A stretch of DNA of 42,848 nt from positions 30,454 through 73,301 of IMG/VR virus record IMGVR_UViG_3300030103_005513, one strand, 5' to 3'. This document shows, in pieces, positions 1 through 42,848 of the stretch (within the stretch, counting starts at the first letter, position 1; each line of letters starts with the position of its first letter). The notes beneath the pieces were generated by a model. That model was not told where the DNA came from. It did not search any database and worked only from the letters and a program-made list of their open reading frames with translations. The translations under genes and the position numbers were made by a program. This stretch comes from a virus.

Positions 1-689
1 CCCCTGAATCTTTCTACATCAGGTTTGTTTATTGTCTCTCTTCCCCGTATTACTCTGGTAGCACCAAGTTGTCTTCTTCTATCAGCATTTTGATTGGCAT
101 TCACAAGTCCAGGTAAGATGAATGACGCAGCAAGTGCAGCAGTTATAAGAAGTGGATTTTTAAGTTTTGAAGCACCTGCTACCCTTGAACCCATGGTGCC
201 CATGCCAGCACCCCTACCTAAAAGACCTCTTTTTACAAGACTTGTTGTAACAACTGTAGATATTACACCAAGAATCTCAGGTGTAAGTAATGCAGCAGCA
301 CCACCCAGACCTGCAGCACCCTCTCCTAAGTTACCCTCTCTTAGTTGTGATAGACCATATAAACCTAATGCACCTGCTGCTAACTTTCTACCAAATCCCA
401 TGTTGAGACTTTGAAGATTCCTCGAATCCTTACGTAATATCTTTGTCTCTTCTCTATAATATTTTTTCTTTTCCTTTATATCTTGATCGATGAGATCTCT
501 CATCTCTTTCATACTATTGTTTATCGTCTGAAATTGAGATATAACACTACCTAAGATTCTTTTTTGTGGTCTTTCTATCTTAACAACATCCTCTTCAACC
601 TGTGTAAGTCTCTCCAAAGTCATATCCACCCTACGATTGATAGCAATCATAGGGGTCTGTGGTTCAACTTGTCTACCAGGTGTTTGCAT
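1..689 (-). CDS. Tail tape-measure-like / baseplate hub (gp29-like) protein, partial
   Basis: The reading frame opens with ATG at 687-689 (MQTPGRQVEPQ) and stays open past the left edge, so the C-terminus is missing. The first 100 or so residues are charged and probably helical or coiled coil. They are followed by Gly/Ala-rich hydrophobic stretches (around AAGALGLYGL, TPEILGVISTVV and NPLLITAALAASFILPG), a pattern usual in phage tape-measure proteins. It overlaps the gp51-like gene upstream by 17 nt and follows gp26, which is where T4-type hub and tail-length genes lie. The assignment to gp29 or a tape measure rests on composition and position, not on a specific motif. Confidence 0.5.
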   Translation of the reverse strand, partial: MQTPGRQVEPQTPMIAINRRVDMTLERLTQVEEDVVKIERPQKRILGSVISQFQTINNSMKEMRDLIDQDIKEKKKYYREETKILRKDSRNLQSLNMGFGRKLAAGALGLYGLSQLREGNLGEGAAGLGGAAALLTPEILGVISTVVTTSLVKRGLLGRGAGMGTMGSRVAGASKLKNPLLITAALAASFILPGLVNANQNADRRRQLGATRVIRGRETINKPDVERFR

Positions 690-870
690 TAGATGCTTGT
701 CTCTGTTGTGCTTCTAATTTTTGTTTTTCAAGAAATTTCACCAAATAATTCACATATACTTCCCTTTCCCATGGCATCATATTTTCTATATCACCTAGTG
801 ACCAATTATGATGTTGCATAAGTGAGAAATTAGTTTCCAACATTGCATCAATGCTGGTGTGATATAGCAT
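673..870 (-). CDS. gp51-like baseplate hub assembly protein
   Basis: A 65-residue protein with the segment IENMMPWEREVYVNYLV. This Met-Pro-(W/F)-E-R-E pattern is typical of small T4-like proteins annotated as baseplate hub assembly catalyst gp51, and it resembles the tail assembly chaperones encoded next to tape-measure genes. The start ATG (868-870) overlaps the gp26 stop by one base (TAATG), and the 3' end overlaps the tape-measure-like gene, so the three genes are probably translationally coupled. The C-terminus is Gln/Asn-rich. The family call is from motif memory; no catalytic function can be seen. Confidence 0.55.
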   Translation of the reverse strand: MLYHTSIDAMLETNFSLMQHHNWSLGDIENMMPWEREVYVNYLVKFLEKQKLEAQQRQASNANTW

Positions 871-1595
871 TATGCGAAAAAATTTGATAAACCCTCAATT
901 ACAACTTCAGAGTCTTTCTTTGTTTTAGGATTATGCACAGTGCCCTTGTATTGTAACTTAGGCATTGAAGCAAAAAAGTCCTCAATCATAGAAAATTGTT
1001 TAGAATTAAGTTGCTCAATGAATTTTACCAACTCTTTCTTAGTGCAATCTGATGCTGCCCATGCCTCATCCAAAGTAAAAATAGTGTCAATGCAATCAAC
1101 AACCGTGTCAAACGCTTTATCAATCACTTCATTATTTTCAAGTGATGCACCTGTAAAATTATTATCCACAAATTGTTGCATTGATGGATATCTCATCTTT
1201 ATGGTGATGTCATCATTTATCTTTATCATATCAGTATGCCCGTCAGGAACATCTAATTTAATTTCAGATAAACTTATTTTGAGTGGCACTTTGGTTTCAT
1301 TGTCATCCTGACATGTCACAAGGAGTTCAACTGATTCTCCAATTGATTTACCTCTAATGTTCAAAAACAAATATTCTAATTCAAAACTAGGTAATTTTTC
1401 AACATCCACTCCACGAGTAATAATACAAGATTTCAGCACAGTTTTGAGTGTGGCACTGATATCTGCATCATTTCCTCCTTCTAAGGCAATCAATAAAATT
1501 TTTTCCTCTTTTACAAGAAATGGTCTGTATTTTATTTTTTTACCTGTAATAAGTTGCAATTCAAATGTTGGTGCAACAACCTTGGGTAAAGGCAT
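870..1595 (-). CDS. 26: Baseplate hub subunit gp26 (T4_baseplate family)
   Basis: A 241-residue protein, slightly longer than T4 gp26 (about 208). The N-terminal part (PTFELQLITGKKIKYRPFLVKEEKILLIA) and the Tyr/Phe-rich central segment (ELEYLFLNIRGKSIGE) match the pattern of the T4 baseplate hub family found across tailed phages with contractile tails. It would act in the central hub under the tail tube. It is followed by a one-base stop/start overlap with the gp51-like gene. Two CTAAATA elements lie just upstream, so it is probably expressed late as the first gene of a gp26, gp51-like, tape-measure operon. Confidence 0.75.
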   Translation of the reverse strand: MPLPKVVAPTFELQLITGKKIKYRPFLVKEEKILLIALEGGNDADISATLKTVLKSCIITRGVDVEKLPSFELEYLFLNIRGKSIGESVELLVTCQDDNETKVPLKISLSEIKLDVPDGHTDMIKINDDITIKMRYPSMQQFVDNNFTGASLENNEVIDKAFDTVVDCIDTIFTLDEAWAASDCTKKELVKFIEQLNSKQFSMIEDFFASMPKLQYKGTVHNPKTKKDSEVVIEGLSNFFA

Positions 1596-1616
1596 AATAA
1601 TATTGTTCAGTAACTT

Positions 1617-1635
1617 TATTTAGTACCTTATTTAG
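1617..1635 (-). promoter_or_regulatory. Tandem late promoter elements (CTAAATA x2)
   Basis: Read on the minus strand, CTAAATA occurs at 1629-1635 and again at 1617-1623, 12 bases apart, and 22 to 34 bases before the gp26 start codon. This is the T4 late -10 element in the form seen in cyanophages (T4 consensus TATAAATA). The upstream copy overlaps the stop codon of the gp54-like gene. The doubling is unusual; either copy could be the working one. Confidence 0.6.
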
Positions 1636-2432
1636 ACGGTTCTTACGTTTGATTCAGTTGCGTCAGATTCTGCGTAAATTGCACCCTTTCTTGCTGCTCT
1701 CTGAGTAAAGTATTGCTCGTAATTAAATGTTATGGTTGTCTTGATCAATTCTGCTCTACCATATGCCAGTGGTGCAGCGACGATGCTAGTAGGGAAAGCA
1801 TTTATTACATGATATGTAATAGCACTAGGTAGTTGTAAGTTGAATCTACTTGTGGTGTTTAATTTACTGAAATCATCATTAGTATCTTTACTAAACGCAG
1901 TTATTTCTATATTACACTTGTAACTACTAGGATACTGCATCCTTCTGTATGCTGCTCCCCTGTGAGAGTGAGTGATTCTATCATCTATACTTTGACCAAA
2001 AGTGCCATCATCTATCCTTGTGGGTGATATGAATTCCATCCATGCATTAAATACCTCATTCGTATAGTAATCAGTCTGTGAATAAAATGTAAGTATAACA
2101 TCTGGAAATCTTCTAAACGTGGCATAGTTTTGTGACAAACCTTGTCTTAGACCATCTACCTTACCTGCTTGTAAATCTGAACCAGGTAAAACTGCCTCAG
2201 AACAAAATAGTGCTAGATACTCACCAGGATTGAACGTGCCACCATTTTGATCAAAGAAACCATGTTGGTTTATAAAAGTTCTAAGTTTATCATTACTTGC
2301 AAAATTTATTAATACATCATAATTATTGTTTAACGCAGGTGTTATATTACCAAATTTAGTCGTTGGATCAGTAAGATTTACCGTGGGTAGGTAAAATCTA
2401 CCAGATCTAAACGCATCTGCCCTCTGTGCCAT
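1632..2432 (-). CDS. Tail-tube-fold protein, probable baseplate tail tube initiator gp54
   Basis: A 266-residue protein. The N-terminus is followed by a segment with EAVLPGSDLQ, then FRRFPDVILTFYSQTDYYT, YRRMQYPSSYKCNIEI and finally YHVINAFPTSI...TTITFNYEQYFT. This order (an LPG-type turn, a strand with the input-distance pattern, a closing pair of beta strands) is the gp19/gp54 tail-tube fold. With gp48 and gp53 divergently encoded next door, gp54, the ring on which the tube starts, is the better guess, but a tube-like paralogue is possible. The divergent spacing to gp4 is only 28 bases. Confidence 0.6.
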   Translation of the reverse strand: MAQRADAFRSGRFYLPTVNLTDPTTKFGNITPALNNNYDVLINFASNDKLRTFINQHGFFDQNGGTFNPGEYLALFCSEAVLPGSDLQAGKVDGLRQGLSQNYATFRRFPDVILTFYSQTDYYTNEVFNAWMEFISPTRIDDGTFGQSIDDRITHSHRGAAYRRMQYPSSYKCNIEITAFSKDTNDDFSKLNTTSRFNLQLPSAITYHVINAFPTSIVAAPLAYGRAELIKTTITFNYEQYFTQRAARKGAIYAESDATESNVRTV

Positions 2433-2439
2433 CTAAATA
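2433..2439 (+). promoter_or_regulatory. Late promoter element (CTAAATA)
   Basis: CTAAATA on the plus strand sits 21 bases before the gp4 start in the 28-base space between two divergent genes. If transcription starts the usual 6-8 bases downstream, the leader is only about 13-15 bases. No Shine-Dalgarno sequence is visible before the ATG at 2461. Confidence 0.55.
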
Positions 2440-2458
2440 TAGTATGATTACATACTAT
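2439..2458. repeat. Perfect inverted repeat between divergent late genes
   Basis: Arms ATAGTATG (2439-2446) and CATACTAT (2451-2458) flank the 4-base loop ATTA. It fills most of the space between the gp54-like gene and gp4 and directly follows the late promoter element. It could be a bidirectional protein-binding site or an RNA hairpin at the 5' end of the gp4 mRNA. Confidence 0.7.
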
Positions 2459-2460
2459 GT

Positions 2461-2895
2461 ATGTCATATAAAGGTAAATACCGACCCAAAAACCGTCAAA
2501 AGTATAAAGGCGACGTAGGAGAAGTCGTGTATAGGTCACTGTGGGAATTGAAATTTATGAAATACTGTGACACAAATAATAAGATATTGAAGTGGTCATC
2601 TGAAGAAATTATCATACCATACAAATCACCTGTTGATAATCGAGTTCATCGATATTTTCCTGATTTTTATGTCAAATATAAGGATGTAAAAGGTAAAATC
2701 AGAGAAAAAGTAGTTGAAATCAAACCTGCAAAACAAGTCAAAGAACCTAAGATGCAAAAAAGGAGAACAAAAAAATATGTGTCAGAGGTTTATACTTATG
2801 CCACCAATCAAGCAAAGTGGGAAGCAGCAGAGAATTTTTGTAAGGACAGAAGATGGGAATTTCAAATATTGACGGAGAAAGAACTTGGAATATAA
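2461..2895 (+). CDS. 4: Head completion protein gp4 (nuclease-like fold)
   Basis: A 144-residue protein close to T4 gp4 (150). It shows the pattern of the family and of TnsA-like PD-(D/E)XK nucleases: an early Glu in SLWELKFMKYC, then FPDFYVKY (Pro-Asp) and VVEIKP (Glu-x-Lys), with a basic patch (KMQKRRTKKY). In T4, gp4 acts after packaging to prepare the head for tail joining. Starts at ATG 2461, directly behind the inverted repeat. The 3' end overlaps the next gene by 11 bases, the first of a gp4, unknown, gp48, gp53 operon. Confidence 0.8.
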   Translation: MSYKGKYRPKNRQKYKGDVGEVVYRSLWELKFMKYCDTNNKILKWSSEEIIIPYKSPVDNRVHRYFPDFYVKYKDVKGKIREKVVEIKPAKQVKEPKMQKRRTKKYVSEVYTYATNQAKWEAAENFCKDRRWEFQILTEKELGI

Positions 2896-3298
2896 AAATG
2901 TATTTCCTACCTCAGTAGTGGTGGGTCAACCCTTGGTGGGAGAAGTGATGTTATATCAATATTCTGCAAAATATGCTGAACAATTACCTTTTTATGACAA
3001 AAATCCAATGACTTATATTGTGGCGATGCAAGGTAATGCTTTCTATGGTGTGAATTTACACTACACCAAACCAATGAACAGGTCAGGTGTTTTAGATTAT
3101 ATAATAGGTGATAATGATTTTACTAAGTTAGACGGATATAATAAATACCTAAGATCTTATGTTCAAGGCATGTTTTTGCATCTTAAAGGAGAAGATTTAG
3201 ATAAAGCGTTAAAGATGCGTCTTGAACAGTTTGTCACGGATTTGGGAAGTATAGAAATTGGTCGTACAAATCAACAGATTAGGAGAATATTGAAATGA
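2885..3298 (+). CDS. Conserved phage protein of unknown function between gp4 and gp48
   Basis: A 137-residue protein that I do not recognise by name. It has a block PFYDKNPMTYIV followed by YGVNLHYT, a Gly-x-Asn-x-His-Tyr signature that recurs in small structural-module proteins of T4-like marine phages. The C-terminus is basic and helical (IGRTNQQIRRILK). The start used is TTG at 2885, inside the gp4 3' end, with GGAG seven bases upstream. No ATG start is available nearby. The stop overlaps the gp48 start (ATGA). Position suggests a virion or assembly role. Confidence 0.65.
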   Translation: MEYKNVFPTSVVVGQPLVGEVMLYQYSAKYAEQLPFYDKNPMTYIVAMQGNAFYGVNLHYTKPMNRSGVLDYIIGDNDFTKLDGYNKYLRSYVQGMFLHLKGEDLDKALKMRLEQFVTDLGSIEIGRTNQQIRRILK

Positions 3299-4899
3299 GT
3301 AAGAAAAAAAATACACCCATATCAATATTTGGTAAGAATAAAAGATTGACAGATACCATCAAATATACTATTGATGGTGTAACATATAGAGAAACCATAG
3401 ATCTTGATACTGCGAATGGAAACTTTGGTAGGTCTCTCAAGATAGAGATAAAAGATGACTACATTTATCCAGGAACAGAGTATTTTGTGCCAGTTACAAA
3501 TAAAGAAGTGCTTAAAAAATTGCAAAATGATAGTAACAGGATGAATACGTATGGCACTCGCCTAGTAGCTTTGAATACTACTCAAGATGGTGCTGAAGAA
3601 GCGTTTGAAGAGAGTGGTATGAAAAAATTGGCATATGGAGATAAATCATGGGATGAAATCCCCTTACCTGAAACTGGTGGTGAAAATGATACCCCTAAGA
3701 CTGAGGATAATAAAAATGACAATAAGATAGAACCTAAAGACATATTTGGTGATTACAAAGATATATTCAAAAAACACCTCAAGTATCCTATCGACATGTT
3801 TATTGGTAGAGGATTTGGTTTTGAGGATGGATTGAGTAGGGGAGTGCCTACTATTGGAGGTAGTGATGGTTCTCAAGATTACATCTTTATCGAACAATTC
3901 ATGTATCTACCACCTCAACCTGGTTTAGGAGTAACACCAAAATTTGAAGATAATGATGCAGGGAAGGAAGAGAGAACCAAATACACAAAGGGACTCATAG
4001 GTGATGTTCTTCAACAAGGTATAAGAAGAGGTCAAAATACCTTTGGTGATCCGATGGGCAGTTGTATTCTACCCATACCAAATAGATTGGGAGTTAGTCA
4101 AGGTGTAAATTGGGGTGAAGGAAGAGCAAATGCAGTAGAGTTAGGTGCATTTCAAGCAGTATCAGGTGCCACTCGTAATTTGGTAGGAAAAGATGGTGGT
4201 GGTCTCATAAAACTTCTTACTGATGGTACCTCTCAAGCAAGAAGCGTCTTTAATACCGTATCAAAACAACTAAGAGAGAATAATGGTGGTGCAAATGCAG
4301 GTGCTGTTATAAATGCAACTATTGCAAAATCAGTTCTAGGTAGAATTGGAATCAATGTAGATGTTGATCAATTTTTGACTAGAGAAACAGGTGCTGCGAT
4401 AAACCCCAATTTGGAATTATTATTTGCAGGTCCACAACTTAGAACATTCTCGTTTGTATTCAATTTTGCACCAAATAGCACAGAAGAGGCAAAGGTGGTA
4501 AGAATGATTCACAGATGGTTTAGGCAGGGTATGTTGGCACAAAAAACCACTGATTTTGGAAATGGTGGTTCACTATTTCTTGGATCTCCAAATGTATTCA
4601 GACTTTGCTATAAAAATAATAATAGAAGAATTAAAGGTCTGAATACTTTTAAAATTTGTGCACTCACATCCGTACAAATTGATTTTACTCCTGATGGTGT
4701 ATATCAATCATATGAGGATGAGGGTGCTAGATCACAACCTGTCAGATCCACAATGAAAGTTGATTTCAATGAATTGACACCAATCTTCGCTAATGATTAC
4801 AACTTAAATGATGGGGATGAACAAGATCCAAGCATAGAAGATCTTGGACTCAATGTAAGAGGTACAAACAAATTTACGGAGGATGACCTAGGATTCTAA
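3295..4899 (+). CDS. 48: Baseplate tail tube cap gp48
   Basis: A 534-residue protein, longer than T4 gp48 (about 364), as usual in cyanophages. The diagnostic part is near residues 375-425: LFAGPQLRTFSFVFNFAPNS, then EEAKVVRMIHRWFRQGML, the tail-tube-related strand and helix of the gp48/gp54 family. The C-terminal half carries VQIDFTPDGVYQSYEDEG, also usual. The first third has a low-complexity acidic linker (residues about 120-145). It would cap the baseplate hub and nucleate the tube. ATGA overlap with the upstream gene and AGGAG nine bases before the start. Confidence 0.8.
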   Translation: MSKKKNTPISIFGKNKRLTDTIKYTIDGVTYRETIDLDTANGNFGRSLKIEIKDDYIYPGTEYFVPVTNKEVLKKLQNDSNRMNTYGTRLVALNTTQDGAEEAFEESGMKKLAYGDKSWDEIPLPETGGENDTPKTEDNKNDNKIEPKDIFGDYKDIFKKHLKYPIDMFIGRGFGFEDGLSRGVPTIGGSDGSQDYIFIEQFMYLPPQPGLGVTPKFEDNDAGKEERTKYTKGLIGDVLQQGIRRGQNTFGDPMGSCILPIPNRLGVSQGVNWGEGRANAVELGAFQAVSGATRNLVGKDGGGLIKLLTDGTSQARSVFNTVSKQLRENNGGANAGAVINATIAKSVLGRIGINVDVDQFLTRETGAAINPNLELLFAGPQLRTFSFVFNFAPNSTEEAKVVRMIHRWFRQGMLAQKTTDFGNGGSLFLGSPNVFRLCYKNNNRRIKGLNTFKICALTSVQIDFTPDGVYQSYEDEGARSQPVRSTMKVDFNELTPIFANDYNLNDGDEQDPSIEDLGLNVRGTNKFTEDDLGF

Positions 4900-5558
4900 T
4901 GAACTACTTCGATTTATTTCCCAATGTAAAACTTCCCTCTTTCTCAGATAAGAGGAGATCTAGTTACGATTACATTACACTTGTAAACCTCTTCAAAAGG
5001 GGTAGAATAAGAGAGGACATTTATGGTAGTGTTACTGCCTTTTCCAAATACTTGGTTCTTGACGATGAGAGACCAGATACAGTCGCTAGAAAATTATATG
5101 ATAATGAACAACTTGATTGGGTGGTGCTATTATCAAATAATATCATTAATGTTCAAAATGAGTGGCCGATGGGACAATATGAATTCCAGAGATATCTGGA
5201 TAATAAGTATACAAAGGATCAATTAGGTGAGATACATCATTATGAGACAAAAGAAATCCGTAATTCAAGAGGGATATTATTGCTGCAAGGTGGTTTGACA
5301 GTTGATTCTAATTTCACTTACAAATATACTGATGATACTGGTGTTGTACAATCTGTAAATGATGTAGTGTCAGTATCTTATCTCAAACATGAAATTGATA
5401 AAAATGATGCAAAAAGGTCAATCAACGTATTACGAAAAAAATATATTGGTCTTATAATTGATGATATGAAGCAAATAATGACGTATACAGATAGTTCACA
5501 GTTTGTGAATCGTAAATTGAAGCAAGGTGATAACGTCAGGATTGCAGAACCGAGATAA
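4899..5558 (+). CDS. 53: Baseplate wedge subunit gp53
   Basis: A 219-residue protein (T4 gp53 is 196). The N-terminus MNYFDLFPNV and the segment RPDTVARKLYDNEQLDWVVL, followed by NNIINVQNEWP, are the hallmark of the gp53 wedge family, a LysM-like fold that joins wedges into the six-fold baseplate. Starts with TAATG overlap after gp48; AGGA is five bases upstream. The last 23 bases overlap, tail to tail, the end of the SGNH-like gene on the other strand. Confidence 0.85.
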   Translation: MNYFDLFPNVKLPSFSDKRRSSYDYITLVNLFKRGRIREDIYGSVTAFSKYLVLDDERPDTVARKLYDNEQLDWVVLLSNNIINVQNEWPMGQYEFQRYLDNKYTKDQLGEIHHYETKEIRNSRGILLLQGGLTVDSNFTYKYTDDTGVVQSVNDVVSVSYLKHEIDKNDAKRSINVLRKKYIGLIIDDMKQIMTYTDSSQFVNRKLKQGDNVRIAEPR

Positions 5559-6066
5559 TCTTTGATGCTATCATACCATGACCTTCTTTTGTGGGATGTA
5601 GAGTTTTTCCACGAGGTATGTCAGGTTCGTCTAAATGTAGATCATAACTAAATTTGGTATTTTTAGGAACAGTCAATAATATCAATTTTACACCATTTGC
5701 CTTGAAATGGTCAATTATCGCCTGTCTAAATATAAACTCATCTGAGTCACCATACTCTTCGCTATAATAATCTCTATAATACTCAATATACTTTCTACCA
5801 TTACCTCTGCCAGGATTTATATTTTCCCATTTTCCGTTCAAATGAAATTCTGTCCGATTTTTGTAAGTCATACAAATAACTCCATAATCGTATTTTGTGA
5901 TATCATGCTCTAGGGTAGTTCTAGCAATTCTACGATTACTGCACCCATGCATAGATAAGTCAATATATTCAATATTCAATTTTTTGGCTATTACAGCAGC
6001 GTAGCGGTCATCTCTATTTTCCAATCCATAACCCCAACACCAACTATCACCATTGAAAATTATCAT
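5536..6066 (-). CDS. SGNH/GDSL-hydrolase-like protein
   Basis: A 176-residue protein with block I FNGDSWCWGYG (Ser nucleophile at residue 8), block II-like SMHGCSNRRIART and a C-terminal HPTKEGHGMIA (catalytic His). The block V Asp expected three residues before that His is replaced (Lys), so it may use a Ser-His dyad or be inactive. The family covers esterases and carbohydrate O-deacetylases. It is one of four related proteins in this window. It starts 18 bases behind the hairpin of the gp32 terminator, with AAGG before the ATG, and probably depends on read-through or an unseen promoter. Its 3' end overlaps gp53 by 23 bases. Confidence 0.6.
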   Translation of the reverse strand: MIIFNGDSWCWGYGLENRDDRYAAVIAKKLNIEYIDLSMHGCSNRRIARTTLEHDITKYDYGVICMTYKNRTEFHLNGKWENINPGRGNGRKYIEYYRDYYSEEYGDSDEFIFRQAIIDHFKANGVKLILLTVPKNTKFSYDLHLDEPDIPRGKTLHPTKEGHGMIASKIISVLQS

Positions 6067-6083
6067 AAAAAACCTTAAGGGTA

Positions 6084-6116
6084 AAAAATACCCCGAATTT
6101 TTTTTCGGGGTTTTTT
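6084..6116. terminator. Bidirectional intrinsic terminator after gp32
   Basis: A seven-base stem CCCCGAA (6091-6097) / TTCGGGG (6104-6110) with a six-base loop. It is followed on the plus strand by six T (6111-6116) and on the minus strand by TATTTTTT (down to 6084). It lies 34 bases after the gp32 stop and 24 bases before the SGNH-like gene, so its main role is ending the gp32 message. Confidence 0.85.
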
Positions 6117-6144
6117 GAAATTCAAAGTCGATTTTGGTACAGGA

Positions 6145-7017
6145 TTACTCCTCTGCTAATCGTTGAAAGTATGACAGTGCATCGTCATCAGTAGTTGCGT
6201 TAGCAGTCACTGGTTCTGGTGGTGCGGTTACTATCTCTTCCTCTTCAGTTGCAACCTCTGCTGCTACTGGTGGACGTGATGTGTTCAACACTGCATTCAA
6301 CCTCTTTTCAAGGTCACCATATGATTTGAACTGATCAGCAGCAGTGAACTCTTCAAGAGAGTATTGCTTCTTCCAGATCGCCTCAAGAGCATCGTCATCA
6401 TCAAGGAGTGCACTGGTCGCAGAGAACTCAGATGAATCGTAGTTACGATAACCTGCTACATTCTTTGCCTTCAACTTGAAGTTAGCACCCTTCCAAAAAT
6501 CGAACGGATCGATTGCTTCTTCATCCTCGAACTCAGGTTGCATTGCTGCTGTGAGTTTATCAAAGATTTTCTTACCAAACTTGTATAGAAATACTTTACC
6601 TTCGTTCTCAGGATTAGTAGGATCCTTTACAACATAGATGTTACTAATGTATGTAAGTTTCCTCTTCTGCTTACGTGCAAGGTCTTTGTCTGCATCGTTG
6701 CCACTGTTCCATAGCAGACGATTATACTCAGATACTGGATCTTTACCACCAAGAGTAGTAAGACTGTTCTCTATGTACCAACCACCAGGTCCTTGGAAAG
6801 CATGTGACCATACTTTTGCCCATGGTAGTTCTTCTCCGTCAGGTGCAGGTAGGAAACGGATAACAGCATAACCGTTACCTGCTTTATCGACCTCTAGTTT
6901 CCATAGTCTGTCGTCGGCACCGTTAGTGCCCTTGCTGTTCATTTTCTCTATCTCTGTGGTCAACTTGGATGTCAAGCTGCCAAGGCGAGATTGTTTTTTT
7001 AGATTTGCAAATGTCAT
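6145..7017 (-). CDS. 32: Single-stranded DNA-binding protein gp32
   Basis: The start chosen, ATG at 7015-7017 (MTFANLKKQSRLGSL), gives 290 residues with the basic LAST-type N-terminal segment needed for cooperative binding in T4 gp32. An upstream ATG at 7080 would add 21 residues without family support. The core has YAVIRFLPAP and the aromatic-rich WYIENSLTTLGGKDPVSEYN. The cysteines and histidine of the T4 zinc site are not evident. The acidic C-terminal tail (EEEEIV... TDDDALSYFQ) is the protein-interaction tail. It coats ssDNA in replication and recombination. A strong hairpin terminator follows, and a TATAAATA element lies about 80 bases upstream. Confidence 0.9.
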   Translation of the reverse strand: MTFANLKKQSRLGSLTSKLTTEIEKMNSKGTNGADDRLWKLEVDKAGNGYAVIRFLPAPDGEELPWAKVWSHAFQGPGGWYIENSLTTLGGKDPVSEYNRLLWNSGNDADKDLARKQKRKLTYISNIYVVKDPTNPENEGKVFLYKFGKKIFDKLTAAMQPEFEDEEAIDPFDFWKGANFKLKAKNVAGYRNYDSSEFSATSALLDDDDALEAIWKKQYSLEEFTAADQFKSYGDLEKRLNAVLNTSRPPVAAEVATEEEEIVTAPPEPVTANATTDDDALSYFQRLAEE

Positions 7018-7096
7018 GAATTTGACTCGTAGTATTCGTCGTATTGAATAGATTGGTGGATTAACACCTTGCATACGCAAGTTTAGTATAAACTAC

Positions 7097-7104
7097 TATT
7101 TATA
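7097..7104 (-). promoter_or_regulatory. Late promoter element TATAAATA before gp32
   Basis: An exact T4 late consensus on the minus strand. It overlaps the stop codon of the frameshifted SGNH-like gene and lies 80 bases before the gp32 start. It gives gp32 a transcript independent of the genes upstream. Confidence 0.6.
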
Positions 7105-7604
7105 TGTTGTCAAGTATGTGTTTCGCAATGAGTTCGTGACCCTTTTCATTAGGATGACCACCACTTGCTCGATTACTCCCTGCTATTTTTATACATTGAT
7201 CAATATCTATTATAAAATATTTTTTACCACTAAGTAAATTCAATATGGCATGGTGACATATCTCCCTATCAACTACACCATACTTATCATGATAAATGTT
7301 GTTATAATATTCATCCCAAAATTTATTCATACCTTCTCTAAATTCACCCGATTCATATTTTACTGGATATTTTATCCTAATCCAATCAGTACCATCATAA
7401 TACTCTGTCCTTATATTTTTTGTAAGTTGTATGATAAACATGTCATAGGATGACAACTCTTTTTCTATTAAGTTTCTAACTATTCTTCTGTTACTGCCAG
7501 CACTTCTTGCAAAGTTGTAATCTATTGCACCTAATTTATCTATTTTTCTTACGATGCAATTCATCTCCCACTGTAAATGAACAACCGTCAAAATAAATTT
7601 TCAT
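7100..7604 (-). pseudogene. SGNH-like protein broken by a +1 frameshift in an A-run
   Basis: The natural start is ATG 7602-7604, which overlaps the upstream stop (ATGA) and reads MKIYFDGCSFTVGDELHRKK, a complete SGNH block I. That frame stops at 7536-7538. The rest (IDKLGAIDYNFARSAGSNRRIVR ... GGHPNEKGHELIA) continues in the +1 frame. Removing one A from the run of five (7543-7547 as T on the plus strand) joins the two exactly as RKK-IDKL. A frame-shifted start inside would lose the catalytic Ser block. So this is a recent inactivation, a sequencing or assembly error in a homopolymer, or, less likely, programmed frameshifting. Paralogues lie on both sides. Confidence 0.75.
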
Positions 7605-8224
7605 GATGTCAACATGCCAATAATCTTGTCTGCTATTTGTCTGTGACCCTCTTCATCAGGGTGTCCCTTAGGTGCTTTAGATATCCATGGTTCATCAAAA
7701 CAAAAGTCGAACTCAAGGTCTGATGACAATTTTCTACCTAATAAAATCAATGGCACACCATATGCTTTGCAATGACTTTTGATTATAGTGTGATACATTT
7801 TTTCATTAGTTGAGAAAAACTCCTCACTATGAATCCTAAAATAACTTCTCCAAAAATCAGTATCTACCCCTCTATTTGAGAGCATATTTTCTAACCACCA
7901 CTTGCTAGGTTGCTTAGAATCTCCTGTCTTACCATTAGAAGGCACCCAAACTCTCTGCCACCTTTTACCATTATGATATTCTGTTCTCCACTTAGGTGTC
8001 ATTCCTATGATAGCGTAATCAAATTTAGATATATGTCTATCATTCAATAATAATTGCCTTACAATACGGTGGTTTCCACATCCACCAGTTGATAAATTAT
8101 GATCCTTTATACCAAAATGATCGCATATTAATCTTGAAAATCTAAGTCGTTCTCTGTCCTCCCAAACAGTGCCTAACTCAGCACCATTCACATCAGATCC
8201 ACCATCAAAGTATATTCTCTTCAT
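7601..8224 (-). CDS. SGNH/GDSL-hydrolase-like protein
   Basis: Start placed at ATG 8222-8224 (MKRIYFDGGSDVNG) because AGAGGAAG lies just upstream; the ATG at 8257 would add 11 residues inside the preceding gene. The protein has 207 residues: block I FDGGSDV (Ser at 10), block II-like STGGCGNHRIVRQ, strand FDYAIIGMTPKWRTEY and C-terminal GHPDEEGHRQIA. As in its relatives, the block V Asp is absent. The shared segment (M)T.K.RTE(Y/F)(H)..G.W in all three local copies (5.5, 7.1 and 7.6 kb) shows recent common origin. The substrate is unknown. Confidence 0.6.
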   Translation of the reverse strand: MKRIYFDGGSDVNGAELGTVWEDRERLRFSRLICDHFGIKDHNLSTGGCGNHRIVRQLLLNDRHISKFDYAIIGMTPKWRTEYHNGKRWQRVWVPSNGKTGDSKQPSKWWLENMLSNRGVDTDFWRSYFRIHSEEFFSTNEKMYHTIIKSHCKAYGVPLILLGRKLSSDLEFDFCFDEPWISKAPKGHPDEEGHRQIADKIIGMLTS

Positions 8225-8870
8225 CTGCTTCCTCTTTTGTTTTATACGCCCACTCATCTGTATGACCTACAGACCACCACTTAGGTTCAGTTTCAACAGC
8301 ATAGTTTTGTGTGCATACCTTGAAGTCTGGTGTTTTTAGATTATCATTATTGACCAAACTATTATCAAAAAAGATGGTTCTATTGTTTGGTTGTGCAGCA
8401 AACTGACCATTATCTAATGCAATGACATTGAATGTCTTATGTTCTGGGTCATGCTCAGAAAAATTTACATCAAGCACGGATCTGTCTGGATGTGCAGTGT
8501 CTATTGTAAATTCATACTCACCAGGATGCATTTTCCTATCTTTACCAAAGAACTGACACCTACCTAACATAGGTTTTTGAATGACAGTTATATTATAATC
8601 AAAACAATCCCATAATTGAAGTACATCTAATGGTAGTTGATTATCTTTATCAAAGTCTTCTTTCCATACAAAAGCACTGATAGGTAATTTATCAAAGAGA
8701 GCACCATAGTCTGTCAGAAGGGTCTCAAAGTACAATGCCTTTGATTGTATGCTTCTAACTGAAATCCATAAACCTGGTGTCAATTCACCATGACCTTTTT
8801 GGTGGTCGTATAAAAATTCTTTCTTTACAAATACCTGCTGTAGAGGCAAAGGATGTACCAAATAAGACAT
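8205..8870 (-). CDS. Cyanophage protein of unknown function
   Basis: A 221-residue protein that I cannot assign to a family. No signal peptide, membrane segment or catalytic motif is obvious. It is rich in aromatic residues and has short strand-like segments (GLWISVRSIQSKALYFETLL; FNVIALDNGQFAAQPN). It sits between gp59, a DUF1825-like gene and gp32 and overlaps both neighbours (20 bases with the SGNH-like gene, one base TAATG with the DUF1825-like gene), so it is part of the replication-module operon. Confidence 0.6.
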   Translation of the reverse strand: MSYLVHPLPLQQVFVKKEFLYDHQKGHGELTPGLWISVRSIQSKALYFETLLTDYGALFDKLPISAFVWKEDFDKDNQLPLDVLQLWDCFDYNITVIQKPMLGRCQFFGKDRKMHPGEYEFTIDTAHPDRSVLDVNFSEHDPEHKTFNVIALDNGQFAAQPNNRTIFFDNSLVNNDNLKTPDFKVCTQNYAVETEPKWWSVGHTDEWAYKTKEEADEENIL

Positions 8871-9196
8871 TACTTAAGATTTTTTTGAACTTGTTCGAGA
8901 GTTTGTTTCATGTTGGTGAAAATAGTTCCCATGTCTGCATCACCAAAACCTAATTCTTTTGCATGGGAAACGATATAATCTTTCATCTTCTTTGCTTCTT
9001 TATCCTCTGATAAAGTAAGTCTTGTCCACATAATCTGTTGACGTTCAAGTAATTCTTTGACTGTATCAATATGATCAGACTTTGCCTCATTACTCATCAT
9101 GGGGAACTTGAGTATGACATCATACAATTCTTTCTGGAGAGATGTAATCTCATCCATCTCAGTCTTCACCTGATCTGATTCAAAAAACTTACTCAT
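8870..9196 (-). CDS. DUF1825-like protein
   Basis: A 108-residue, largely helical protein starting MSKFFESDQVKTEMDEI. The opening 'FF-E-S-(x)-V' followed by an amphipathic helix, a Glu-rich ERQQIMWTRLTLSEDKEA helix and a short C-terminal helix resemble DUF1825, a small family in cyanobacteria and their phages with no known function. It overlaps gp59 by 8 bases and its stop/start joins the next gene. The name is from pattern memory. Confidence 0.5.
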   Translation of the reverse strand: MSKFFESDQVKTEMDEITSLQKELYDVILKFPMMSNEAKSDHIDTVKELLERQQIMWTRLTLSEDKEAKKMKDYIVSHAKELGFGDADMGTIFTNMKQTLEQVQKNLK

Positions 9197-9791
9197 ATCT
9201 CTCCTTGATTTTACTCATAAGATACTGCCTATACTTGTCTTTGTCAATATTTAGAAACGGTATATACTTCCTAATCTTCATACCAACAACTTTCCATACA
9301 GGATCTTTGAGTTGTCTATCATAGTCCTTACAATACCCAAAAAGTTTTTCATAAACACACATCTCCTCTGCACTTATATTACCTGCTAGATGTTCCTTGA
9401 GGATAGGGGGGTGACCATTTGATGCATCAAAAAATTCATCGTAAGAGTATTGATCTAAAAATTCTTCAGATTTTTGTTTGAAATGATAAAATAAACTTTC
9501 ATTTCTTTTTTGCCACTCTTTATAAACAGTCTCACCAGACCTAATGATATTACCTATCCATAATCCCTGTGGATTATCTGTGTCTACAAAGTTTGCAAGG
9601 AAAAAATTTTTAATCTCTGGATCTTTGTATTTTCTAGACATCTTTTCAAAAAAATATCTATCTTTTCTTTTGTAGAAAGAATCTATCTTTGCTCTAGACT
9701 TACCACCATATCTTTGGTAGTCATACTTTTCCTTAGTAAAGTGATTCTTATACGCAAGGTACTCTTTGTAAGTATCAAACGGTGACAACAC
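9189..9791 (-). CDS. 59: gp59, loader of the gp41 DNA helicase
   Basis: A 200-residue protein (T4 gp59 is 217). The N-terminus LSPFDTYKEYLAYKNHFT followed by YDYQRYGGKSR is typical of gp59, as is the helical C-terminal half (WKVVGMKIRKYIPFLNID). It places the replicative helicase on gp32-coated forks and links replication to recombination. The start is GTG at 9789-9791, preceded by AAGGAG six bases upstream; TTG three bases on is an alternative. It overlaps the end of the radical SAM gene upstream by 17 bases. Confidence 0.85.
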   Translation of the reverse strand: MLSPFDTYKEYLAYKNHFTKEKYDYQRYGGKSRAKIDSFYKRKDRYFFEKMSRKYKDPEIKNFFLANFVDTDNPQGLWIGNIIRSGETVYKEWQKRNESLFYHFKQKSEEFLDQYSYDEFFDASNGHPPILKEHLAGNISAEEMCVYEKLFGYCKDYDRQLKDPVWKVVGMKIRKYIPFLNIDKDKYRQYLMSKIKERYE

Positions 9792-10737
9792 TCTTGACTC
9801 CTTTTAGTTGTTTAATTGCCCTATACCACTTAGGATCGGACGGACACTTGTTACAGATCTCATGTGGATTGAGAACCTGATCTGCCATTGCATAGAGTTC
9901 TTCTATGGGTGCATCTACAGGGGTGGCATAGTAATTTAGATACTTTTGCCACACTGGATCGTCAACCTGACCTGTAGAGACAAGAGTCTCTCGTAGGTAC
10001 GCTATGCTAGGACATTTCCATAGTCTCCCTAAGTATAACTGAAGATTAGGTGCAGTGCAATACTCAAAAGATTTATCTATGTTGTTGTCCTCCCATGGAT
10101 AGAACTTATTATCTTTCCATTGTAGCAGATCAAACCACAAATCGTCCCAGTTTTCTGAGATCTCTAATAAATTCATATCAACTCCTTCTTTCTTTGCTAC
10201 CTCTATAAAGTCTCTAACATTCTTATATGTGATGTCACCTCTTTTATCAGTCCTTCCGATCCTAGGATCTGATGGTGGTATGTGTAGACTTATACGAAAG
10301 ATACCGCCCTCTTTCATGTGCTGCAGAATCCAATCAGTATTCTGTGGTATCAACAACCCATTAGAAAATATTTTTACATACACACCGTCACTCATATCTC
10401 TTATCAATTTTAAAACTTCCTTTGTTCTTGGTTCAATCAATGCCTCACCGCCAAGCACACTTATATGACTCCACACATAGATTCTTGGTAGTAGTATCTC
10501 TATATCTCTTAGTAAATTATCAATTGGAAGTGAACTGCCTGGTGAGAGCACACCACTATGATGATTACAACCTTTACATGCCATGTTACAACCATTATGT
10601 GAGTGTATACTTAGCATCCTAAAGGTAGGTTTATCTGATTTTATCTGTGGTTCTGGTTGAAAGTTTTCATGGTAGTATCTTTTAAATTGCCTACGGGGAG
10701 ACCATACGTGCTTCTTATCTCTTTTCCTCTCTGTCAT
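9775..10737 (-). CDS. Radical SAM enzyme with C-terminal auxiliary-cluster domain (copy B)
   Basis: 320 residues. The cluster motif HNGCNMACKGCNH gives C50-x3-C54-x2-C57, followed by GGEAL (96-100), the SAM amino-group motif. The C-terminal region carries C227, C242 and a C295-x2-C298 pair, a SPASM/twitch-like arrangement for an extra [4Fe-4S] cluster. Such enzymes modify peptides, or sugars, amino acids and alcohols; the substrate here is unknown. It overlaps its paralogue upstream by ATGA and gp59 downstream. It shares with the other copy the rare CKGCNH segment and the KWY segment near the C-terminus. It is not a QueE-type protein, being larger and carrying a C-terminal cysteine set. Confidence 0.8.
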   Translation of the reverse strand: MTERKRDKKHVWSPRRQFKRYYHENFQPEPQIKSDKPTFRMLSIHSHNGCNMACKGCNHHSGVLSPGSSLPIDNLLRDIEILLPRIYVWSHISVLGGEALIEPRTKEVLKLIRDMSDGVYVKIFSNGLLIPQNTDWILQHMKEGGIFRISLHIPPSDPRIGRTDKRGDITYKNVRDFIEVAKKEGVDMNLLEISENWDDLWFDLLQWKDNKFYPWEDNNIDKSFEYCTAPNLQLYLGRLWKCPSIAYLRETLVSTGQVDDPVWQKYLNYYATPVDAPIEELYAMADQVLNPHEICNKCPSDPKWYRAIKQLKGVKSVVTV

Positions 10738-11747
10738 ACCGTTCGTTTTAGACTAGGATCAAGTTGTTTATTGGCATGATACCATTTAGGATTTGCTGGA
10801 CACATATTACATATCCATGTGGGTTTGTCTACCTCCTCCAGTGCCAACCTAATATCTTCTTGAGGTTTATATGCAAGATACTTCTGCCAGCACTCATCCT
10901 CAAGTTGACCACTCGCCTTTAGTGATTCATAGAGATATGCTATCATAGAGCACTTCCAAAGTTTGCCTTTATATAACTGAGCGTTTGGACATGAGCATAT
11001 CTTAAATGACTCTGCTGGTTGTTCATCCTCCCATGGATAGTAAGTTATTCTATCATTCTTTATATCATATCTAAACAAATCAAACCATTCACGCTTATCA
11101 CCATTTGGATATCTTGATGCCTCAGTCATCTCTAATTTATTAGACACTCCTCTCTCCTCACACTCTTTTATAAAATCATATGCAGTCTCCCACTCTCTTC
11201 TTCCTATATTACTATACCAAGTACGATGGAAGGTCAGTCTGAAGATAACACCCTGCTCCATCTCATCTATGATCCAGTCTTTACATTGCTTCAAACGGGA
11301 TCCATTACTGAATAGTTTGACATAGCATGGTTGACCTGTCTCTTTTACTAATTCTCTTACTACCTTTGTCACTTCCCTTGTACGTGGTTCGAGTAATGGT
11401 TCACCACCTATGATACTGACATGACTCCACACATAGATCTGTGGCAATACATTCCTGACATCCTCTAGTAGTTCATCTATGTCAACCACACTCTTGGTGG
11501 ATAGTAAACTACTATTATGGTTGCAACCCTTACAAGAAAGATTACAACCATTGATTGTGTGGAGACACAGTATTCTAGTGGTAGGTCTTATTTTTTGTAG
11601 TTCCTCTATCTCTTTCTTTGATACGTCCTTGAAATTATCAATCCAAAATCCTTTGTGCGATCTTACATACTCTACCTTTTTAGATAACACATCCAATCCA
11701 TCACGTATGAACGCTGATGCAATCTTCAGTTCTTTCCTAGGGTGCAT
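10734..11747 (-). CDS. Radical SAM enzyme with C-terminal auxiliary-cluster domain (copy A)
   Basis: 337 residues with INGCNLSCKGCNHNS (C68-x3-C72-x2-C75), GGEPL (114-118), and C-terminal C251, C253, C266 and C313-x2-C316. It aligns end to end with the copy downstream, from the PRTREV helix after GGEP to the final CNMCPANPKWYHA, so the two arose by tandem duplication and then diverged. It has one more Cys near the auxiliary site (CSC instead of a single Cys). A 1-base overlap (TAATG) with gp33 and ATGA with copy B show tight co-translation inside the late-transcription and replication module. Substrate unknown. Confidence 0.8.
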   Translation of the reverse strand: MHPRKELKIASAFIRDGLDVLSKKVEYVRSHKGFWIDNFKDVSKKEIEELQKIRPTTRILCLHTINGCNLSCKGCNHNSSLLSTKSVVDIDELLEDVRNVLPQIYVWSHVSIIGGEPLLEPRTREVTKVVRELVKETGQPCYVKLFSNGSRLKQCKDWIIDEMEQGVIFRLTFHRTWYSNIGRREWETAYDFIKECEERGVSNKLEMTEASRYPNGDKREWFDLFRYDIKNDRITYYPWEDEQPAESFKICSCPNAQLYKGKLWKCSMIAYLYESLKASGQLEDECWQKYLAYKPQEDIRLALEEVDKPTWICNMCPANPKWYHANKQLDPSLKRTV

Positions 11748-12013
11748 TAGATAGCAAGGAACTTCGCCCTTGATGTTCTCTTCAAATAATTTAGGTTCAT
11801 TGCGTTACCTTTTAACTTCTCTTTCATTGGTTTCGTAATCAGTTTTGATACTGATTCAATTTCAATACTATTCTGCTCACAATAATGACAGATTGCCTCA
11901 ATGTAATTCATATCAAGATTATTTTGAACTAAATTTTCTATGTCATTAGTAAATTTATCTTGACATAAAAACTTGTTCTTTAGAACTGCTCTCATTTCAT
12001 TTTTGGTTGCCAT
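11747..12013 (-). CDS. 33: Late transcription co-activator gp33
   Basis: 88 residues. The segment NYIEAICHYCEQNSIEIESVSKLI then MKEKLKGNAMNLNYLKR aligns with the conserved part of T4 gp33 (YLEAT..FLEENSI ... IIEKIQSEAIDENLLR). In T4, gp33 bridges RNA polymerase and the gp45 sliding clamp with gp55 so that late promoters fire. This fits the TATAAATA and CTAAATA elements seen in this window. It is shorter than T4 gp33 (112). It overlaps the exonuclease gene upstream by 17 bases. Confidence 0.75.
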   Translation of the reverse strand: MATKNEMRAVLKNKFLCQDKFTNDIENLVQNNLDMNYIEAICHYCEQNSIEIESVSKLITKPMKEKLKGNAMNLNYLKRTSRAKFLAI

Positions 12014-12662
12014 TTAATTTGTCCTCCACAAATTTTTCGATGTACTTGACTAATAATCTCATATATTTCATTTTATCATACTCTTCGTAAACCGTCACCT
12101 CTCCATTCTCACACGTCATGAGAATGACAAGTTTCTTTACAGGTATGTTTGTAATCTCGTAGAACATACAAGCATATGCTGCTGCTTGTACAAAGTAATT
12201 CTCTATCCACTCTCTCGGTTTAGGTTTCGCAGCAGTTTTGAAATCAATGATTGACAGTTCACCATTGTACTCTGCTATGCAATCAACAGTTCCAGCAACA
12301 CCTAATTCGTTACTGTATAAACTTTTTTCTAAAGCGTAAATATTATTTATATTTTGTAACACTTTTTTAGATTGAAGAAATAATATCTTACTGCTAGGGT
12401 TGTCTAACACCACCTCTTGATTGAGTAGATGATTCTCTATCAAGGTATGTACCTTGGTTCCTCTAGACGTTGCTCTCTTTGTAATTCTATCTGCCTCTTC
12501 GTCGCCTACTCTCTTCCTCCAGTCAACAAAGATGTGTTTATTAAAATGAGAAGTGACCGAGGTGATGGACACCATCGGTCTATCATTCACATTGTAGTAT
12601 CTTACTCCGTCAATAGACTTCCTACTCAGAGTAGGAAGGTCACATTCTACATGATTGTACAT
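11997..12662 (-). CDS. PD-(D/E)XK exonuclease (Cas4/RecB-nuclease-like)
   Basis: 221 residues. The nuclease core is visible: GTKVHTLIE with an early His/Glu helix, VAGTVDCIAEYNGELSIIDFKTA (Asp, then Asp-Phe-Lys), and the QAAAYACMF helix (Gln-x3-Tyr motif), the order seen in RecB-type and Cas4/MGME1-like nucleases. No cysteine cluster like that of Cas4 is present. It probably processes DNA ends in phage recombination. Its ATG overlaps the phoH stop, and it is conserved next to phoH in related phages as far as I recall. Confidence 0.7.
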   Translation of the reverse strand: MYNHVECDLPTLSRKSIDGVRYYNVNDRPMVSITSVTSHFNKHIFVDWRKRVGDEEADRITKRATSRGTKVHTLIENHLLNQEVVLDNPSSKILFLQSKKVLQNINNIYALEKSLYSNELGVAGTVDCIAEYNGELSIIDFKTAAKPKPREWIENYFVQAAAYACMFYEITNIPVKKLVILMTCENGEVTVYEEYDKMKYMRLLVKYIEKFVEDKLNGNQK

Positions 12663-13414
12663 TACATACCTAGTTCTATTTTCGAGGTGATGTAACTCTT
12701 GACCAGACCAGACCTAACAATATCATCAAGACCAAATTCAATTAAATCGAACTCAGGCATGCGAGTGATGATCCTTTGAAAATCTAGGATACCATTCTTC
12801 TCGTTTGTCCTTATCAAATCAGTTTGTGCAACGTCACCACAGAACATTATCTTGGTGTCTTCACCTACTCTTGTTATTATACTATCTAACTCATGAAAAT
12901 TCAAGTTTTGTGACTCATCCACAATAACTATAGAATTATCAAGTGTGGTGCCTCTGATAAATGAGGTAGACCAGAAGGTCACACTCTCCTGTGCCTTGAG
13001 ATTGCCCCACAACATTTCAAATTCATTGTCAGTAGGCAACTCAAACATATACTTGACCATATTCTTATATGGTATCTGGTACAGTGCTGATTTGTCCTCA
13101 TGGTCACCAGGCAAGAAACCTATCTCTCTTGTGGACACCAGTGATCTTACCAAGACTACCTTTTGATATGGTGTAAGAGGATCGAGAACCTCCTTGAGTG
13201 CTTGGAATAATGTTATGAAAGTTTTACCCGTGCCTGCAGCACCATAAAGAAATAAGTTTTTACCTTCATTGTATGAGGCAAAAGCGTGTTTCTGATTAGG
13301 TGTGATAGGTTGGACATCAACCATGATGTCAGAATTATATGGTTTCTTTCTCTTCATTTGCTTCGCAGTCATACCAGCTCCGACGCTGATCGACATTTTC
13401 TTTTTACGTGGCAT
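12662..13414 (-). CDS. phoH: PhoH-like ATPase
   Basis: 250 residues with Walker A GAAGTGKTFIT, the PhoH segment VRSLVSTREIGFLPGD, Walker B SIVIVDESQNL and the MFCGDVAQTDL sensor, all in family order. The N-terminal 40 residues are basic. PhoH is common in marine phages; its role there (RNA metabolism or phosphate response) is unsettled. TAATG coupling to the exonuclease downstream, and one base separates it from the FmdB-like gene upstream. Confidence 0.9.
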   Translation of the reverse strand: MPRKKKMSISVGAGMTAKQMKRKKPYNSDIMVDVQPITPNQKHAFASYNEGKNLFLYGAAGTGKTFITLFQALKEVLDPLTPYQKVVLVRSLVSTREIGFLPGDHEDKSALYQIPYKNMVKYMFELPTDNEFEMLWGNLKAQESVTFWSTSFIRGTTLDNSIVIVDESQNLNFHELDSIITRVGEDTKIMFCGDVAQTDLIRTNEKNGILDFQRIITRMPEFDLIEFGLDDIVRSGLVKSYITSKIELGM

Positions 13415-13415
13415 G

Positions 13416-13667
13416 TTAGAAGTGTGTAGTTTTTTGTGGTTTGACTTTTGAACCTGGCACTTGTGCTACTTTTGATAGCACCTCGTTCCATCCACCATCT
13501 GTCCTACTATACACGTCACCCGTGGCACTTACCACACCTCCTGATCCCTTAGACCAATCTTTATCCCAGTCAGGATTGTTTTCTCTAAATTGATCATATT
13601 CTTTCATGGACATCATGAGTTCTTTAGTCTCACCTGTCTTCAAGTTCTTTATTGGGTATGTCGGCAT
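13416..13667 (-). CDS. FmdB-like small protein without the zinc cysteines
   Basis: 83 residues: MPTYPIKNLKTGETKELMMSM, NPDWDKDW and a C-terminal WNEVLSKVAQVPGSKV. It resembles the small 'FmdB family' proteins that precede phoH in T4-like cyanophages. It contains no cysteine, so the zinc ribbon of true FmdB is lost and the regulatory label should not be taken literally. It starts 19 bases after a CTAAATA element and within the 3' end of the carbamoyltransferase N-domain gene. Confidence 0.55.
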   Translation of the reverse strand: MPTYPIKNLKTGETKELMMSMKEYDQFRENNPDWDKDWSKGSGGVVSATGDVYSRTDGGWNEVLSKVAQVPGSKVKPQKTTHF

Positions 13668-14487
13668 GTGTTTTAGCGAGTGATTTATTTAGTGTTGCAA
13701 GATAAGCAGCACCTATAGAGGTACCACCATCGTGAGCAATAGGCATGACCCTCATGCGAACGTCAAGTTCCCTCTGTAGCTTATAGTTTACCACACAATT
13801 GAGAAAACATCCACCAGATAAAACAAGGTTACGATCTTTATACATTCTACACAATTCAAGTGCTCTTTTCTCCCATGCTTGCTGTACATAGTATGCTTCA
13901 TGTTTGCCATGTGCTGCTAGTCCCATGACCTTACCTGCATCATCTTTATGGAAACCATAATTGACACAGACAAACTCAAACTCTTTACCAATTCCTTGAT
14001 CATCAGGTGACCAATACTTCTTGTGTAGCACCTGCCAAGATGGGATATCAAATATTGTTTCTATCTCTATGCCATCATCTGTCTTTGATCCATTAGAGTC
14101 TACCACTATTGCAATAGCATCATCATAACCTGAGTTATAAAATGCTGAAGCAGCATGACACTTATGGTGTTCTAATCTATAATCAAATACCTCTGCGTCA
14201 GGGAACCTACTCCTCACTACGTTCAAATCGAGTGCAGATATAAGTTTTTTTGAATCTTCTGACCAATCAGAGTCACATATTGCAACTGCATCTATATCAT
14301 CAACATATTTTATCAATGATCTTACAGCATGATCTCTTTTCTTTCTAGTAATTCTTTCCGACTCAAGGTAAAAATCTAATACACCATCTCTCATTACACA
14401 GACTGAACCATTATTTGATAGGTTCAACCCTAGGACTGAAAATTTTGCGGAGATTTTTTTTCCAGATTTATGTAATTGAAAAGTCAT
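13630..14487 (-). CDS. Carbamoyltransferase N-terminal (Kae1-like) domain protein, split gene
   Basis: 285 residues comprising only the ATP-binding N-domain of the NodU/CmcH/TobZ O-carbamoyltransferases: VLGLNLSNNGSVCV start, metal-site HHKCH (107-111) followed by AASAFY, VVDSNG (128-133), KVMGLAAHG and SGGCFLNCVVN, ending at DGGTSIGAAYL. In full-length enzymes the C-domain follows at this point. Here it is a separate gene lying upstream (14484-15083), joined by ATGA. Together they would make carbamoyl-AMP and pass the carbamoyl group to a sugar or other hydroxyl. The acceptor is unknown. Confidence 0.8.
   Translation of the reverse strand: MTFQLHKSGKKISAKFSVLGLNLSNNGSVCVMRDGVLDFYLESERITRKKRDHAVRSLIKYVDDIDAVAICDSDWSEDSKKLISALDLNVVRSRFPDAEVFDYRLEHHKCHAASAFYNSGYDDAIAIVVDSNGSKTDDGIEIETIFDIPSWQVLHKKYWSPDDQGIGKEFEFVCVNYGFHKDDAGKVMGLAAHGKHEAYYVQQAWEKRALELCRMYKDRNLVLSGGCFLNCVVNYKLQRELDVRMRVMPIAHDGGTSIGAAYLATLNKSLAKTHADIPNKELEDR
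13686..13692 (-). promoter_or_regulatory. Late promoter element (CTAAATA) before the FmdB-like gene and phoH
   Basis: CTAAATA on the minus strand lies 18 bases before the FmdB-like start, inside the 3' end of the upstream gene. It could give the FmdB-like, phoH, exonuclease, gp33 group its own late transcript. Confidence 0.45.
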
Positions 14488-15083
14488 TTTCCCCTGAGTT
14501 TTTGCACCTCTGGAAAATACAAGTAGTCTATTGCACTTGATTCAAATGTATCTATGGCATCCTCTGGTGTCTCTACTAGAGGTTCACCTGACATATTAAA
14601 AGATGTATTGAATAATAGAGGAGTTTTTGTCAGTTGATAGAAAGAATCTATCAAGGTAAAGTAGTTTTTGTTATCTTGAATACTTACTGTCTGTATTCTA
14701 CATGTCTTATCGACGTGTAAGACAGCAGGTATCTTATCATAAGCATGAGGTTGTGCATCAACAGCATACATCATGAAAGGTGATTCGGTAAGACCACCCA
14801 TGTCAAACCAATTGTGTGCATGATGTAATAGTACACTACAAGCAAATGGTCTAAAGGGTTCTCTATTTTTCACCATATTCAATCTATCCTTACCGTATGG
14901 ATCTCTTGGATCATATAAGATAGAACGATTTCCCAATGCCCTTGGTCCTGCTTCTGATCTTCCTTGAAATATTGCAACAATTTTTTGTTGCTCCAAAAGT
15001 TTTGCAACGTCCATAGAACATACTATGTCACCTTCAATATTTGATAGATCGTACTCAGGACCTAGGTATAGGGATTCAATCAT
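14484..15083 (-). CDS. Carbamoyltransferase C-terminal domain protein, split gene
   Basis: Start placed at ATG 15081-15083 (MIESLYLGPEYD). This matches the first residues of the C-domain in fused enzymes and overlaps the upstream stop by 8 bases; a longer frame reaches back to 15206 but shadows the neighbouring gene. 199 residues with the signature GRSEAGPRALGNRSIL (41-56), REPFRPFA and LFNTSFNMSGEPLVETPEDA, which bind carbamoyl-AMP and catalyse the transfer. It is translated before the N-domain gene (ATGA overlap), the reverse of the order in fused proteins. It is the only C-domain in the window although there are two N-domain genes. Confidence 0.85.
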   Translation of the reverse strand: MIESLYLGPEYDLSNIEGDIVCSMDVAKLLEQQKIVAIFQGRSEAGPRALGNRSILYDPRDPYGKDRLNMVKNREPFRPFACSVLLHHAHNWFDMGGLTESPFMMYAVDAQPHAYDKIPAVLHVDKTCRIQTVSIQDNKNYFTLIDSFYQLTKTPLLFNTSFNMSGEPLVETPEDAIDTFESSAIDYLYFPEVQKLRGK

Positions 15084-15420
15084 TATGATGATGTTGTGGA
15101 TAGTCTTGCTCTTGTGCTCTCTGTGACATGATTGGTCTTTCACCACCACCTTCATGCCCATGAGCGATACCAAGTTCATGCATTTTAGCATGCTCTTTGA
15201 TCTCATCTCTCAATCCTTCACCACCTTTACCAAAGGTTTTGTATATACCATAGATGATAAGAGCAAAGACAACGAGTGCTACGAAAACTAAGAACCCTGT
15301 CTCAGGTTCAAGTTCGAGGTGAGGTATAAGTGTCTCTTGACATCTCTTAATCTTCTCTGGATCATCCCATGTACCAGGTAATGTGTACACGGGAGGGCAT
15401 GCTGCAAATAATTTTACCAT
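15076..15420 (-). CDS. Single-pass membrane protein, His-rich C-terminus
   Basis: 114 residues. A short N-terminal part with two Cys (MVKLFAACPP, KRCQET), one strong membrane helix at about 43-60 (GFLVFVALVVFALIIYGIY), then a charged tail with AHGHEGGGE and a final HHH. No family recognised. The ATG overlaps the stop of the small gene upstream (ATGGTAA). It may sit in the host inner membrane. The carbamoyltransferase C-domain gene follows with 8 bases of overlap. Confidence 0.6.
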   Translation of the reverse strand: MVKLFAACPPVYTLPGTWDDPEKIKRCQETLIPHLELEPETGFLVFVALVVFALIIYGIYKTFGKGGEGLRDEIKEHAKMHELGIAHGHEGGGERPIMSQRAQEQDYPQHHHND

Positions 15421-15575
15421 GTTTTAGAATGTGTGTTTACTTCAACGGGATTGTCACTTTCAATGTGATTGTGATCGATTGTATCTATGTGAGCATGCTC
15501 TATGTTCAAGTGCTCTAGTGCTTGTGCAATTCTTTCAAGTGCATTAGCGATACGATTTGTGTCAATGGGATTCAT
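15414..15575 (-). CDS. Small phage protein, 53 residues
   Basis: An unlisted-size gene recognised by its coupling: ATG 15573-15575 overlaps the stop of the gene upstream (ATGA), and its own stop overlaps the next start (ATGGTAA). The protein starts MNPIDTNRIANALERIAQALE, a clear amphipathic helix. It is followed by a His/Asp/Asn-rich tail (HIDTIDHNHIESDN). No function known; it could be a small binding or adaptor peptide. Confidence 0.65.
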   Translation of the reverse strand: MNPIDTNRIANALERIAQALEHLNIEHAHIDTIDHNHIESDNPVEVNTHSKTW

Positions 15576-16075
15576 AATATCCAAGTGGGTTTACGAGATG
15601 GGTCACGCAAATAATTGTTTGCAACCCAAGGTTTAGATGCAATGTAACGTTTGTAGGCAGTGAAGATGTCAATACTGGTGTCGTATTTGAATTCATCAGG
15701 ACCTGCAAATGCAAATTCTGTAGGATCAGATTCTTGCAAAGGAAATATGTGTGTGCAGTGTGCAATAGTTGAATGACAACTGTGTTTCTTACCGTATCTG
15801 TGTGTATATTCATTACACAAAGCAAGACCATGCAGTATCAACCATGTCCAATGCGTCTGTGCCCATACAGTACAGGGATGATTACGAAATGCACCCTTCT
15901 CTGTTTTGTATGGTGTACCATCTAACTTAGGTAGTGTGCCAAAGTTGTGACCCCATTTATCAGATGCAACGATGGCAAGCATCTGACATGTTTCCAATGG
16001 CATCTTGACAATGTGCTTGTCGGGCAGACATTGTGCAGATATGTTTGGATTTGGGTCAGTGACAAAAATGTTCAT
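15572..16075 (-). CDS. Conserved phage protein (DKHIVKMPLETCQ family), function unknown
   Basis: Start taken at ATG 16073-16075 (MNIFVTDPNPNISAQ), giving 167 residues and dropping 14 residues that only shadow the upstream gene. It has the well-conserved order LPDKHIVKMPLETCQML, NHPCTVWA, HGLALCNEYTHRYGK of a family widespread in T4-like and other phages. That family is sometimes labelled pyrimidine-dimer glycosylase-like; I see no clear DenV signature, so function stays open. It overlaps the N-domain carbamoyltransferase gene by 20 bases. Confidence 0.6.
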   Translation of the reverse strand: MNIFVTDPNPNISAQCLPDKHIVKMPLETCQMLAIVASDKWGHNFGTLPKLDGTPYKTEKGAFRNHPCTVWAQTHWTWLILHGLALCNEYTHRYGKKHSCHSTIAHCTHIFPLQESDPTEFAFAGPDEFKYDTSIDIFTAYKRYIASKPWVANNYLRDPSRKPTWIL

Positions 16076-17027
16076 AATATTCAAGCAATGCTGAACCGAT
16101 TGCAAGACCACCATCATATGCGATAGGGTCTACATACAGATTTACATCTGTACTCTTCAGTATAGTGTAATTTGCCACACAATTCAAGAAAAAACCACCA
16201 GAAACACATATATTTTTTTTATTTGTAAGTTCTTGTGCTTTTTTTACCATGTATATCGCATGCTTCTCTGCCGATTTTTGTAATCTAAGAGCAAGATCTG
16301 CCTCAAGTAAGGGTGCACCTGTGTACTTTGTGCTATTACCTTCTGGACTGAACTCTGTGCTGCATAGACTATGACCATACTCTTCAATGAATAAGTCAGC
16401 AGGTGTAGCAGGGTGACCATATGCGGACAGACCCATTGTCTTACCTGCCTCTATCTCATCAAACCCACAGTAACGTGACACTCTTCTGAATGCTTGACCA
16501 ACACTTGTTCGATTGCTGTACATGTTACCATCTCTCCAATGAGGTTCACCCTCTAACACACTCTCCTTCTCACAATAGAAGGTAGAGTAATGTTTAAATA
16601 CTGGAGTTAGATTATCAAATATACTTTCCGTCTCACAATATCCTTCATACCATGACCCCTTACCATCCATCACCAGTACAGCAGCGTCATCAAAAGGTGA
16701 GTTGTATAATGCATTTGCTGCATGACATTCGTGATGTCTATTCCTATAGTCTACAAAACGTACACCCCTATCTCGTGCAATTTTGAGAATGATATTTTTT
16801 GCTGCTGTTCTTTCTTTATGGGTTCTCTTATTATATCTTGTAAAACAATCACATATGGTAATAACATCCACACTAGAATCAATATACTTATCGGCAAGAG
16901 TCTTCGCACTGACATCTCTTTTGACTCTTGAGACACGTTCCTCCTCCAAATATAATTTTATTTTACCATCTTCAATGATGGCAAGTGATCCATTTTTTGC
17001 TAAATTTATTCCGACAATTTTTGCCAT
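16056..17027 (-). CDS. Carbamoyltransferase N-terminal (Kae1-like) domain protein, second copy
   Basis: 323 residues, again the N-domain alone: IVGINLAKNGSLAI, RHHECH (97-102) followed by AANALY, VLVMDGKGSW (117-126), AGKTMGLSAYG, SGGFFLNCVANY and a final DGGLAIGSALLEYY. The HxxxH metal site (H98, H102) and the Gly-rich loops are intact, so ATP and carbamoyl-phosphate chemistry looks possible. No C-domain follows: the frame ends and an unrelated gene begins. It may share the single C-domain at 14.5-15.1 kb. It diverges strongly from the first copy, so the duplication is old or the genes came in separately. The start lies inside the 3' end of thyX. Confidence 0.8.
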   Translation of the reverse strand: MAKIVGINLAKNGSLAIIEDGKIKLYLEEERVSRVKRDVSAKTLADKYIDSSVDVITICDCFTRYNKRTHKERTAAKNIILKIARDRGVRFVDYRNRHHECHAANALYNSPFDDAAVLVMDGKGSWYEGYCETESIFDNLTPVFKHYSTFYCEKESVLEGEPHWRDGNMYSNRTSVGQAFRRVSRYCGFDEIEAGKTMGLSAYGHPATPADLFIEEYGHSLCSTEFSPEGNSTKYTGAPLLEADLALRLQKSAEKHAIYMVKKAQELTNKKNICVSGGFFLNCVANYTILKSTDVNLYVDPIAYDGGLAIGSALLEYYEHFCH

Positions 17028-17650
17028 TCAAGTGCCTCACTCACAGCAGGGAACTGCTCAACAAATATTTTTCTGACTGCTTTTGCAATCAACATGTGTT
17101 CTTTCTGTGTACCATTAGAGGATCTTAGATTTATATAGTGTATCCATGATCTGCATGAACCTGTCATGTATATTCTTGTGGGAGTGCATAAAGGTAGTAC
17201 CATACGTGCACACTCTTTTGCAACACCTTCCTGTAACATCTGATTGTAAAGTGAAAATGCACTACTGAATAATGTATTCATCTGGGCATTAAGTTTATCC
17301 ACAATCTTAGGATCAAGATCATCAATACTATTCTGTCTGTTCTTATTATCTTGTCTTCTCAACTCTGGTAGTTCAATGGTCTCTAGTAACTTAGCGTCAG
17401 CATATCTTTGACTGAACTCTTGATAAGTAAATGACCTGTGTCTAAGAATTTGTGCTGCAATAGCACGTGTGGTTTCTATCTCTACTGTCATGGTAGATTG
17501 CTCAAACACAGACCAATGATTGTGCTTGATGCAATACTTCAAGAGACCTGAGTAGTTGTCGTTCTCTTGATTAGCAGGGTTAGATACTCTGGCAATGTAT
17601 GCCATAGTTTTTTCAGCATCAGGTGTGATGCTTATTAGTCTTGCTGTCAT
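17006..17650 (-). CDS. thyX: FAD-dependent thymidylate synthase ThyX
   Basis: 214 residues with the ThyX signature RHRSFTYQEFSQRY (RHR-x7-S) near residue 73, the N-terminal MTARLISITPDAEKTMAYIARVS and the catalytic-side segment GSCRSWIHYINLR. It makes dTMP from dUMP with methylene-tetrahydrofolate and NADPH and supports phage DNA synthesis. The start overlaps the small gene upstream by ATGA. Common in cyanophages. Confidence 0.93.
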   Translation of the reverse strand: MTARLISITPDAEKTMAYIARVSNPANQENDNYSGLLKYCIKHNHWSVFEQSTMTVEIETTRAIAAQILRHRSFTYQEFSQRYADAKLLETIELPELRRQDNKNRQNSIDDLDPKIVDKLNAQMNTLFSSAFSLYNQMLQEGVAKECARMVLPLCTPTRIYMTGSCRSWIHYINLRSSNGTQKEHMLIAKAVRKIFVEQFPAVSEALEWQKLSE

Positions 17651-17799
17651 GTGCCCTCGAACTCGTCATCGTAATCCAATTCAACTGGATCAACGTCTGA
17701 GTATCTATATGACTCAGAATCAGCATAGACTTCTGCCTTGAGTGCTGAGAGCAGCAACTCAAGGTCAGAGATTATAACTTTTAGTTTACCTTGATCCAT
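17647..17799 (-). CDS. Small acidic phage protein, 50 residues
   Basis: ATG at 17797-17799 shares one base with the upstream stop (TGATG), and the stop overlaps the thyX start (ATGA). The product starts MDQGKLKVIISDLELLLSALK, a leucine-rich helix, and ends in an acidic, Tyr-containing tail (DVDPVELDYDDEFEGT). The exact packing between two genes is the main support. Function unknown. Confidence 0.65.
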   Translation of the reverse strand: MDQGKLKVIISDLELLLSALKAEVYADSESYRYSDVDPVELDYDDEFEGT

Positions 17800-18869
17800 C
17801 AATTGAAGGTTCTATTTTTTACATAGATGAGTTCACGAGTTTTCATCTCATCATTATTATCTTGTGGCAAGAATCTGTGTTTAGCATCAGGGTGATTCCA
17901 TGCAAAGTGGTAACGATTTATACGTTTATCTGTCATACCCATTGATAATAGAAGTAAGTCTTCCCAATACTCTAATATTTCATCGAATACTCTGTCTCTT
18001 TTTTTGCATAGAGTGTCATCACCTGTTGGTTCTTCAACTGCTATCAATAAATTCAATGGTTTTTTTCTTGAAACTGCCAGTTCATTTTTTTCTAACAATG
18101 CACCTAAATCTGATTTGAAATTATATACAGTCATCACATGTGAGATCTCGTTTTCATTAGATAAGATTTCATCTATCCACTCATCGTCCTGATGATCATT
18201 TACATAAAGTTTCACTGTATCTTTTCCGTAGGTTGTATATCTTTCTGATGCATTTACCTTTCCCTGTTTTTGCAATTCCCACATGATTTTTTTGAGAATT
18301 TTACTTCTTATTTTACCACCCAAATGACGACCATAAGATTGTATGAGTTCATCTATTTCTTTTTTGTATGGTCTTCTATCAAAATCATTTAGAGCATCTC
18401 TTACCCCTGCTTCAACATCTTTTTGAGATGGGTTGTTGTGTGGTAATGTCATATCAATGTTTGATATGTTGGCAAAATCTCTTTTTGCCTGACGATTTTT
18501 AAATCGAACCAATTGAACCATCCATCCTCTTATGTCTATTCTTCTATCTGTTCGTAATTCTTTTCTATGATTTCCATTTATAGTTGACATATCATCTGCG
18601 TCAACATAAATCATTCTTCCTTCTTTTGTATTGATACCAAACTCATGAATGTTATCTCTTAGATCTTTGAGTTTTGATAATGTGATTCTCTCAACACGTG
18701 CAGGGTTTGTCCATGTTCCTGTCATGTCGTTGAATAACATCATGTGTGGTTTGCCTACGAGTTCTACTCCATCCACACCATACGTTGATGGTTTGTAACC
18801 CCAATTATTTGGGTCGCAATGCTCTGGTCTCCAATTAGCAGTAATAAAAGGATTCGTTTGGATTGTCAT
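17799..18869 (-). CDS. ParB-like domain protein
   Basis: 356 residues. Around 85-105 the segment MIYVDADDMSTINGNHRKELRTD has the Asp, then Gly-Asn-His-Arg pattern of the ParB/sulfiredoxin-like N-terminal box (nuclease or nucleotide-binding fold). A helical middle (KKEIDELIQSYGRHLGGKI) could bind DNA, and the C-terminal half is of unknown type. No partition partner is nearby, so a partition role is unlikely. A nuclease, CTPase-like or DNA-modification role is possible. It starts after the terminator hairpin of the DUF4278-like gene and heads the group leading to thyX. Confidence 0.45.
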   Translation of the reverse strand: MTIQTNPFITANWRPEHCDPNNWGYKPSTYGVDGVELVGKPHMMLFNDMTGTWTNPARVERITLSKLKDLRDNIHEFGINTKEGRMIYVDADDMSTINGNHRKELRTDRRIDIRGWMVQLVRFKNRQAKRDFANISNIDMTLPHNNPSQKDVEAGVRDALNDFDRRPYKKEIDELIQSYGRHLGGKIRSKILKKIMWELQKQGKVNASERYTTYGKDTVKLYVNDHQDDEWIDEILSNENEISHVMTVYNFKSDLGALLEKNELAVSRKKPLNLLIAVEEPTGDDTLCKKRDRVFDEILEYWEDLLLLSMGMTDKRINRYHFAWNHPDAKHRFLPQDNNDEMKTRELIYVKNRTFN

Positions 18870-18903
18870 GATTTAGTTAGATTCAATGAAAATAATATAG
18901 CAT

Positions 18904-18926
18904 AAAAAAAGGGGTTTTGCAACCCC
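18904..18926 (-). terminator. Intrinsic terminator after the DUF4278-like gene
   Basis: On the minus strand, GGGGTT-GCAA-AACCCC is followed by seven T (18910 to 18904). It lies 6 bases after the stop of the gene at 18933. Confidence 0.85.
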
Positions 18927-18932
18927 CTAGTT

Positions 18933-19076
18933 TTAGCTGCAAGGTGATGCCTTGCTTTTGACCTTGAGTCCACGATACATGAGATCGTGACGTTCACGTT
19001 TCTGTGATTCTTCAATCACTTTTGCGTTGTACTCTTCAGTGTCGTACTCGACACCACGGTAAGTGACTTTTGCCAT
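18933..19076 (-). CDS. DUF4278-like small protein
   Basis: Start set at ATG 19074-19076 (MAKVTYRGVEYDTEEY) with GAGGA eight bases upstream; the longer frame to 19124 has no such site. 47 residues with two YRG elements (TYRGVEY and MYRGLKV), the mark of DUF4278, a short family in cyanobacteria and cyanophages. Function unknown. It is a single-gene transcript: a CTAAATA element and a repeat-bearing leader precede it, and a terminator follows it. Confidence 0.65.
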   Translation of the reverse strand: MAKVTYRGVEYDTEEYNAKVIEESQKRERHDLMYRGLKVKSKASPCS

Positions 19077-19127
19077 TGGTTTGTCCTCAGTAGTAGGCGT
19101 TTTTAGTGCCGTTCCTTCAGTCAACTA

Positions 19128-19192
19128 TGCGTCCTCTAAAAGGATGAACGATCCGTTCCAGTCTGACTTACTTGCGTCCCGAAGGATGAACG
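19128..19192. repeat. Direct repeat in the leader of the DUF4278-like gene
   Basis: Two copies of TGCGTCC-(3-6 bases)-AAGGATGAACG, at 19128-19150 and 19173-19192. Each copy can also fold as a small hairpin on the plus strand (CGTCC pairing with GGATG, one G-U pair). They lie between the CTAAATA element and the start codon, so they would be in the mRNA leader on the minus strand. Confidence 0.7.
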
Positions 19193-19218
19193 TAAGGATA
19201 TGCTAACATATCTGTCAG

Positions 19219-19225
19219 TATTTAG
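19219..19225 (-). promoter_or_regulatory. Late promoter element (CTAAATA) of the DUF4278-like gene
   Basis: CTAAATA on the minus strand lies 22 bases after the stop of the upstream DUF6433-like gene and 143 bases before the DUF4278-like start. This implies a leader of roughly 135 bases, long for this genome, that contains both direct repeats. Confidence 0.5.
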
Positions 19226-19246
19226 CAACATAAAATGTATCGATTG

Positions 19247-19696
19247 TTACCGATCTCTCCAATTTATCTCTGGATATGCCTCCTCTACTACGTTTCTAGT
19301 AATTCTGTATTTACTCTGAAGATCCTTGTCCTTGACTAAGCATACTATCTCTGCCTCTTCTGCTTCAAGTGACTCAAGTAATTGTATGAGTAAATTTTCT
19401 CTTCTCATGTTGGAGATCTTATCGTTACCACCTCTTACAAAGTTGTAGAGGGTTCTCCATTCATGAACTAATCGAGTATGACCCATAGTTCCCTTGGGTG
19501 ATTCGTTGGGTTTGTATGGCACTGATCCTTCTGGAACTGCACTCTCAATCCCTTTGTCAAAGTTCCATATCAATAGTGCTTTGACATCATCACGTTTATG
19601 TGCCTTCAGTAAATCAATCTTTTTGTCTTTAGTCTTGGCACCATGAACTGCTCTGAAAAGTTCAGAGACTAAAGGATTGTTAGGTAATTTTGCCAT
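19247..19696 (-). CDS. DUF6433-like cyanophage protein
   Basis: 149 residues with the recurring order VHGAKTKDKKIDLLKAH, LLIWNFDKGIESAVPEG, TLYNFVRGG, RRENLLIQLLESLEAEEAEIV. This matches my memory of DUF6433, common in T4-like marine phages. Function unknown; in other phages it lies near structural or regulatory genes. Two bases separate it from the membrane-protein gene upstream, so the two are co-transcribed from the TATAAATA element at 19.97 kb. Confidence 0.6.
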   Translation of the reverse strand: MAKLPNNPLVSELFRAVHGAKTKDKKIDLLKAHKRDDVKALLIWNFDKGIESAVPEGSVPYKPNESPKGTMGHTRLVHEWRTLYNFVRGGNDKISNMRRENLLIQLLESLEAEEAEIVCLVKDKDLQSKYRITRNVVEEAYPEINWRDR

Positions 19697-19698
19697 GA

Positions 19699-19911
19699 TT
19701 AATCATCATCATTGTCATTTAGATCACCCTCGAATCTTATAGCAAGAAGTTCATCGGGTAATGGGTTCCCATTCGCATCAAACATTTCTGGATGGGAGTA
19801 CTGAGGAGTAGTCTCTTGCACATAGCATCGAATAAGATATCCAATTGTAAGTCCAAGACCGAGTGTTAGTATTCCTACCATAACACTCAAGGCAATGATT
19901 GCCTGTTCCAT
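19699..19911 (-). CDS. Small single-pass membrane protein conserved in cyanophages
   Basis: Start set at ATG 19909-19911 (MEQAIIALSV) with GGAG seven bases upstream, rather than the ATG at 20028 inside the glutaredoxin gene. 70 residues: one membrane helix at 4-26 (IIALSVMVGILTLGLGLTIGY), then a soluble acidic tail with PEMFDANGNPLPDELLAIRFE. The tail pattern recurs in cyanophages. Function unknown. Confidence 0.65.
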   Translation of the reverse strand: MEQAIIALSVMVGILTLGLGLTIGYLIRCYVQETTPQYSHPEMFDANGNPLPDELLAIRFEGDLNDNDDD

Positions 19912-19934
19912 ACGTTTTCTCCAGTAAGGCAGTG

Positions 19935-19954
19935 GTTGAGTAGTACTACTCAAC
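19935..19954. repeat. Perfect 20-base palindrome in a late leader
   Basis: GTTGAGTAGT followed at once by its reverse complement ACTACTCAAC. Next to it AGGAG (19955-19959) and CTCCT (19965-19969) form a second small inverted repeat. Both lie between the TATAAATA element (19971-19978) and the start at 19911. Either a dimeric protein site or a leader hairpin. Confidence 0.75.
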
Positions 19955-19970
19955 AGGAGTTCTGCTCCTT

Positions 19971-19978
19971 TATTTATA
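19971..19978 (-). promoter_or_regulatory. Late promoter element TATAAATA
   Basis: An exact consensus on the minus strand just after the glutaredoxin stop and 59 bases before the membrane-protein start, driving that gene and the DUF6433-like gene. Confidence 0.65.
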
Positions 19979-19982
19979 GAAC

Positions 19983-20219
19983 CTAAATCAGGTTCTTTTC
20001 CTGTAGGTAATGTAGTGTGTCCTTGCATCCACCTATGTATTTTTTATCAAGTTGAACTTGTGGAAAGGTAGCACCCTCCTCAAATTCTTGGTAGAACTGA
20101 GACTTAGTAAAGTCTCTATCCAATTTGTACTCGGTGACAGATATGTCTGTGGCAGCAAAGAGTTGTCTGACTCTCTCACACCATTGACAATCGTCTTTAG
20201 ACCAAATAACTGCTTTCAT
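19983..20219 (-). CDS. Glutaredoxin
   Basis: 78 residues with the active site CQWC (11 to 17 region, DDCQWCERV), the cis-Pro loop TFPQVQLD and the GGCKD glutathione-binding turn. It reduces disulfides, most likely in ribonucleotide reductase, for phage DNA precursor supply (the T4 nrdC role). One base separates it from the membrane-protein gene upstream. Confidence 0.9.
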   Translation of the reverse strand: MKAVIWSKDDCQWCERVRQLFAATDISVTEYKLDRDFTKSQFYQEFEEGATFPQVQLDKKYIGGCKDTLHYLQEKNLI

Positions 20220-20220
20220 C

Positions 20221-20442
20221 TTAGTCGATTATGGGCATACGACCATCACCACCAGTGATTTTATTCACCTCACCAAAGATCATGGTCTCTATAAGTAAAT
20301 TTATATCAGCAGAGATTCCATCTGCAGACTCCGACATTTTACGGAACCCATTTCCAACATAAATTTGCCCTGTGACAACTGCAATGGTAGCAATACTCCA
20401 GAAATAGTAGTATGCTCTACTCTTGTTCTGTCTCGGTTTCAT
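20221..20442 (-). CDS. Small membrane-anchored protein
   Basis: 73 residues: a basic N-terminus (KPRQNKSRAYY), one membrane helix at about 12-30 (YFWSIATIAVVTGQIYVG) and a soluble C-terminal part with GEVNKITGGDGRMPIID. No family recognised by name, although similar short proteins are common in cyanophages. It overlaps the small gene upstream by 26 bases. Confidence 0.55.
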   Translation of the reverse strand: MKPRQNKSRAYYYFWSIATIAVVTGQIYVGNGFRKMSESADGISADINLLIETMIFGEVNKITGGDGRMPIID

Positions 20443-20566
20443 TTTGTTTTATATACTTCCTCATTAGTTTAGCATACATTACGTCTTGTGCACTATACAA
20501 ATCAGGATGTTTTTTTGCTCTCTTTATTAATTGCTTCGCTACTCTTTTGTCTGATAATTTCTTCAT
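20417..20566 (-). CDS. Small basic phage protein, 49 residues
   Basis: ATG at 20564-20566; MKKLSDKRVAKQLIKRAKKH then DLYSAQDVMYAKLMRKYIK. Highly basic with two helices, a pattern repeated in small T4-like phage proteins. Its start lies only 5 bases from a TATAAATA element, so its own message would be nearly leaderless unless transcribed from further up. Possibly nucleic-acid-binding; function unknown. Confidence 0.6.
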   Translation of the reverse strand: MKKLSDKRVAKQLIKRAKKHPDLYSAQDVMYAKLMRKYIKQNETETEQE

Positions 20567-20571
20567 AAAGG

Positions 20572-20579
20572 TATTTATA
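20572..20579 (-). promoter_or_regulatory. Late promoter element TATAAATA
   Basis: An exact consensus on the minus strand between the amidinotransferase stop (20581) and the small basic gene start (20566). It would serve the small basic, membrane-anchored and glutaredoxin genes. Confidence 0.6.
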
Positions 20580-20580
20580 C

Positions 20581-21870
20581 TTACCAGAAAGTCTTCATAC
20601 CTCCTTCACGATGTACATCACTGGTGATACAATGCAATCCTCCATCCCAAAAATATCTATGTCTAAAGTTGACGATGTGTGGGGTAATACCATGTCTATC
20701 AAACGCATCAAATATTTTTTTATTATAACCATTGACAATGCAATTTTGTTCATTGATAGGAAGTACATTTATATCAAAAACTGTCTCTTCTACGTAAGTG
20801 ACCCAATGATCTAACCATGTATCAATGTAATCTATTAGATCCTGATTATCTTCTTCACCCTTTATCCACCAACGTCCTTGATTTTTATTTTTCATTTTGA
20901 GAAATGGTTTTACTTTATTCCATCCAGCATCAACTGTAACCACCTCCCAATCAGGGTAAAAATGTTTATAGTATTCTTCATCCCTTATTGCTATAATCAA
21001 TCCCTCTTTGACTGGGTGCATGGCACCATCACCATGACCAGGCACATCCACTCCATGCACCCTATGATTTGGAAATAATCTTCTCCACTTTTTCAGAAAA
21101 GATTCTTCATTCAATTTATTTAATATGTTTACATAGTTGAAAAATAAATCTTTACCTAACCTCCATAGACCTGCTGTGTTGATGTACTGGTCGTAAACAA
21201 TAGGAACATTATTTTTATTCATCCACTCTCTAACACTTTGCCATGCATAATATCTCTTGTTTGATGGAAATTTTAGATTAGAACCTATGGTATTTGTTTG
21301 TGCTGCAAAAATAACTTTCTCCAACTCATCTCTATCAATACCCTGTAAAAATTTTAGAGCATAGCATCCCATCTCATCTCTCGATCTAAAAGATTTGATT
21401 GCCTCATTGAGTGTGAGTGGTCTGCCTGGTTGAATAAGATCCTCGAAATATTTTGCCATCACTTTCTCAGTATTTTCTAACTCTTTTGTCTTCCAATCAC
21501 CACCATTATACATTCCAAAATATAAACTTACAACATCAAAATTTTTACCCCACATCTCACTTGGCATGTAAAATTTTTCTCCTACCATGCCACTAAAATC
21601 TCTTGGACACATGGGAGGTGGTGAGTCCACTACACCAGCATGATTTTTGTAATCATTTACGTCATCTGATACGTCAAGTCTTATTACCTCTACACCAAAT
21701 TCATGTAATTTTTTGATTAATAATTGAAAGTCTTCTTCAGTTTCTCTTGCTACCCTTTCCATAGCAGAGCGAACTCTTACATTATCTATTGAACTATAGA
21801 ACTCAGGGGGGTATGATCTCCCCACTACACATACTTTGAGTGGATCAAAGCATTGATAAACTGAAACCAT
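20581..21870 (-). CDS. Amidinotransferase (glycine/inosamine amidinotransferase family)
   Basis: 429 residues of the guanidino-group-modifying fold. Family marks: KVCVVGRSYPPEF at the N-terminus, PPPMCPRD near 84-91 (substrate Asp), the catalytic His in VPGHGDGAMHPV and the catalytic Cys in the C-terminal GGLHCITSDVHREG. Such enzymes move an amidino group from arginine to an amine (glycine, inosamine-phosphate). The acceptor here is unknown. The ATG abuts the T-run of the psbA terminator, and the only purine-rich site (AGGGG) lies inside that hairpin's stem. This suggests read-through expression with a masked ribosome site. Confidence 0.8.
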   Translation of the reverse strand: MVSVYQCFDPLKVCVVGRSYPPEFYSSIDNVRVRSAMERVARETEEDFQLLIKKLHEFGVEVIRLDVSDDVNDYKNHAGVVDSPPPMCPRDFSGMVGEKFYMPSEMWGKNFDVVSLYFGMYNGGDWKTKELENTEKVMAKYFEDLIQPGRPLTLNEAIKSFRSRDEMGCYALKFLQGIDRDELEKVIFAAQTNTIGSNLKFPSNKRYYAWQSVREWMNKNNVPIVYDQYINTAGLWRLGKDLFFNYVNILNKLNEESFLKKWRRLFPNHRVHGVDVPGHGDGAMHPVKEGLIIAIRDEEYYKHFYPDWEVVTVDAGWNKVKPFLKMKNKNQGRWWIKGEEDNQDLIDYIDTWLDHWVTYVEETVFDINVLPINEQNCIVNGYNKKIFDAFDRHGITPHIVNFRHRYFWDGGLHCITSDVHREGGMKTFW

Positions 21871-21900
21871 AAAAAAAGACCCCTATAATATATAGAGGTC
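21871..21900 (-). terminator. Intrinsic terminator of psbA
   Basis: On the minus strand, arms GACCTCTATA (21900-21891) and TATAGGGGTC (21887-21878) with one G-U pair flank a 3-base loop and are followed by seven T (21877-21871). It lies 23 bases after the psbA stop. Confidence 0.88.
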
Positions 21901-21923
21901 TGATCCATCTCGAACAAATATAT

Positions 21924-23006
21924 TTATCCGATTGAAGGTGCAGTAAGTGCAACTGTTGAAGACTCAGCACATGCTAGGTCTAATGGGAAGTTGTGTGCAT
22001 TTCTTTCATGCATTACTTCCATACCTAAGTTTGCTCTGTTCAATACATCTGCCCATGTTGGTACAATTTTACCACTGCTGTCTACGACAGACTGGTTGAA
22101 GTTGAAACCATTTAGGTTGAATGCCATTGTGCAGATACCCATTGAAGTCAACCAAACGCAGACTACTGGGAATACAGCAAGGAAGAAGTGTAAACTTCTT
22201 GAGTTGTTGAACGATGCATACTGGAAGATAAGTCTACCAAAGTATCCGTGTGCAGCAACGATGTTATATGTTTCTTCCTCTTGTCCAAACTTGTAACCAT
22301 AGTTCTGAGAAGTAAGACCTGATGTTTCTCTGATTAGAGAAGATGTTACTAATGAACCATGCATAGCAGAGAATAATGCTCCACCGAACATACCTGCTAC
22401 ACCTGCCATATGGAATGGGTGCATCAAAATATTATGTTCTGCTTGGAATACGAACATGAAGTTGAATGTTCCTGAGATACCTAGAGGCATACCATCAGAG
22501 AATGAACCCTGACCGAATGGATACACTAAGAATACAGCAAAGGCAGCAGATACAGGAGCTGAGTATGCTACACAGATCCATGGTCTCATACCTAAACGGT
22601 AGGAGAGTTCCCACTGTCTTCCCATGTATGCAGAGATACCAATGAGGAAGTGGAAGATTACCAACTGGTAAGGACCACCATTGTAGAGCCACTCATCAAC
22701 AGTAGCTGCTTCCCACATGGGGTAGAAGTGTAATCCAATTGCGTTGGAGGATGGTACTACAGCACCAGAGATGATGTTGTTACCATATAAGAATGAACCT
22801 GCGACAGGTTCTCTGATTCCGTCGATATCGACAGGAGGTGCAGCGATGAATGCTACGATGAAACAAGCAGCAGCAGCAAGTAGGCAAGGGATCATTAGAA
22901 CACCAAACCAACCTACGTAAATGCGATTGTTAGTTGAGGTTACCCAACCACAAAACTCGTCCCATCCTGAAAGCAAACCACCACGCTTACGTGAAATAGT
23001 TGTCAT
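21924..23006 (-). CDS. psbA: Photosystem II D1 protein
   Basis: 360 residues, full length and uninterrupted (no intron). D1 marks: N-terminus [44 protein letters not shown], the QB loop SSLIRETSG, and [12 protein letters not shown] before the C-terminal extension, which here is [15 protein letters not shown]. The phage copy replaces host D1 that turns over in the light, keeping photosynthesis running during infection. The residue after the processing site is Cys rather than the usual Ala or Ser. GC content is clearly above the surrounding genes, as usual for phage psbA. It has its own terminator and upstream late element. Confidence 0.98.
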
Positions 23007-23046
23007 TTAAGAATGCGGGTATATGAGGGGGTAAAAGAAAGACGTG

Positions 23047-23118
23047 ATTTATACTCCCTGTAGGTCTTGGTTTAGGGGGAGTAGGAGATAACACAAAAGT
23101 CACTCCGTATTATTTATA
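23047..23118 (-). promoter_or_regulatory. psbA promoter and leader region
   Basis: TATAAATA on the minus strand at 23111-23118 overlaps the stop of the upstream SGNH-like gene; a second near match (GTATAAATC) is at 23047-23055. Between them ACTCCC (23053-23058) and GGGAGT (23077-23082) can pair, so a transcript from the upstream element has a stem in its roughly 95-base leader. Confidence 0.5.
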
Positions 23119-23886
23119 GTAACAAAAATTTACAAACTTGTCAAGCATGTCTGCTATCTTGATGTGACACTCTCTATTAGGGTGTTTTGTATGTGGATTC
23201 ACTAGATTTTTTTTCAGTAAAAATTTTATCCTATCATCATCTAGTTGCCATGTTGATAAATGATATCCGATCATGCTTGGTTTATGACCCATATCAATAC
23301 ACAAATTACTCATCAAATCTCTTGATTTTTCGTGTGACATAATCATATTAGGACTATCGTAATTGTAATTGTGGTGATTGAAAGTATCGAACCAATAATT
23401 TTTTACCCCAATCATCTTAAAATAATTATCCCAATGTTGAATTTGAGTAGATAATCTTTTTACCTCCACGTCATGATCATAATAATTCGTTGTCCACTTT
23501 AAGTTTCTTTTTTTTGTAAGATGATAAGTTGTATATTTTTTTTCTTTATTACTCCACACATCCATCCTTGCTGTAGAGGTGATGCCCCATAGGACTATGA
23601 CATTATTATATTTTTTATAGTCATCTGTATTGAAATACTCTTCCGCAAATCTAAATTGTCTTTGATTTGATGAACCACCCTTCGCAAAATTTATATTTAC
23701 ATAATCATGTCTCCTTGATAGTATAGTTCTAAAACAATACTCATCAGTTAAGTCTTTGAAATGCTTCTGGTACAATGAGTCCCTCATCTCGTCTGTAGAC
23801 ATCTCAGTGTGCCTCAAGATGTTTGGATCGTACCAACTAAATTTACCTTTAGTCCAACTACATCCGAAGGTAATCAGTGCATTCAT
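23110..23886 (-). CDS. SGNH-hydrolase-like protein, larger variant
   Basis: 258 residues. N-terminal ITFGCSWTKGKFSW (Ser at 10), block II-like NFAKGGSSNQRQFRFAEE, strand NVIVLWGITSTARMDVW and C-terminal KHPNRECHIKIADML. This is the same overall plan as the SGNH-like genes at 5.5-8.2 kb but with a longer middle and little direct similarity. The block V Asp is missing here too. It is the last gene of the glycan run, three bases after the first DUF616 gene, which suggests esterase or acyl-group chemistry on the glycan. Activity is unproven. Confidence 0.55.
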   Translation of the reverse strand: MNALITFGCSWTKGKFSWYDPNILRHTEMSTDEMRDSLYQKHFKDLTDEYCFRTILSRRHDYVNINFAKGGSSNQRQFRFAEEYFNTDDYKKYNNVIVLWGITSTARMDVWSNKEKKYTTYHLTKKRNLKWTTNYYDHDVEVKRLSTQIQHWDNYFKMIGVKNYWFDTFNHHNYNYDSPNMIMSHEKSRDLMSNLCIDMGHKPSMIGYHLSTWQLDDDRIKFLLKKNLVNPHTKHPNRECHIKIADMLDKFVNFCYYK

Positions 23887-23889
23887 AAT

Positions 23890-25788
23890 CTATGTTTTTG
23901 GTAGATTGGGATTGAGAACATTTTTTATCACGTAATCTCTGAACGACCAACCCCAGTCCCAGACATGCATCTCATATAATTCTGGTGGTAAATCATCTAG
24001 ACCAATTGATCTCTTCAATCTTCTGACCCAAAAAGAATTATTTTTATTTGAATCTTTATTGAAAGGAACTCTATTCTCTTTTACAATTTTTACCTTATCT
24101 TGAATAGAGTATTTACCATGAGAAGTTCTAATGGTGGTGGGATCGTACCACCAATCACCTTTGTTCAACCAACACTTTGTGTCTGGATCTTTTATTTCAT
24201 GCCAATCCACCTGATATATGTGATGCTCATCTTGTATCCCTGTTATAGGTCTTATTGTTTTGAACAAGTCATAACACTCTCGCAATACGTCATCGTAAGT
24301 ATTATTTGTGGTGAAACTACCTGCCTGAGGATGCCTTTTGTTTCTAGCAATCTTTGATTTTGGTGATGTAAGATCAAGACCTATAGTCTCCCAATTATGT
24401 ATCCTACTCCAGTTTAATTTTGTCAATTGTCTTGCACAATCAAATGATATCTGATCTCGATTAGACCCTATCTTACTATACTTCCACCATAGATCATGAA
24501 ACTCTGCCATCTCATCATCTATCTGCCTCCATATACATGTCAAAACTGGTGAGCAATATTGTTTAAAATCATAGTCAACTTTACTTAGAGCATCGACAAG
24601 TTCAAGCATCTGTTCCTTGCTATTATAGTTGGCACCAAAACCCTCCATAATTTCATTATGAAAAGTAAATCTATGAGGATGCAACATGTGCGTCAGAGGA
24701 ACCTCTTTCAATATATCTTTAGACAAGTCAACCCATTCTTTAGTATGAACATAACATCCATCTAACCATACCGTCTTAGATCCATATGGAAATAACTTGT
24801 GTGGACAAATTTTTGCATAAGAAGATAACCTTCTAGGGTCACCCTCTATTTCATCGTAAACAAAATCAGGTATAGGTCTGAACTCCCAAGGTCCTTTCTT
24901 CTCTACATTACCATCTGTATAACAAACATACTTTACCTCTGGATCATAATACATGTCATCAGGTATAGTATCATACCAATTTGTTATACTGGTATAAATT
25001 ATGATTTGATCTTTCTCTGGGTTATCCCACTCAATCGCATATGAATACACACCTGCATCACCATAGAAAGGTTCACCAGTTATGCGATCTGTACCTGTCC
25101 TAAAATATTCTTTCCAATCAAATAAACCTGTAAGTTCTGTGAGTAAATCTGTAAACTCAATTATATCTACCTCCTCTTCGTGGTACACATAATCACCTGT
25201 CCTATTATTCCACCACTCACCGTTAGGACTTGCATCAGAAAATTGATTTATAAGGTCTCTTGATGATTCAGTTTCATATTCTACACCACTTAATTGTAAT
25301 GCTACAGAGCATGCTAATTGATCTCTTACACCACCTCTGTTGTACCACTTCCACCACAATCTATCAAAGTCTTTTGTATTACCATTTCTCCAAATAATAG
25401 TGCATAAAGGAGAGAAGTATTTCTCAAAATCAAATGATGTTTCTGATACCTCTGTAGTAAATTTAAGAATGTCATCAGGATCTACCCATCCTTTAGATAT
25501 ATACTCAGCACATTCTTCAAGGTAGGAATGTTTATGAGGGTGACTCATTATAAAAAATTTTTTACGAGATAATATATCTTCACTTATTTCTTTGAATTTA
25601 TCATTTAGAAGATGAACTTTTGATGCGTCTATGTATACACTTGGTTCGTCAAAAGGACATAATATTTTTTGTTTCCTACTACTTCTAACTGGGTCGCCTA
25701 AATCCTCTACATCTGTTATTACTTTTACCCATGATGGTGCCTGTAAATCTTCGATATAATTGTTTGTGTTTATAGTATAGTAAATCAT
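23890..25788 (-). CDS. Two-domain DUF616-like (TOD1/MUCI70-type) glycosyltransferase
   Basis: 632 residues with two DUF616-like units. Unit 1 (about 1-200) is partly worn: SVYIDAS, MSHPHKHS, GGVRDQLA. Unit 2 (about 265-480) is complete: IIYTSITNWYD, VKYVCYTDG, TVWLDGC, MLHPHRFT, CSPVLTCIWRQ and GSNRDQIS. DUF616 proteins in plants are GT-A-like glycosyltransferases. The D-x-(S/C) and HP..R elements repeat in both units. A C-terminal extension of about 150 residues (rich in Trp) has no match I know. ATGA overlap with its paralogue upstream. Confidence 0.7.
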   Translation of the reverse strand: MIYYTINTNNYIEDLQAPSWVKVITDVEDLGDPVRSSRKQKILCPFDEPSVYIDASKVHLLNDKFKEISEDILSRKKFFIMSHPHKHSYLEECAEYISKGWVDPDDILKFTTEVSETSFDFEKYFSPLCTIIWRNGNTKDFDRLWWKWYNRGGVRDQLACSVALQLSGVEYETESSRDLINQFSDASPNGEWWNNRTGDYVYHEEEVDIIEFTDLLTELTGLFDWKEYFRTGTDRITGEPFYGDAGVYSYAIEWDNPEKDQIIIYTSITNWYDTIPDDMYYDPEVKYVCYTDGNVEKKGPWEFRPIPDFVYDEIEGDPRRLSSYAKICPHKLFPYGSKTVWLDGCYVHTKEWVDLSKDILKEVPLTHMLHPHRFTFHNEIMEGFGANYNSKEQMLELVDALSKVDYDFKQYCSPVLTCIWRQIDDEMAEFHDLWWKYSKIGSNRDQISFDCARQLTKLNWSRIHNWETIGLDLTSPKSKIARNKRHPQAGSFTTNNTYDDVLRECYDLFKTIRPITGIQDEHHIYQVDWHEIKDPDTKCWLNKGDWWYDPTTIRTSHGKYSIQDKVKIVKENRVPFNKDSNKNNSFWVRRLKRSIGLDDLPPELYEMHVWDWGWSFRDYVIKNVLNPNLPKT

Positions 25789-27314
25789 AATACACTGTGC
25801 TCTCTCATCAAGAAATCATGGTCATGATACGTTGTATATAGTTTGGGATGAAGACCTGTAATTTTTTTCATCTCCTTCAACAATTCATCTTTCCTATGGT
25901 ATTGTTGTAGGTCACCTCTCTGTGGATGTTTCCCCCTTCTACCTACCTTATTATAATATCCAAGAGGCACACCTGATTCTTCCCTATTTTCTATTACTGA
26001 CGGAAGTAATCCTGATTCTTTGAGTGCCATGTCGTATGCAATTTGATCTCGATTACATCCTACAAGCGACCACTTGTACCATGATTCATTGAATAATTTT
26101 ACATTCGGTGTCAAAGTTCTCCACACTATCGTACCAAGCGGACTACAATATGATTTGAAATTGTATCCAGAATCTTTTAGTTCTTGTGTAAGAGTTATAG
26201 CATCGTCAAAAGAAAAGAATGCACATAAAAACCCCTCCAGTATCTCATCATAATATGTAAATCTTGATGGGTGTCTAAGCATTGTAAATGGAAAACACCT
26301 TCTACTTTTTTCTATAAAATTTGATGTGTGTTGGTAACAAGCATCAACCCATACTGTATGTGATCCTTCTGGAAAAAATATATGTGGATTTGCTTTGGGA
26401 TAAAATGATAATCTTCTTGGACAATCTATATCTAAATCTAATTTTATATACTCCCATGGTTCAATGGTAGTGTCAATTGAACCATCATGAAAACAAACAT
26501 ACCTGACATCAGGATGATAATATTCTGATACTAGATTATCATATCCATTTGTGATACAGGTGTACACAATTATATCTTTTGGATCAACATTATAATTCAT
26601 GTTGAATGATCTTTTTGTGATGGGAAATATCTTACGCATGTCTCGTACGATATCTGTTGATGGTGTATGTAATTTGTATGATTCTTTGTAAGATTTCATC
26701 CTACTACTTTTGTTCATATCAATAACAAGATCAACTCTATGTGCTTTCGTGACCAAAAACTCAGCGATAGAACTAGAAACTTGATCTCTGTTTACACCTT
26801 CATCATACCACTGTCTCCACACTTTGCACCACTCTATAATTTTTGATGTCAATCTTCTCCATACCACACAATTTATTGTTTGATCATAAAACTTAAGTGG
26901 AAAATTAATTGACTTGATACGTTTACACATGTCAATAATTTCATCACTGGTAGAAAATCCATGGTTATATAACTTCTCAAACTCCTCTACCAAAGTTCTC
27001 CTGTCAGGGTGTCTTTGTAATATAAAATCATGTTTCTCTAAGAGGTTCTTAGAATATTCAATGAGTTCATTTGATATGCTATACGATGCATCAATCCACA
27101 CAGTTGAAGCACCTGATTCAAAGTAAAGGTGAGGACAATGTTTTGGATGATAAGATTTTCTTACTGGACATTTCTCATCTATGTCTATCTTTCTATACTC
27201 CCAACCCTCTGTGTCTGGTCGATCACCATCATAAAAACAAATAAATTTTACATTAGAATTAGGGGGTGGTGCTAACTTATCATAACCATTTGTTATGGCA
27301 GTGTAGAATATCAT
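25785..27314 (-). CDS. Two-domain DUF616-like glycosyltransferase
   Basis: 509 residues with two complete DUF616-like units (about 1-215 and 245-440). Each has FYTAITNGYD / VYTCITNGYD at its start, an FxDG turn, TVWIDAS / TVWVDAC, RHPDRRT / RHPSRFT, a CVVWRR / TIVWRT strand and GVNRDQVS / GCNRDQIA. The second unit is followed by KHPQRGDLQQYH, which also occurs as KHPQAG in the 632-residue paralogue, so the genes arose by duplication of a two-domain ancestor. ATGA overlaps at both ends. Probable role: sugar transfer in the cluster. Confidence 0.72.
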   Translation of the reverse strand: MIFYTAITNGYDKLAPPPNSNVKFICFYDGDRPDTEGWEYRKIDIDEKCPVRKSYHPKHCPHLYFESGASTVWIDASYSISNELIEYSKNLLEKHDFILQRHPDRRTLVEEFEKLYNHGFSTSDEIIDMCKRIKSINFPLKFYDQTINCVVWRRLTSKIIEWCKVWRQWYDEGVNRDQVSSSIAEFLVTKAHRVDLVIDMNKSSRMKSYKESYKLHTPSTDIVRDMRKIFPITKRSFNMNYNVDPKDIIVYTCITNGYDNLVSEYYHPDVRYVCFHDGSIDTTIEPWEYIKLDLDIDCPRRLSFYPKANPHIFFPEGSHTVWVDACYQHTSNFIEKSRRCFPFTMLRHPSRFTYYDEILEGFLCAFFSFDDAITLTQELKDSGYNFKSYCSPLGTIVWRTLTPNVKLFNESWYKWSLVGCNRDQIAYDMALKESGLLPSVIENREESGVPLGYYNKVGRRGKHPQRGDLQQYHRKDELLKEMKKITGLHPKLYTTYHDHDFLMREHSVL

Positions 27315-28099
27315 CCATTCAAATTATCTTTAGGTTGCAATTTACCAGACTGCTCACCCAATATTCTATTTGTCACTTGACCTGGTTCACGAGAGAACCA
27401 TCCAGTTGCTATGTATTTTGACACATCTCCTGTAAGAAAAGAACCTCTATGTACATGAGTGTATGCTGCTGGCCACAATACTATGGTGCCTTTCTTTGGT
27501 TGAAAAGATATTTCTTGATGGAAGAAATCAGTTGCTCCACCATTTTCTAAAGGGATATCATTGAGATAAATCATCCATGTCAAAACTCTATCTCTATACA
27601 GGAAACTACCATTTTCTGAATGCCATACATGGTATCCCCCACCAGAATTAGTTTTCTGTATTTTACAAGTCCATGATGATACAGGATCTGATGCATCTAA
27701 TATCCCTTTCCATTTCTTTGCATAAATTTCAAACGCTCCACCCACTGCTTGATTTACTTCCATTGCAAGAGAGGGATCACAAATCTCCAAGTATAATTGT
27801 TGATCTTTTCTACCAAAGTCACCATATTCATTAAACTGTTTGCTTCCATCACCCAATGGAGACACACTAAGTTTTTTACCCTCCACCTCACACACTTTGA
27901 CTTCTTCTACATGTTTTTTACCGTACCAAAACTCAAATGAATCTATGATAGCATCACAAAATTCCCACTTGACAAAATTATCGAACACACCTATGGCACC
28001 ATAGTCTCTCATGCCATTATAATCTGGTTGTTTATCCTCAGGTGGAAGCACTACCTTATTCGCAAATGATTGATCATAATTCACTCTTTCAATTGACAT
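27311..28099 (-). CDS. 2-oxoglutarate/Fe(II) oxygenase (prolyl-4-hydroxylase-like)
   Basis: 262 residues. The metal site is GYHVWHSENGS: H160-x-E162, an HxE variant of the usual HxD. It is followed by the strand LTWMIYLNDIPLENGGATDFF, then PKKGTIVLWPAAYTHVHRGS with the distal His (215 or 217) and YIATGW. These enzymes hydroxylate proteins or small molecules. Within a glycosyltransferase run it might hydroxylate a protein acceptor or a sugar or lipid. ATGA overlap with the DUF616 gene. Confidence 0.75.
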   Translation of the reverse strand: MSIERVNYDQSFANKVVLPPEDKQPDYNGMRDYGAIGVFDNFVKWEFCDAIIDSFEFWYGKKHVEEVKVCEVEGKKLSVSPLGDGSKQFNEYGDFGRKDQQLYLEICDPSLAMEVNQAVGGAFEIYAKKWKGILDASDPVSSWTCKIQKTNSGGGYHVWHSENGSFLYRDRVLTWMIYLNDIPLENGGATDFFHQEISFQPKKGTIVLWPAAYTHVHRGSFLTGDVSKYIATGWFSREPGQVTNRILGEQSGKLQPKDNLNG

Positions 28100-28901
28100 T
28101 TTGTGACTCCTGTTTGCCTTGGTTTATGTAGACCTGTGGTGGTATTCTACCACAGTATTCATCTAATTGCATCACTTCTTGTATCTTGACATCACCACCA
28201 TTCTCTCTCCAAAAATCTGTGAGTGCATGGTTACTATTTTTATGAAATATTTCTATGTGTTCTTCATGTATTGCTGAACCCATATCTAATCTATAATTGA
28301 ACAATGGTGTGGCATATGACTTACCACTGTCAAGAATCAAGTCTTCGGAGACTGCTCTTGGTCTGATATTTTGGTCGATTTTCCATTGCGATCCCCTGCT
28401 GTGAAGTTTAAGGAGTTTAGTTGCATGATGACGAGTAATAAGGTAGCAAGCAGCAGAAAAGTCATTGATAAATCTGTGGTGTAATTTCAATGTTATACCA
28501 TTAGGATTTATAATAGTAAGTTGTAAACAATCAAAAGCGATTGGCACTCTACGTCTAACATCTTTCCATGTAAAATTCCAATGCCTTGCTAGTGATAAAT
28601 CAACATCATCTTCCATGACAAATATTTCATCATGGTCTGTCTCTTCTATAAAATATTTGAGTGCTGAAAGATGTGACATAACACATGCTATCTCACCATC
28701 ATTCATATTAGGTGGTACAGTTCCCTTGAGATATGATTCATATTCAGCACCATCAATACCAGAGATCCTATGATGATTTTTGACATCCCAATAATCAAAT
28801 TGCTCCTCCATATATTTTTTCCTGTCGGGAAACCTATCGAGATTGATCCACAAGACAGGAGGAAAGTTTGCGAGTTTGAATAATGCCTTGTTCTTATCCA
28901 T
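28089..28901 (-). CDS. Glycosyltransferase family 25 (LPS type)
   Basis: Start chosen at ATG 28899-28901 (MDKNKALFKLANFPPVLWIN) because AGAGGAG precedes it; ATG 28931 lacks a site. About 270 residues with the GT25 order WINLDRFPDRKKYMEEQF, RISGIDG, GEIACVMSHLSAL and FVMEDDVDLSL (the DxD-like metal site). GT25 enzymes add galactose or glucose to LPS cores or, in animals, to collagen hydroxylysine. The neighbouring prolyl-hydroxylase-like gene makes a protein target conceivable. Overlaps both neighbours. Confidence 0.8.
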   Translation of the reverse strand: MDKNKALFKLANFPPVLWINLDRFPDRKKYMEEQFDYWDVKNHHRISGIDGAEYESYLKGTVPPNMNDGEIACVMSHLSALKYFIEETDHDEIFVMEDDVDLSLARHWNFTWKDVRRRVPIAFDCLQLTIINPNGITLKLHHRFINDFSAACYLITRHHATKLLKLHSRGSQWKIDQNIRPRAVSEDLILDSGKSYATPLFNYRLDMGSAIHEEHIEIFHKNSNHALTDFWRENGGDVKIQEVMQLDEYCGRIPPQVYINQGKQESQNVN

Positions 28902-29763
28902 TTCTCCTCTTGATATAGTCAACCTCTTCATAATATTTCAATAGAGATTTCTTTCCTTTTACCTTAAGTTCTTCCCATAGTTTTTTATTGTCTTCACAAT
29001 GTGGATTATTGAACCATGAATTTTTTGTGCGACCATGCTCAAGGTGATATACATTTTCAGTCAATCTTGCAACACTTGATAGAAGATTGAATCTCATATG
29101 TCTTTCATCATCCTCATATCCATACGCTATAAAATTCTCGTTTTCACCACCGAATTTTTTGTAAGTTTCAGTATCAAAAAATTGACAGAATCCATACTTA
29201 GCATCCCAATGTCTCATCCTACCATTGAATGACTCAAAATTAAATCCACTATTCACAAAAGCAGTAGCATGTTCATCAGCAATGTGGCATTGATACTGAT
29301 ACTGACCATATCCATATGGATACACAACCTTTACAGGTTCGCCACCCTCTCTGTCTGGATGCACCCACCCCTTCAATATCATATTTGTTGCATTGATATA
29401 GGAGTCAACAGGTAGTATTATATCACTATCATAATTTGCAACGACTGGAGTTTTTACCAACCATAACATGTCATTGAGTATCTTTGTCCTATGAAAAGTA
29501 AACTCATCACTCTCCTCAAAAATATGAGTGATGCAATTCATCATCTCAGGTTCAAGTGCTTGCTCAAGTAATGGTTTTACATCACGTAAATATACAGATT
29601 CCTTATCAACCTCCTTGATAATAATTCTACATGCAAAATTACGAGTGAGATATATCAATGTGGTTATGATATTTCTCATGCGATCAGCAGTCTCAATTCT
29701 AAGTGGTATAATAAACGTGCACTTAGCGAGATTGAATCTATTTACTTCTTGTCCTTCAATCAT
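28894..29763 (-). CDS. GT-A glycosyltransferase (GT2/chondroitin-synthase-like)
   Basis: 289 residues: TFIIPLRIETADRMRNI at the N-terminus, ANYDSDIILP with the DSD metal motif near 114, and the C-terminal acceptor part WDAKYGFCQFF, YGYEDDERHMRF (the ED motif of galactosyl- and chondroitin-type transferases) and NVYHLEHGR. It transfers a hexose or hexosamine from a nucleotide sugar; donor not predictable. Starts with a 4-base overlap to the GT11 gene. Confidence 0.75.
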   Translation of the reverse strand: MIEGQEVNRFNLAKCTFIIPLRIETADRMRNIITTLIYLTRNFACRIIIKEVDKESVYLRDVKPLLEQALEPEMMNCITHIFEESDEFTFHRTKILNDMLWLVKTPVVANYDSDIILPVDSYINATNMILKGWVHPDREGGEPVKVVYPYGYGQYQYQCHIADEHATAFVNSGFNFESFNGRMRHWDAKYGFCQFFDTETYKKFGGENENFIAYGYEDDERHMRFNLLSSVARLTENVYHLEHGRTKNSWFNNPHCEDNKKLWEELKVKGKKSLLKYYEEVDYIKRRNG

Positions 29764-30539
29764 AAGACCTCCCAGTTGTCACAGTATAAATCAGATGTGT
29801 CATGTGCTGCTGTGTAACCATGACCAAACCATTTCTTAGGTGCGATAATTCTCTTGTCAGGATTTTTACCTAACCAAGATCCCCACCATGAGAACGATGA
29901 GTTAGCAATAATAAAATCAGAACACATACTCATCATGCACAAGTCTGCAAGATTGTCACCACCTTCTGAGATAAGGAACCTGTCATCAGTGAACTCAGTG
30001 CTACACCATTTAGGATCATCAGAAAAAATAACCACTGTGCGACGTTTATCAAACTTTGACAATGCATTATCATAATATTCTTTAGGGCAGATTGGATGAT
30101 TGTCGCAACCGTAATCACCATGTCTCACATGTAATGCGATTGGATCTTGAACAGTTGAGATCATGTCTTCACATGGTGCTTTGATTTCATTTTTGAATTC
30201 AAAGTCTTCTCTTATTTCTTTCTCTATGATATCAAAATATTTTGTGCTTTGCAAATACCCATACACATTGTGACCATCAGGCATATTATTATATAAATTC
30301 TGATCAAAATGAAAGTGTGCTTCTTGCACATAAGTGCCTGCACATAGTCCTATATTTGTAAGTCCTTTGAGTTTGAACGCCTCAAATAATTGATGATCTT
30401 GATAGGGGTCATTAAAATCACTTGATGGTATCATAAAATCATAACCACGATGAGCAGCAATACCTCTGAGTCCAGCATACTGGAACATCTGATTACCTAG
30501 TCTTCCATGTCTTCCAAGATGGTTGAATCCTATTGTCAT
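29760..30539 (-). CDS. Glycosyltransferase family 11 (alpha-1,2-fucosyltransferase-like)
   Basis: 259 residues with the full GT11 pattern: GRLGNQMFQYAGLRGIA (donor-site loop), ALHVRHGDY (the HxRxGD motif), VVIFSDDPKWC, and DFIIANSSFSWWGSWL. GT11 enzymes use GDP-L-fucose, which links this gene to the GDP-mannose epimerase-like gene at 35.5-36.6 kb through the related donor GDP-L-galactose (inference). ATGA overlap with the GT2 gene upstream. Confidence 0.85.
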   Translation of the reverse strand: MTIGFNHLGRHGRLGNQMFQYAGLRGIAAHRGYDFMIPSSDFNDPYQDHQLFEAFKLKGLTNIGLCAGTYVQEAHFHFDQNLYNNMPDGHNVYGYLQSTKYFDIIEKEIREDFEFKNEIKAPCEDMISTVQDPIALHVRHGDYGCDNHPICPKEYYDNALSKFDKRRTVVIFSDDPKWCSTEFTDDRFLISEGGDNLADLCMMSMCSDFIIANSSFSWWGSWLGKNPDKRIIAPKKWFGHGYTAAHDTSDLYCDNWEVL

Positions 30540-31213
30540 AATAAATGTTTCTTCTTCAAGTATTCAATTTCCTCTGGTATGAGGTGATCGTTTGATCTTT
30601 GAGTTTGATTTGGATGTTCTCTATTTGATATATGTATGTCCTTTAGGACTACAGGATTTCCTAGCATTGTGTACAATCTGTAGTACATATCACAGTCCAT
30701 CAGCATAATAAGATTCTCATCAAAAAATTCTCCAAGACCATTTTTGATAGCGAGGATTGATGGAGAACTAAGAGTATTGACACCTTCCAATAATCTATCA
30801 TTATATACTGGTATTTTTGGATTGTAATGTGTTCGACCATCATCAATTGTGTGTGCAAAACCAGTGACTGCCCATCTTACACCCAAATCAAATGCCTTGT
30901 CAAGTTCTTCTGTAAGTGTAGGAGTAAGAACAAAATCATCAGAGTACAATATTTTTATAATATCTCCCTCTGCCATCATCATCGCACTGTTTGTATTGGT
31001 TGAAATATTTCCCTCTGTCGCTTTCTTGTAAGTAATATTAAGTATATCCCAGTAATCATTCAATGCTCTCAAAATTCTTTTCTCGTCACCCTGATGAGAC
31101 ACACATATCTCAAAGTCTTTGTATGTTTGATGTGCTAGGGAATAGAGTATATCAAACATGTATTGCTCACACTTTGAATGGTCATGAGTAGGAATACAAT
31201 AACTTACTCTCAT
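30536..31213 (-). CDS. Glycosyltransferase family 2
   Basis: Start set at ATG 31211-31213 (MRVSYCIPTHDHS), which overlaps the upstream stop (ATGA); ATG 31234 is further up in the neighbour. 225 residues: VSYCIPTHDHSKCEQY, YKDFEICVSHQGDEK, GDIIKILYSDDFV (SDD in place of the common DDD/DxD) and RWAVTGF. A GT-A inverting transferase with unknown donor. Confidence 0.78.
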   Translation of the reverse strand: MRVSYCIPTHDHSKCEQYMFDILYSLAHQTYKDFEICVSHQGDEKRILRALNDYWDILNITYKKATEGNISTNTNSAMMMAEGDIIKILYSDDFVLTPTLTEELDKAFDLGVRWAVTGFAHTIDDGRTHYNPKIPVYNDRLLEGVNTLSSPSILAIKNGLGEFFDENLIMLMDCDMYYRLYTMLGNPVVLKDIHISNREHPNQTQRSNDHLIPEEIEYLKKKHLL

Positions 31214-31884
31214 AGATCTAAAAGCAACTCCCATGCTTCACATCCACTTGATCTAAGTGTATCTCTTAATTTTTGACTTAGACTTCCATGTATGTACCAC
31301 TCCTCCATGGTACAAGGTCCGTTTCTTATATCTGTACCAACTAAATCATAACCATGTAATTTGAATATTTCTCTGTGTCCATACACTTCACCCCATTGTC
31401 GATATGCATCGTGTTCATATGTCACACAGTTGAATTGTAATTGCTCGAATGGAAAGTTCCTCAATGCCTCAAGTGTATTATGTGGTGGTTCAAGATCAAA
31501 AGATAAGTAATCCATATTTCTTGGAAGACCAAGATCATCTACTGCTTTCACATAATCAAATTTCATCGCATCTGCTTCATATATTTTAGTGTTAGGACGC
31601 ACACCCTCCCACTCAGCACACAGATGAGGTTCTAATTCTATCGAAAATCCTTTCCAATTATATCCCTCCTCCAACAACCATGTGTTATTGCCTATGAATG
31701 GTAATGCACCACCAACCTCAACAAATGTACCATCAACTTTTGCATCGTTGACAACCAAAGCAAATATATCTTGCCATACTTGAGAGTAATTCTTTCTCAA
31801 GTTTTTCATACCCTCTGGTTGTATTTTTAGATATTGATAATCTTTATGAAACCAATTGGATTGACCTTCACCACTAATCGGCAT
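31210..31884 (-). CDS. FkbM-type SAM-dependent methyltransferase
   Basis: 224 residues. YSQVWQDIFALVV then GTFVEVGGALPFIGNNTWLLE (SAM-binding loop), WKGFSIELEPHLC (Glu after strand 2) and YLSFDLEPPHNTLEAL are the FkbM family order. Such enzymes O-methylate sugars in phage- and cyanobacteria-encoded glycan clusters. The last bases overlap the GT2 start and the first overlap the GT10 gene. Confidence 0.78.
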   Translation of the reverse strand: MPISGEGQSNWFHKDYQYLKIQPEGMKNLRKNYSQVWQDIFALVVNDAKVDGTFVEVGGALPFIGNNTWLLEEGYNWKGFSIELEPHLCAEWEGVRPNTKIYEADAMKFDYVKAVDDLGLPRNMDYLSFDLEPPHNTLEALRNFPFEQLQFNCVTYEHDAYRQWGEVYGHREIFKLHGYDLVGTDIRNGPCTMEEWYIHGSLSQKLRDTLRSSGCEAWELLLDL

Positions 31885-32671
31885 TGTTTACATCCTCAAT
31901 AATTTTACGAGTGAGTCTAGGCACTACGTCATTGTCACTATGAAATCGTTTAGCAACCTCATAGTTATGTTCTATTGCCTTCTTCCTCTTATCATAGCAG
32001 TCTGTGTCAAGTTTGCTTACAATTTTTTTCAACTCGTCAAGATCATTGAAGGTTATGATACCATCCATATGGAACCAATCGCCTATGTTAGGACAACCAA
32101 AGTATATGGGTACAGTTTTTGATGCAAAGCAATCAATTATCTTCTCAGTAAAGTAATTCTTTTGTTGAGAGTTCTCTACAGCAATATGGAACTTAGAACT
32201 TTCAAAAAAATCATTCCTTCTCTCATGAAATGGTGGTGATTTATGAGCGTAGTATTGTAGTCCATTAGAAACATCAACCTCTTTTAGGAAATCAAATATA
32301 TCAAGACGTAATTTATGTCCTTTGCTTTGACTCTTCGCACTTGTCACAAAAGATACATTGTTTGTTTTGTTTATCTTTAAGTCCTTGAAGTCTAACCAAC
32401 TACTTCCCCACTCAAATAATTCTGCCTGTGGATACCTATCAATAAAACTTTGACAGAATGTGTATATTTTATCAAACTTATATGCACATCGTAATGCTCC
32501 CTCACTTACTGTAGGTAAAATGGCAAGTGGTTCTGCTAAAAATAAAATCTTATAATCTGCTGACTTGTCATGATCAAGATTGTCAATTGAGATGCTTACT
32601 TTTTTTTGAAAATCGAGTCCTCTGTCACCCCATGGGTTCCACCATAGTGGATAAATTCTCGCTGCTTTCAT
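31874..32671 (-). CDS. Glycosyltransferase family 10 (alpha-1,3/4-fucosyltransferase-like)
   Basis: 265 residues. The C-terminal donor-binding block FHIAVENSQQKNYFTEKIID followed by CFASKTVPIYFGCPNI is the alpha-1,3-fucosyltransferase signature (family FxxxxENS...YxTEK, then VPxxxG). The N-terminus is diverged, as usual for acceptor domains. It would use a GDP-L-fucose-like donor. ATGA overlap with the DUF5672 gene. Confidence 0.85.
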   Translation of the reverse strand: MKAARIYPLWWNPWGDRGLDFQKKVSISIDNLDHDKSADYKILFLAEPLAILPTVSEGALRCAYKFDKIYTFCQSFIDRYPQAELFEWGSSWLDFKDLKINKTNNVSFVTSAKSQSKGHKLRLDIFDFLKEVDVSNGLQYYAHKSPPFHERRNDFFESSKFHIAVENSQQKNYFTEKIIDCFASKTVPIYFGCPNIGDWFHMDGIITFNDLDELKKIVSKLDTDCYDKRKKAIEHNYEVAKRFHSDNDVVPRLTRKIIEDVNNAD

Positions 32672-33336
32672 CGTATGTCTTGGAAATGATAATGAAAACC
32701 AAAGGTTTCAATACCTTTGTGTTCTGGGCACTCTACCTCTTTACTGAAGCGAGCCGCCACCTCGACGGGAGCATACACACATCCCTGTTCCTCGAAGATG
32801 TGTCGGTTATGACAGCATATGTTCCCGTCCTCATTATATAGACCTGCATTCTGATGCTTATAAAAATTTCCTTCGTTTACTTCCCAAGGGACGGTGACTT
32901 TACTGGGGACTTCGAGAAGACGCTTGGAGCGTAGGGAAAATCCTCCATTGCCGACACGTTGGTTTCTTCCCCACGGGTCGAGGTAGGCATTTGGATCATC
33001 TCTCCACGGTGCCCCGATATAGTCATAATGAAGGAACTTATCATCCCAAAGATGAGGACGTAAAACGTAGCCGTCAGGGTGAATGAGAAGGCAGTGCGAG
33101 GTCCTGACGTGATTAGTAAGATTATAGATGCAATAAAAATTAAAGTCATTGATGCTTTGTATAGGATAAGTTTTCTCATAGGTAACCTGATCACAAAGTC
33201 CATCAGGTTTCTTGCTACCTAAAAACTTAGCAGCACCCCACTCTATAGATTCACATGATTTATTTATTGCGTAGACTGCATCTGGCAGGTCTAAATCTGC
33301 CAACATCAGCAGGGTGACATCAGGTATTTTTAGCAC
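32668..33336 (-). CDS. DUF5672-like glycosyltransferase-type protein
   Basis: 222 residues from GTG at 33334-33336; a later ATG (residue 11, MLADLDLPDAVYA) is possible. Family marks: HCLLIHPDGYVL, WDDKFLHYDYIGAPW, RVGNGGFSLRSKRLLEVP and the C-terminal His-rich GFHYHFQ. DUF5672 proteins occur in glycan clusters and look like GT-A transferases. By hand count the stretch 32761-33120 is about 49% GC, against roughly 35% in the flanking genes, so this gene was probably acquired or recombined recently. Confidence 0.7.
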   Translation of the reverse strand: MLKIPDVTLLMLADLDLPDAVYAINKSCESIEWGAAKFLGSKKPDGLCDQVTYEKTYPIQSINDFNFYCIYNLTNHVRTSHCLLIHPDGYVLRPHLWDDKFLHYDYIGAPWRDDPNAYLDPWGRNQRVGNGGFSLRSKRLLEVPSKVTVPWEVNEGNFYKHQNAGLYNEDGNICCHNRHIFEEQGCVYAPVEVAARFSKEVECPEHKGIETFGFHYHFQDIR

Positions 33337-34249
33337 GGTTTACCGACCTGTTGAATAGACTATACAAGTCTAACATATTGATATCTAAATTTCTACTTTG
33401 TATAAACAAGTCATCATTCTCTGCTAACAAAGTTTTATTTACATCAGCATAATCATCCACCCACAATATAGGATATTCTTTATAGCACTCTTGCAAATAA
33501 GAATTTTTTTTCATTATAGGTACACGTTTTAATAATAAGACTTCCCAATTCCTATGGCAATCAACAGCATTACCTTCTGGACATATCATAAATTTATGTA
33601 ATTGTATCTGCTTACAATACTCAGGGTAATCAACACGTGGACTTATAGTAGCAAAACTTTTTTTAGCAAACATCTCACGTATGTTACCACGTTCACTTAG
33701 ATTCGTATGCTCTGCGTGATTGATGTACAATAAATTTGTTGGTTTAGGGTCTGATTTAAGGGCAGTTTGCATCACATCTAACCTAACATCAACTGGATAT
33801 AATTTTCTCTGTAAACCATATGGAAATGGGTGTAACTTACCACCGAATCCTATAGCATTTGCTGCATAGATTGCTAAAACATTCTGTGGTATGTGAAGAT
33901 GTATGTCTTCTGTAATAGGAGTATCTTCATTGCTGCAAAATATAATAAACTTTGTTTCTTTCATGAACATTATCTCTGCCAAAACACGTAGAAGATCATT
34001 CTCTTCCATCATCCTATCCACTCTCATTTGATCTGTGGCAGTGGAACATAATATTTTTCTCTTATACAACCTTATATTATCAATGAATAAGGTCATAAAC
34101 TTTTTACCATTGACCTTCTTTATAAATTCCAAATTAGATTCATTAGCATCCTTCATGAATGCCCCACTCACACCACCAAGACAACCTGCTTGGTCACCAA
34201 AATCATAATCACATAAGTCAGCTATCGCTGGTCCGTGGAGAAGGTTCAT
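33320..34249 (-). CDS. Putative exostosin-like glycosyltransferase
   Basis: 309 residues. A GT-B-like C-terminal half: HKFMICPEGNAVDCHRNWEV, then LLLKRVPIMKKNSYLQECY and PILWVDDYADV, the pattern (Pro-x-Gly ... Glu, Pro-(I/V)) of exostosin and related transferases. The N-terminal half has no recognisable motif. It overlaps DUF5672 and the oxygenase gene. Donor and acceptor unknown. Confidence 0.55.
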   Translation of the reverse strand: MNLLHGPAIADLCDYDFGDQAGCLGGVSGAFMKDANESNLEFIKKVNGKKFMTLFIDNIRLYKRKILCSTATDQMRVDRMMEENDLLRVLAEIMFMKETKFIIFCSNEDTPITEDIHLHIPQNVLAIYAANAIGFGGKLHPFPYGLQRKLYPVDVRLDVMQTALKSDPKPTNLLYINHAEHTNLSERGNIREMFAKKSFATISPRVDYPEYCKQIQLHKFMICPEGNAVDCHRNWEVLLLKRVPIMKKNSYLQECYKEYPILWVDDYADVNKTLLAENDDLFIQSRNLDINMLDLYSLFNRSVNRAKNT

Positions 34250-34775
34250 AATTAATATTCAATGAAAATCGTATGTTCTTTGTCGGTGATGATGAGGAGT
34301 GTTTCCACTTACCATCAAAGACAATCATCTTACCTCTTTCAACTGGTTCTTTATGTATGACATTTTTATTGTCATCAAAAAAATATGTATCACCATCAGA
34401 ATCATTAGGATAATATAGTGCAACAATGTGAGGAAAGTCTTGATCTACATGTGAGTTGTGTGGCACTCCCTTTACACTAGGTCTTGGATATTGAAGAGTA
34501 TTATGGGCACGTATCATTTTATTATTTGGAAGACCTATAAAACTTCCTATCTCATTCCATGGCATCTTGTGGAAACAAGGACCTATTTGATTATTCTCTA
34601 AAAAAGTATGTGAAAAGTATGGATGTAGATCCAAACCTTTATCTATTGCTGCATTTCCATATGCACAATCCTTGAAGAAAAACCATGGCAACTCGTAACT
34701 AAGTTCCTCAATGTATTTTACTACACCCTCAGGAAAGTGGTGCCTTGTAGGAGAGAATGAATTCTCTTTGCTCAT
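34218..34775 (-). CDS. 2-oxoglutarate/Fe(II) oxygenase
   Basis: Start set at ATG 34773-34775 (MSKENSFS) with GGAGG eight bases upstream; ATG 34793 lacks a site. 185 residues: HNSHVDQDFPHIVALYYPND carries H-x-D, DGDTYFFDD follows, then PVERGKMIVFDGKWKHSSSS with the distal His and NIRFSLNINYEP with the 2OG-binding Arg. All ligands are present. Likely substrates are a sugar, lipid or protein in the glycan pathway. Confidence 0.75.
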   Translation of the reverse strand: MSKENSFSPTRHHFPEGVVKYIEELSYELPWFFFKDCAYGNAAIDKGLDLHPYFSHTFLENNQIGPCFHKMPWNEIGSFIGLPNNKMIRAHNTLQYPRPSVKGVPHNSHVDQDFPHIVALYYPNDSDGDTYFFDDNKNVIHKEPVERGKMIVFDGKWKHSSSSPTKNIRFSLNINYEPSPRTSDS

Positions 34776-35511
34776 CGGTGTTCCTCCATTCACCAGGTAA
34801 AAGATAATGTGGTAGGTGCATCTGATGTACCTTCACGTCAGTTCCCACGAGCATCTTCCAATTCAAATGCTCCGTGATTGATATATCAGTGCAATAAAAA
34901 TGTTCTATGTTCTGACTACACAATGCAGCAGCAACAGCAAAAGTTCCTACACCAGAGTTAGCAACATGTTTTGCTCCTAACAATGTAGAAAAATCTTCGG
35001 CTACGCTACCACGTTGTATAGTAACTTTTTTATCGTAAGATAACGCCTCTACTATGGGATTATAATTATCATTTTCAGTGACAACTATCGCTTTATCAAA
35101 CGAATCAAGGAGTGTATGGTAAAAATGATAAGGATTAGGACTGTACTGTTCAGGATTAGGGACGTTTTGGTCAAAAATATCTCCACTCCTGATATGAATA
35201 ACAAGAGTATCATCAGGTATTTTTGTTGGTTGAATGTCAAGGTGGGGATAGATCCATGTCTTACAAATTCTACGCATGTTTTTGTAGATTGTTTCAACAG
35301 GTAAATTGACTTCTTGATAAGGTCCTTCCCAATAAAAACACTTTGAGTGTACAGGGTTTCTGACTTTACCGAAATTTGTTTCGTGTTTCTTAATGATATC
35401 ATGTTCAATAGAATGGAATGAAGAACTCATTTGTTCTGCCCACAGTGTACCGACTGCACATTGTTGGATATTGTTTCCTAATCTACCATACCAATGTGAT
35501 AGATAAATCAT
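34729..35511 (-). CDS. GT11/O-fucosyltransferase-fold glycosyltransferase
   Basis: 260 residues. N-terminal SHWYGRLGNNIQQCAVGTLWA (the LGN(N/Q) loop of GT11) and TLVIHIRSGDIF (HxRxGD), then ILGAKHVANSGVGTFAVAAAL in place of the GT11 NSS/SWW block. So it is a diverged fucosyltransferase-fold enzyme, likely using a GDP-sugar. ATGA overlap with the epimerase gene upstream and 47 bases overlap with the oxygenase gene. Confidence 0.65.
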   Translation of the reverse strand: MIYLSHWYGRLGNNIQQCAVGTLWAEQMSSSFHSIEHDIIKKHETNFGKVRNPVHSKCFYWEGPYQEVNLPVETIYKNMRRICKTWIYPHLDIQPTKIPDDTLVIHIRSGDIFDQNVPNPEQYSPNPYHFYHTLLDSFDKAIVVTENDNYNPIVEALSYDKKVTIQRGSVAEDFSTLLGAKHVANSGVGTFAVAAALCSQNIEHFYCTDISITEHLNWKMLVGTDVKVHQMHLPHYLLPGEWRNTDEQREFILSYKAPLS

Positions 35512-36632
35512 TTAGCACAACTACCATATGCCTTATATTTTTTATTTGATAGGTCTGATGCAGGGTACATCTCTTTTGCTATTTGTGACATGATCCAATT
35601 GTATGTTTTTCTTATACCCTCTTCAAGAGTCATACTATAATCCCAACCTAATTTTTCTCTTATCAAATCATTGTTAGAGTTACGACCACGCACACCAGTG
35701 TGAGGCACATCAACATGATCTTTTGTTATTTTTTTATTGGCGACTTTTGCAGCAGTGTCAACTAATTGATCTATGGTTACCATCTCTTCAGATCCAATGT
35801 TCACTGGTTCAAGACAGTCTGAGTCCATGAGTCTACGGGTTGCTTCTATACACTCATCAATGTAAAGGAATGATCTTGTTTGTTTTCCATCACCCCATAC
35901 CTCTATTGTATCTTCGAGGTTTGCATAGGCAACTTTTCTGCAGATTGCTGCAGGTGCTTTCTCCCTGCCTCCGTGCCACGTTCCTTCTGGTCCGTAGATG
36001 TTGTGGTAACGAGCAATCCTAACAGGAATATTATAGTTACGATAGTAAGAGAGATATAACCTCTCACTGAATAATTTTTCCCATCCGTATTCGGAATCAG
36101 GGTTAGCAGGGTAAGCGGATTCTTCACGACAATCTGGGTTGTTAGGGTCTAATTGATTATGTTCTGGATACATGCATGCAGAACTTGAGTAAAATATTTT
36201 TGTTGTATGTCTATTCTCTACAGGTCTTGAGTCCCACTTATCACCATAGGATTCATTCAACTTGCGTTGCTCCTCAAGCAAATTCAAATTGATTGATGCT
36301 GAGTTGTGCATGATCTCTGCGTCATGTTCACCAGTGAAAATGTAACCTGCTCCTCCCATATCAGCAGCAAACTGATATATCTCATCAAAGGTTTCTATCA
36401 AATAGTTTGGAACTGAATTGTAAAAGTTTCCCTGTTGACCTTTGTATTCAATAACTTTTCTTACAAAGTCTACATCTCTTAGGTCACCTGTAACAAATTC
36501 GTCAGCAACAGACATAGAGAAATCTGGAAACTTAAGGTCAACACCTCTAACCCATGCTCCTTCCTCCTTCAATCTCTTTACCATATGACTGCCGATGAAC
36601 CCACCTGCACCCAATACTAAACACTTCTTCAT
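35508..36632 (-). CDS. GDP-mannose 3,5-epimerase-like SDR enzyme
   Basis: 374 residues. Rossmann loop LGAGGFIGSHMVKRL, then QFAADMGGAGYIFTGEHDAE (the Met-Gly-Gly segment diagnostic of GDP-mannose 3,5-epimerase), YSSSACMYPE, the catalytic YGWEK and RYHNIYGPEGTWHGGREKAP. The known enzyme converts GDP-D-mannose to GDP-L-galactose or GDP-L-gulose. It fits the three fucosyltransferase-fold genes here. Starts with ATGA overlap after the RfbH-like gene. Confidence 0.82.
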   Translation of the reverse strand: MKKCLVLGAGGFIGSHMVKRLKEEGAWVRGVDLKFPDFSMSVADEFVTGDLRDVDFVRKVIEYKGQQGNFYNSVPNYLIETFDEIYQFAADMGGAGYIFTGEHDAEIMHNSASINLNLLEEQRKLNESYGDKWDSRPVENRHTTKIFYSSSACMYPEHNQLDPNNPDCREESAYPANPDSEYGWEKLFSERLYLSYYRNYNIPVRIARYHNIYGPEGTWHGGREKAPAAICRKVAYANLEDTIEVWGDGKQTRSFLYIDECIEATRRLMDSDCLEPVNIGSEEMVTIDQLVDTAAKVANKKITKDHVDVPHTGVRGRNSNNDLIREKLGWDYSMTLEEGIRKTYNWIMSQIAKEMYPASDLSNKKYKAYGSCAK

Positions 36633-37924
36633 TGTGGTTGATAGTCCTCCATTATATCATATATGTAGTCTAGCATAGGCATCGTAATAACAGGAGAACA
36701 TCCTAAGAAAAATACATTATCTAAAACTTTTGAAGCTCTGGGATAGTTTGATGCAGGTTCAATGTCACGATAAGCAGGGTGCATAAGAATATTACCAGCA
36801 AAATAATTCCGTGTTTGAACTCCATGTTCCTCTAGATATTGCACTAAGTGATGTTTATGTTTATATATTATAGGTACACCAAACCATGAAGTCTCTGCAT
36901 GTTCTTTCTCTTCGACAACCCTGCAACCAGAAATCTTAGAGAAGACTTGTGTCATAGCAGTTTTATTCATACGACGGACACAATGTATCTCCTTCTGCTT
37001 CTTCAGTTGTACAAGACCAATAGACCCTTGCAGATCGGCAGGTTTGAGGTTGTATCCTTGGACTCCAAAGACATACTTATGATCGACATCCTTGTCATAC
37101 CCCTCCAACCAACGATCAAACCTATTGTTACAGACACCGTTGGGCAATTTATTTTGGGAACCTACACAATAGCATCCACGACCCCACCAAGCAAACGATC
37201 TGGCGATCTGAACTATCTCCTCGACATTAGAGGAGACCATGCCCCCTTCAATCGTGCAGATATGATGAGCTGGGTAGAAAGAACAAGACGCTGCGATGGC
37301 ATGTTTAGTAAGCAACTCACCTCTCCACTTGCTACCGAGGGAGTCACAATTGTCAGCGATATACTTCAACCCATTTCTATCAACAATGTCGAGGAACTTA
37401 TCAAAGTCGTAGGGATTACCAAGGACAGGTGATGAAAATGCAGCAACAGTTCTATCTGTTATCTTTGCCTCAACTTGATCAAGATCCCAATTTAAGTCAT
37501 CCTCATTTATATCTACAAAAACAGGTTTCAAACCTGCCTGTATTATAGGGTTGATTGTGGTGGGAAATCCACATGCACATACAATTATTTCATCTCCATC
37601 TTTCCAATCAAAATATTTCTTCAACGCTGCTATCATCACAAGGTTAGCAGATGATCCACTGTTCACCATGACAGAATGCTTGAACTCAAATTGTTTTGAA
37701 AATGCTCTCTCAAATTTATTTACATTCTCACCTGCAGGTAACCACTTACCAGACAATAACGCTGTGATTGCAGCAGTGGGTTCTTGGTTGTCCCAATAAG
37801 GACCTGAATAATATATTGGATCACCCTTTTTCCAATTTTGATTAGGAAGATATGGAAATAATTTATATCCCTCCTTCTCAAGATGAAATACAAAGTTATC
37901 TACTTGTTCACTCAGACTATACAT
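36629..37924 (-). CDS. RfbH-like PLP-dependent sugar 3-dehydrase
   Basis: 431 residues of the DegT/StrS fold, but the PLP lysine is replaced: CSFYPAHHICTIEGG puts His at 220/221, as in CDP-4-keto-6-deoxyglucose-3-dehydrase (RfbH, E1). The [2Fe-2S] cysteines of E1 also appear: C193, C251, C253, then C265. In E1 the last spacing is 7 residues as I recall; here it is 11. Further match: HKYVFGVQGYNLKPADLQ. The enzyme would give 3,6-dideoxyhexoses. The reductase partner and the cytidylyltransferase are not in the window. The stretch 37021-37380 is about 47% GC by hand count, above its neighbours. Confidence 0.82.
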   Translation of the reverse strand: MYSLSEQVDNFVFHLEKEGYKLFPYLPNQNWKKGDPIYYSGPYWDNQEPTAAITALLSGKWLPAGENVNKFERAFSKQFEFKHSVMVNSGSSANLVMIAALKKYFDWKDGDEIIVCACGFPTTINPIIQAGLKPVFVDINEDDLNWDLDQVEAKITDRTVAAFSSPVLGNPYDFDKFLDIVDRNGLKYIADNCDSLGSKWRGELLTKHAIAASCSFYPAHHICTIEGGMVSSNVEEIVQIARSFAWWGRGCYCVGSQNKLPNGVCNNRFDRWLEGYDKDVDHKYVFGVQGYNLKPADLQGSIGLVQLKKQKEIHCVRRMNKTAMTQVFSKISGCRVVEEKEHAETSWFGVPIIYKHKHHLVQYLEEHGVQTRNYFAGNILMHPAYRDIEPASNYPRASKVLDNVFFLGCSPVITMPMLDYIYDIMEDYQPQ

Positions 37925-38730
37925 AAATCCTTGACAATAAATTCGTTTGTGATGTGTTGTGCAAAACCCAGTCTCTTCAATTTAGTTGTGTCTAACCAGA
38001 AGTGTTGTGTCTGTACGTTATTGTGAAACTCTGGTGGGTCTATACTTATTATCTTACCACGAGATCTAGTAAAATGTTTAGCAAGTTCAACTATTTCACT
38101 AACTCTTGTTGGTTCACCTGATCCTATATTATAGATCTGATTTATCTCACCTTTATCCATCACAAGTTTGATTGCTCTACACACATCATCAACATGCATG
38201 ATGTCACGACAATGTGATCCATTATCGTATACTTTGATATCTCTATCTGCTTTCAATTCATTGACCATCCATTGAATAGCATTCTTTTTTCTACTTGCTT
38301 TAGTGTCACCATCACCCATAACATTACATAGTCTAAGTATCCTATATTTCATCCCCGTAGTTTGAGCGAAAGATATGATAAGATCTTCCGCACACTTTTT
38401 GGTAATAGAATAAAATCCTGTTGGGTTGCATACCGATACTTCTGTTGCTGGAATAGTTCCTCCCTTTCCATAGACAAACCAAGATGATACAAAGTTGAAT
38501 GTAATATCTTTCGATCTACAGTAGTCAAGGGTTTCACACAAGACTCGTAAATTAGTATCGACATCTCTAGTGATGTCATCATGGACATGGTAATTGTGTA
38601 TTGTTGAAATCATGTACAAGATATCATTATGAATAGGAACTCTCTCATTTCTATCCTGTACTTCTACTTCATCATTGTACATCTCTTTGAAATTTCTGCC
38701 AACGAAACCACATCCGTATAATGAAATCAT
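37912..38730 (-). CDS. NAD(P)-dependent sugar epimerase/dehydratase or reductase (extended SDR)
   Basis: 272 residues, short for the family. YGCGFVGRNF (NAD loop), FVSSWFVYGKG, the catalytic GFYSITKKCAED (Tyr-x3-Lys), LRLCNVMGDGD and CRDIMHVDDVCRAI. The C-terminal substrate lobe is small. With the RfbH-like gene next to it, it could be the final 4-reductase of a 3,6-dideoxyhexose route (abequose or paratose synthase type), but the sequence alone does not fix that. 13 bases overlap with the RfbH-like gene. Confidence 0.7.
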   Translation of the reverse strand: MISLYGCGFVGRNFKEMYNDEVEVQDRNERVPIHNDILYMISTIHNYHVHDDITRDVDTNLRVLCETLDYCRSKDITFNFVSSWFVYGKGGTIPATEVSVCNPTGFYSITKKCAEDLIISFAQTTGMKYRILRLCNVMGDGDTKASRKKNAIQWMVNELKADRDIKVYDNGSHCRDIMHVDDVCRAIKLVMDKGEINQIYNIGSGEPTRVSEIVELAKHFTRSRGKIISIDPPEFHNNVQTQHFWLDTTKLKRLGFAQHITNEFIVKDLCIV

Positions 38731-39674
38731 GTCAATTGTTCTATGTAATGTGTGACTGTTGCACGGAGTCCAATGTCAAAATTTGTGAACGGTCTCCATC
38801 CAGTTGTATTTGTTATCTTACTATGATCCATACCATATCTTTTGTCAATACCTGGTCTTCCTTCATTGATACCAATCAAATCAAATGGTTTGTTCATCAT
38901 CTTCAATATCATTTTTGTTACATCAATATTTCTCATCTCACATGACCCACCAATATTGAAGTGATCATTCATTATACCTTGCACCTCTAGTTCCCAAATG
39001 GCAGCACAATGATCGTAAACATACAACCAATCCCTTATCTGATGTCCGCCACCATGCATGAATGTCACCTCATTATTCAAAGCATTACTTACAACAAGTG
39101 GAATTAATTTTTCTACATGTTGATGAGGACCGTAATTGTTAGAACAATTAGTAATAAGATAAGGTAAACCGTATGTGTTATGCCAAGAAGTAACAAAATA
39201 GTCAGACGCTGCTTTGCTTGCAGAGTATGGATTTCTTGGGTCATAGGGGGTAGTTTCTTTAAATAAATCTGTGTCGTCATATTCAAGTGATCCGTATACT
39301 TCGTCAGTGGATATGTGATGAAACTTTTCTATCTCATGTTTCAAACTAGCATTCAGTAAATTGATTGTTCCAATGACATTTGATTCAAGAAAAGGTCTAT
39401 AGTTTTTTATAGACCTATCTACATGTGATTCAGCAGCAAAGTGAAATACTTTTCTTGGTTTATACTTATCAAAAATATAATTTACGTTCCTCTCATTTGA
39501 TATATCACACCACTCAAATATAAATTGATCTGTTTTTGGTATAAAATTTAGATCAGCAGCGTAGGAAAGATTATCAACAACAACAACTGGTTCAAGAAGA
39601 TCAGTATCATTGCTAATATAATGTAAAAAATTACTACCTATAAAACCTGCACCCCCTGTGACAATGTATGTCAT
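38727..39674 (-). CDS. rmlB: dTDP-glucose 4,6-dehydratase (RmlB/RfbB-like)
   Basis: Start set at ATG 39672-39674 (MTYIVTGGAGFIG), which shares one base with the upstream stop (TAATG). 315 residues: VTGGAGFIGSNFL, FAAESHVDRSI, HISTDEVYG (Thr-Asp-Glu catalytic set), NPYSASKAASD (Tyr-x3-Lys), NNYGPHQ and RPGIDKRYG(M)D, which is the RmlB-type ending. It makes the 4-keto-6-deoxy intermediate that the next two enzymes need. Whether the carrier is dTDP, CDP or GDP cannot be read from the sequence with certainty; dTDP fits best. Confidence 0.88.
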   Translation of the reverse strand: MTYIVTGGAGFIGSNFLHYISNDTDLLEPVVVVDNLSYAADLNFIPKTDQFIFEWCDISNERNVNYIFDKYKPRKVFHFAAESHVDRSIKNYRPFLESNVIGTINLLNASLKHEIEKFHHISTDEVYGSLEYDDTDLFKETTPYDPRNPYSASKAASDYFVTSWHNTYGLPYLITNCSNNYGPHQHVEKLIPLVVSNALNNEVTFMHGGGHQIRDWLYVYDHCAAIWELEVQGIMNDHFNIGGSCEMRNIDVTKMILKMMNKPFDLIGINEGRPGIDKRYGMDHSKITNTTGWRPFTNFDIGLRATVTHYIEQLT

Positions 39675-40036
39675 TAGTAGTGTCCCCAAGTATGATGCTC
39701 AACTCTATTATAATCATCTTCCAATCTAACAATATCATCTTCCCTACAGTCTCCTCTTTGAACCTCAATAATTGTAATACCTTTCTTCCCACCAGTGATT
39801 CGATGTCTTTGTTCAATACCTATAAAAAATTTATCACCAACAGATGCTTCCGTGTCCAAATTATTCTGGGTAATGATACCATCACCACCCACCACGATCC
39901 AATCTTCAGTGCGATACCGATGAAATTGGAGTGAGATTCTCATCTCTGGTTCAACCCACAATTGTTTGACACAATATTTGTCACCTCTTTGTAGGACTTT
40001 GAACCATCCCCATGGTCTAAATTCTTTTTCCTTCAT
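39674..40036 (-). CDS. Mannose-6-phosphate isomerase type II cupin domain
   Basis: 120 residues: EFRPWGWFKVLQRGDKYCVK, then LWVEPEMRISLQFHRYRTEDW (cupin metal His), HRITGGKKGITIIEVQRGD and ENVRLEDDY-like end (DDIVRLEDDYNR). This is the C-terminal domain of ManC/AlgA-type enzymes standing alone, without the nucleotidyltransferase half. It interconverts fructose-6-P and mannose-6-P, the entry to GDP-mannose and so to the epimerase-like enzyme. ATGA overlap with the ligase. Confidence 0.83.
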   Translation of the reverse strand: MKEKEFRPWGWFKVLQRGDKYCVKQLWVEPEMRISLQFHRYRTEDWIVVGGDGIITQNNLDTEASVGDKFFIGIEQRHRITGGKKGITIIEVQRGDCREDDIVRLEDDYNRVEHHTWGHY

Positions 40037-41370
40037 GATAATAGTGTACCAGATCTAAAGTATTCACGCAATGCTTGAATGTCAAGTTTAATACCAGACA
40101 TGAACATTGGTTTTATAAGCACAGCAGATTTTGATATGACATGTCGTCTATCAAATTTGGATTGCACCTTATCTATATCTATACTGTCATCCCACATTGC
40201 AAGATAAATTTTATTATATAGAAAGTCAATCACCAATGTACCATTACCGACGTAAGATTGATACTCTTGCACTGGAACCTCAACATCATTTATTCTTATC
40301 AAATCATCTCTACCATGAAAGATATATCTATCTCCCTCTCTCGAAAATTTGTCGCTTGTTTGTAAATCATCTACACATAACAAACCACCTTTGATTTCTA
40401 GCTTATAAAAATTGTCTATAGGATAAAATTTATTCGGTGCAAAGTTCTCATCATTCAAGGTGTTTATCATTACAGGACCTGATGTTTCACTCATACCATA
40501 CAAACTTATAATGTTTTTTACTTTACCATTTCTCCACTCAGGTCTTATGGCAGCAAGAGTGTATACATTCAAGTTAGGAAAATTTATATCACCATTTATA
40601 AACTGTTCAATGTCCTCTGTATATGGAAATTGAACATGGTCAATGTCATCAAGGGATTGTGTGTGTCTACCTGATGCACGTATATCAGTTACATTATCAG
40701 ACATGAGAGTTGGTAAAAAGAAAGTAGCAAAACTACTTCCATGCATAAACTTTCTTGTGGTCACCACACTTCCATAAAACATGTACGAATTGCGTTTACC
40801 TAATCTACACATGAAGTCATGTGTATGTTGTATTTTTTTTGGTGACCCAGTGGTACCACTACTTGTACATAACATTAAGACACTATCAGGTGTAGCGTTT
40901 ATAATATTATTTGGTTCAGTATCAACCCATTGATTTACCTCATCAATATCAATATGAGTGTGTGCTATATCTGTATAAAATTTTTCCTCCGATCCTTTAC
41001 CTGTATCATCATCTGATATTTCAATGATGGTTTTTTTATTGGCAGTGACAATGTAATCGATTGGCATTACACATAGTGTCTTAGCATCAATCCATGTTCT
41101 ATCTTTCTCATAATATAATCTCTTTGAATATGATGTGACAGATGCAACAATAGTGATCATGCCAAGTTCACTACTAGCGATGAATAGTGCTGTTGCATCG
41201 TAACCTTTTAAGGCATTCATTATAGTATCACCCTTGCCTACATTATATTTTTTTGTCAATAAATTTTTGTACCTATCTATTTGCACACATAAGTCATTAT
41301 AATTATGAGTCTTATTAAAAATTATATTTTTATTTACAATCTCTCTTGATATCACTAATGTATTTTTCAT
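40033..41370 (-). CDS. AMP-forming acyl/aryl ligase (ANL family)
   Basis: 445 residues, somewhat short. The P-loop core LMLCTSSGTTGSPKKIQHTH, ISLYGMSETSG (A5) and IFHGRDDLIRINDVEV (A8) are clear. Near the end, MFMSGIKLDIQAL looks like a worn A10 motif with its Lys. No carrier-protein domain is attached. It would activate a carboxylic acid as acyl-AMP, for acyl decoration of a sugar or amine, or for thioester formation with a separate carrier. No acyl carrier protein or acyltransferase is visible next to it. Confidence 0.75.
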   Translation of the reverse strand: MKNTLVISREIVNKNIIFNKTHNYNDLCVQIDRYKNLLTKKYNVGKGDTIMNALKGYDATALFIASSELGMITIVASVTSYSKRLYYEKDRTWIDAKTLCVMPIDYIVTANKKTIIEISDDDTGKGSEEKFYTDIAHTHIDIDEVNQWVDTEPNNIINATPDSVLMLCTSSGTTGSPKKIQHTHDFMCRLGKRNSYMFYGSVVTTRKFMHGSSFATFFLPTLMSDNVTDIRASGRHTQSLDDIDHVQFPYTEDIEQFINGDINFPNLNVYTLAAIRPEWRNGKVKNIISLYGMSETSGPVMINTLNDENFAPNKFYPIDNFYKLEIKGGLLCVDDLQTSDKFSREGDRYIFHGRDDLIRINDVEVPVQEYQSYVGNGTLVIDFLYNKIYLAMWDDSIDIDKVQSKFDRRHVISKSAVLIKPMFMSGIKLDIQALREYFRSGTLLS

Positions 41371-41617
41371 AATCTGGGTTTGGATGATTGATAAGACGTT
41401 TGTGATATAATTCTATCACAGTTATTGCTGCTGTGCCCTCAAAAAATGCAGGCACGAGTCCATGAATTATACTTGCGACACCAGAGAATATCAATCTCAT
41501 GCCTGCAAAAAAAGCAAAAACACAATGATTCCCATATGTCTCCTTGCTTTTTGCAAGATGTTTTTTACTTCTGTATAAAAGATTGTGCTGCTTGCCAATC
41601 ATTTTCAAAAATCTCAA
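41330..41617 (-). CDS. DUF6356-like small membrane-associated protein
   Basis: 95 residues from ATG 41617 (ATG 41602 possible). HLAKSKETYGNHCVFAFFAG, then MRLIFSGVASIIHGLVPAFF and GTAAITVIELYHKRL: a hydrophobic helix flanked by His-rich parts, resembling DUF6356, a family of short proteins in bacteria and phages. Function unknown. It overlaps talC by 53 bases and the ligase by 41, strongly packed. Confidence 0.6.
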   Translation of the reverse strand: MRFLKMIGKQHNLLYRSKKHLAKSKETYGNHCVFAFFAGMRLIFSGVASIIHGLVPAFFEGTAAITVIELYHKRLINHPNPDYEKYISDIKRDCK

Positions 41618-42242
41618 GACCTCTGTCTGTTAGAACATGATTGTACATCTTCTCAAATACACTTGGTGGCATTGTCACAATATCTGCTCCATGTGCAAAA
41701 GATTGTGAGACACTATTTACGTATCTGATTGATGCAGAAAGTATTCTTGTTCTATGTATGCACTGAACTCTAAACACATCATCAATATCTTTTATAAGAT
41801 TCAAACCAGTAATAGAATTATCATCTAGTCTCCCAACAAAGGGTGACACATATGCAGCACCTGCTTTTGATGCAAGAATCGCTTGTGCCACATCGAATAT
41901 AAGGGTGACGTTTACACGTACAAGTTCTCTTGATAATTGTCTACATGCAATCAACCCATCAGGTGTGCATGGCACTTTGACTGTTGCACACTTACCAAAC
42001 TTTGATGCTAATCTTCTTCCTTCAACGATCATGTTTGATGAGTCACCCATAACCTCCATACTTATATCATTCAATCCAATATCCTTAAGTTCTGCATAAA
42101 CTTCATCAGGATCTCTACCACTCTTGTAGATAAGGGATGGATTAGTTGTGACACCATCAATCAACCCTGTGGCAAAATGTTTTTTAATAATTTCAGTGTC
42201 AGCTGTATCAAGAAAGATACGCATATTATCTGATGACATCAT
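41565..42242 (-). CDS. talC: Transaldolase TalC
   Basis: 225 residues of the short TalC/FSA-type aldolase. MRIFLDTADTEIIKKH, VTTNPSLIYKSG, CATVKVPCTPDGL (Schiff-base Lys), VNVTLIFDVAQAILASKAGA, VSPFVGRLDD and RILSASIRYVNSV. In cyanophages TalC steers host carbon into the pentose phosphate pathway for NADPH and ribose. ATG 42240-42242 has an ATGA overlap with the upstream gene; MRIFLD from ATG 42224 is the canonical family start. Here it stands at the head of the glycan run. Confidence 0.92.
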   Translation of the reverse strand: MMSSDNMRIFLDTADTEIIKKHFATGLIDGVTTNPSLIYKSGRDPDEVYAELKDIGLNDISMEVMGDSSNMIVEGRRLASKFGKCATVKVPCTPDGLIACRQLSRELVRVNVTLIFDVAQAILASKAGAAYVSPFVGRLDDNSITGLNLIKDIDDVFRVQCIHRTRILSASIRYVNSVSQSFAHGADIVTMPPSVFEKMYNHVLTDRGLEIFENDWQAAQSFIQK

Positions 42243-42766
42243 AAAAGAAATTCAAAGTAATTCAAGTTTAGCACACACCTTACTTTAGTGTCAATCTGAG
42301 ACACACCTCTATGCTTTATATTTGAGGGAAACTTGACATACCTATTCGCAACACTCATAATTTTTTCACCCGATTCAAACTCTGTATAACCATCATTAGT
42401 GTTGATATAGTATATTCCAGTAGTCATCGTACTACAATTCACATCACAATGAAAATTACTATAAGATCTCTTTGTTTTGACTGGTTCGAGGTTTGCCTTG
42501 ATTCTATGCAGTGCAACAAATGGAATCTTATTTACAAGTGGTAATAAAATATCAATAGACTTTGATTGTTCATACACTACTTGACCAGTGCATGAATGAA
42601 AGGTGAAGAATACATGTACAAATTGATAATTATCAATACTATTTTCAGTTTGAGTTGACACCTTTGTATTATTATATTTCCAATCGATCCCACCATTCCC
42701 AATCATAAAATCATGAACTCGCTTGTGATCACTTGGATTTAAAAAGTTATCAATTACTTCAATCAT
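42239..42766 (-). CDS. 2-oxoglutarate/Fe(II) oxygenase
   Basis: 175 residues. MIEVIDNFLNPSDHKRVHDFM start, NFHCDVNCSTMTTGIYYINT with H-x-D, GYTEFESGEK, then RYVKFPSNIKHRGVSQ with the distal His and KVRCVLNLNYF with the 2OG Arg. It is the first gene of the long minus-strand run and likely the head of its transcript. It is the third oxygenase of this fold in the cassette, each from a different subgroup. Confidence 0.75.
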   Translation of the reverse strand: MIEVIDNFLNPSDHKRVHDFMIGNGGIDWKYNNTKVSTQTENSIDNYQFVHVFFTFHSCTGQVVYEQSKSIDILLPLVNKIPFVALHRIKANLEPVKTKRSYSNFHCDVNCSTMTTGIYYINTNDGYTEFESGEKIMSVANRYVKFPSNIKHRGVSQIDTKVRCVLNLNYFEFLL

Positions 42767-42773
42767 TCAAATA

Positions 42774-42780
42774 CTAAATA
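42774..42780 (+). promoter_or_regulatory. Late promoter element (CTAAATA)
   Basis: CTAAATA on the plus strand, 28 bases before an ATG at 42809 and just upstream of the minus-strand oxygenase start, in the divergent gap. It matches the element used in front of gp4. Confidence 0.5.
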
Positions 42781-42808
42781 GGCTAGCATACTATAGGATA
42801 AAAGACCT

Positions 42809-42848
42809 ATGAAAAGACTTCTTTTTGTCTTTACTTTATTATCTATAG
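42809..42848 (+). CDS. Start of a plus-strand gene with a signal-peptide-like N-terminus, partial
   Basis: ATG at 42809-42811 preceded by AGGATAAAAGACCT (AGGA ten bases before). The first codons read MKRLLFVFTLLSI, a basic start then a hydrophobic core, as in a signal or lipoprotein peptide. The window ends after 13 codons, so the product is unknown. Together with the CTAAATA element it suggests a late, exported product. Confidence 0.5.
   Translation, partial: MKRLLFVFTLLSI

What the first reader, a model, noticed from the sequence alone, without database searches (positions are those of the whole stretch)
23110..42766. About 20 kb of overlapping glycan-building genes on one strand
From an oxygenase at 42.8 kb to an SGNH-like gene at 23.1 kb, about 23 genes run without gaps. 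They include nucleotide-sugar enzymes (cupin, RmlB, RfbH-like, SDR, GDP-mannose 3,5-epimerase-like), at least nine glycosyltransferase-type proteins of different folds, a methyltransferase, an AMP-ligase and three oxygenases. The set reads as a complete pathway that builds and decorates an unusual glycan, encoded by a lytic phage. Possible uses: coating the virion, or changing the host surface during infection to block superinfection.
Basis: partly seen in the sequence, partly recalled or inferred. Interest (0 to 1): 0.8.

Follow-up and report, generated by a model that had tools for sequence, protein, structure and literature searches.

The report
Cyanophage operon building a foreign glycan
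A virus of ocean cyanobacteria carries a conserved run of 23 overlapping genes that probably turns the host's own sugars into a sugar chain its hosts can hardly ever make themselves, either to coat viral proteins or to remodel the infected cell.

Summary
The run is real: 23 minus-strand genes (23110-42766); 21 of 22 internal junctions overlap. The source is a T4-like cyanophage contig.

It is not a loose collection. In 100 of 104 de-duplicated viral loci with at least 4 core genes, the order talC-cupin-RmlB-SDR-RfbH-GME-GTs-psbA is collinear. dN/dS medians are 0.07-0.31 for the 22 genes with data, and nearly all catalytic residues tested are invariant. For this cassette that answers the published doubt whether cyanophage "LPS" genes are stuffer DNA.

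The main new result concerns the sugar. The phage has GDP-mannose 3,5-epimerase, seen in 1 of 300 host-family genomes, while GDP-mannose synthesis is in 135 of 151 and gmd in 88 of 151. So it probably diverts host GDP-mannose into a host-foreign donor (GDP-L-galactose or L-gulose). An RfbH branch would add a dideoxy sugar.

No flippase, polymerase or lipid-carrier enzyme was seen, so assembly is probably cytosolic. The acceptor is unproven. About a third of relatives have sigma70-like promoters towards the cassette; late motifs point away. The kind is known (P-SSM2, S-SSM7); this form is a new variant.

The parts
42239..42766 (-). oxyA, 2OG-Fe(II)-oxygenase-like, first gene of the run (optional in relatives)
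   Evidence: HxD...H at H106/D108/H152 in 9 of 9 relatives, R163 in 5 of 9 (K in 4); no Pfam hit; PHROG phrog_274 named 'DNA endonuclease V' E 1.1e-39
41565..42242 (-). talC, transaldolase-like
   Evidence: PF00923 E 4.1e-49; TIGR00875 206.4 bits, under its 245.95 cut-off; Schiff-base Lys K89 43/43
41330..41617 (-). DUF6356 protein, one hydrophobic segment
   Evidence: PF19883 E 1.7e-14; one segment
40033..41370 (-). AMP-forming acyl/aryl ligase-like, in the variable slot talC|cupin
   Evidence: PF00501 E 4.3e-13; no match in 50,697 phage records; relatives at 27-41% in the same slot
39674..40036 (-). cupin, type II mannose-6-phosphate isomerase domain
   Evidence: PF01050 E 4.6e-24; H39, E44, H78, E91 46/46
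38727..39689 (-). RmlB-like dTDP-glucose 4,6-dehydratase
   Evidence: TIGR01181 368.5 bits, cut-off 365.1; PDB 1bxk E 1.1e-82; T128 D129 E130 Y155 K159 53/53
37912..38730 (-). SDR, probable 4-keto reductase paired with RfbH
   Evidence: PF01370 E 6e-30; S82 Y107 K111 52/52; beside RfbH in 7 of 11 cellular loci compared
36629..37924 (-). RfbH/E1-like PMP, [2Fe-2S] 3-dehydrase
   Evidence: PDB 3bcx E 4.3e-65; H220 and C193/C251/C253/C265 52/52; NCBIfam RfbH 341.8 bits, under its 423 cut-off
35508..36632 (-). GME, GDP-mannose 3,5-epimerase
   Evidence: PDB 2c59 E 1.5e-82; C153 Y182 K186 K225 R253 102/102
34729..35511 (-). GT11-like protein (fucosyltransferase-type HIRSGD motif)
   Evidence: R108, D111 42/42; no Pfam or PDB sequence hit; fold search inconclusive: only match at E<=0.001 is WbjB, a dehydratase-type enzyme; POFUT2, NodZ, FUT8 weaker
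34218..34793 (-). oxyB, 2OG-Fe(II)-oxygenase-like
   Evidence: H115 D117 H165 R175 29/29; phrog_274
33320..34249 (-). RXYLT1-like putative glycosyltransferase
   Evidence: PF24785 E 0.0016, under cut-off; in 32 of 44 clusters with at least 8 core genes
32668..33336 (-). DUF5672 putative glycosyltransferase
   Evidence: PF18922 E 7e-18; in 38 of 44 clusters with at least 8 core genes
31874..32671 (-). GT10 (fucosyltransferase family)
   Evidence: PF00852 E 6.1e-10; E166 E176 K177 35/35
31210..31884 (-). FkbM-like methyltransferase (motif reading only)
   Evidence: no hit in PHROGs, NCBIfam or PDB; a homologous cluster of 66 slot proteins in relatives
30536..31234 (-). GT2
   Evidence: PF00535 E 2.2e-08; D99 D100 33/33
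29760..30539 (-). GT11
   Evidence: PF01531 E 5.9e-23; R139 D142 61/61; 46% to P-SSM2 T4-GC 260
28894..29763 (-). GT7C-like GT-A protein
   Evidence: PF02709 E 0.00078, under cut-off; D112 D114 E217 D218 D219 46/46
28089..28931 (-). GT25 (true start probably inside the listed ORF)
   Evidence: PF01755 E 3.3e-12; E107 D108 D109 45/45; 50% to P-SSM2 T4-GC 266
27311..28099 (-). oxyC, 2OG-Fe(II) oxygenase
   Evidence: PF13640 E 3.7e-11; H160 E162 H215 K228 50/50; only PDB matches are prolyl 4-hydroxylases, E 0.006-0.07
25785..27314 (-). D616a, tandem putative GT
   Evidence: D75, D324 and the NRDQ-type Asp in both halves 39/39; no Pfam hit
23890..25788 (-). D616b, tandem putative GT
   Evidence: AF2 model, mean pLDDT 81.6; GT-A chains Z 10.6-12.9, residues about 255-488; D54, D343 30/30; phrog_26101 glycosyltransferase E 0.0007
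23110..23886 (-). SGNH-like hydrolase/acyltransferase (motif reading only)
   Evidence: S10 and H235 15/15; no Pfam, PHROG or NCBIfam hit
23011..23093 (-). PhotoRC-II-like leader of psbA, marks the 3' boundary
   Evidence: 36.3 bits, gathering 39, E 0.016
21924..23006 (-). psbA, downstream neighbour
   Evidence: PF00124 E 1.9e-86
42767..42848 (+). divergent spacer and start of a conserved exported-protein gene (vspA; continues beyond the contig, seen whole in L085)
   Evidence: L085 overlaps the window end at 99.91% over 6,763 bases; ORFs

Best explanation
The run is one functional transcription unit that makes and assembles a short oligosaccharide largely foreign to the host. Shown: conserved order, purifying selection, conserved active sites, and rarity of the key sugar enzyme in the host family. 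Inferred, precursors: the cupin tops up mannose-6-phosphate; the host makes GDP-mannose; GME turns it into GDP-L-galactose (or L-gulose). The RmlB-type enzyme makes dTDP-4-keto-6-deoxyglucose from host dTDP-glucose; RfbH, reduced by host or phage ferredoxin rather than its own reductase, removes the 3-hydroxyl; the SDR reduces the 4-keto group to a dTDP-3,6-dideoxyhexose. Inferred, assembly: about ten soluble glycosyltransferases, three with fucosyltransferase-type signatures that could take L-galactose in place of L-fucose, build the chain in the cytosol. Oxygenases, methyltransferase, AMP-ligase and SGNH protein trim or cap it; the genes around the AMP-ligase slot vary between phages. Inferred, acceptor: most likely a phage-made protein (virion or exported), because no lipid-linked, flipping or polymerising step is encoded (about 45%); a host surface molecule is the main alternative (about 35%).
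For: Order: 100 of 104 de-duplicated loci with at least 4 core genes, 43 of 44 with at least 8. Selection: median dN/dS 0.068-0.310 in the 22 of 23 run genes with a usable pair, psbA 0.064. Active sites. Chemistry: RfbH against E1 3bcx, GME against 2c59, RmlB against 1bxk and TIGR01181. Host contrast: GME 1 of 300, phylum 2 of 292, against GMP_PMI over cut-off 135 of 151 and gmd 88 of 151; gmd over cut-off in 0 of 6 GME-bearing virus records. Cytosolic: none of the 23 proteins has two hydrophobic segments; 12 of 326 slot ORFs from relatives show one, none two.
Against: No product or acceptor was measured. The search for membrane steps is a hydropathy threshold that found only 3 segments in psbA, which has five helices (the five is recalled). 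The host could lend its flippase and ligase. Sigma70-like (early-type) promoters face the cassette in 11 of 31 relatives and late-like motifs do so in 1 of 31, which fits host modification at least as well as virion decoration. The window's own sublineage has no recognisable promoter there (8 of 12, chance level). Host GDP-fucose (gmd in 88 of 151) could equally feed the fucosyltransferase-type enzymes. dTDP versus CDP as carrier of the RfbH branch is inferred from RmlB alone.
Confidence: 0.5

Rival explanations
1. Host-surface conversion. The unit is expressed early and adds foreign sugars to host lipopolysaccharide or another envelope glycan through the host's own lipid carriers and flippases, blocking superinfection by other phages or re-adsorption of progeny.
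For: Sigma70-like promoters (at least 10 of 12) facing the cassette in 11 of 31 loci against 0 of 31 facing vspA; late-like TAAATA motif facing the cassette in 1 of 31 against 22 of 31 facing vspA. GT10, GT11, GT25 and RfbH are common LPS-type families. The one host-family genome with GME has it amid genes that read by eye as a glycan island.
Against: No envelope-directed enzyme (initiating transferase, flippase, polymerase, ligase) recognised in the run. Early promoters do not exclude virion decoration, since enzymes can be made before the acceptor. No promoter recognised in the window's own sublineage.
Confidence: 0.35
2. Hydroxylation-dependent protein O-glycosylation. oxyC hydroxylates a protein side chain, GT25 adds the first sugar to it and the tandem GTs D616a/D616b extend it, in the manner of collagen hydroxylysine glycosylation by LH3, COLGALT1 and mimivirus enzymes.
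For: GT25-oxyC-D616a-D616b are contiguous in most loci that carry them. The 5 PDB matches of oxyC are all prolyl 4-hydroxylases; the only PDB match of GT25 is a mimivirus GT, R655. The first nine Foldseek matches of D616b are human LH3 or mimivirus R699 chains, R699 being a collagen galactosylhydroxylysyl glucosyltransferase (PMC9546862, title and start of abstract in a search listing).
Against: E-values of 0.006 and 0.065; Foldseek TM-scores of 0.24 or less with rmsd about 20 A; the second aligner lists LARGE1, glycogenin, UGGT and GT6 enzymes, and neither LH3, R699 nor COLGALT1 is among its 50 rows. No collagen-like repeat in the tail-fibre proteins of this contig (longest Gly-X-Y run 3; 6 in another, glycine-rich protein). 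GT25 is also a common LPS family.
Confidence: 0.15
3. Stuffer DNA or decaying passenger genes without function, kept for headful packaging.
For: Sullivan et al. 2010 left this open for cyanophage LPS clusters (PMC3037559, passage read).
Against: dN/dS 0.068-0.310, conserved catalytic residues, conserved overlapping order.
Confidence: 0.03
4. The glycan is put on phage DNA or on a small molecule rather than on protein or envelope.
For: Soluble glycosyltransferases; T4 itself glucosylates DNA (recalled). Not searched for directly.
Against: No base-modifying partner (hydroxymethylase, DNA glucosyltransferase family) recognised in the run; ten GTs and two special sugars are more than known DNA modification uses (recalled).
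Confidence: 0.05

Closest known systems
Cyanophage 'LPS' gene clusters (P-SSM2, S-SM2, S-SSM7)
   Same: Long one-strand runs of nucleotide-sugar enzymes and GTs between the talC side and psbA or hli; shared GT11 (T4-GC 260) and GT25 (T4-GC 266) at the end; GME in S-SM2 and S-SSM7.
   Different: Here a larger, nearly gapless unit of fixed order shared across many uncultured marine phages, with an RfbH branch, DUF5672, tandem D616 GTs and GT25-oxyC; the kinase and nucleotidyltransferase GCs 304/305/307/308 that co-occur in those phages were not recognised in the run.
Synechococcus phages RB11-B, S-B05, RN05-S, S-B43, S-H68
   Same: Cultured phages with a close RfbH (about 64%); RB11-B also has cupin, RmlB, SDR, GME, DUF5672, GT2, GT11, GT25 and talC homologues in one run.
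   Different: Order in RB11-B is rearranged (RfbH after GME, talC inside the run) and extra epimerases are inserted; only RB11-B was compared gene by gene.
Autonomous glycosylation of giant viruses (PBCV-1, mimivirus)
   Same: Virus-encoded rare-sugar pathways and GTs outside the usual secretory route (PMC4691112, passages).
   Different: There the virion glycoprotein and glycan are known; here neither is. The phage has GME instead of the chlorovirus GMD/GMER.
Collagen hydroxylysine glycosylation (LH3, COLGALT1, mimivirus R699)
   Same: 2OG oxygenase beside a GT25 and tandem GT-A proteins.
   Different: Only weak sequence and fold similarity; no collagen-like acceptor found.

Membership tests
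Cyanophage LPS/glycan cluster | Run of nucleotide-sugar enzymes and GTs in a T4-like cyanophage, near psbA | tested here: met
Cyanophage LPS/glycan cluster | Carries the seven co-occurring T4-GCs 260, 265, 266, 304, 305, 307, 308 | tested here: inconclusive
   GT11 and GT25 homologues of GC 260 and 266 at 46-50%, an RmlB-type match to GC 265 at 30%; no GC 304/305/307/308-type function recognised in the run by Pfam
Wzx/Wzy O-antigen or capsule locus | Polytopic flippase and polymerase, initiating sugar-phosphate transferase | tested here: not met
   no such Pfam family; no run protein with two hydrophobic segments
GDP-mannose 3,5-epimerase | Close similarity to plant GME and catalytic Cys, two Lys, Arg | tested here: met
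   E 1.5e-82 to 2c59; C153 K186 K225 R253 in 102 of 102; roles of these residues recalled
GDP-mannose 3,5-epimerase | Enzymatic production of GDP-L-galactose/L-gulose | not testable with these tools
   -
RfbH/E1 3-dehydrase | His in place of the PLP lysine and four Cys for [2Fe-2S] | tested here: met
   aligned with 3bcx; H220, C193, C251, C253, C265 in 52 of 52; roles recalled
RfbH/E1 3-dehydrase | NCBIfam RfbH equivalog cut-off | tested here: not met
   341.8 bits against 423
RfbH/E1 3-dehydrase | Dedicated ferredoxin-type reductase (RfbI/E3) in the locus | tested here: not met
   none recognised in the run by Pfam; the rest of the phage genome is not held
dTDP-glucose 4,6-dehydratase | TIGR01181 cut-off, TDE and YxxxK motifs | tested here: met
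   368.5 against 365.1; 53 of 53
Autonomous viral glycosylation of virion proteins | Glycan found on virion protein | not testable with these tools
   -
Collagen-type hydroxylysine glycosylation | Hydroxylase of the LH/P4H group | tested here: inconclusive
   P4H matches only at E 0.006-0.07
Collagen-type hydroxylysine glycosylation | LH3/R699-like GT fold for D616b | tested here: inconclusive
   top Foldseek rows but not among the 50 rows of the second aligner
Collagen-type hydroxylysine glycosylation | Collagen-like acceptor in the phage | tested here: not met
   14 ORFs of the first 31.5 kb of the contig, longest Gly-X-Y run 6 in a glycine-rich protein, 3 in tail fibres; the rest of the genome not held

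The most novel reading that the evidence does not exclude
A lytic phage encodes a self-contained, hydroxylation-dependent protein O-glycosylation system (oxyC + GT25 + D616a/b as anchor) that decorates its own exported or virion proteins with an oligosaccharide of L-galactose and a 3,6-dideoxy sugar, sugars that its host can hardly make, driven by host GDP-mannose and photosynthetic ferredoxin.
Probability: 0.12. Interest if true: 0.88.

Novelty: new variant of a known kind. Interest (0 to 1): 0.6.

Why it matters
Large glycan gene clusters have been known in cyanophages since 2005 (recalled), and in 2010 it was stated to be unknown whether they are functional or stuffer DNA (PMC3037559). For this cassette, order, selection and active sites now say functional. 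GME as a gene common in the phages but nearly absent from the host family makes a direct test possible: any L-galactose or L-gulose in virions or infected cells of a GME-bearing cyanophage would be phage-made. If true, abundant marine viruses release a sugar signature of their own into the ocean, and they either wear it or paint their hosts with it.

Tried and rejected
Rejected: stuffer DNA. Rejected: a hypervariable patchwork; the core order is fixed and variation sits in slots (talC|cupin, GME|GT11-like, GT11-like|RXYLT-like, GT10|GT2, D616b|psbA). Rejected: a phage-made GDP-fucose route; gmd over cut-off in 0 of 6 GME-bearing virus records (three of them, L123, L160 and L013, with the collinear cassette), although 4 of 6 had weaker SDR matches and none is known to be complete. 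Not supported: origin of the whole unit from a host island; in 11 cellular RfbH loci only the SDR (7 of 11), and in one a DUF5672 gene, accompany RfbH as window-like neighbours, apart from weak RmlB- or GT11-type matches.

Led nowhere: PDB profile search for D616b, for the GT11-like protein (chance hits only), for the methyltransferase; fold search of the GT11-like model, whose only match at E<=0.001 is a dehydratase-type enzyme and not a GT; LH3, R699 and COLGALT1 absent from the second aligner's 50 rows; promoter scan of the whole run, no more hits than shuffles (98 against 92.9); AMP-ligase in phage records, none. D616b in 300 host-family genomes, 0 matches, with no positive control, so no weight is put on it. 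Rfam search of the relatives was over the size limit and was not repeated. Sullivan et al. 2005 is not held.

Rows dropped: relatives with a stop inside the hit were set aside: GT25 25, GT2 2, oxyB 2, RmlB 1, GME 1, plus cbmC 2 and pdg 1; for GT25 the listed start is probably too early. They are missing. dN/dS pairs outside dS 0.1-1.2 were left out. Loci were fetched by similarity to GME, AMP-ligase, RfbH or D616b and capped at the best 80 per scan (GME: best 80 of at least 599; RfbH: best 80 of 126), so the survey leans towards near relatives; more distant GME loci (for example L023, L053, L071, L077) hold fewer of the genes. Three of the four host-family genomes with RfbH (G008, G009, G010) were known carriers before the search.
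Full report
WHAT IS THERE. The window is the last 42,848 bases of a 73,301-base virus record. Photosystem gene psbA, thyX, phoH, gp32, a T4-type gp59, T4 baseplate and tail-tube proteins mark a T4-like cyanophage; no annotated phage is near it outside small patches such as psbA. From 42766 to 23110, 23 minus-strand ORFs follow each other; 21 of 22 internal junctions overlap. The 5' end is complete: a second assembly of nearly the same phage (L085, 99.91% over 6,763 bases) extends past the contig end and shows a divergent set of genes with signal-peptide-like starts. The 3' end is set off from psbA by 103 bases with a PhotoRC-II-like leader, under its cut-off.

GENES. Precursor enzymes: type II mannose-6-phosphate isomerase cupin, dTDP-glucose 4,6-dehydratase, SDR, RfbH-like dehydrase, GDP-mannose 3,5-epimerase. 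Ten GT-type polypeptides: GT10, GT11, GT2, GT25 and DUF5672 by Pfam over cut-off; GT7C-like and RXYLT1-like under cut-off; a GT11-like protein by motif; and two tandem proteins D616a/b, one of which was modelled and has a GT-A fold. Tailoring: three 2OG-oxygenase-like proteins, a FkbM-like methyltransferase (by motif), an AMP-ligase, an SGNH-like protein (by motif), plus talC and DUF6356. No nucleotidylyltransferase was recognised in the run; a cytidylyltransferase lies elsewhere on the contig (L002:420-1139).

A CONSERVED UNIT. tblastn of window proteins on loci fetched from viral contigs shows the same order again and again. After grouping 220 loci into 159 clusters at 95% identity, 100 of 104 clusters with at least 4 of 18 core genes are collinear on one strand, 43 of 44 with at least 8 and 24 of 25 with at least 10; the exceptions are L212, L150, L032 and L042. 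Extra or alternative genes sit in defined slots: FkbM-like genes, a GT17-like gene (name taken from the RB11-B annotation, and by eye), oxygenases, and an AMP-ligase family (8 ORFs) beside talC. The loci were picked by similarity to cassette genes, so this describes near relatives. Isolates have looser versions: P-SSM2, S-SM2 and S-SSM7 share GME (the latter two) and the GT11/GT25 end; RB11-B shares most genes in another order. The locus is comparable: in P-SSM2 the trio T4-GC 235-237, talC, then the glycan run, then psbA. Single-particle virus AG-345-D19 has the two halves on two contigs; plate AG-345 is listed under 'Extracellular Sort Gate' (PMC6122165, passages).

FUNCTIONAL, NOT STUFFER. 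Sullivan et al. 2010 wrote that it is not known whether such genes are functional or 'stuffer DNA' (PMC3037559, passages). Pairwise dN/dS between relatives (each sequence used once, dS 0.1-1.2) has medians from 0.068 (GT25) to 0.310 (SGNH) in the 22 of 23 run genes that had a pair; the AMP-ligase had none, DUF6356 one and oxyA two pairs. psbA gives 0.064. Catalytic positions are invariant in de-duplicated relatives: RfbH His and four Cys 52 of 52, GME 102 of 102, RmlB 53 of 53, GT25 45 of 45, oxyB 29 of 29, oxyC 50 of 50. Not invariant: oxyA R163 (5 of 9), cupin Y41 (16 of 46), GT10 V165 (25 of 35), GT11 F216 (53 of 61), SGNH G71 (12 of 15) and H232 (3 of 15). DUF5672, RXYLT-like, methyltransferase and DUF6356 were not tested that way; the AMP-ligase had only 2 relatives.

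A SUGAR FOREIGN TO THE HOST. In 300 genomes of the family of Prochlorococcus AG-347-J21 the GME query at E<=1e-40 finds 1, beside genes that read by eye as a host glycan island and a resolvase. In 292 genomes of the phylum it finds 2, at 49-50% identity. Controls in 151 genomes of the same family: GMP_PMI over cut-off in 135, gmd in 88. RfbH at E<=1e-60: 4 of 300, three of them known carriers beforehand. DUF5672 at E<=1e-10: 3 of 300, at 35-41%. GME-bearing virus records have no gmd over cut-off (0 of 6). So GDP-L-galactose or L-gulose, rather than phage-made GDP-fucose, is the likely donor for the fucosyltransferase-type enzymes. That these can use it is inference; host GDP-fucose remains possible.

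SECOND SUGAR. The RfbH-like protein aligns with E1 (3bcx) and keeps the His and Cys positions, although it scores under the NCBIfam cut-off. With a dTDP-type 4,6-dehydratase and an SDR that accompanies RfbH in 7 of 11 cellular loci, a dTDP-3,6-dideoxyhexose is the best reading. A dedicated reductase was not recognised; TDP-using relatives that draw on general ferredoxins are recalled from the literature, not looked up.

WHERE IT IS BUILT. No run protein has two hydrophobic segments; DUF6356 and the AMP-ligase have one each (the same threshold finds three in psbA). No flippase, polymerase, initiating transferase or ligase family was seen. Assembly in the cytosol follows; transfer to an envelope lipid by host enzymes is not excluded.

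TIMING. Facing vspA, the divergent spacer carries a late-like TAAATA motif in 22 of 31 de-duplicated loci, facing the cassette in 1 of 31 (the motif is my variant of the T4 late sequence TATAAAT quoted in PMC3037559). Facing the cassette, a sigma70-like pair of at least 10 of 12 is found in 11 of 31 (4 perfect), facing vspA in 0 of 31. In 20 of 31, including the window's own sublineage (L085, L118, L086: 8 of 12, reached by 62-68 of 100 shuffles), none stands out. Early-type control is therefore suggested for part of the relatives only.

ACCEPTOR. Three leads, none decisive. (1) The divergent proteins (26%, 32% and 15% Ser+Thr) are conserved in about 400 cyanophage records (393 and 432 for two of them) and adjoin the cassette in the 31 loci; in about ten other talC-bearing loci no such match was found, some of which end near talC. 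(2) The block GT25-oxyC-D616a-D616b recalls collagen hydroxylysine glycosylation, with weak matches only and contrary results. (3) Early-type promoters fit host-surface change. I give phage protein about 45%, host surface 35%, other 20%.

LITERATURE. Searches (listings), with passages of PMC3037559 and PMC9602691, showed cyanophage LPS clusters, MPI and GME as known genes ('cell wall' genes in S-SCSM1, which also has GMD and fucose synthase). In what I saw, none describes this conserved unit, its selection, or the rarity of GME in hosts; most subscription papers are not held.

Noticed in passing
window 42767-42848 and L085:2275-3889: Three adjacent genes with signal-peptide-like starts, rich in Ser/Thr, T4-GC 235-237 of P-SSM2, conserved in about 400 cyanophage records (annotated 'OMP1 protein' or hypothetical) and divergent to the cassette.
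   Followed up: partly
window 13630-17027: Carbamoyltransferase in several pieces: an N-terminal part (16056-17027), a C-terminal part (14484-15206) and a second N-terminal match (13630-14487), with a pyrimidine-dimer glycosylase gene between.
   Followed up: no
window 9775-11747: Two adjacent radical SAM proteins between gp59 and a PD-(D/E)XK nuclease.
   Followed up: no
window 20581-21870: Protein that reads by eye as an amidinotransferase (pentein) just downstream of psbA, conserved in several cassette loci; Pfam and NCBIfam give no hit.
   Followed up: no
window 19101-19153: Glutamine and Glutamine-II riboswitch-like matches, both under their cut-offs.
   Followed up: no
L002:420-1139: CMP-sugar-type cytidylyltransferase (PF02348, E 6.1e-28) at the other end of the contig, followed by overlapping ORFs without known family: possibly a second glycan cluster.
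   Followed up: partly
window 42239-42766 and 34218-34793: Both oxygenase-like proteins match PHROG phrog_274, named 'DNA endonuclease V'; the HxD...H pattern suggests that this name is wrong for the family.
   Followed up: partly
L342:7760-8851: One host-family genome carries a phage-like GME (71.5%) beside an ORF that reads as a serine resolvase, in what reads as a glycan island: possible phage-to-host transfer.
   Followed up: partly
window 40033-41370: AMP-ligase family in the talC|cupin slot diverges far more (27-41% to most relatives, besides two near-identical strains) than the core genes; perhaps a varying cap.
   Followed up: partly
L146, L161, L150, spacer upstream of talC: A tRNA-like sequence lies between the divergent trio and talC, behind a sigma70-like site; not checked with ARAGORN.
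   Followed up: no
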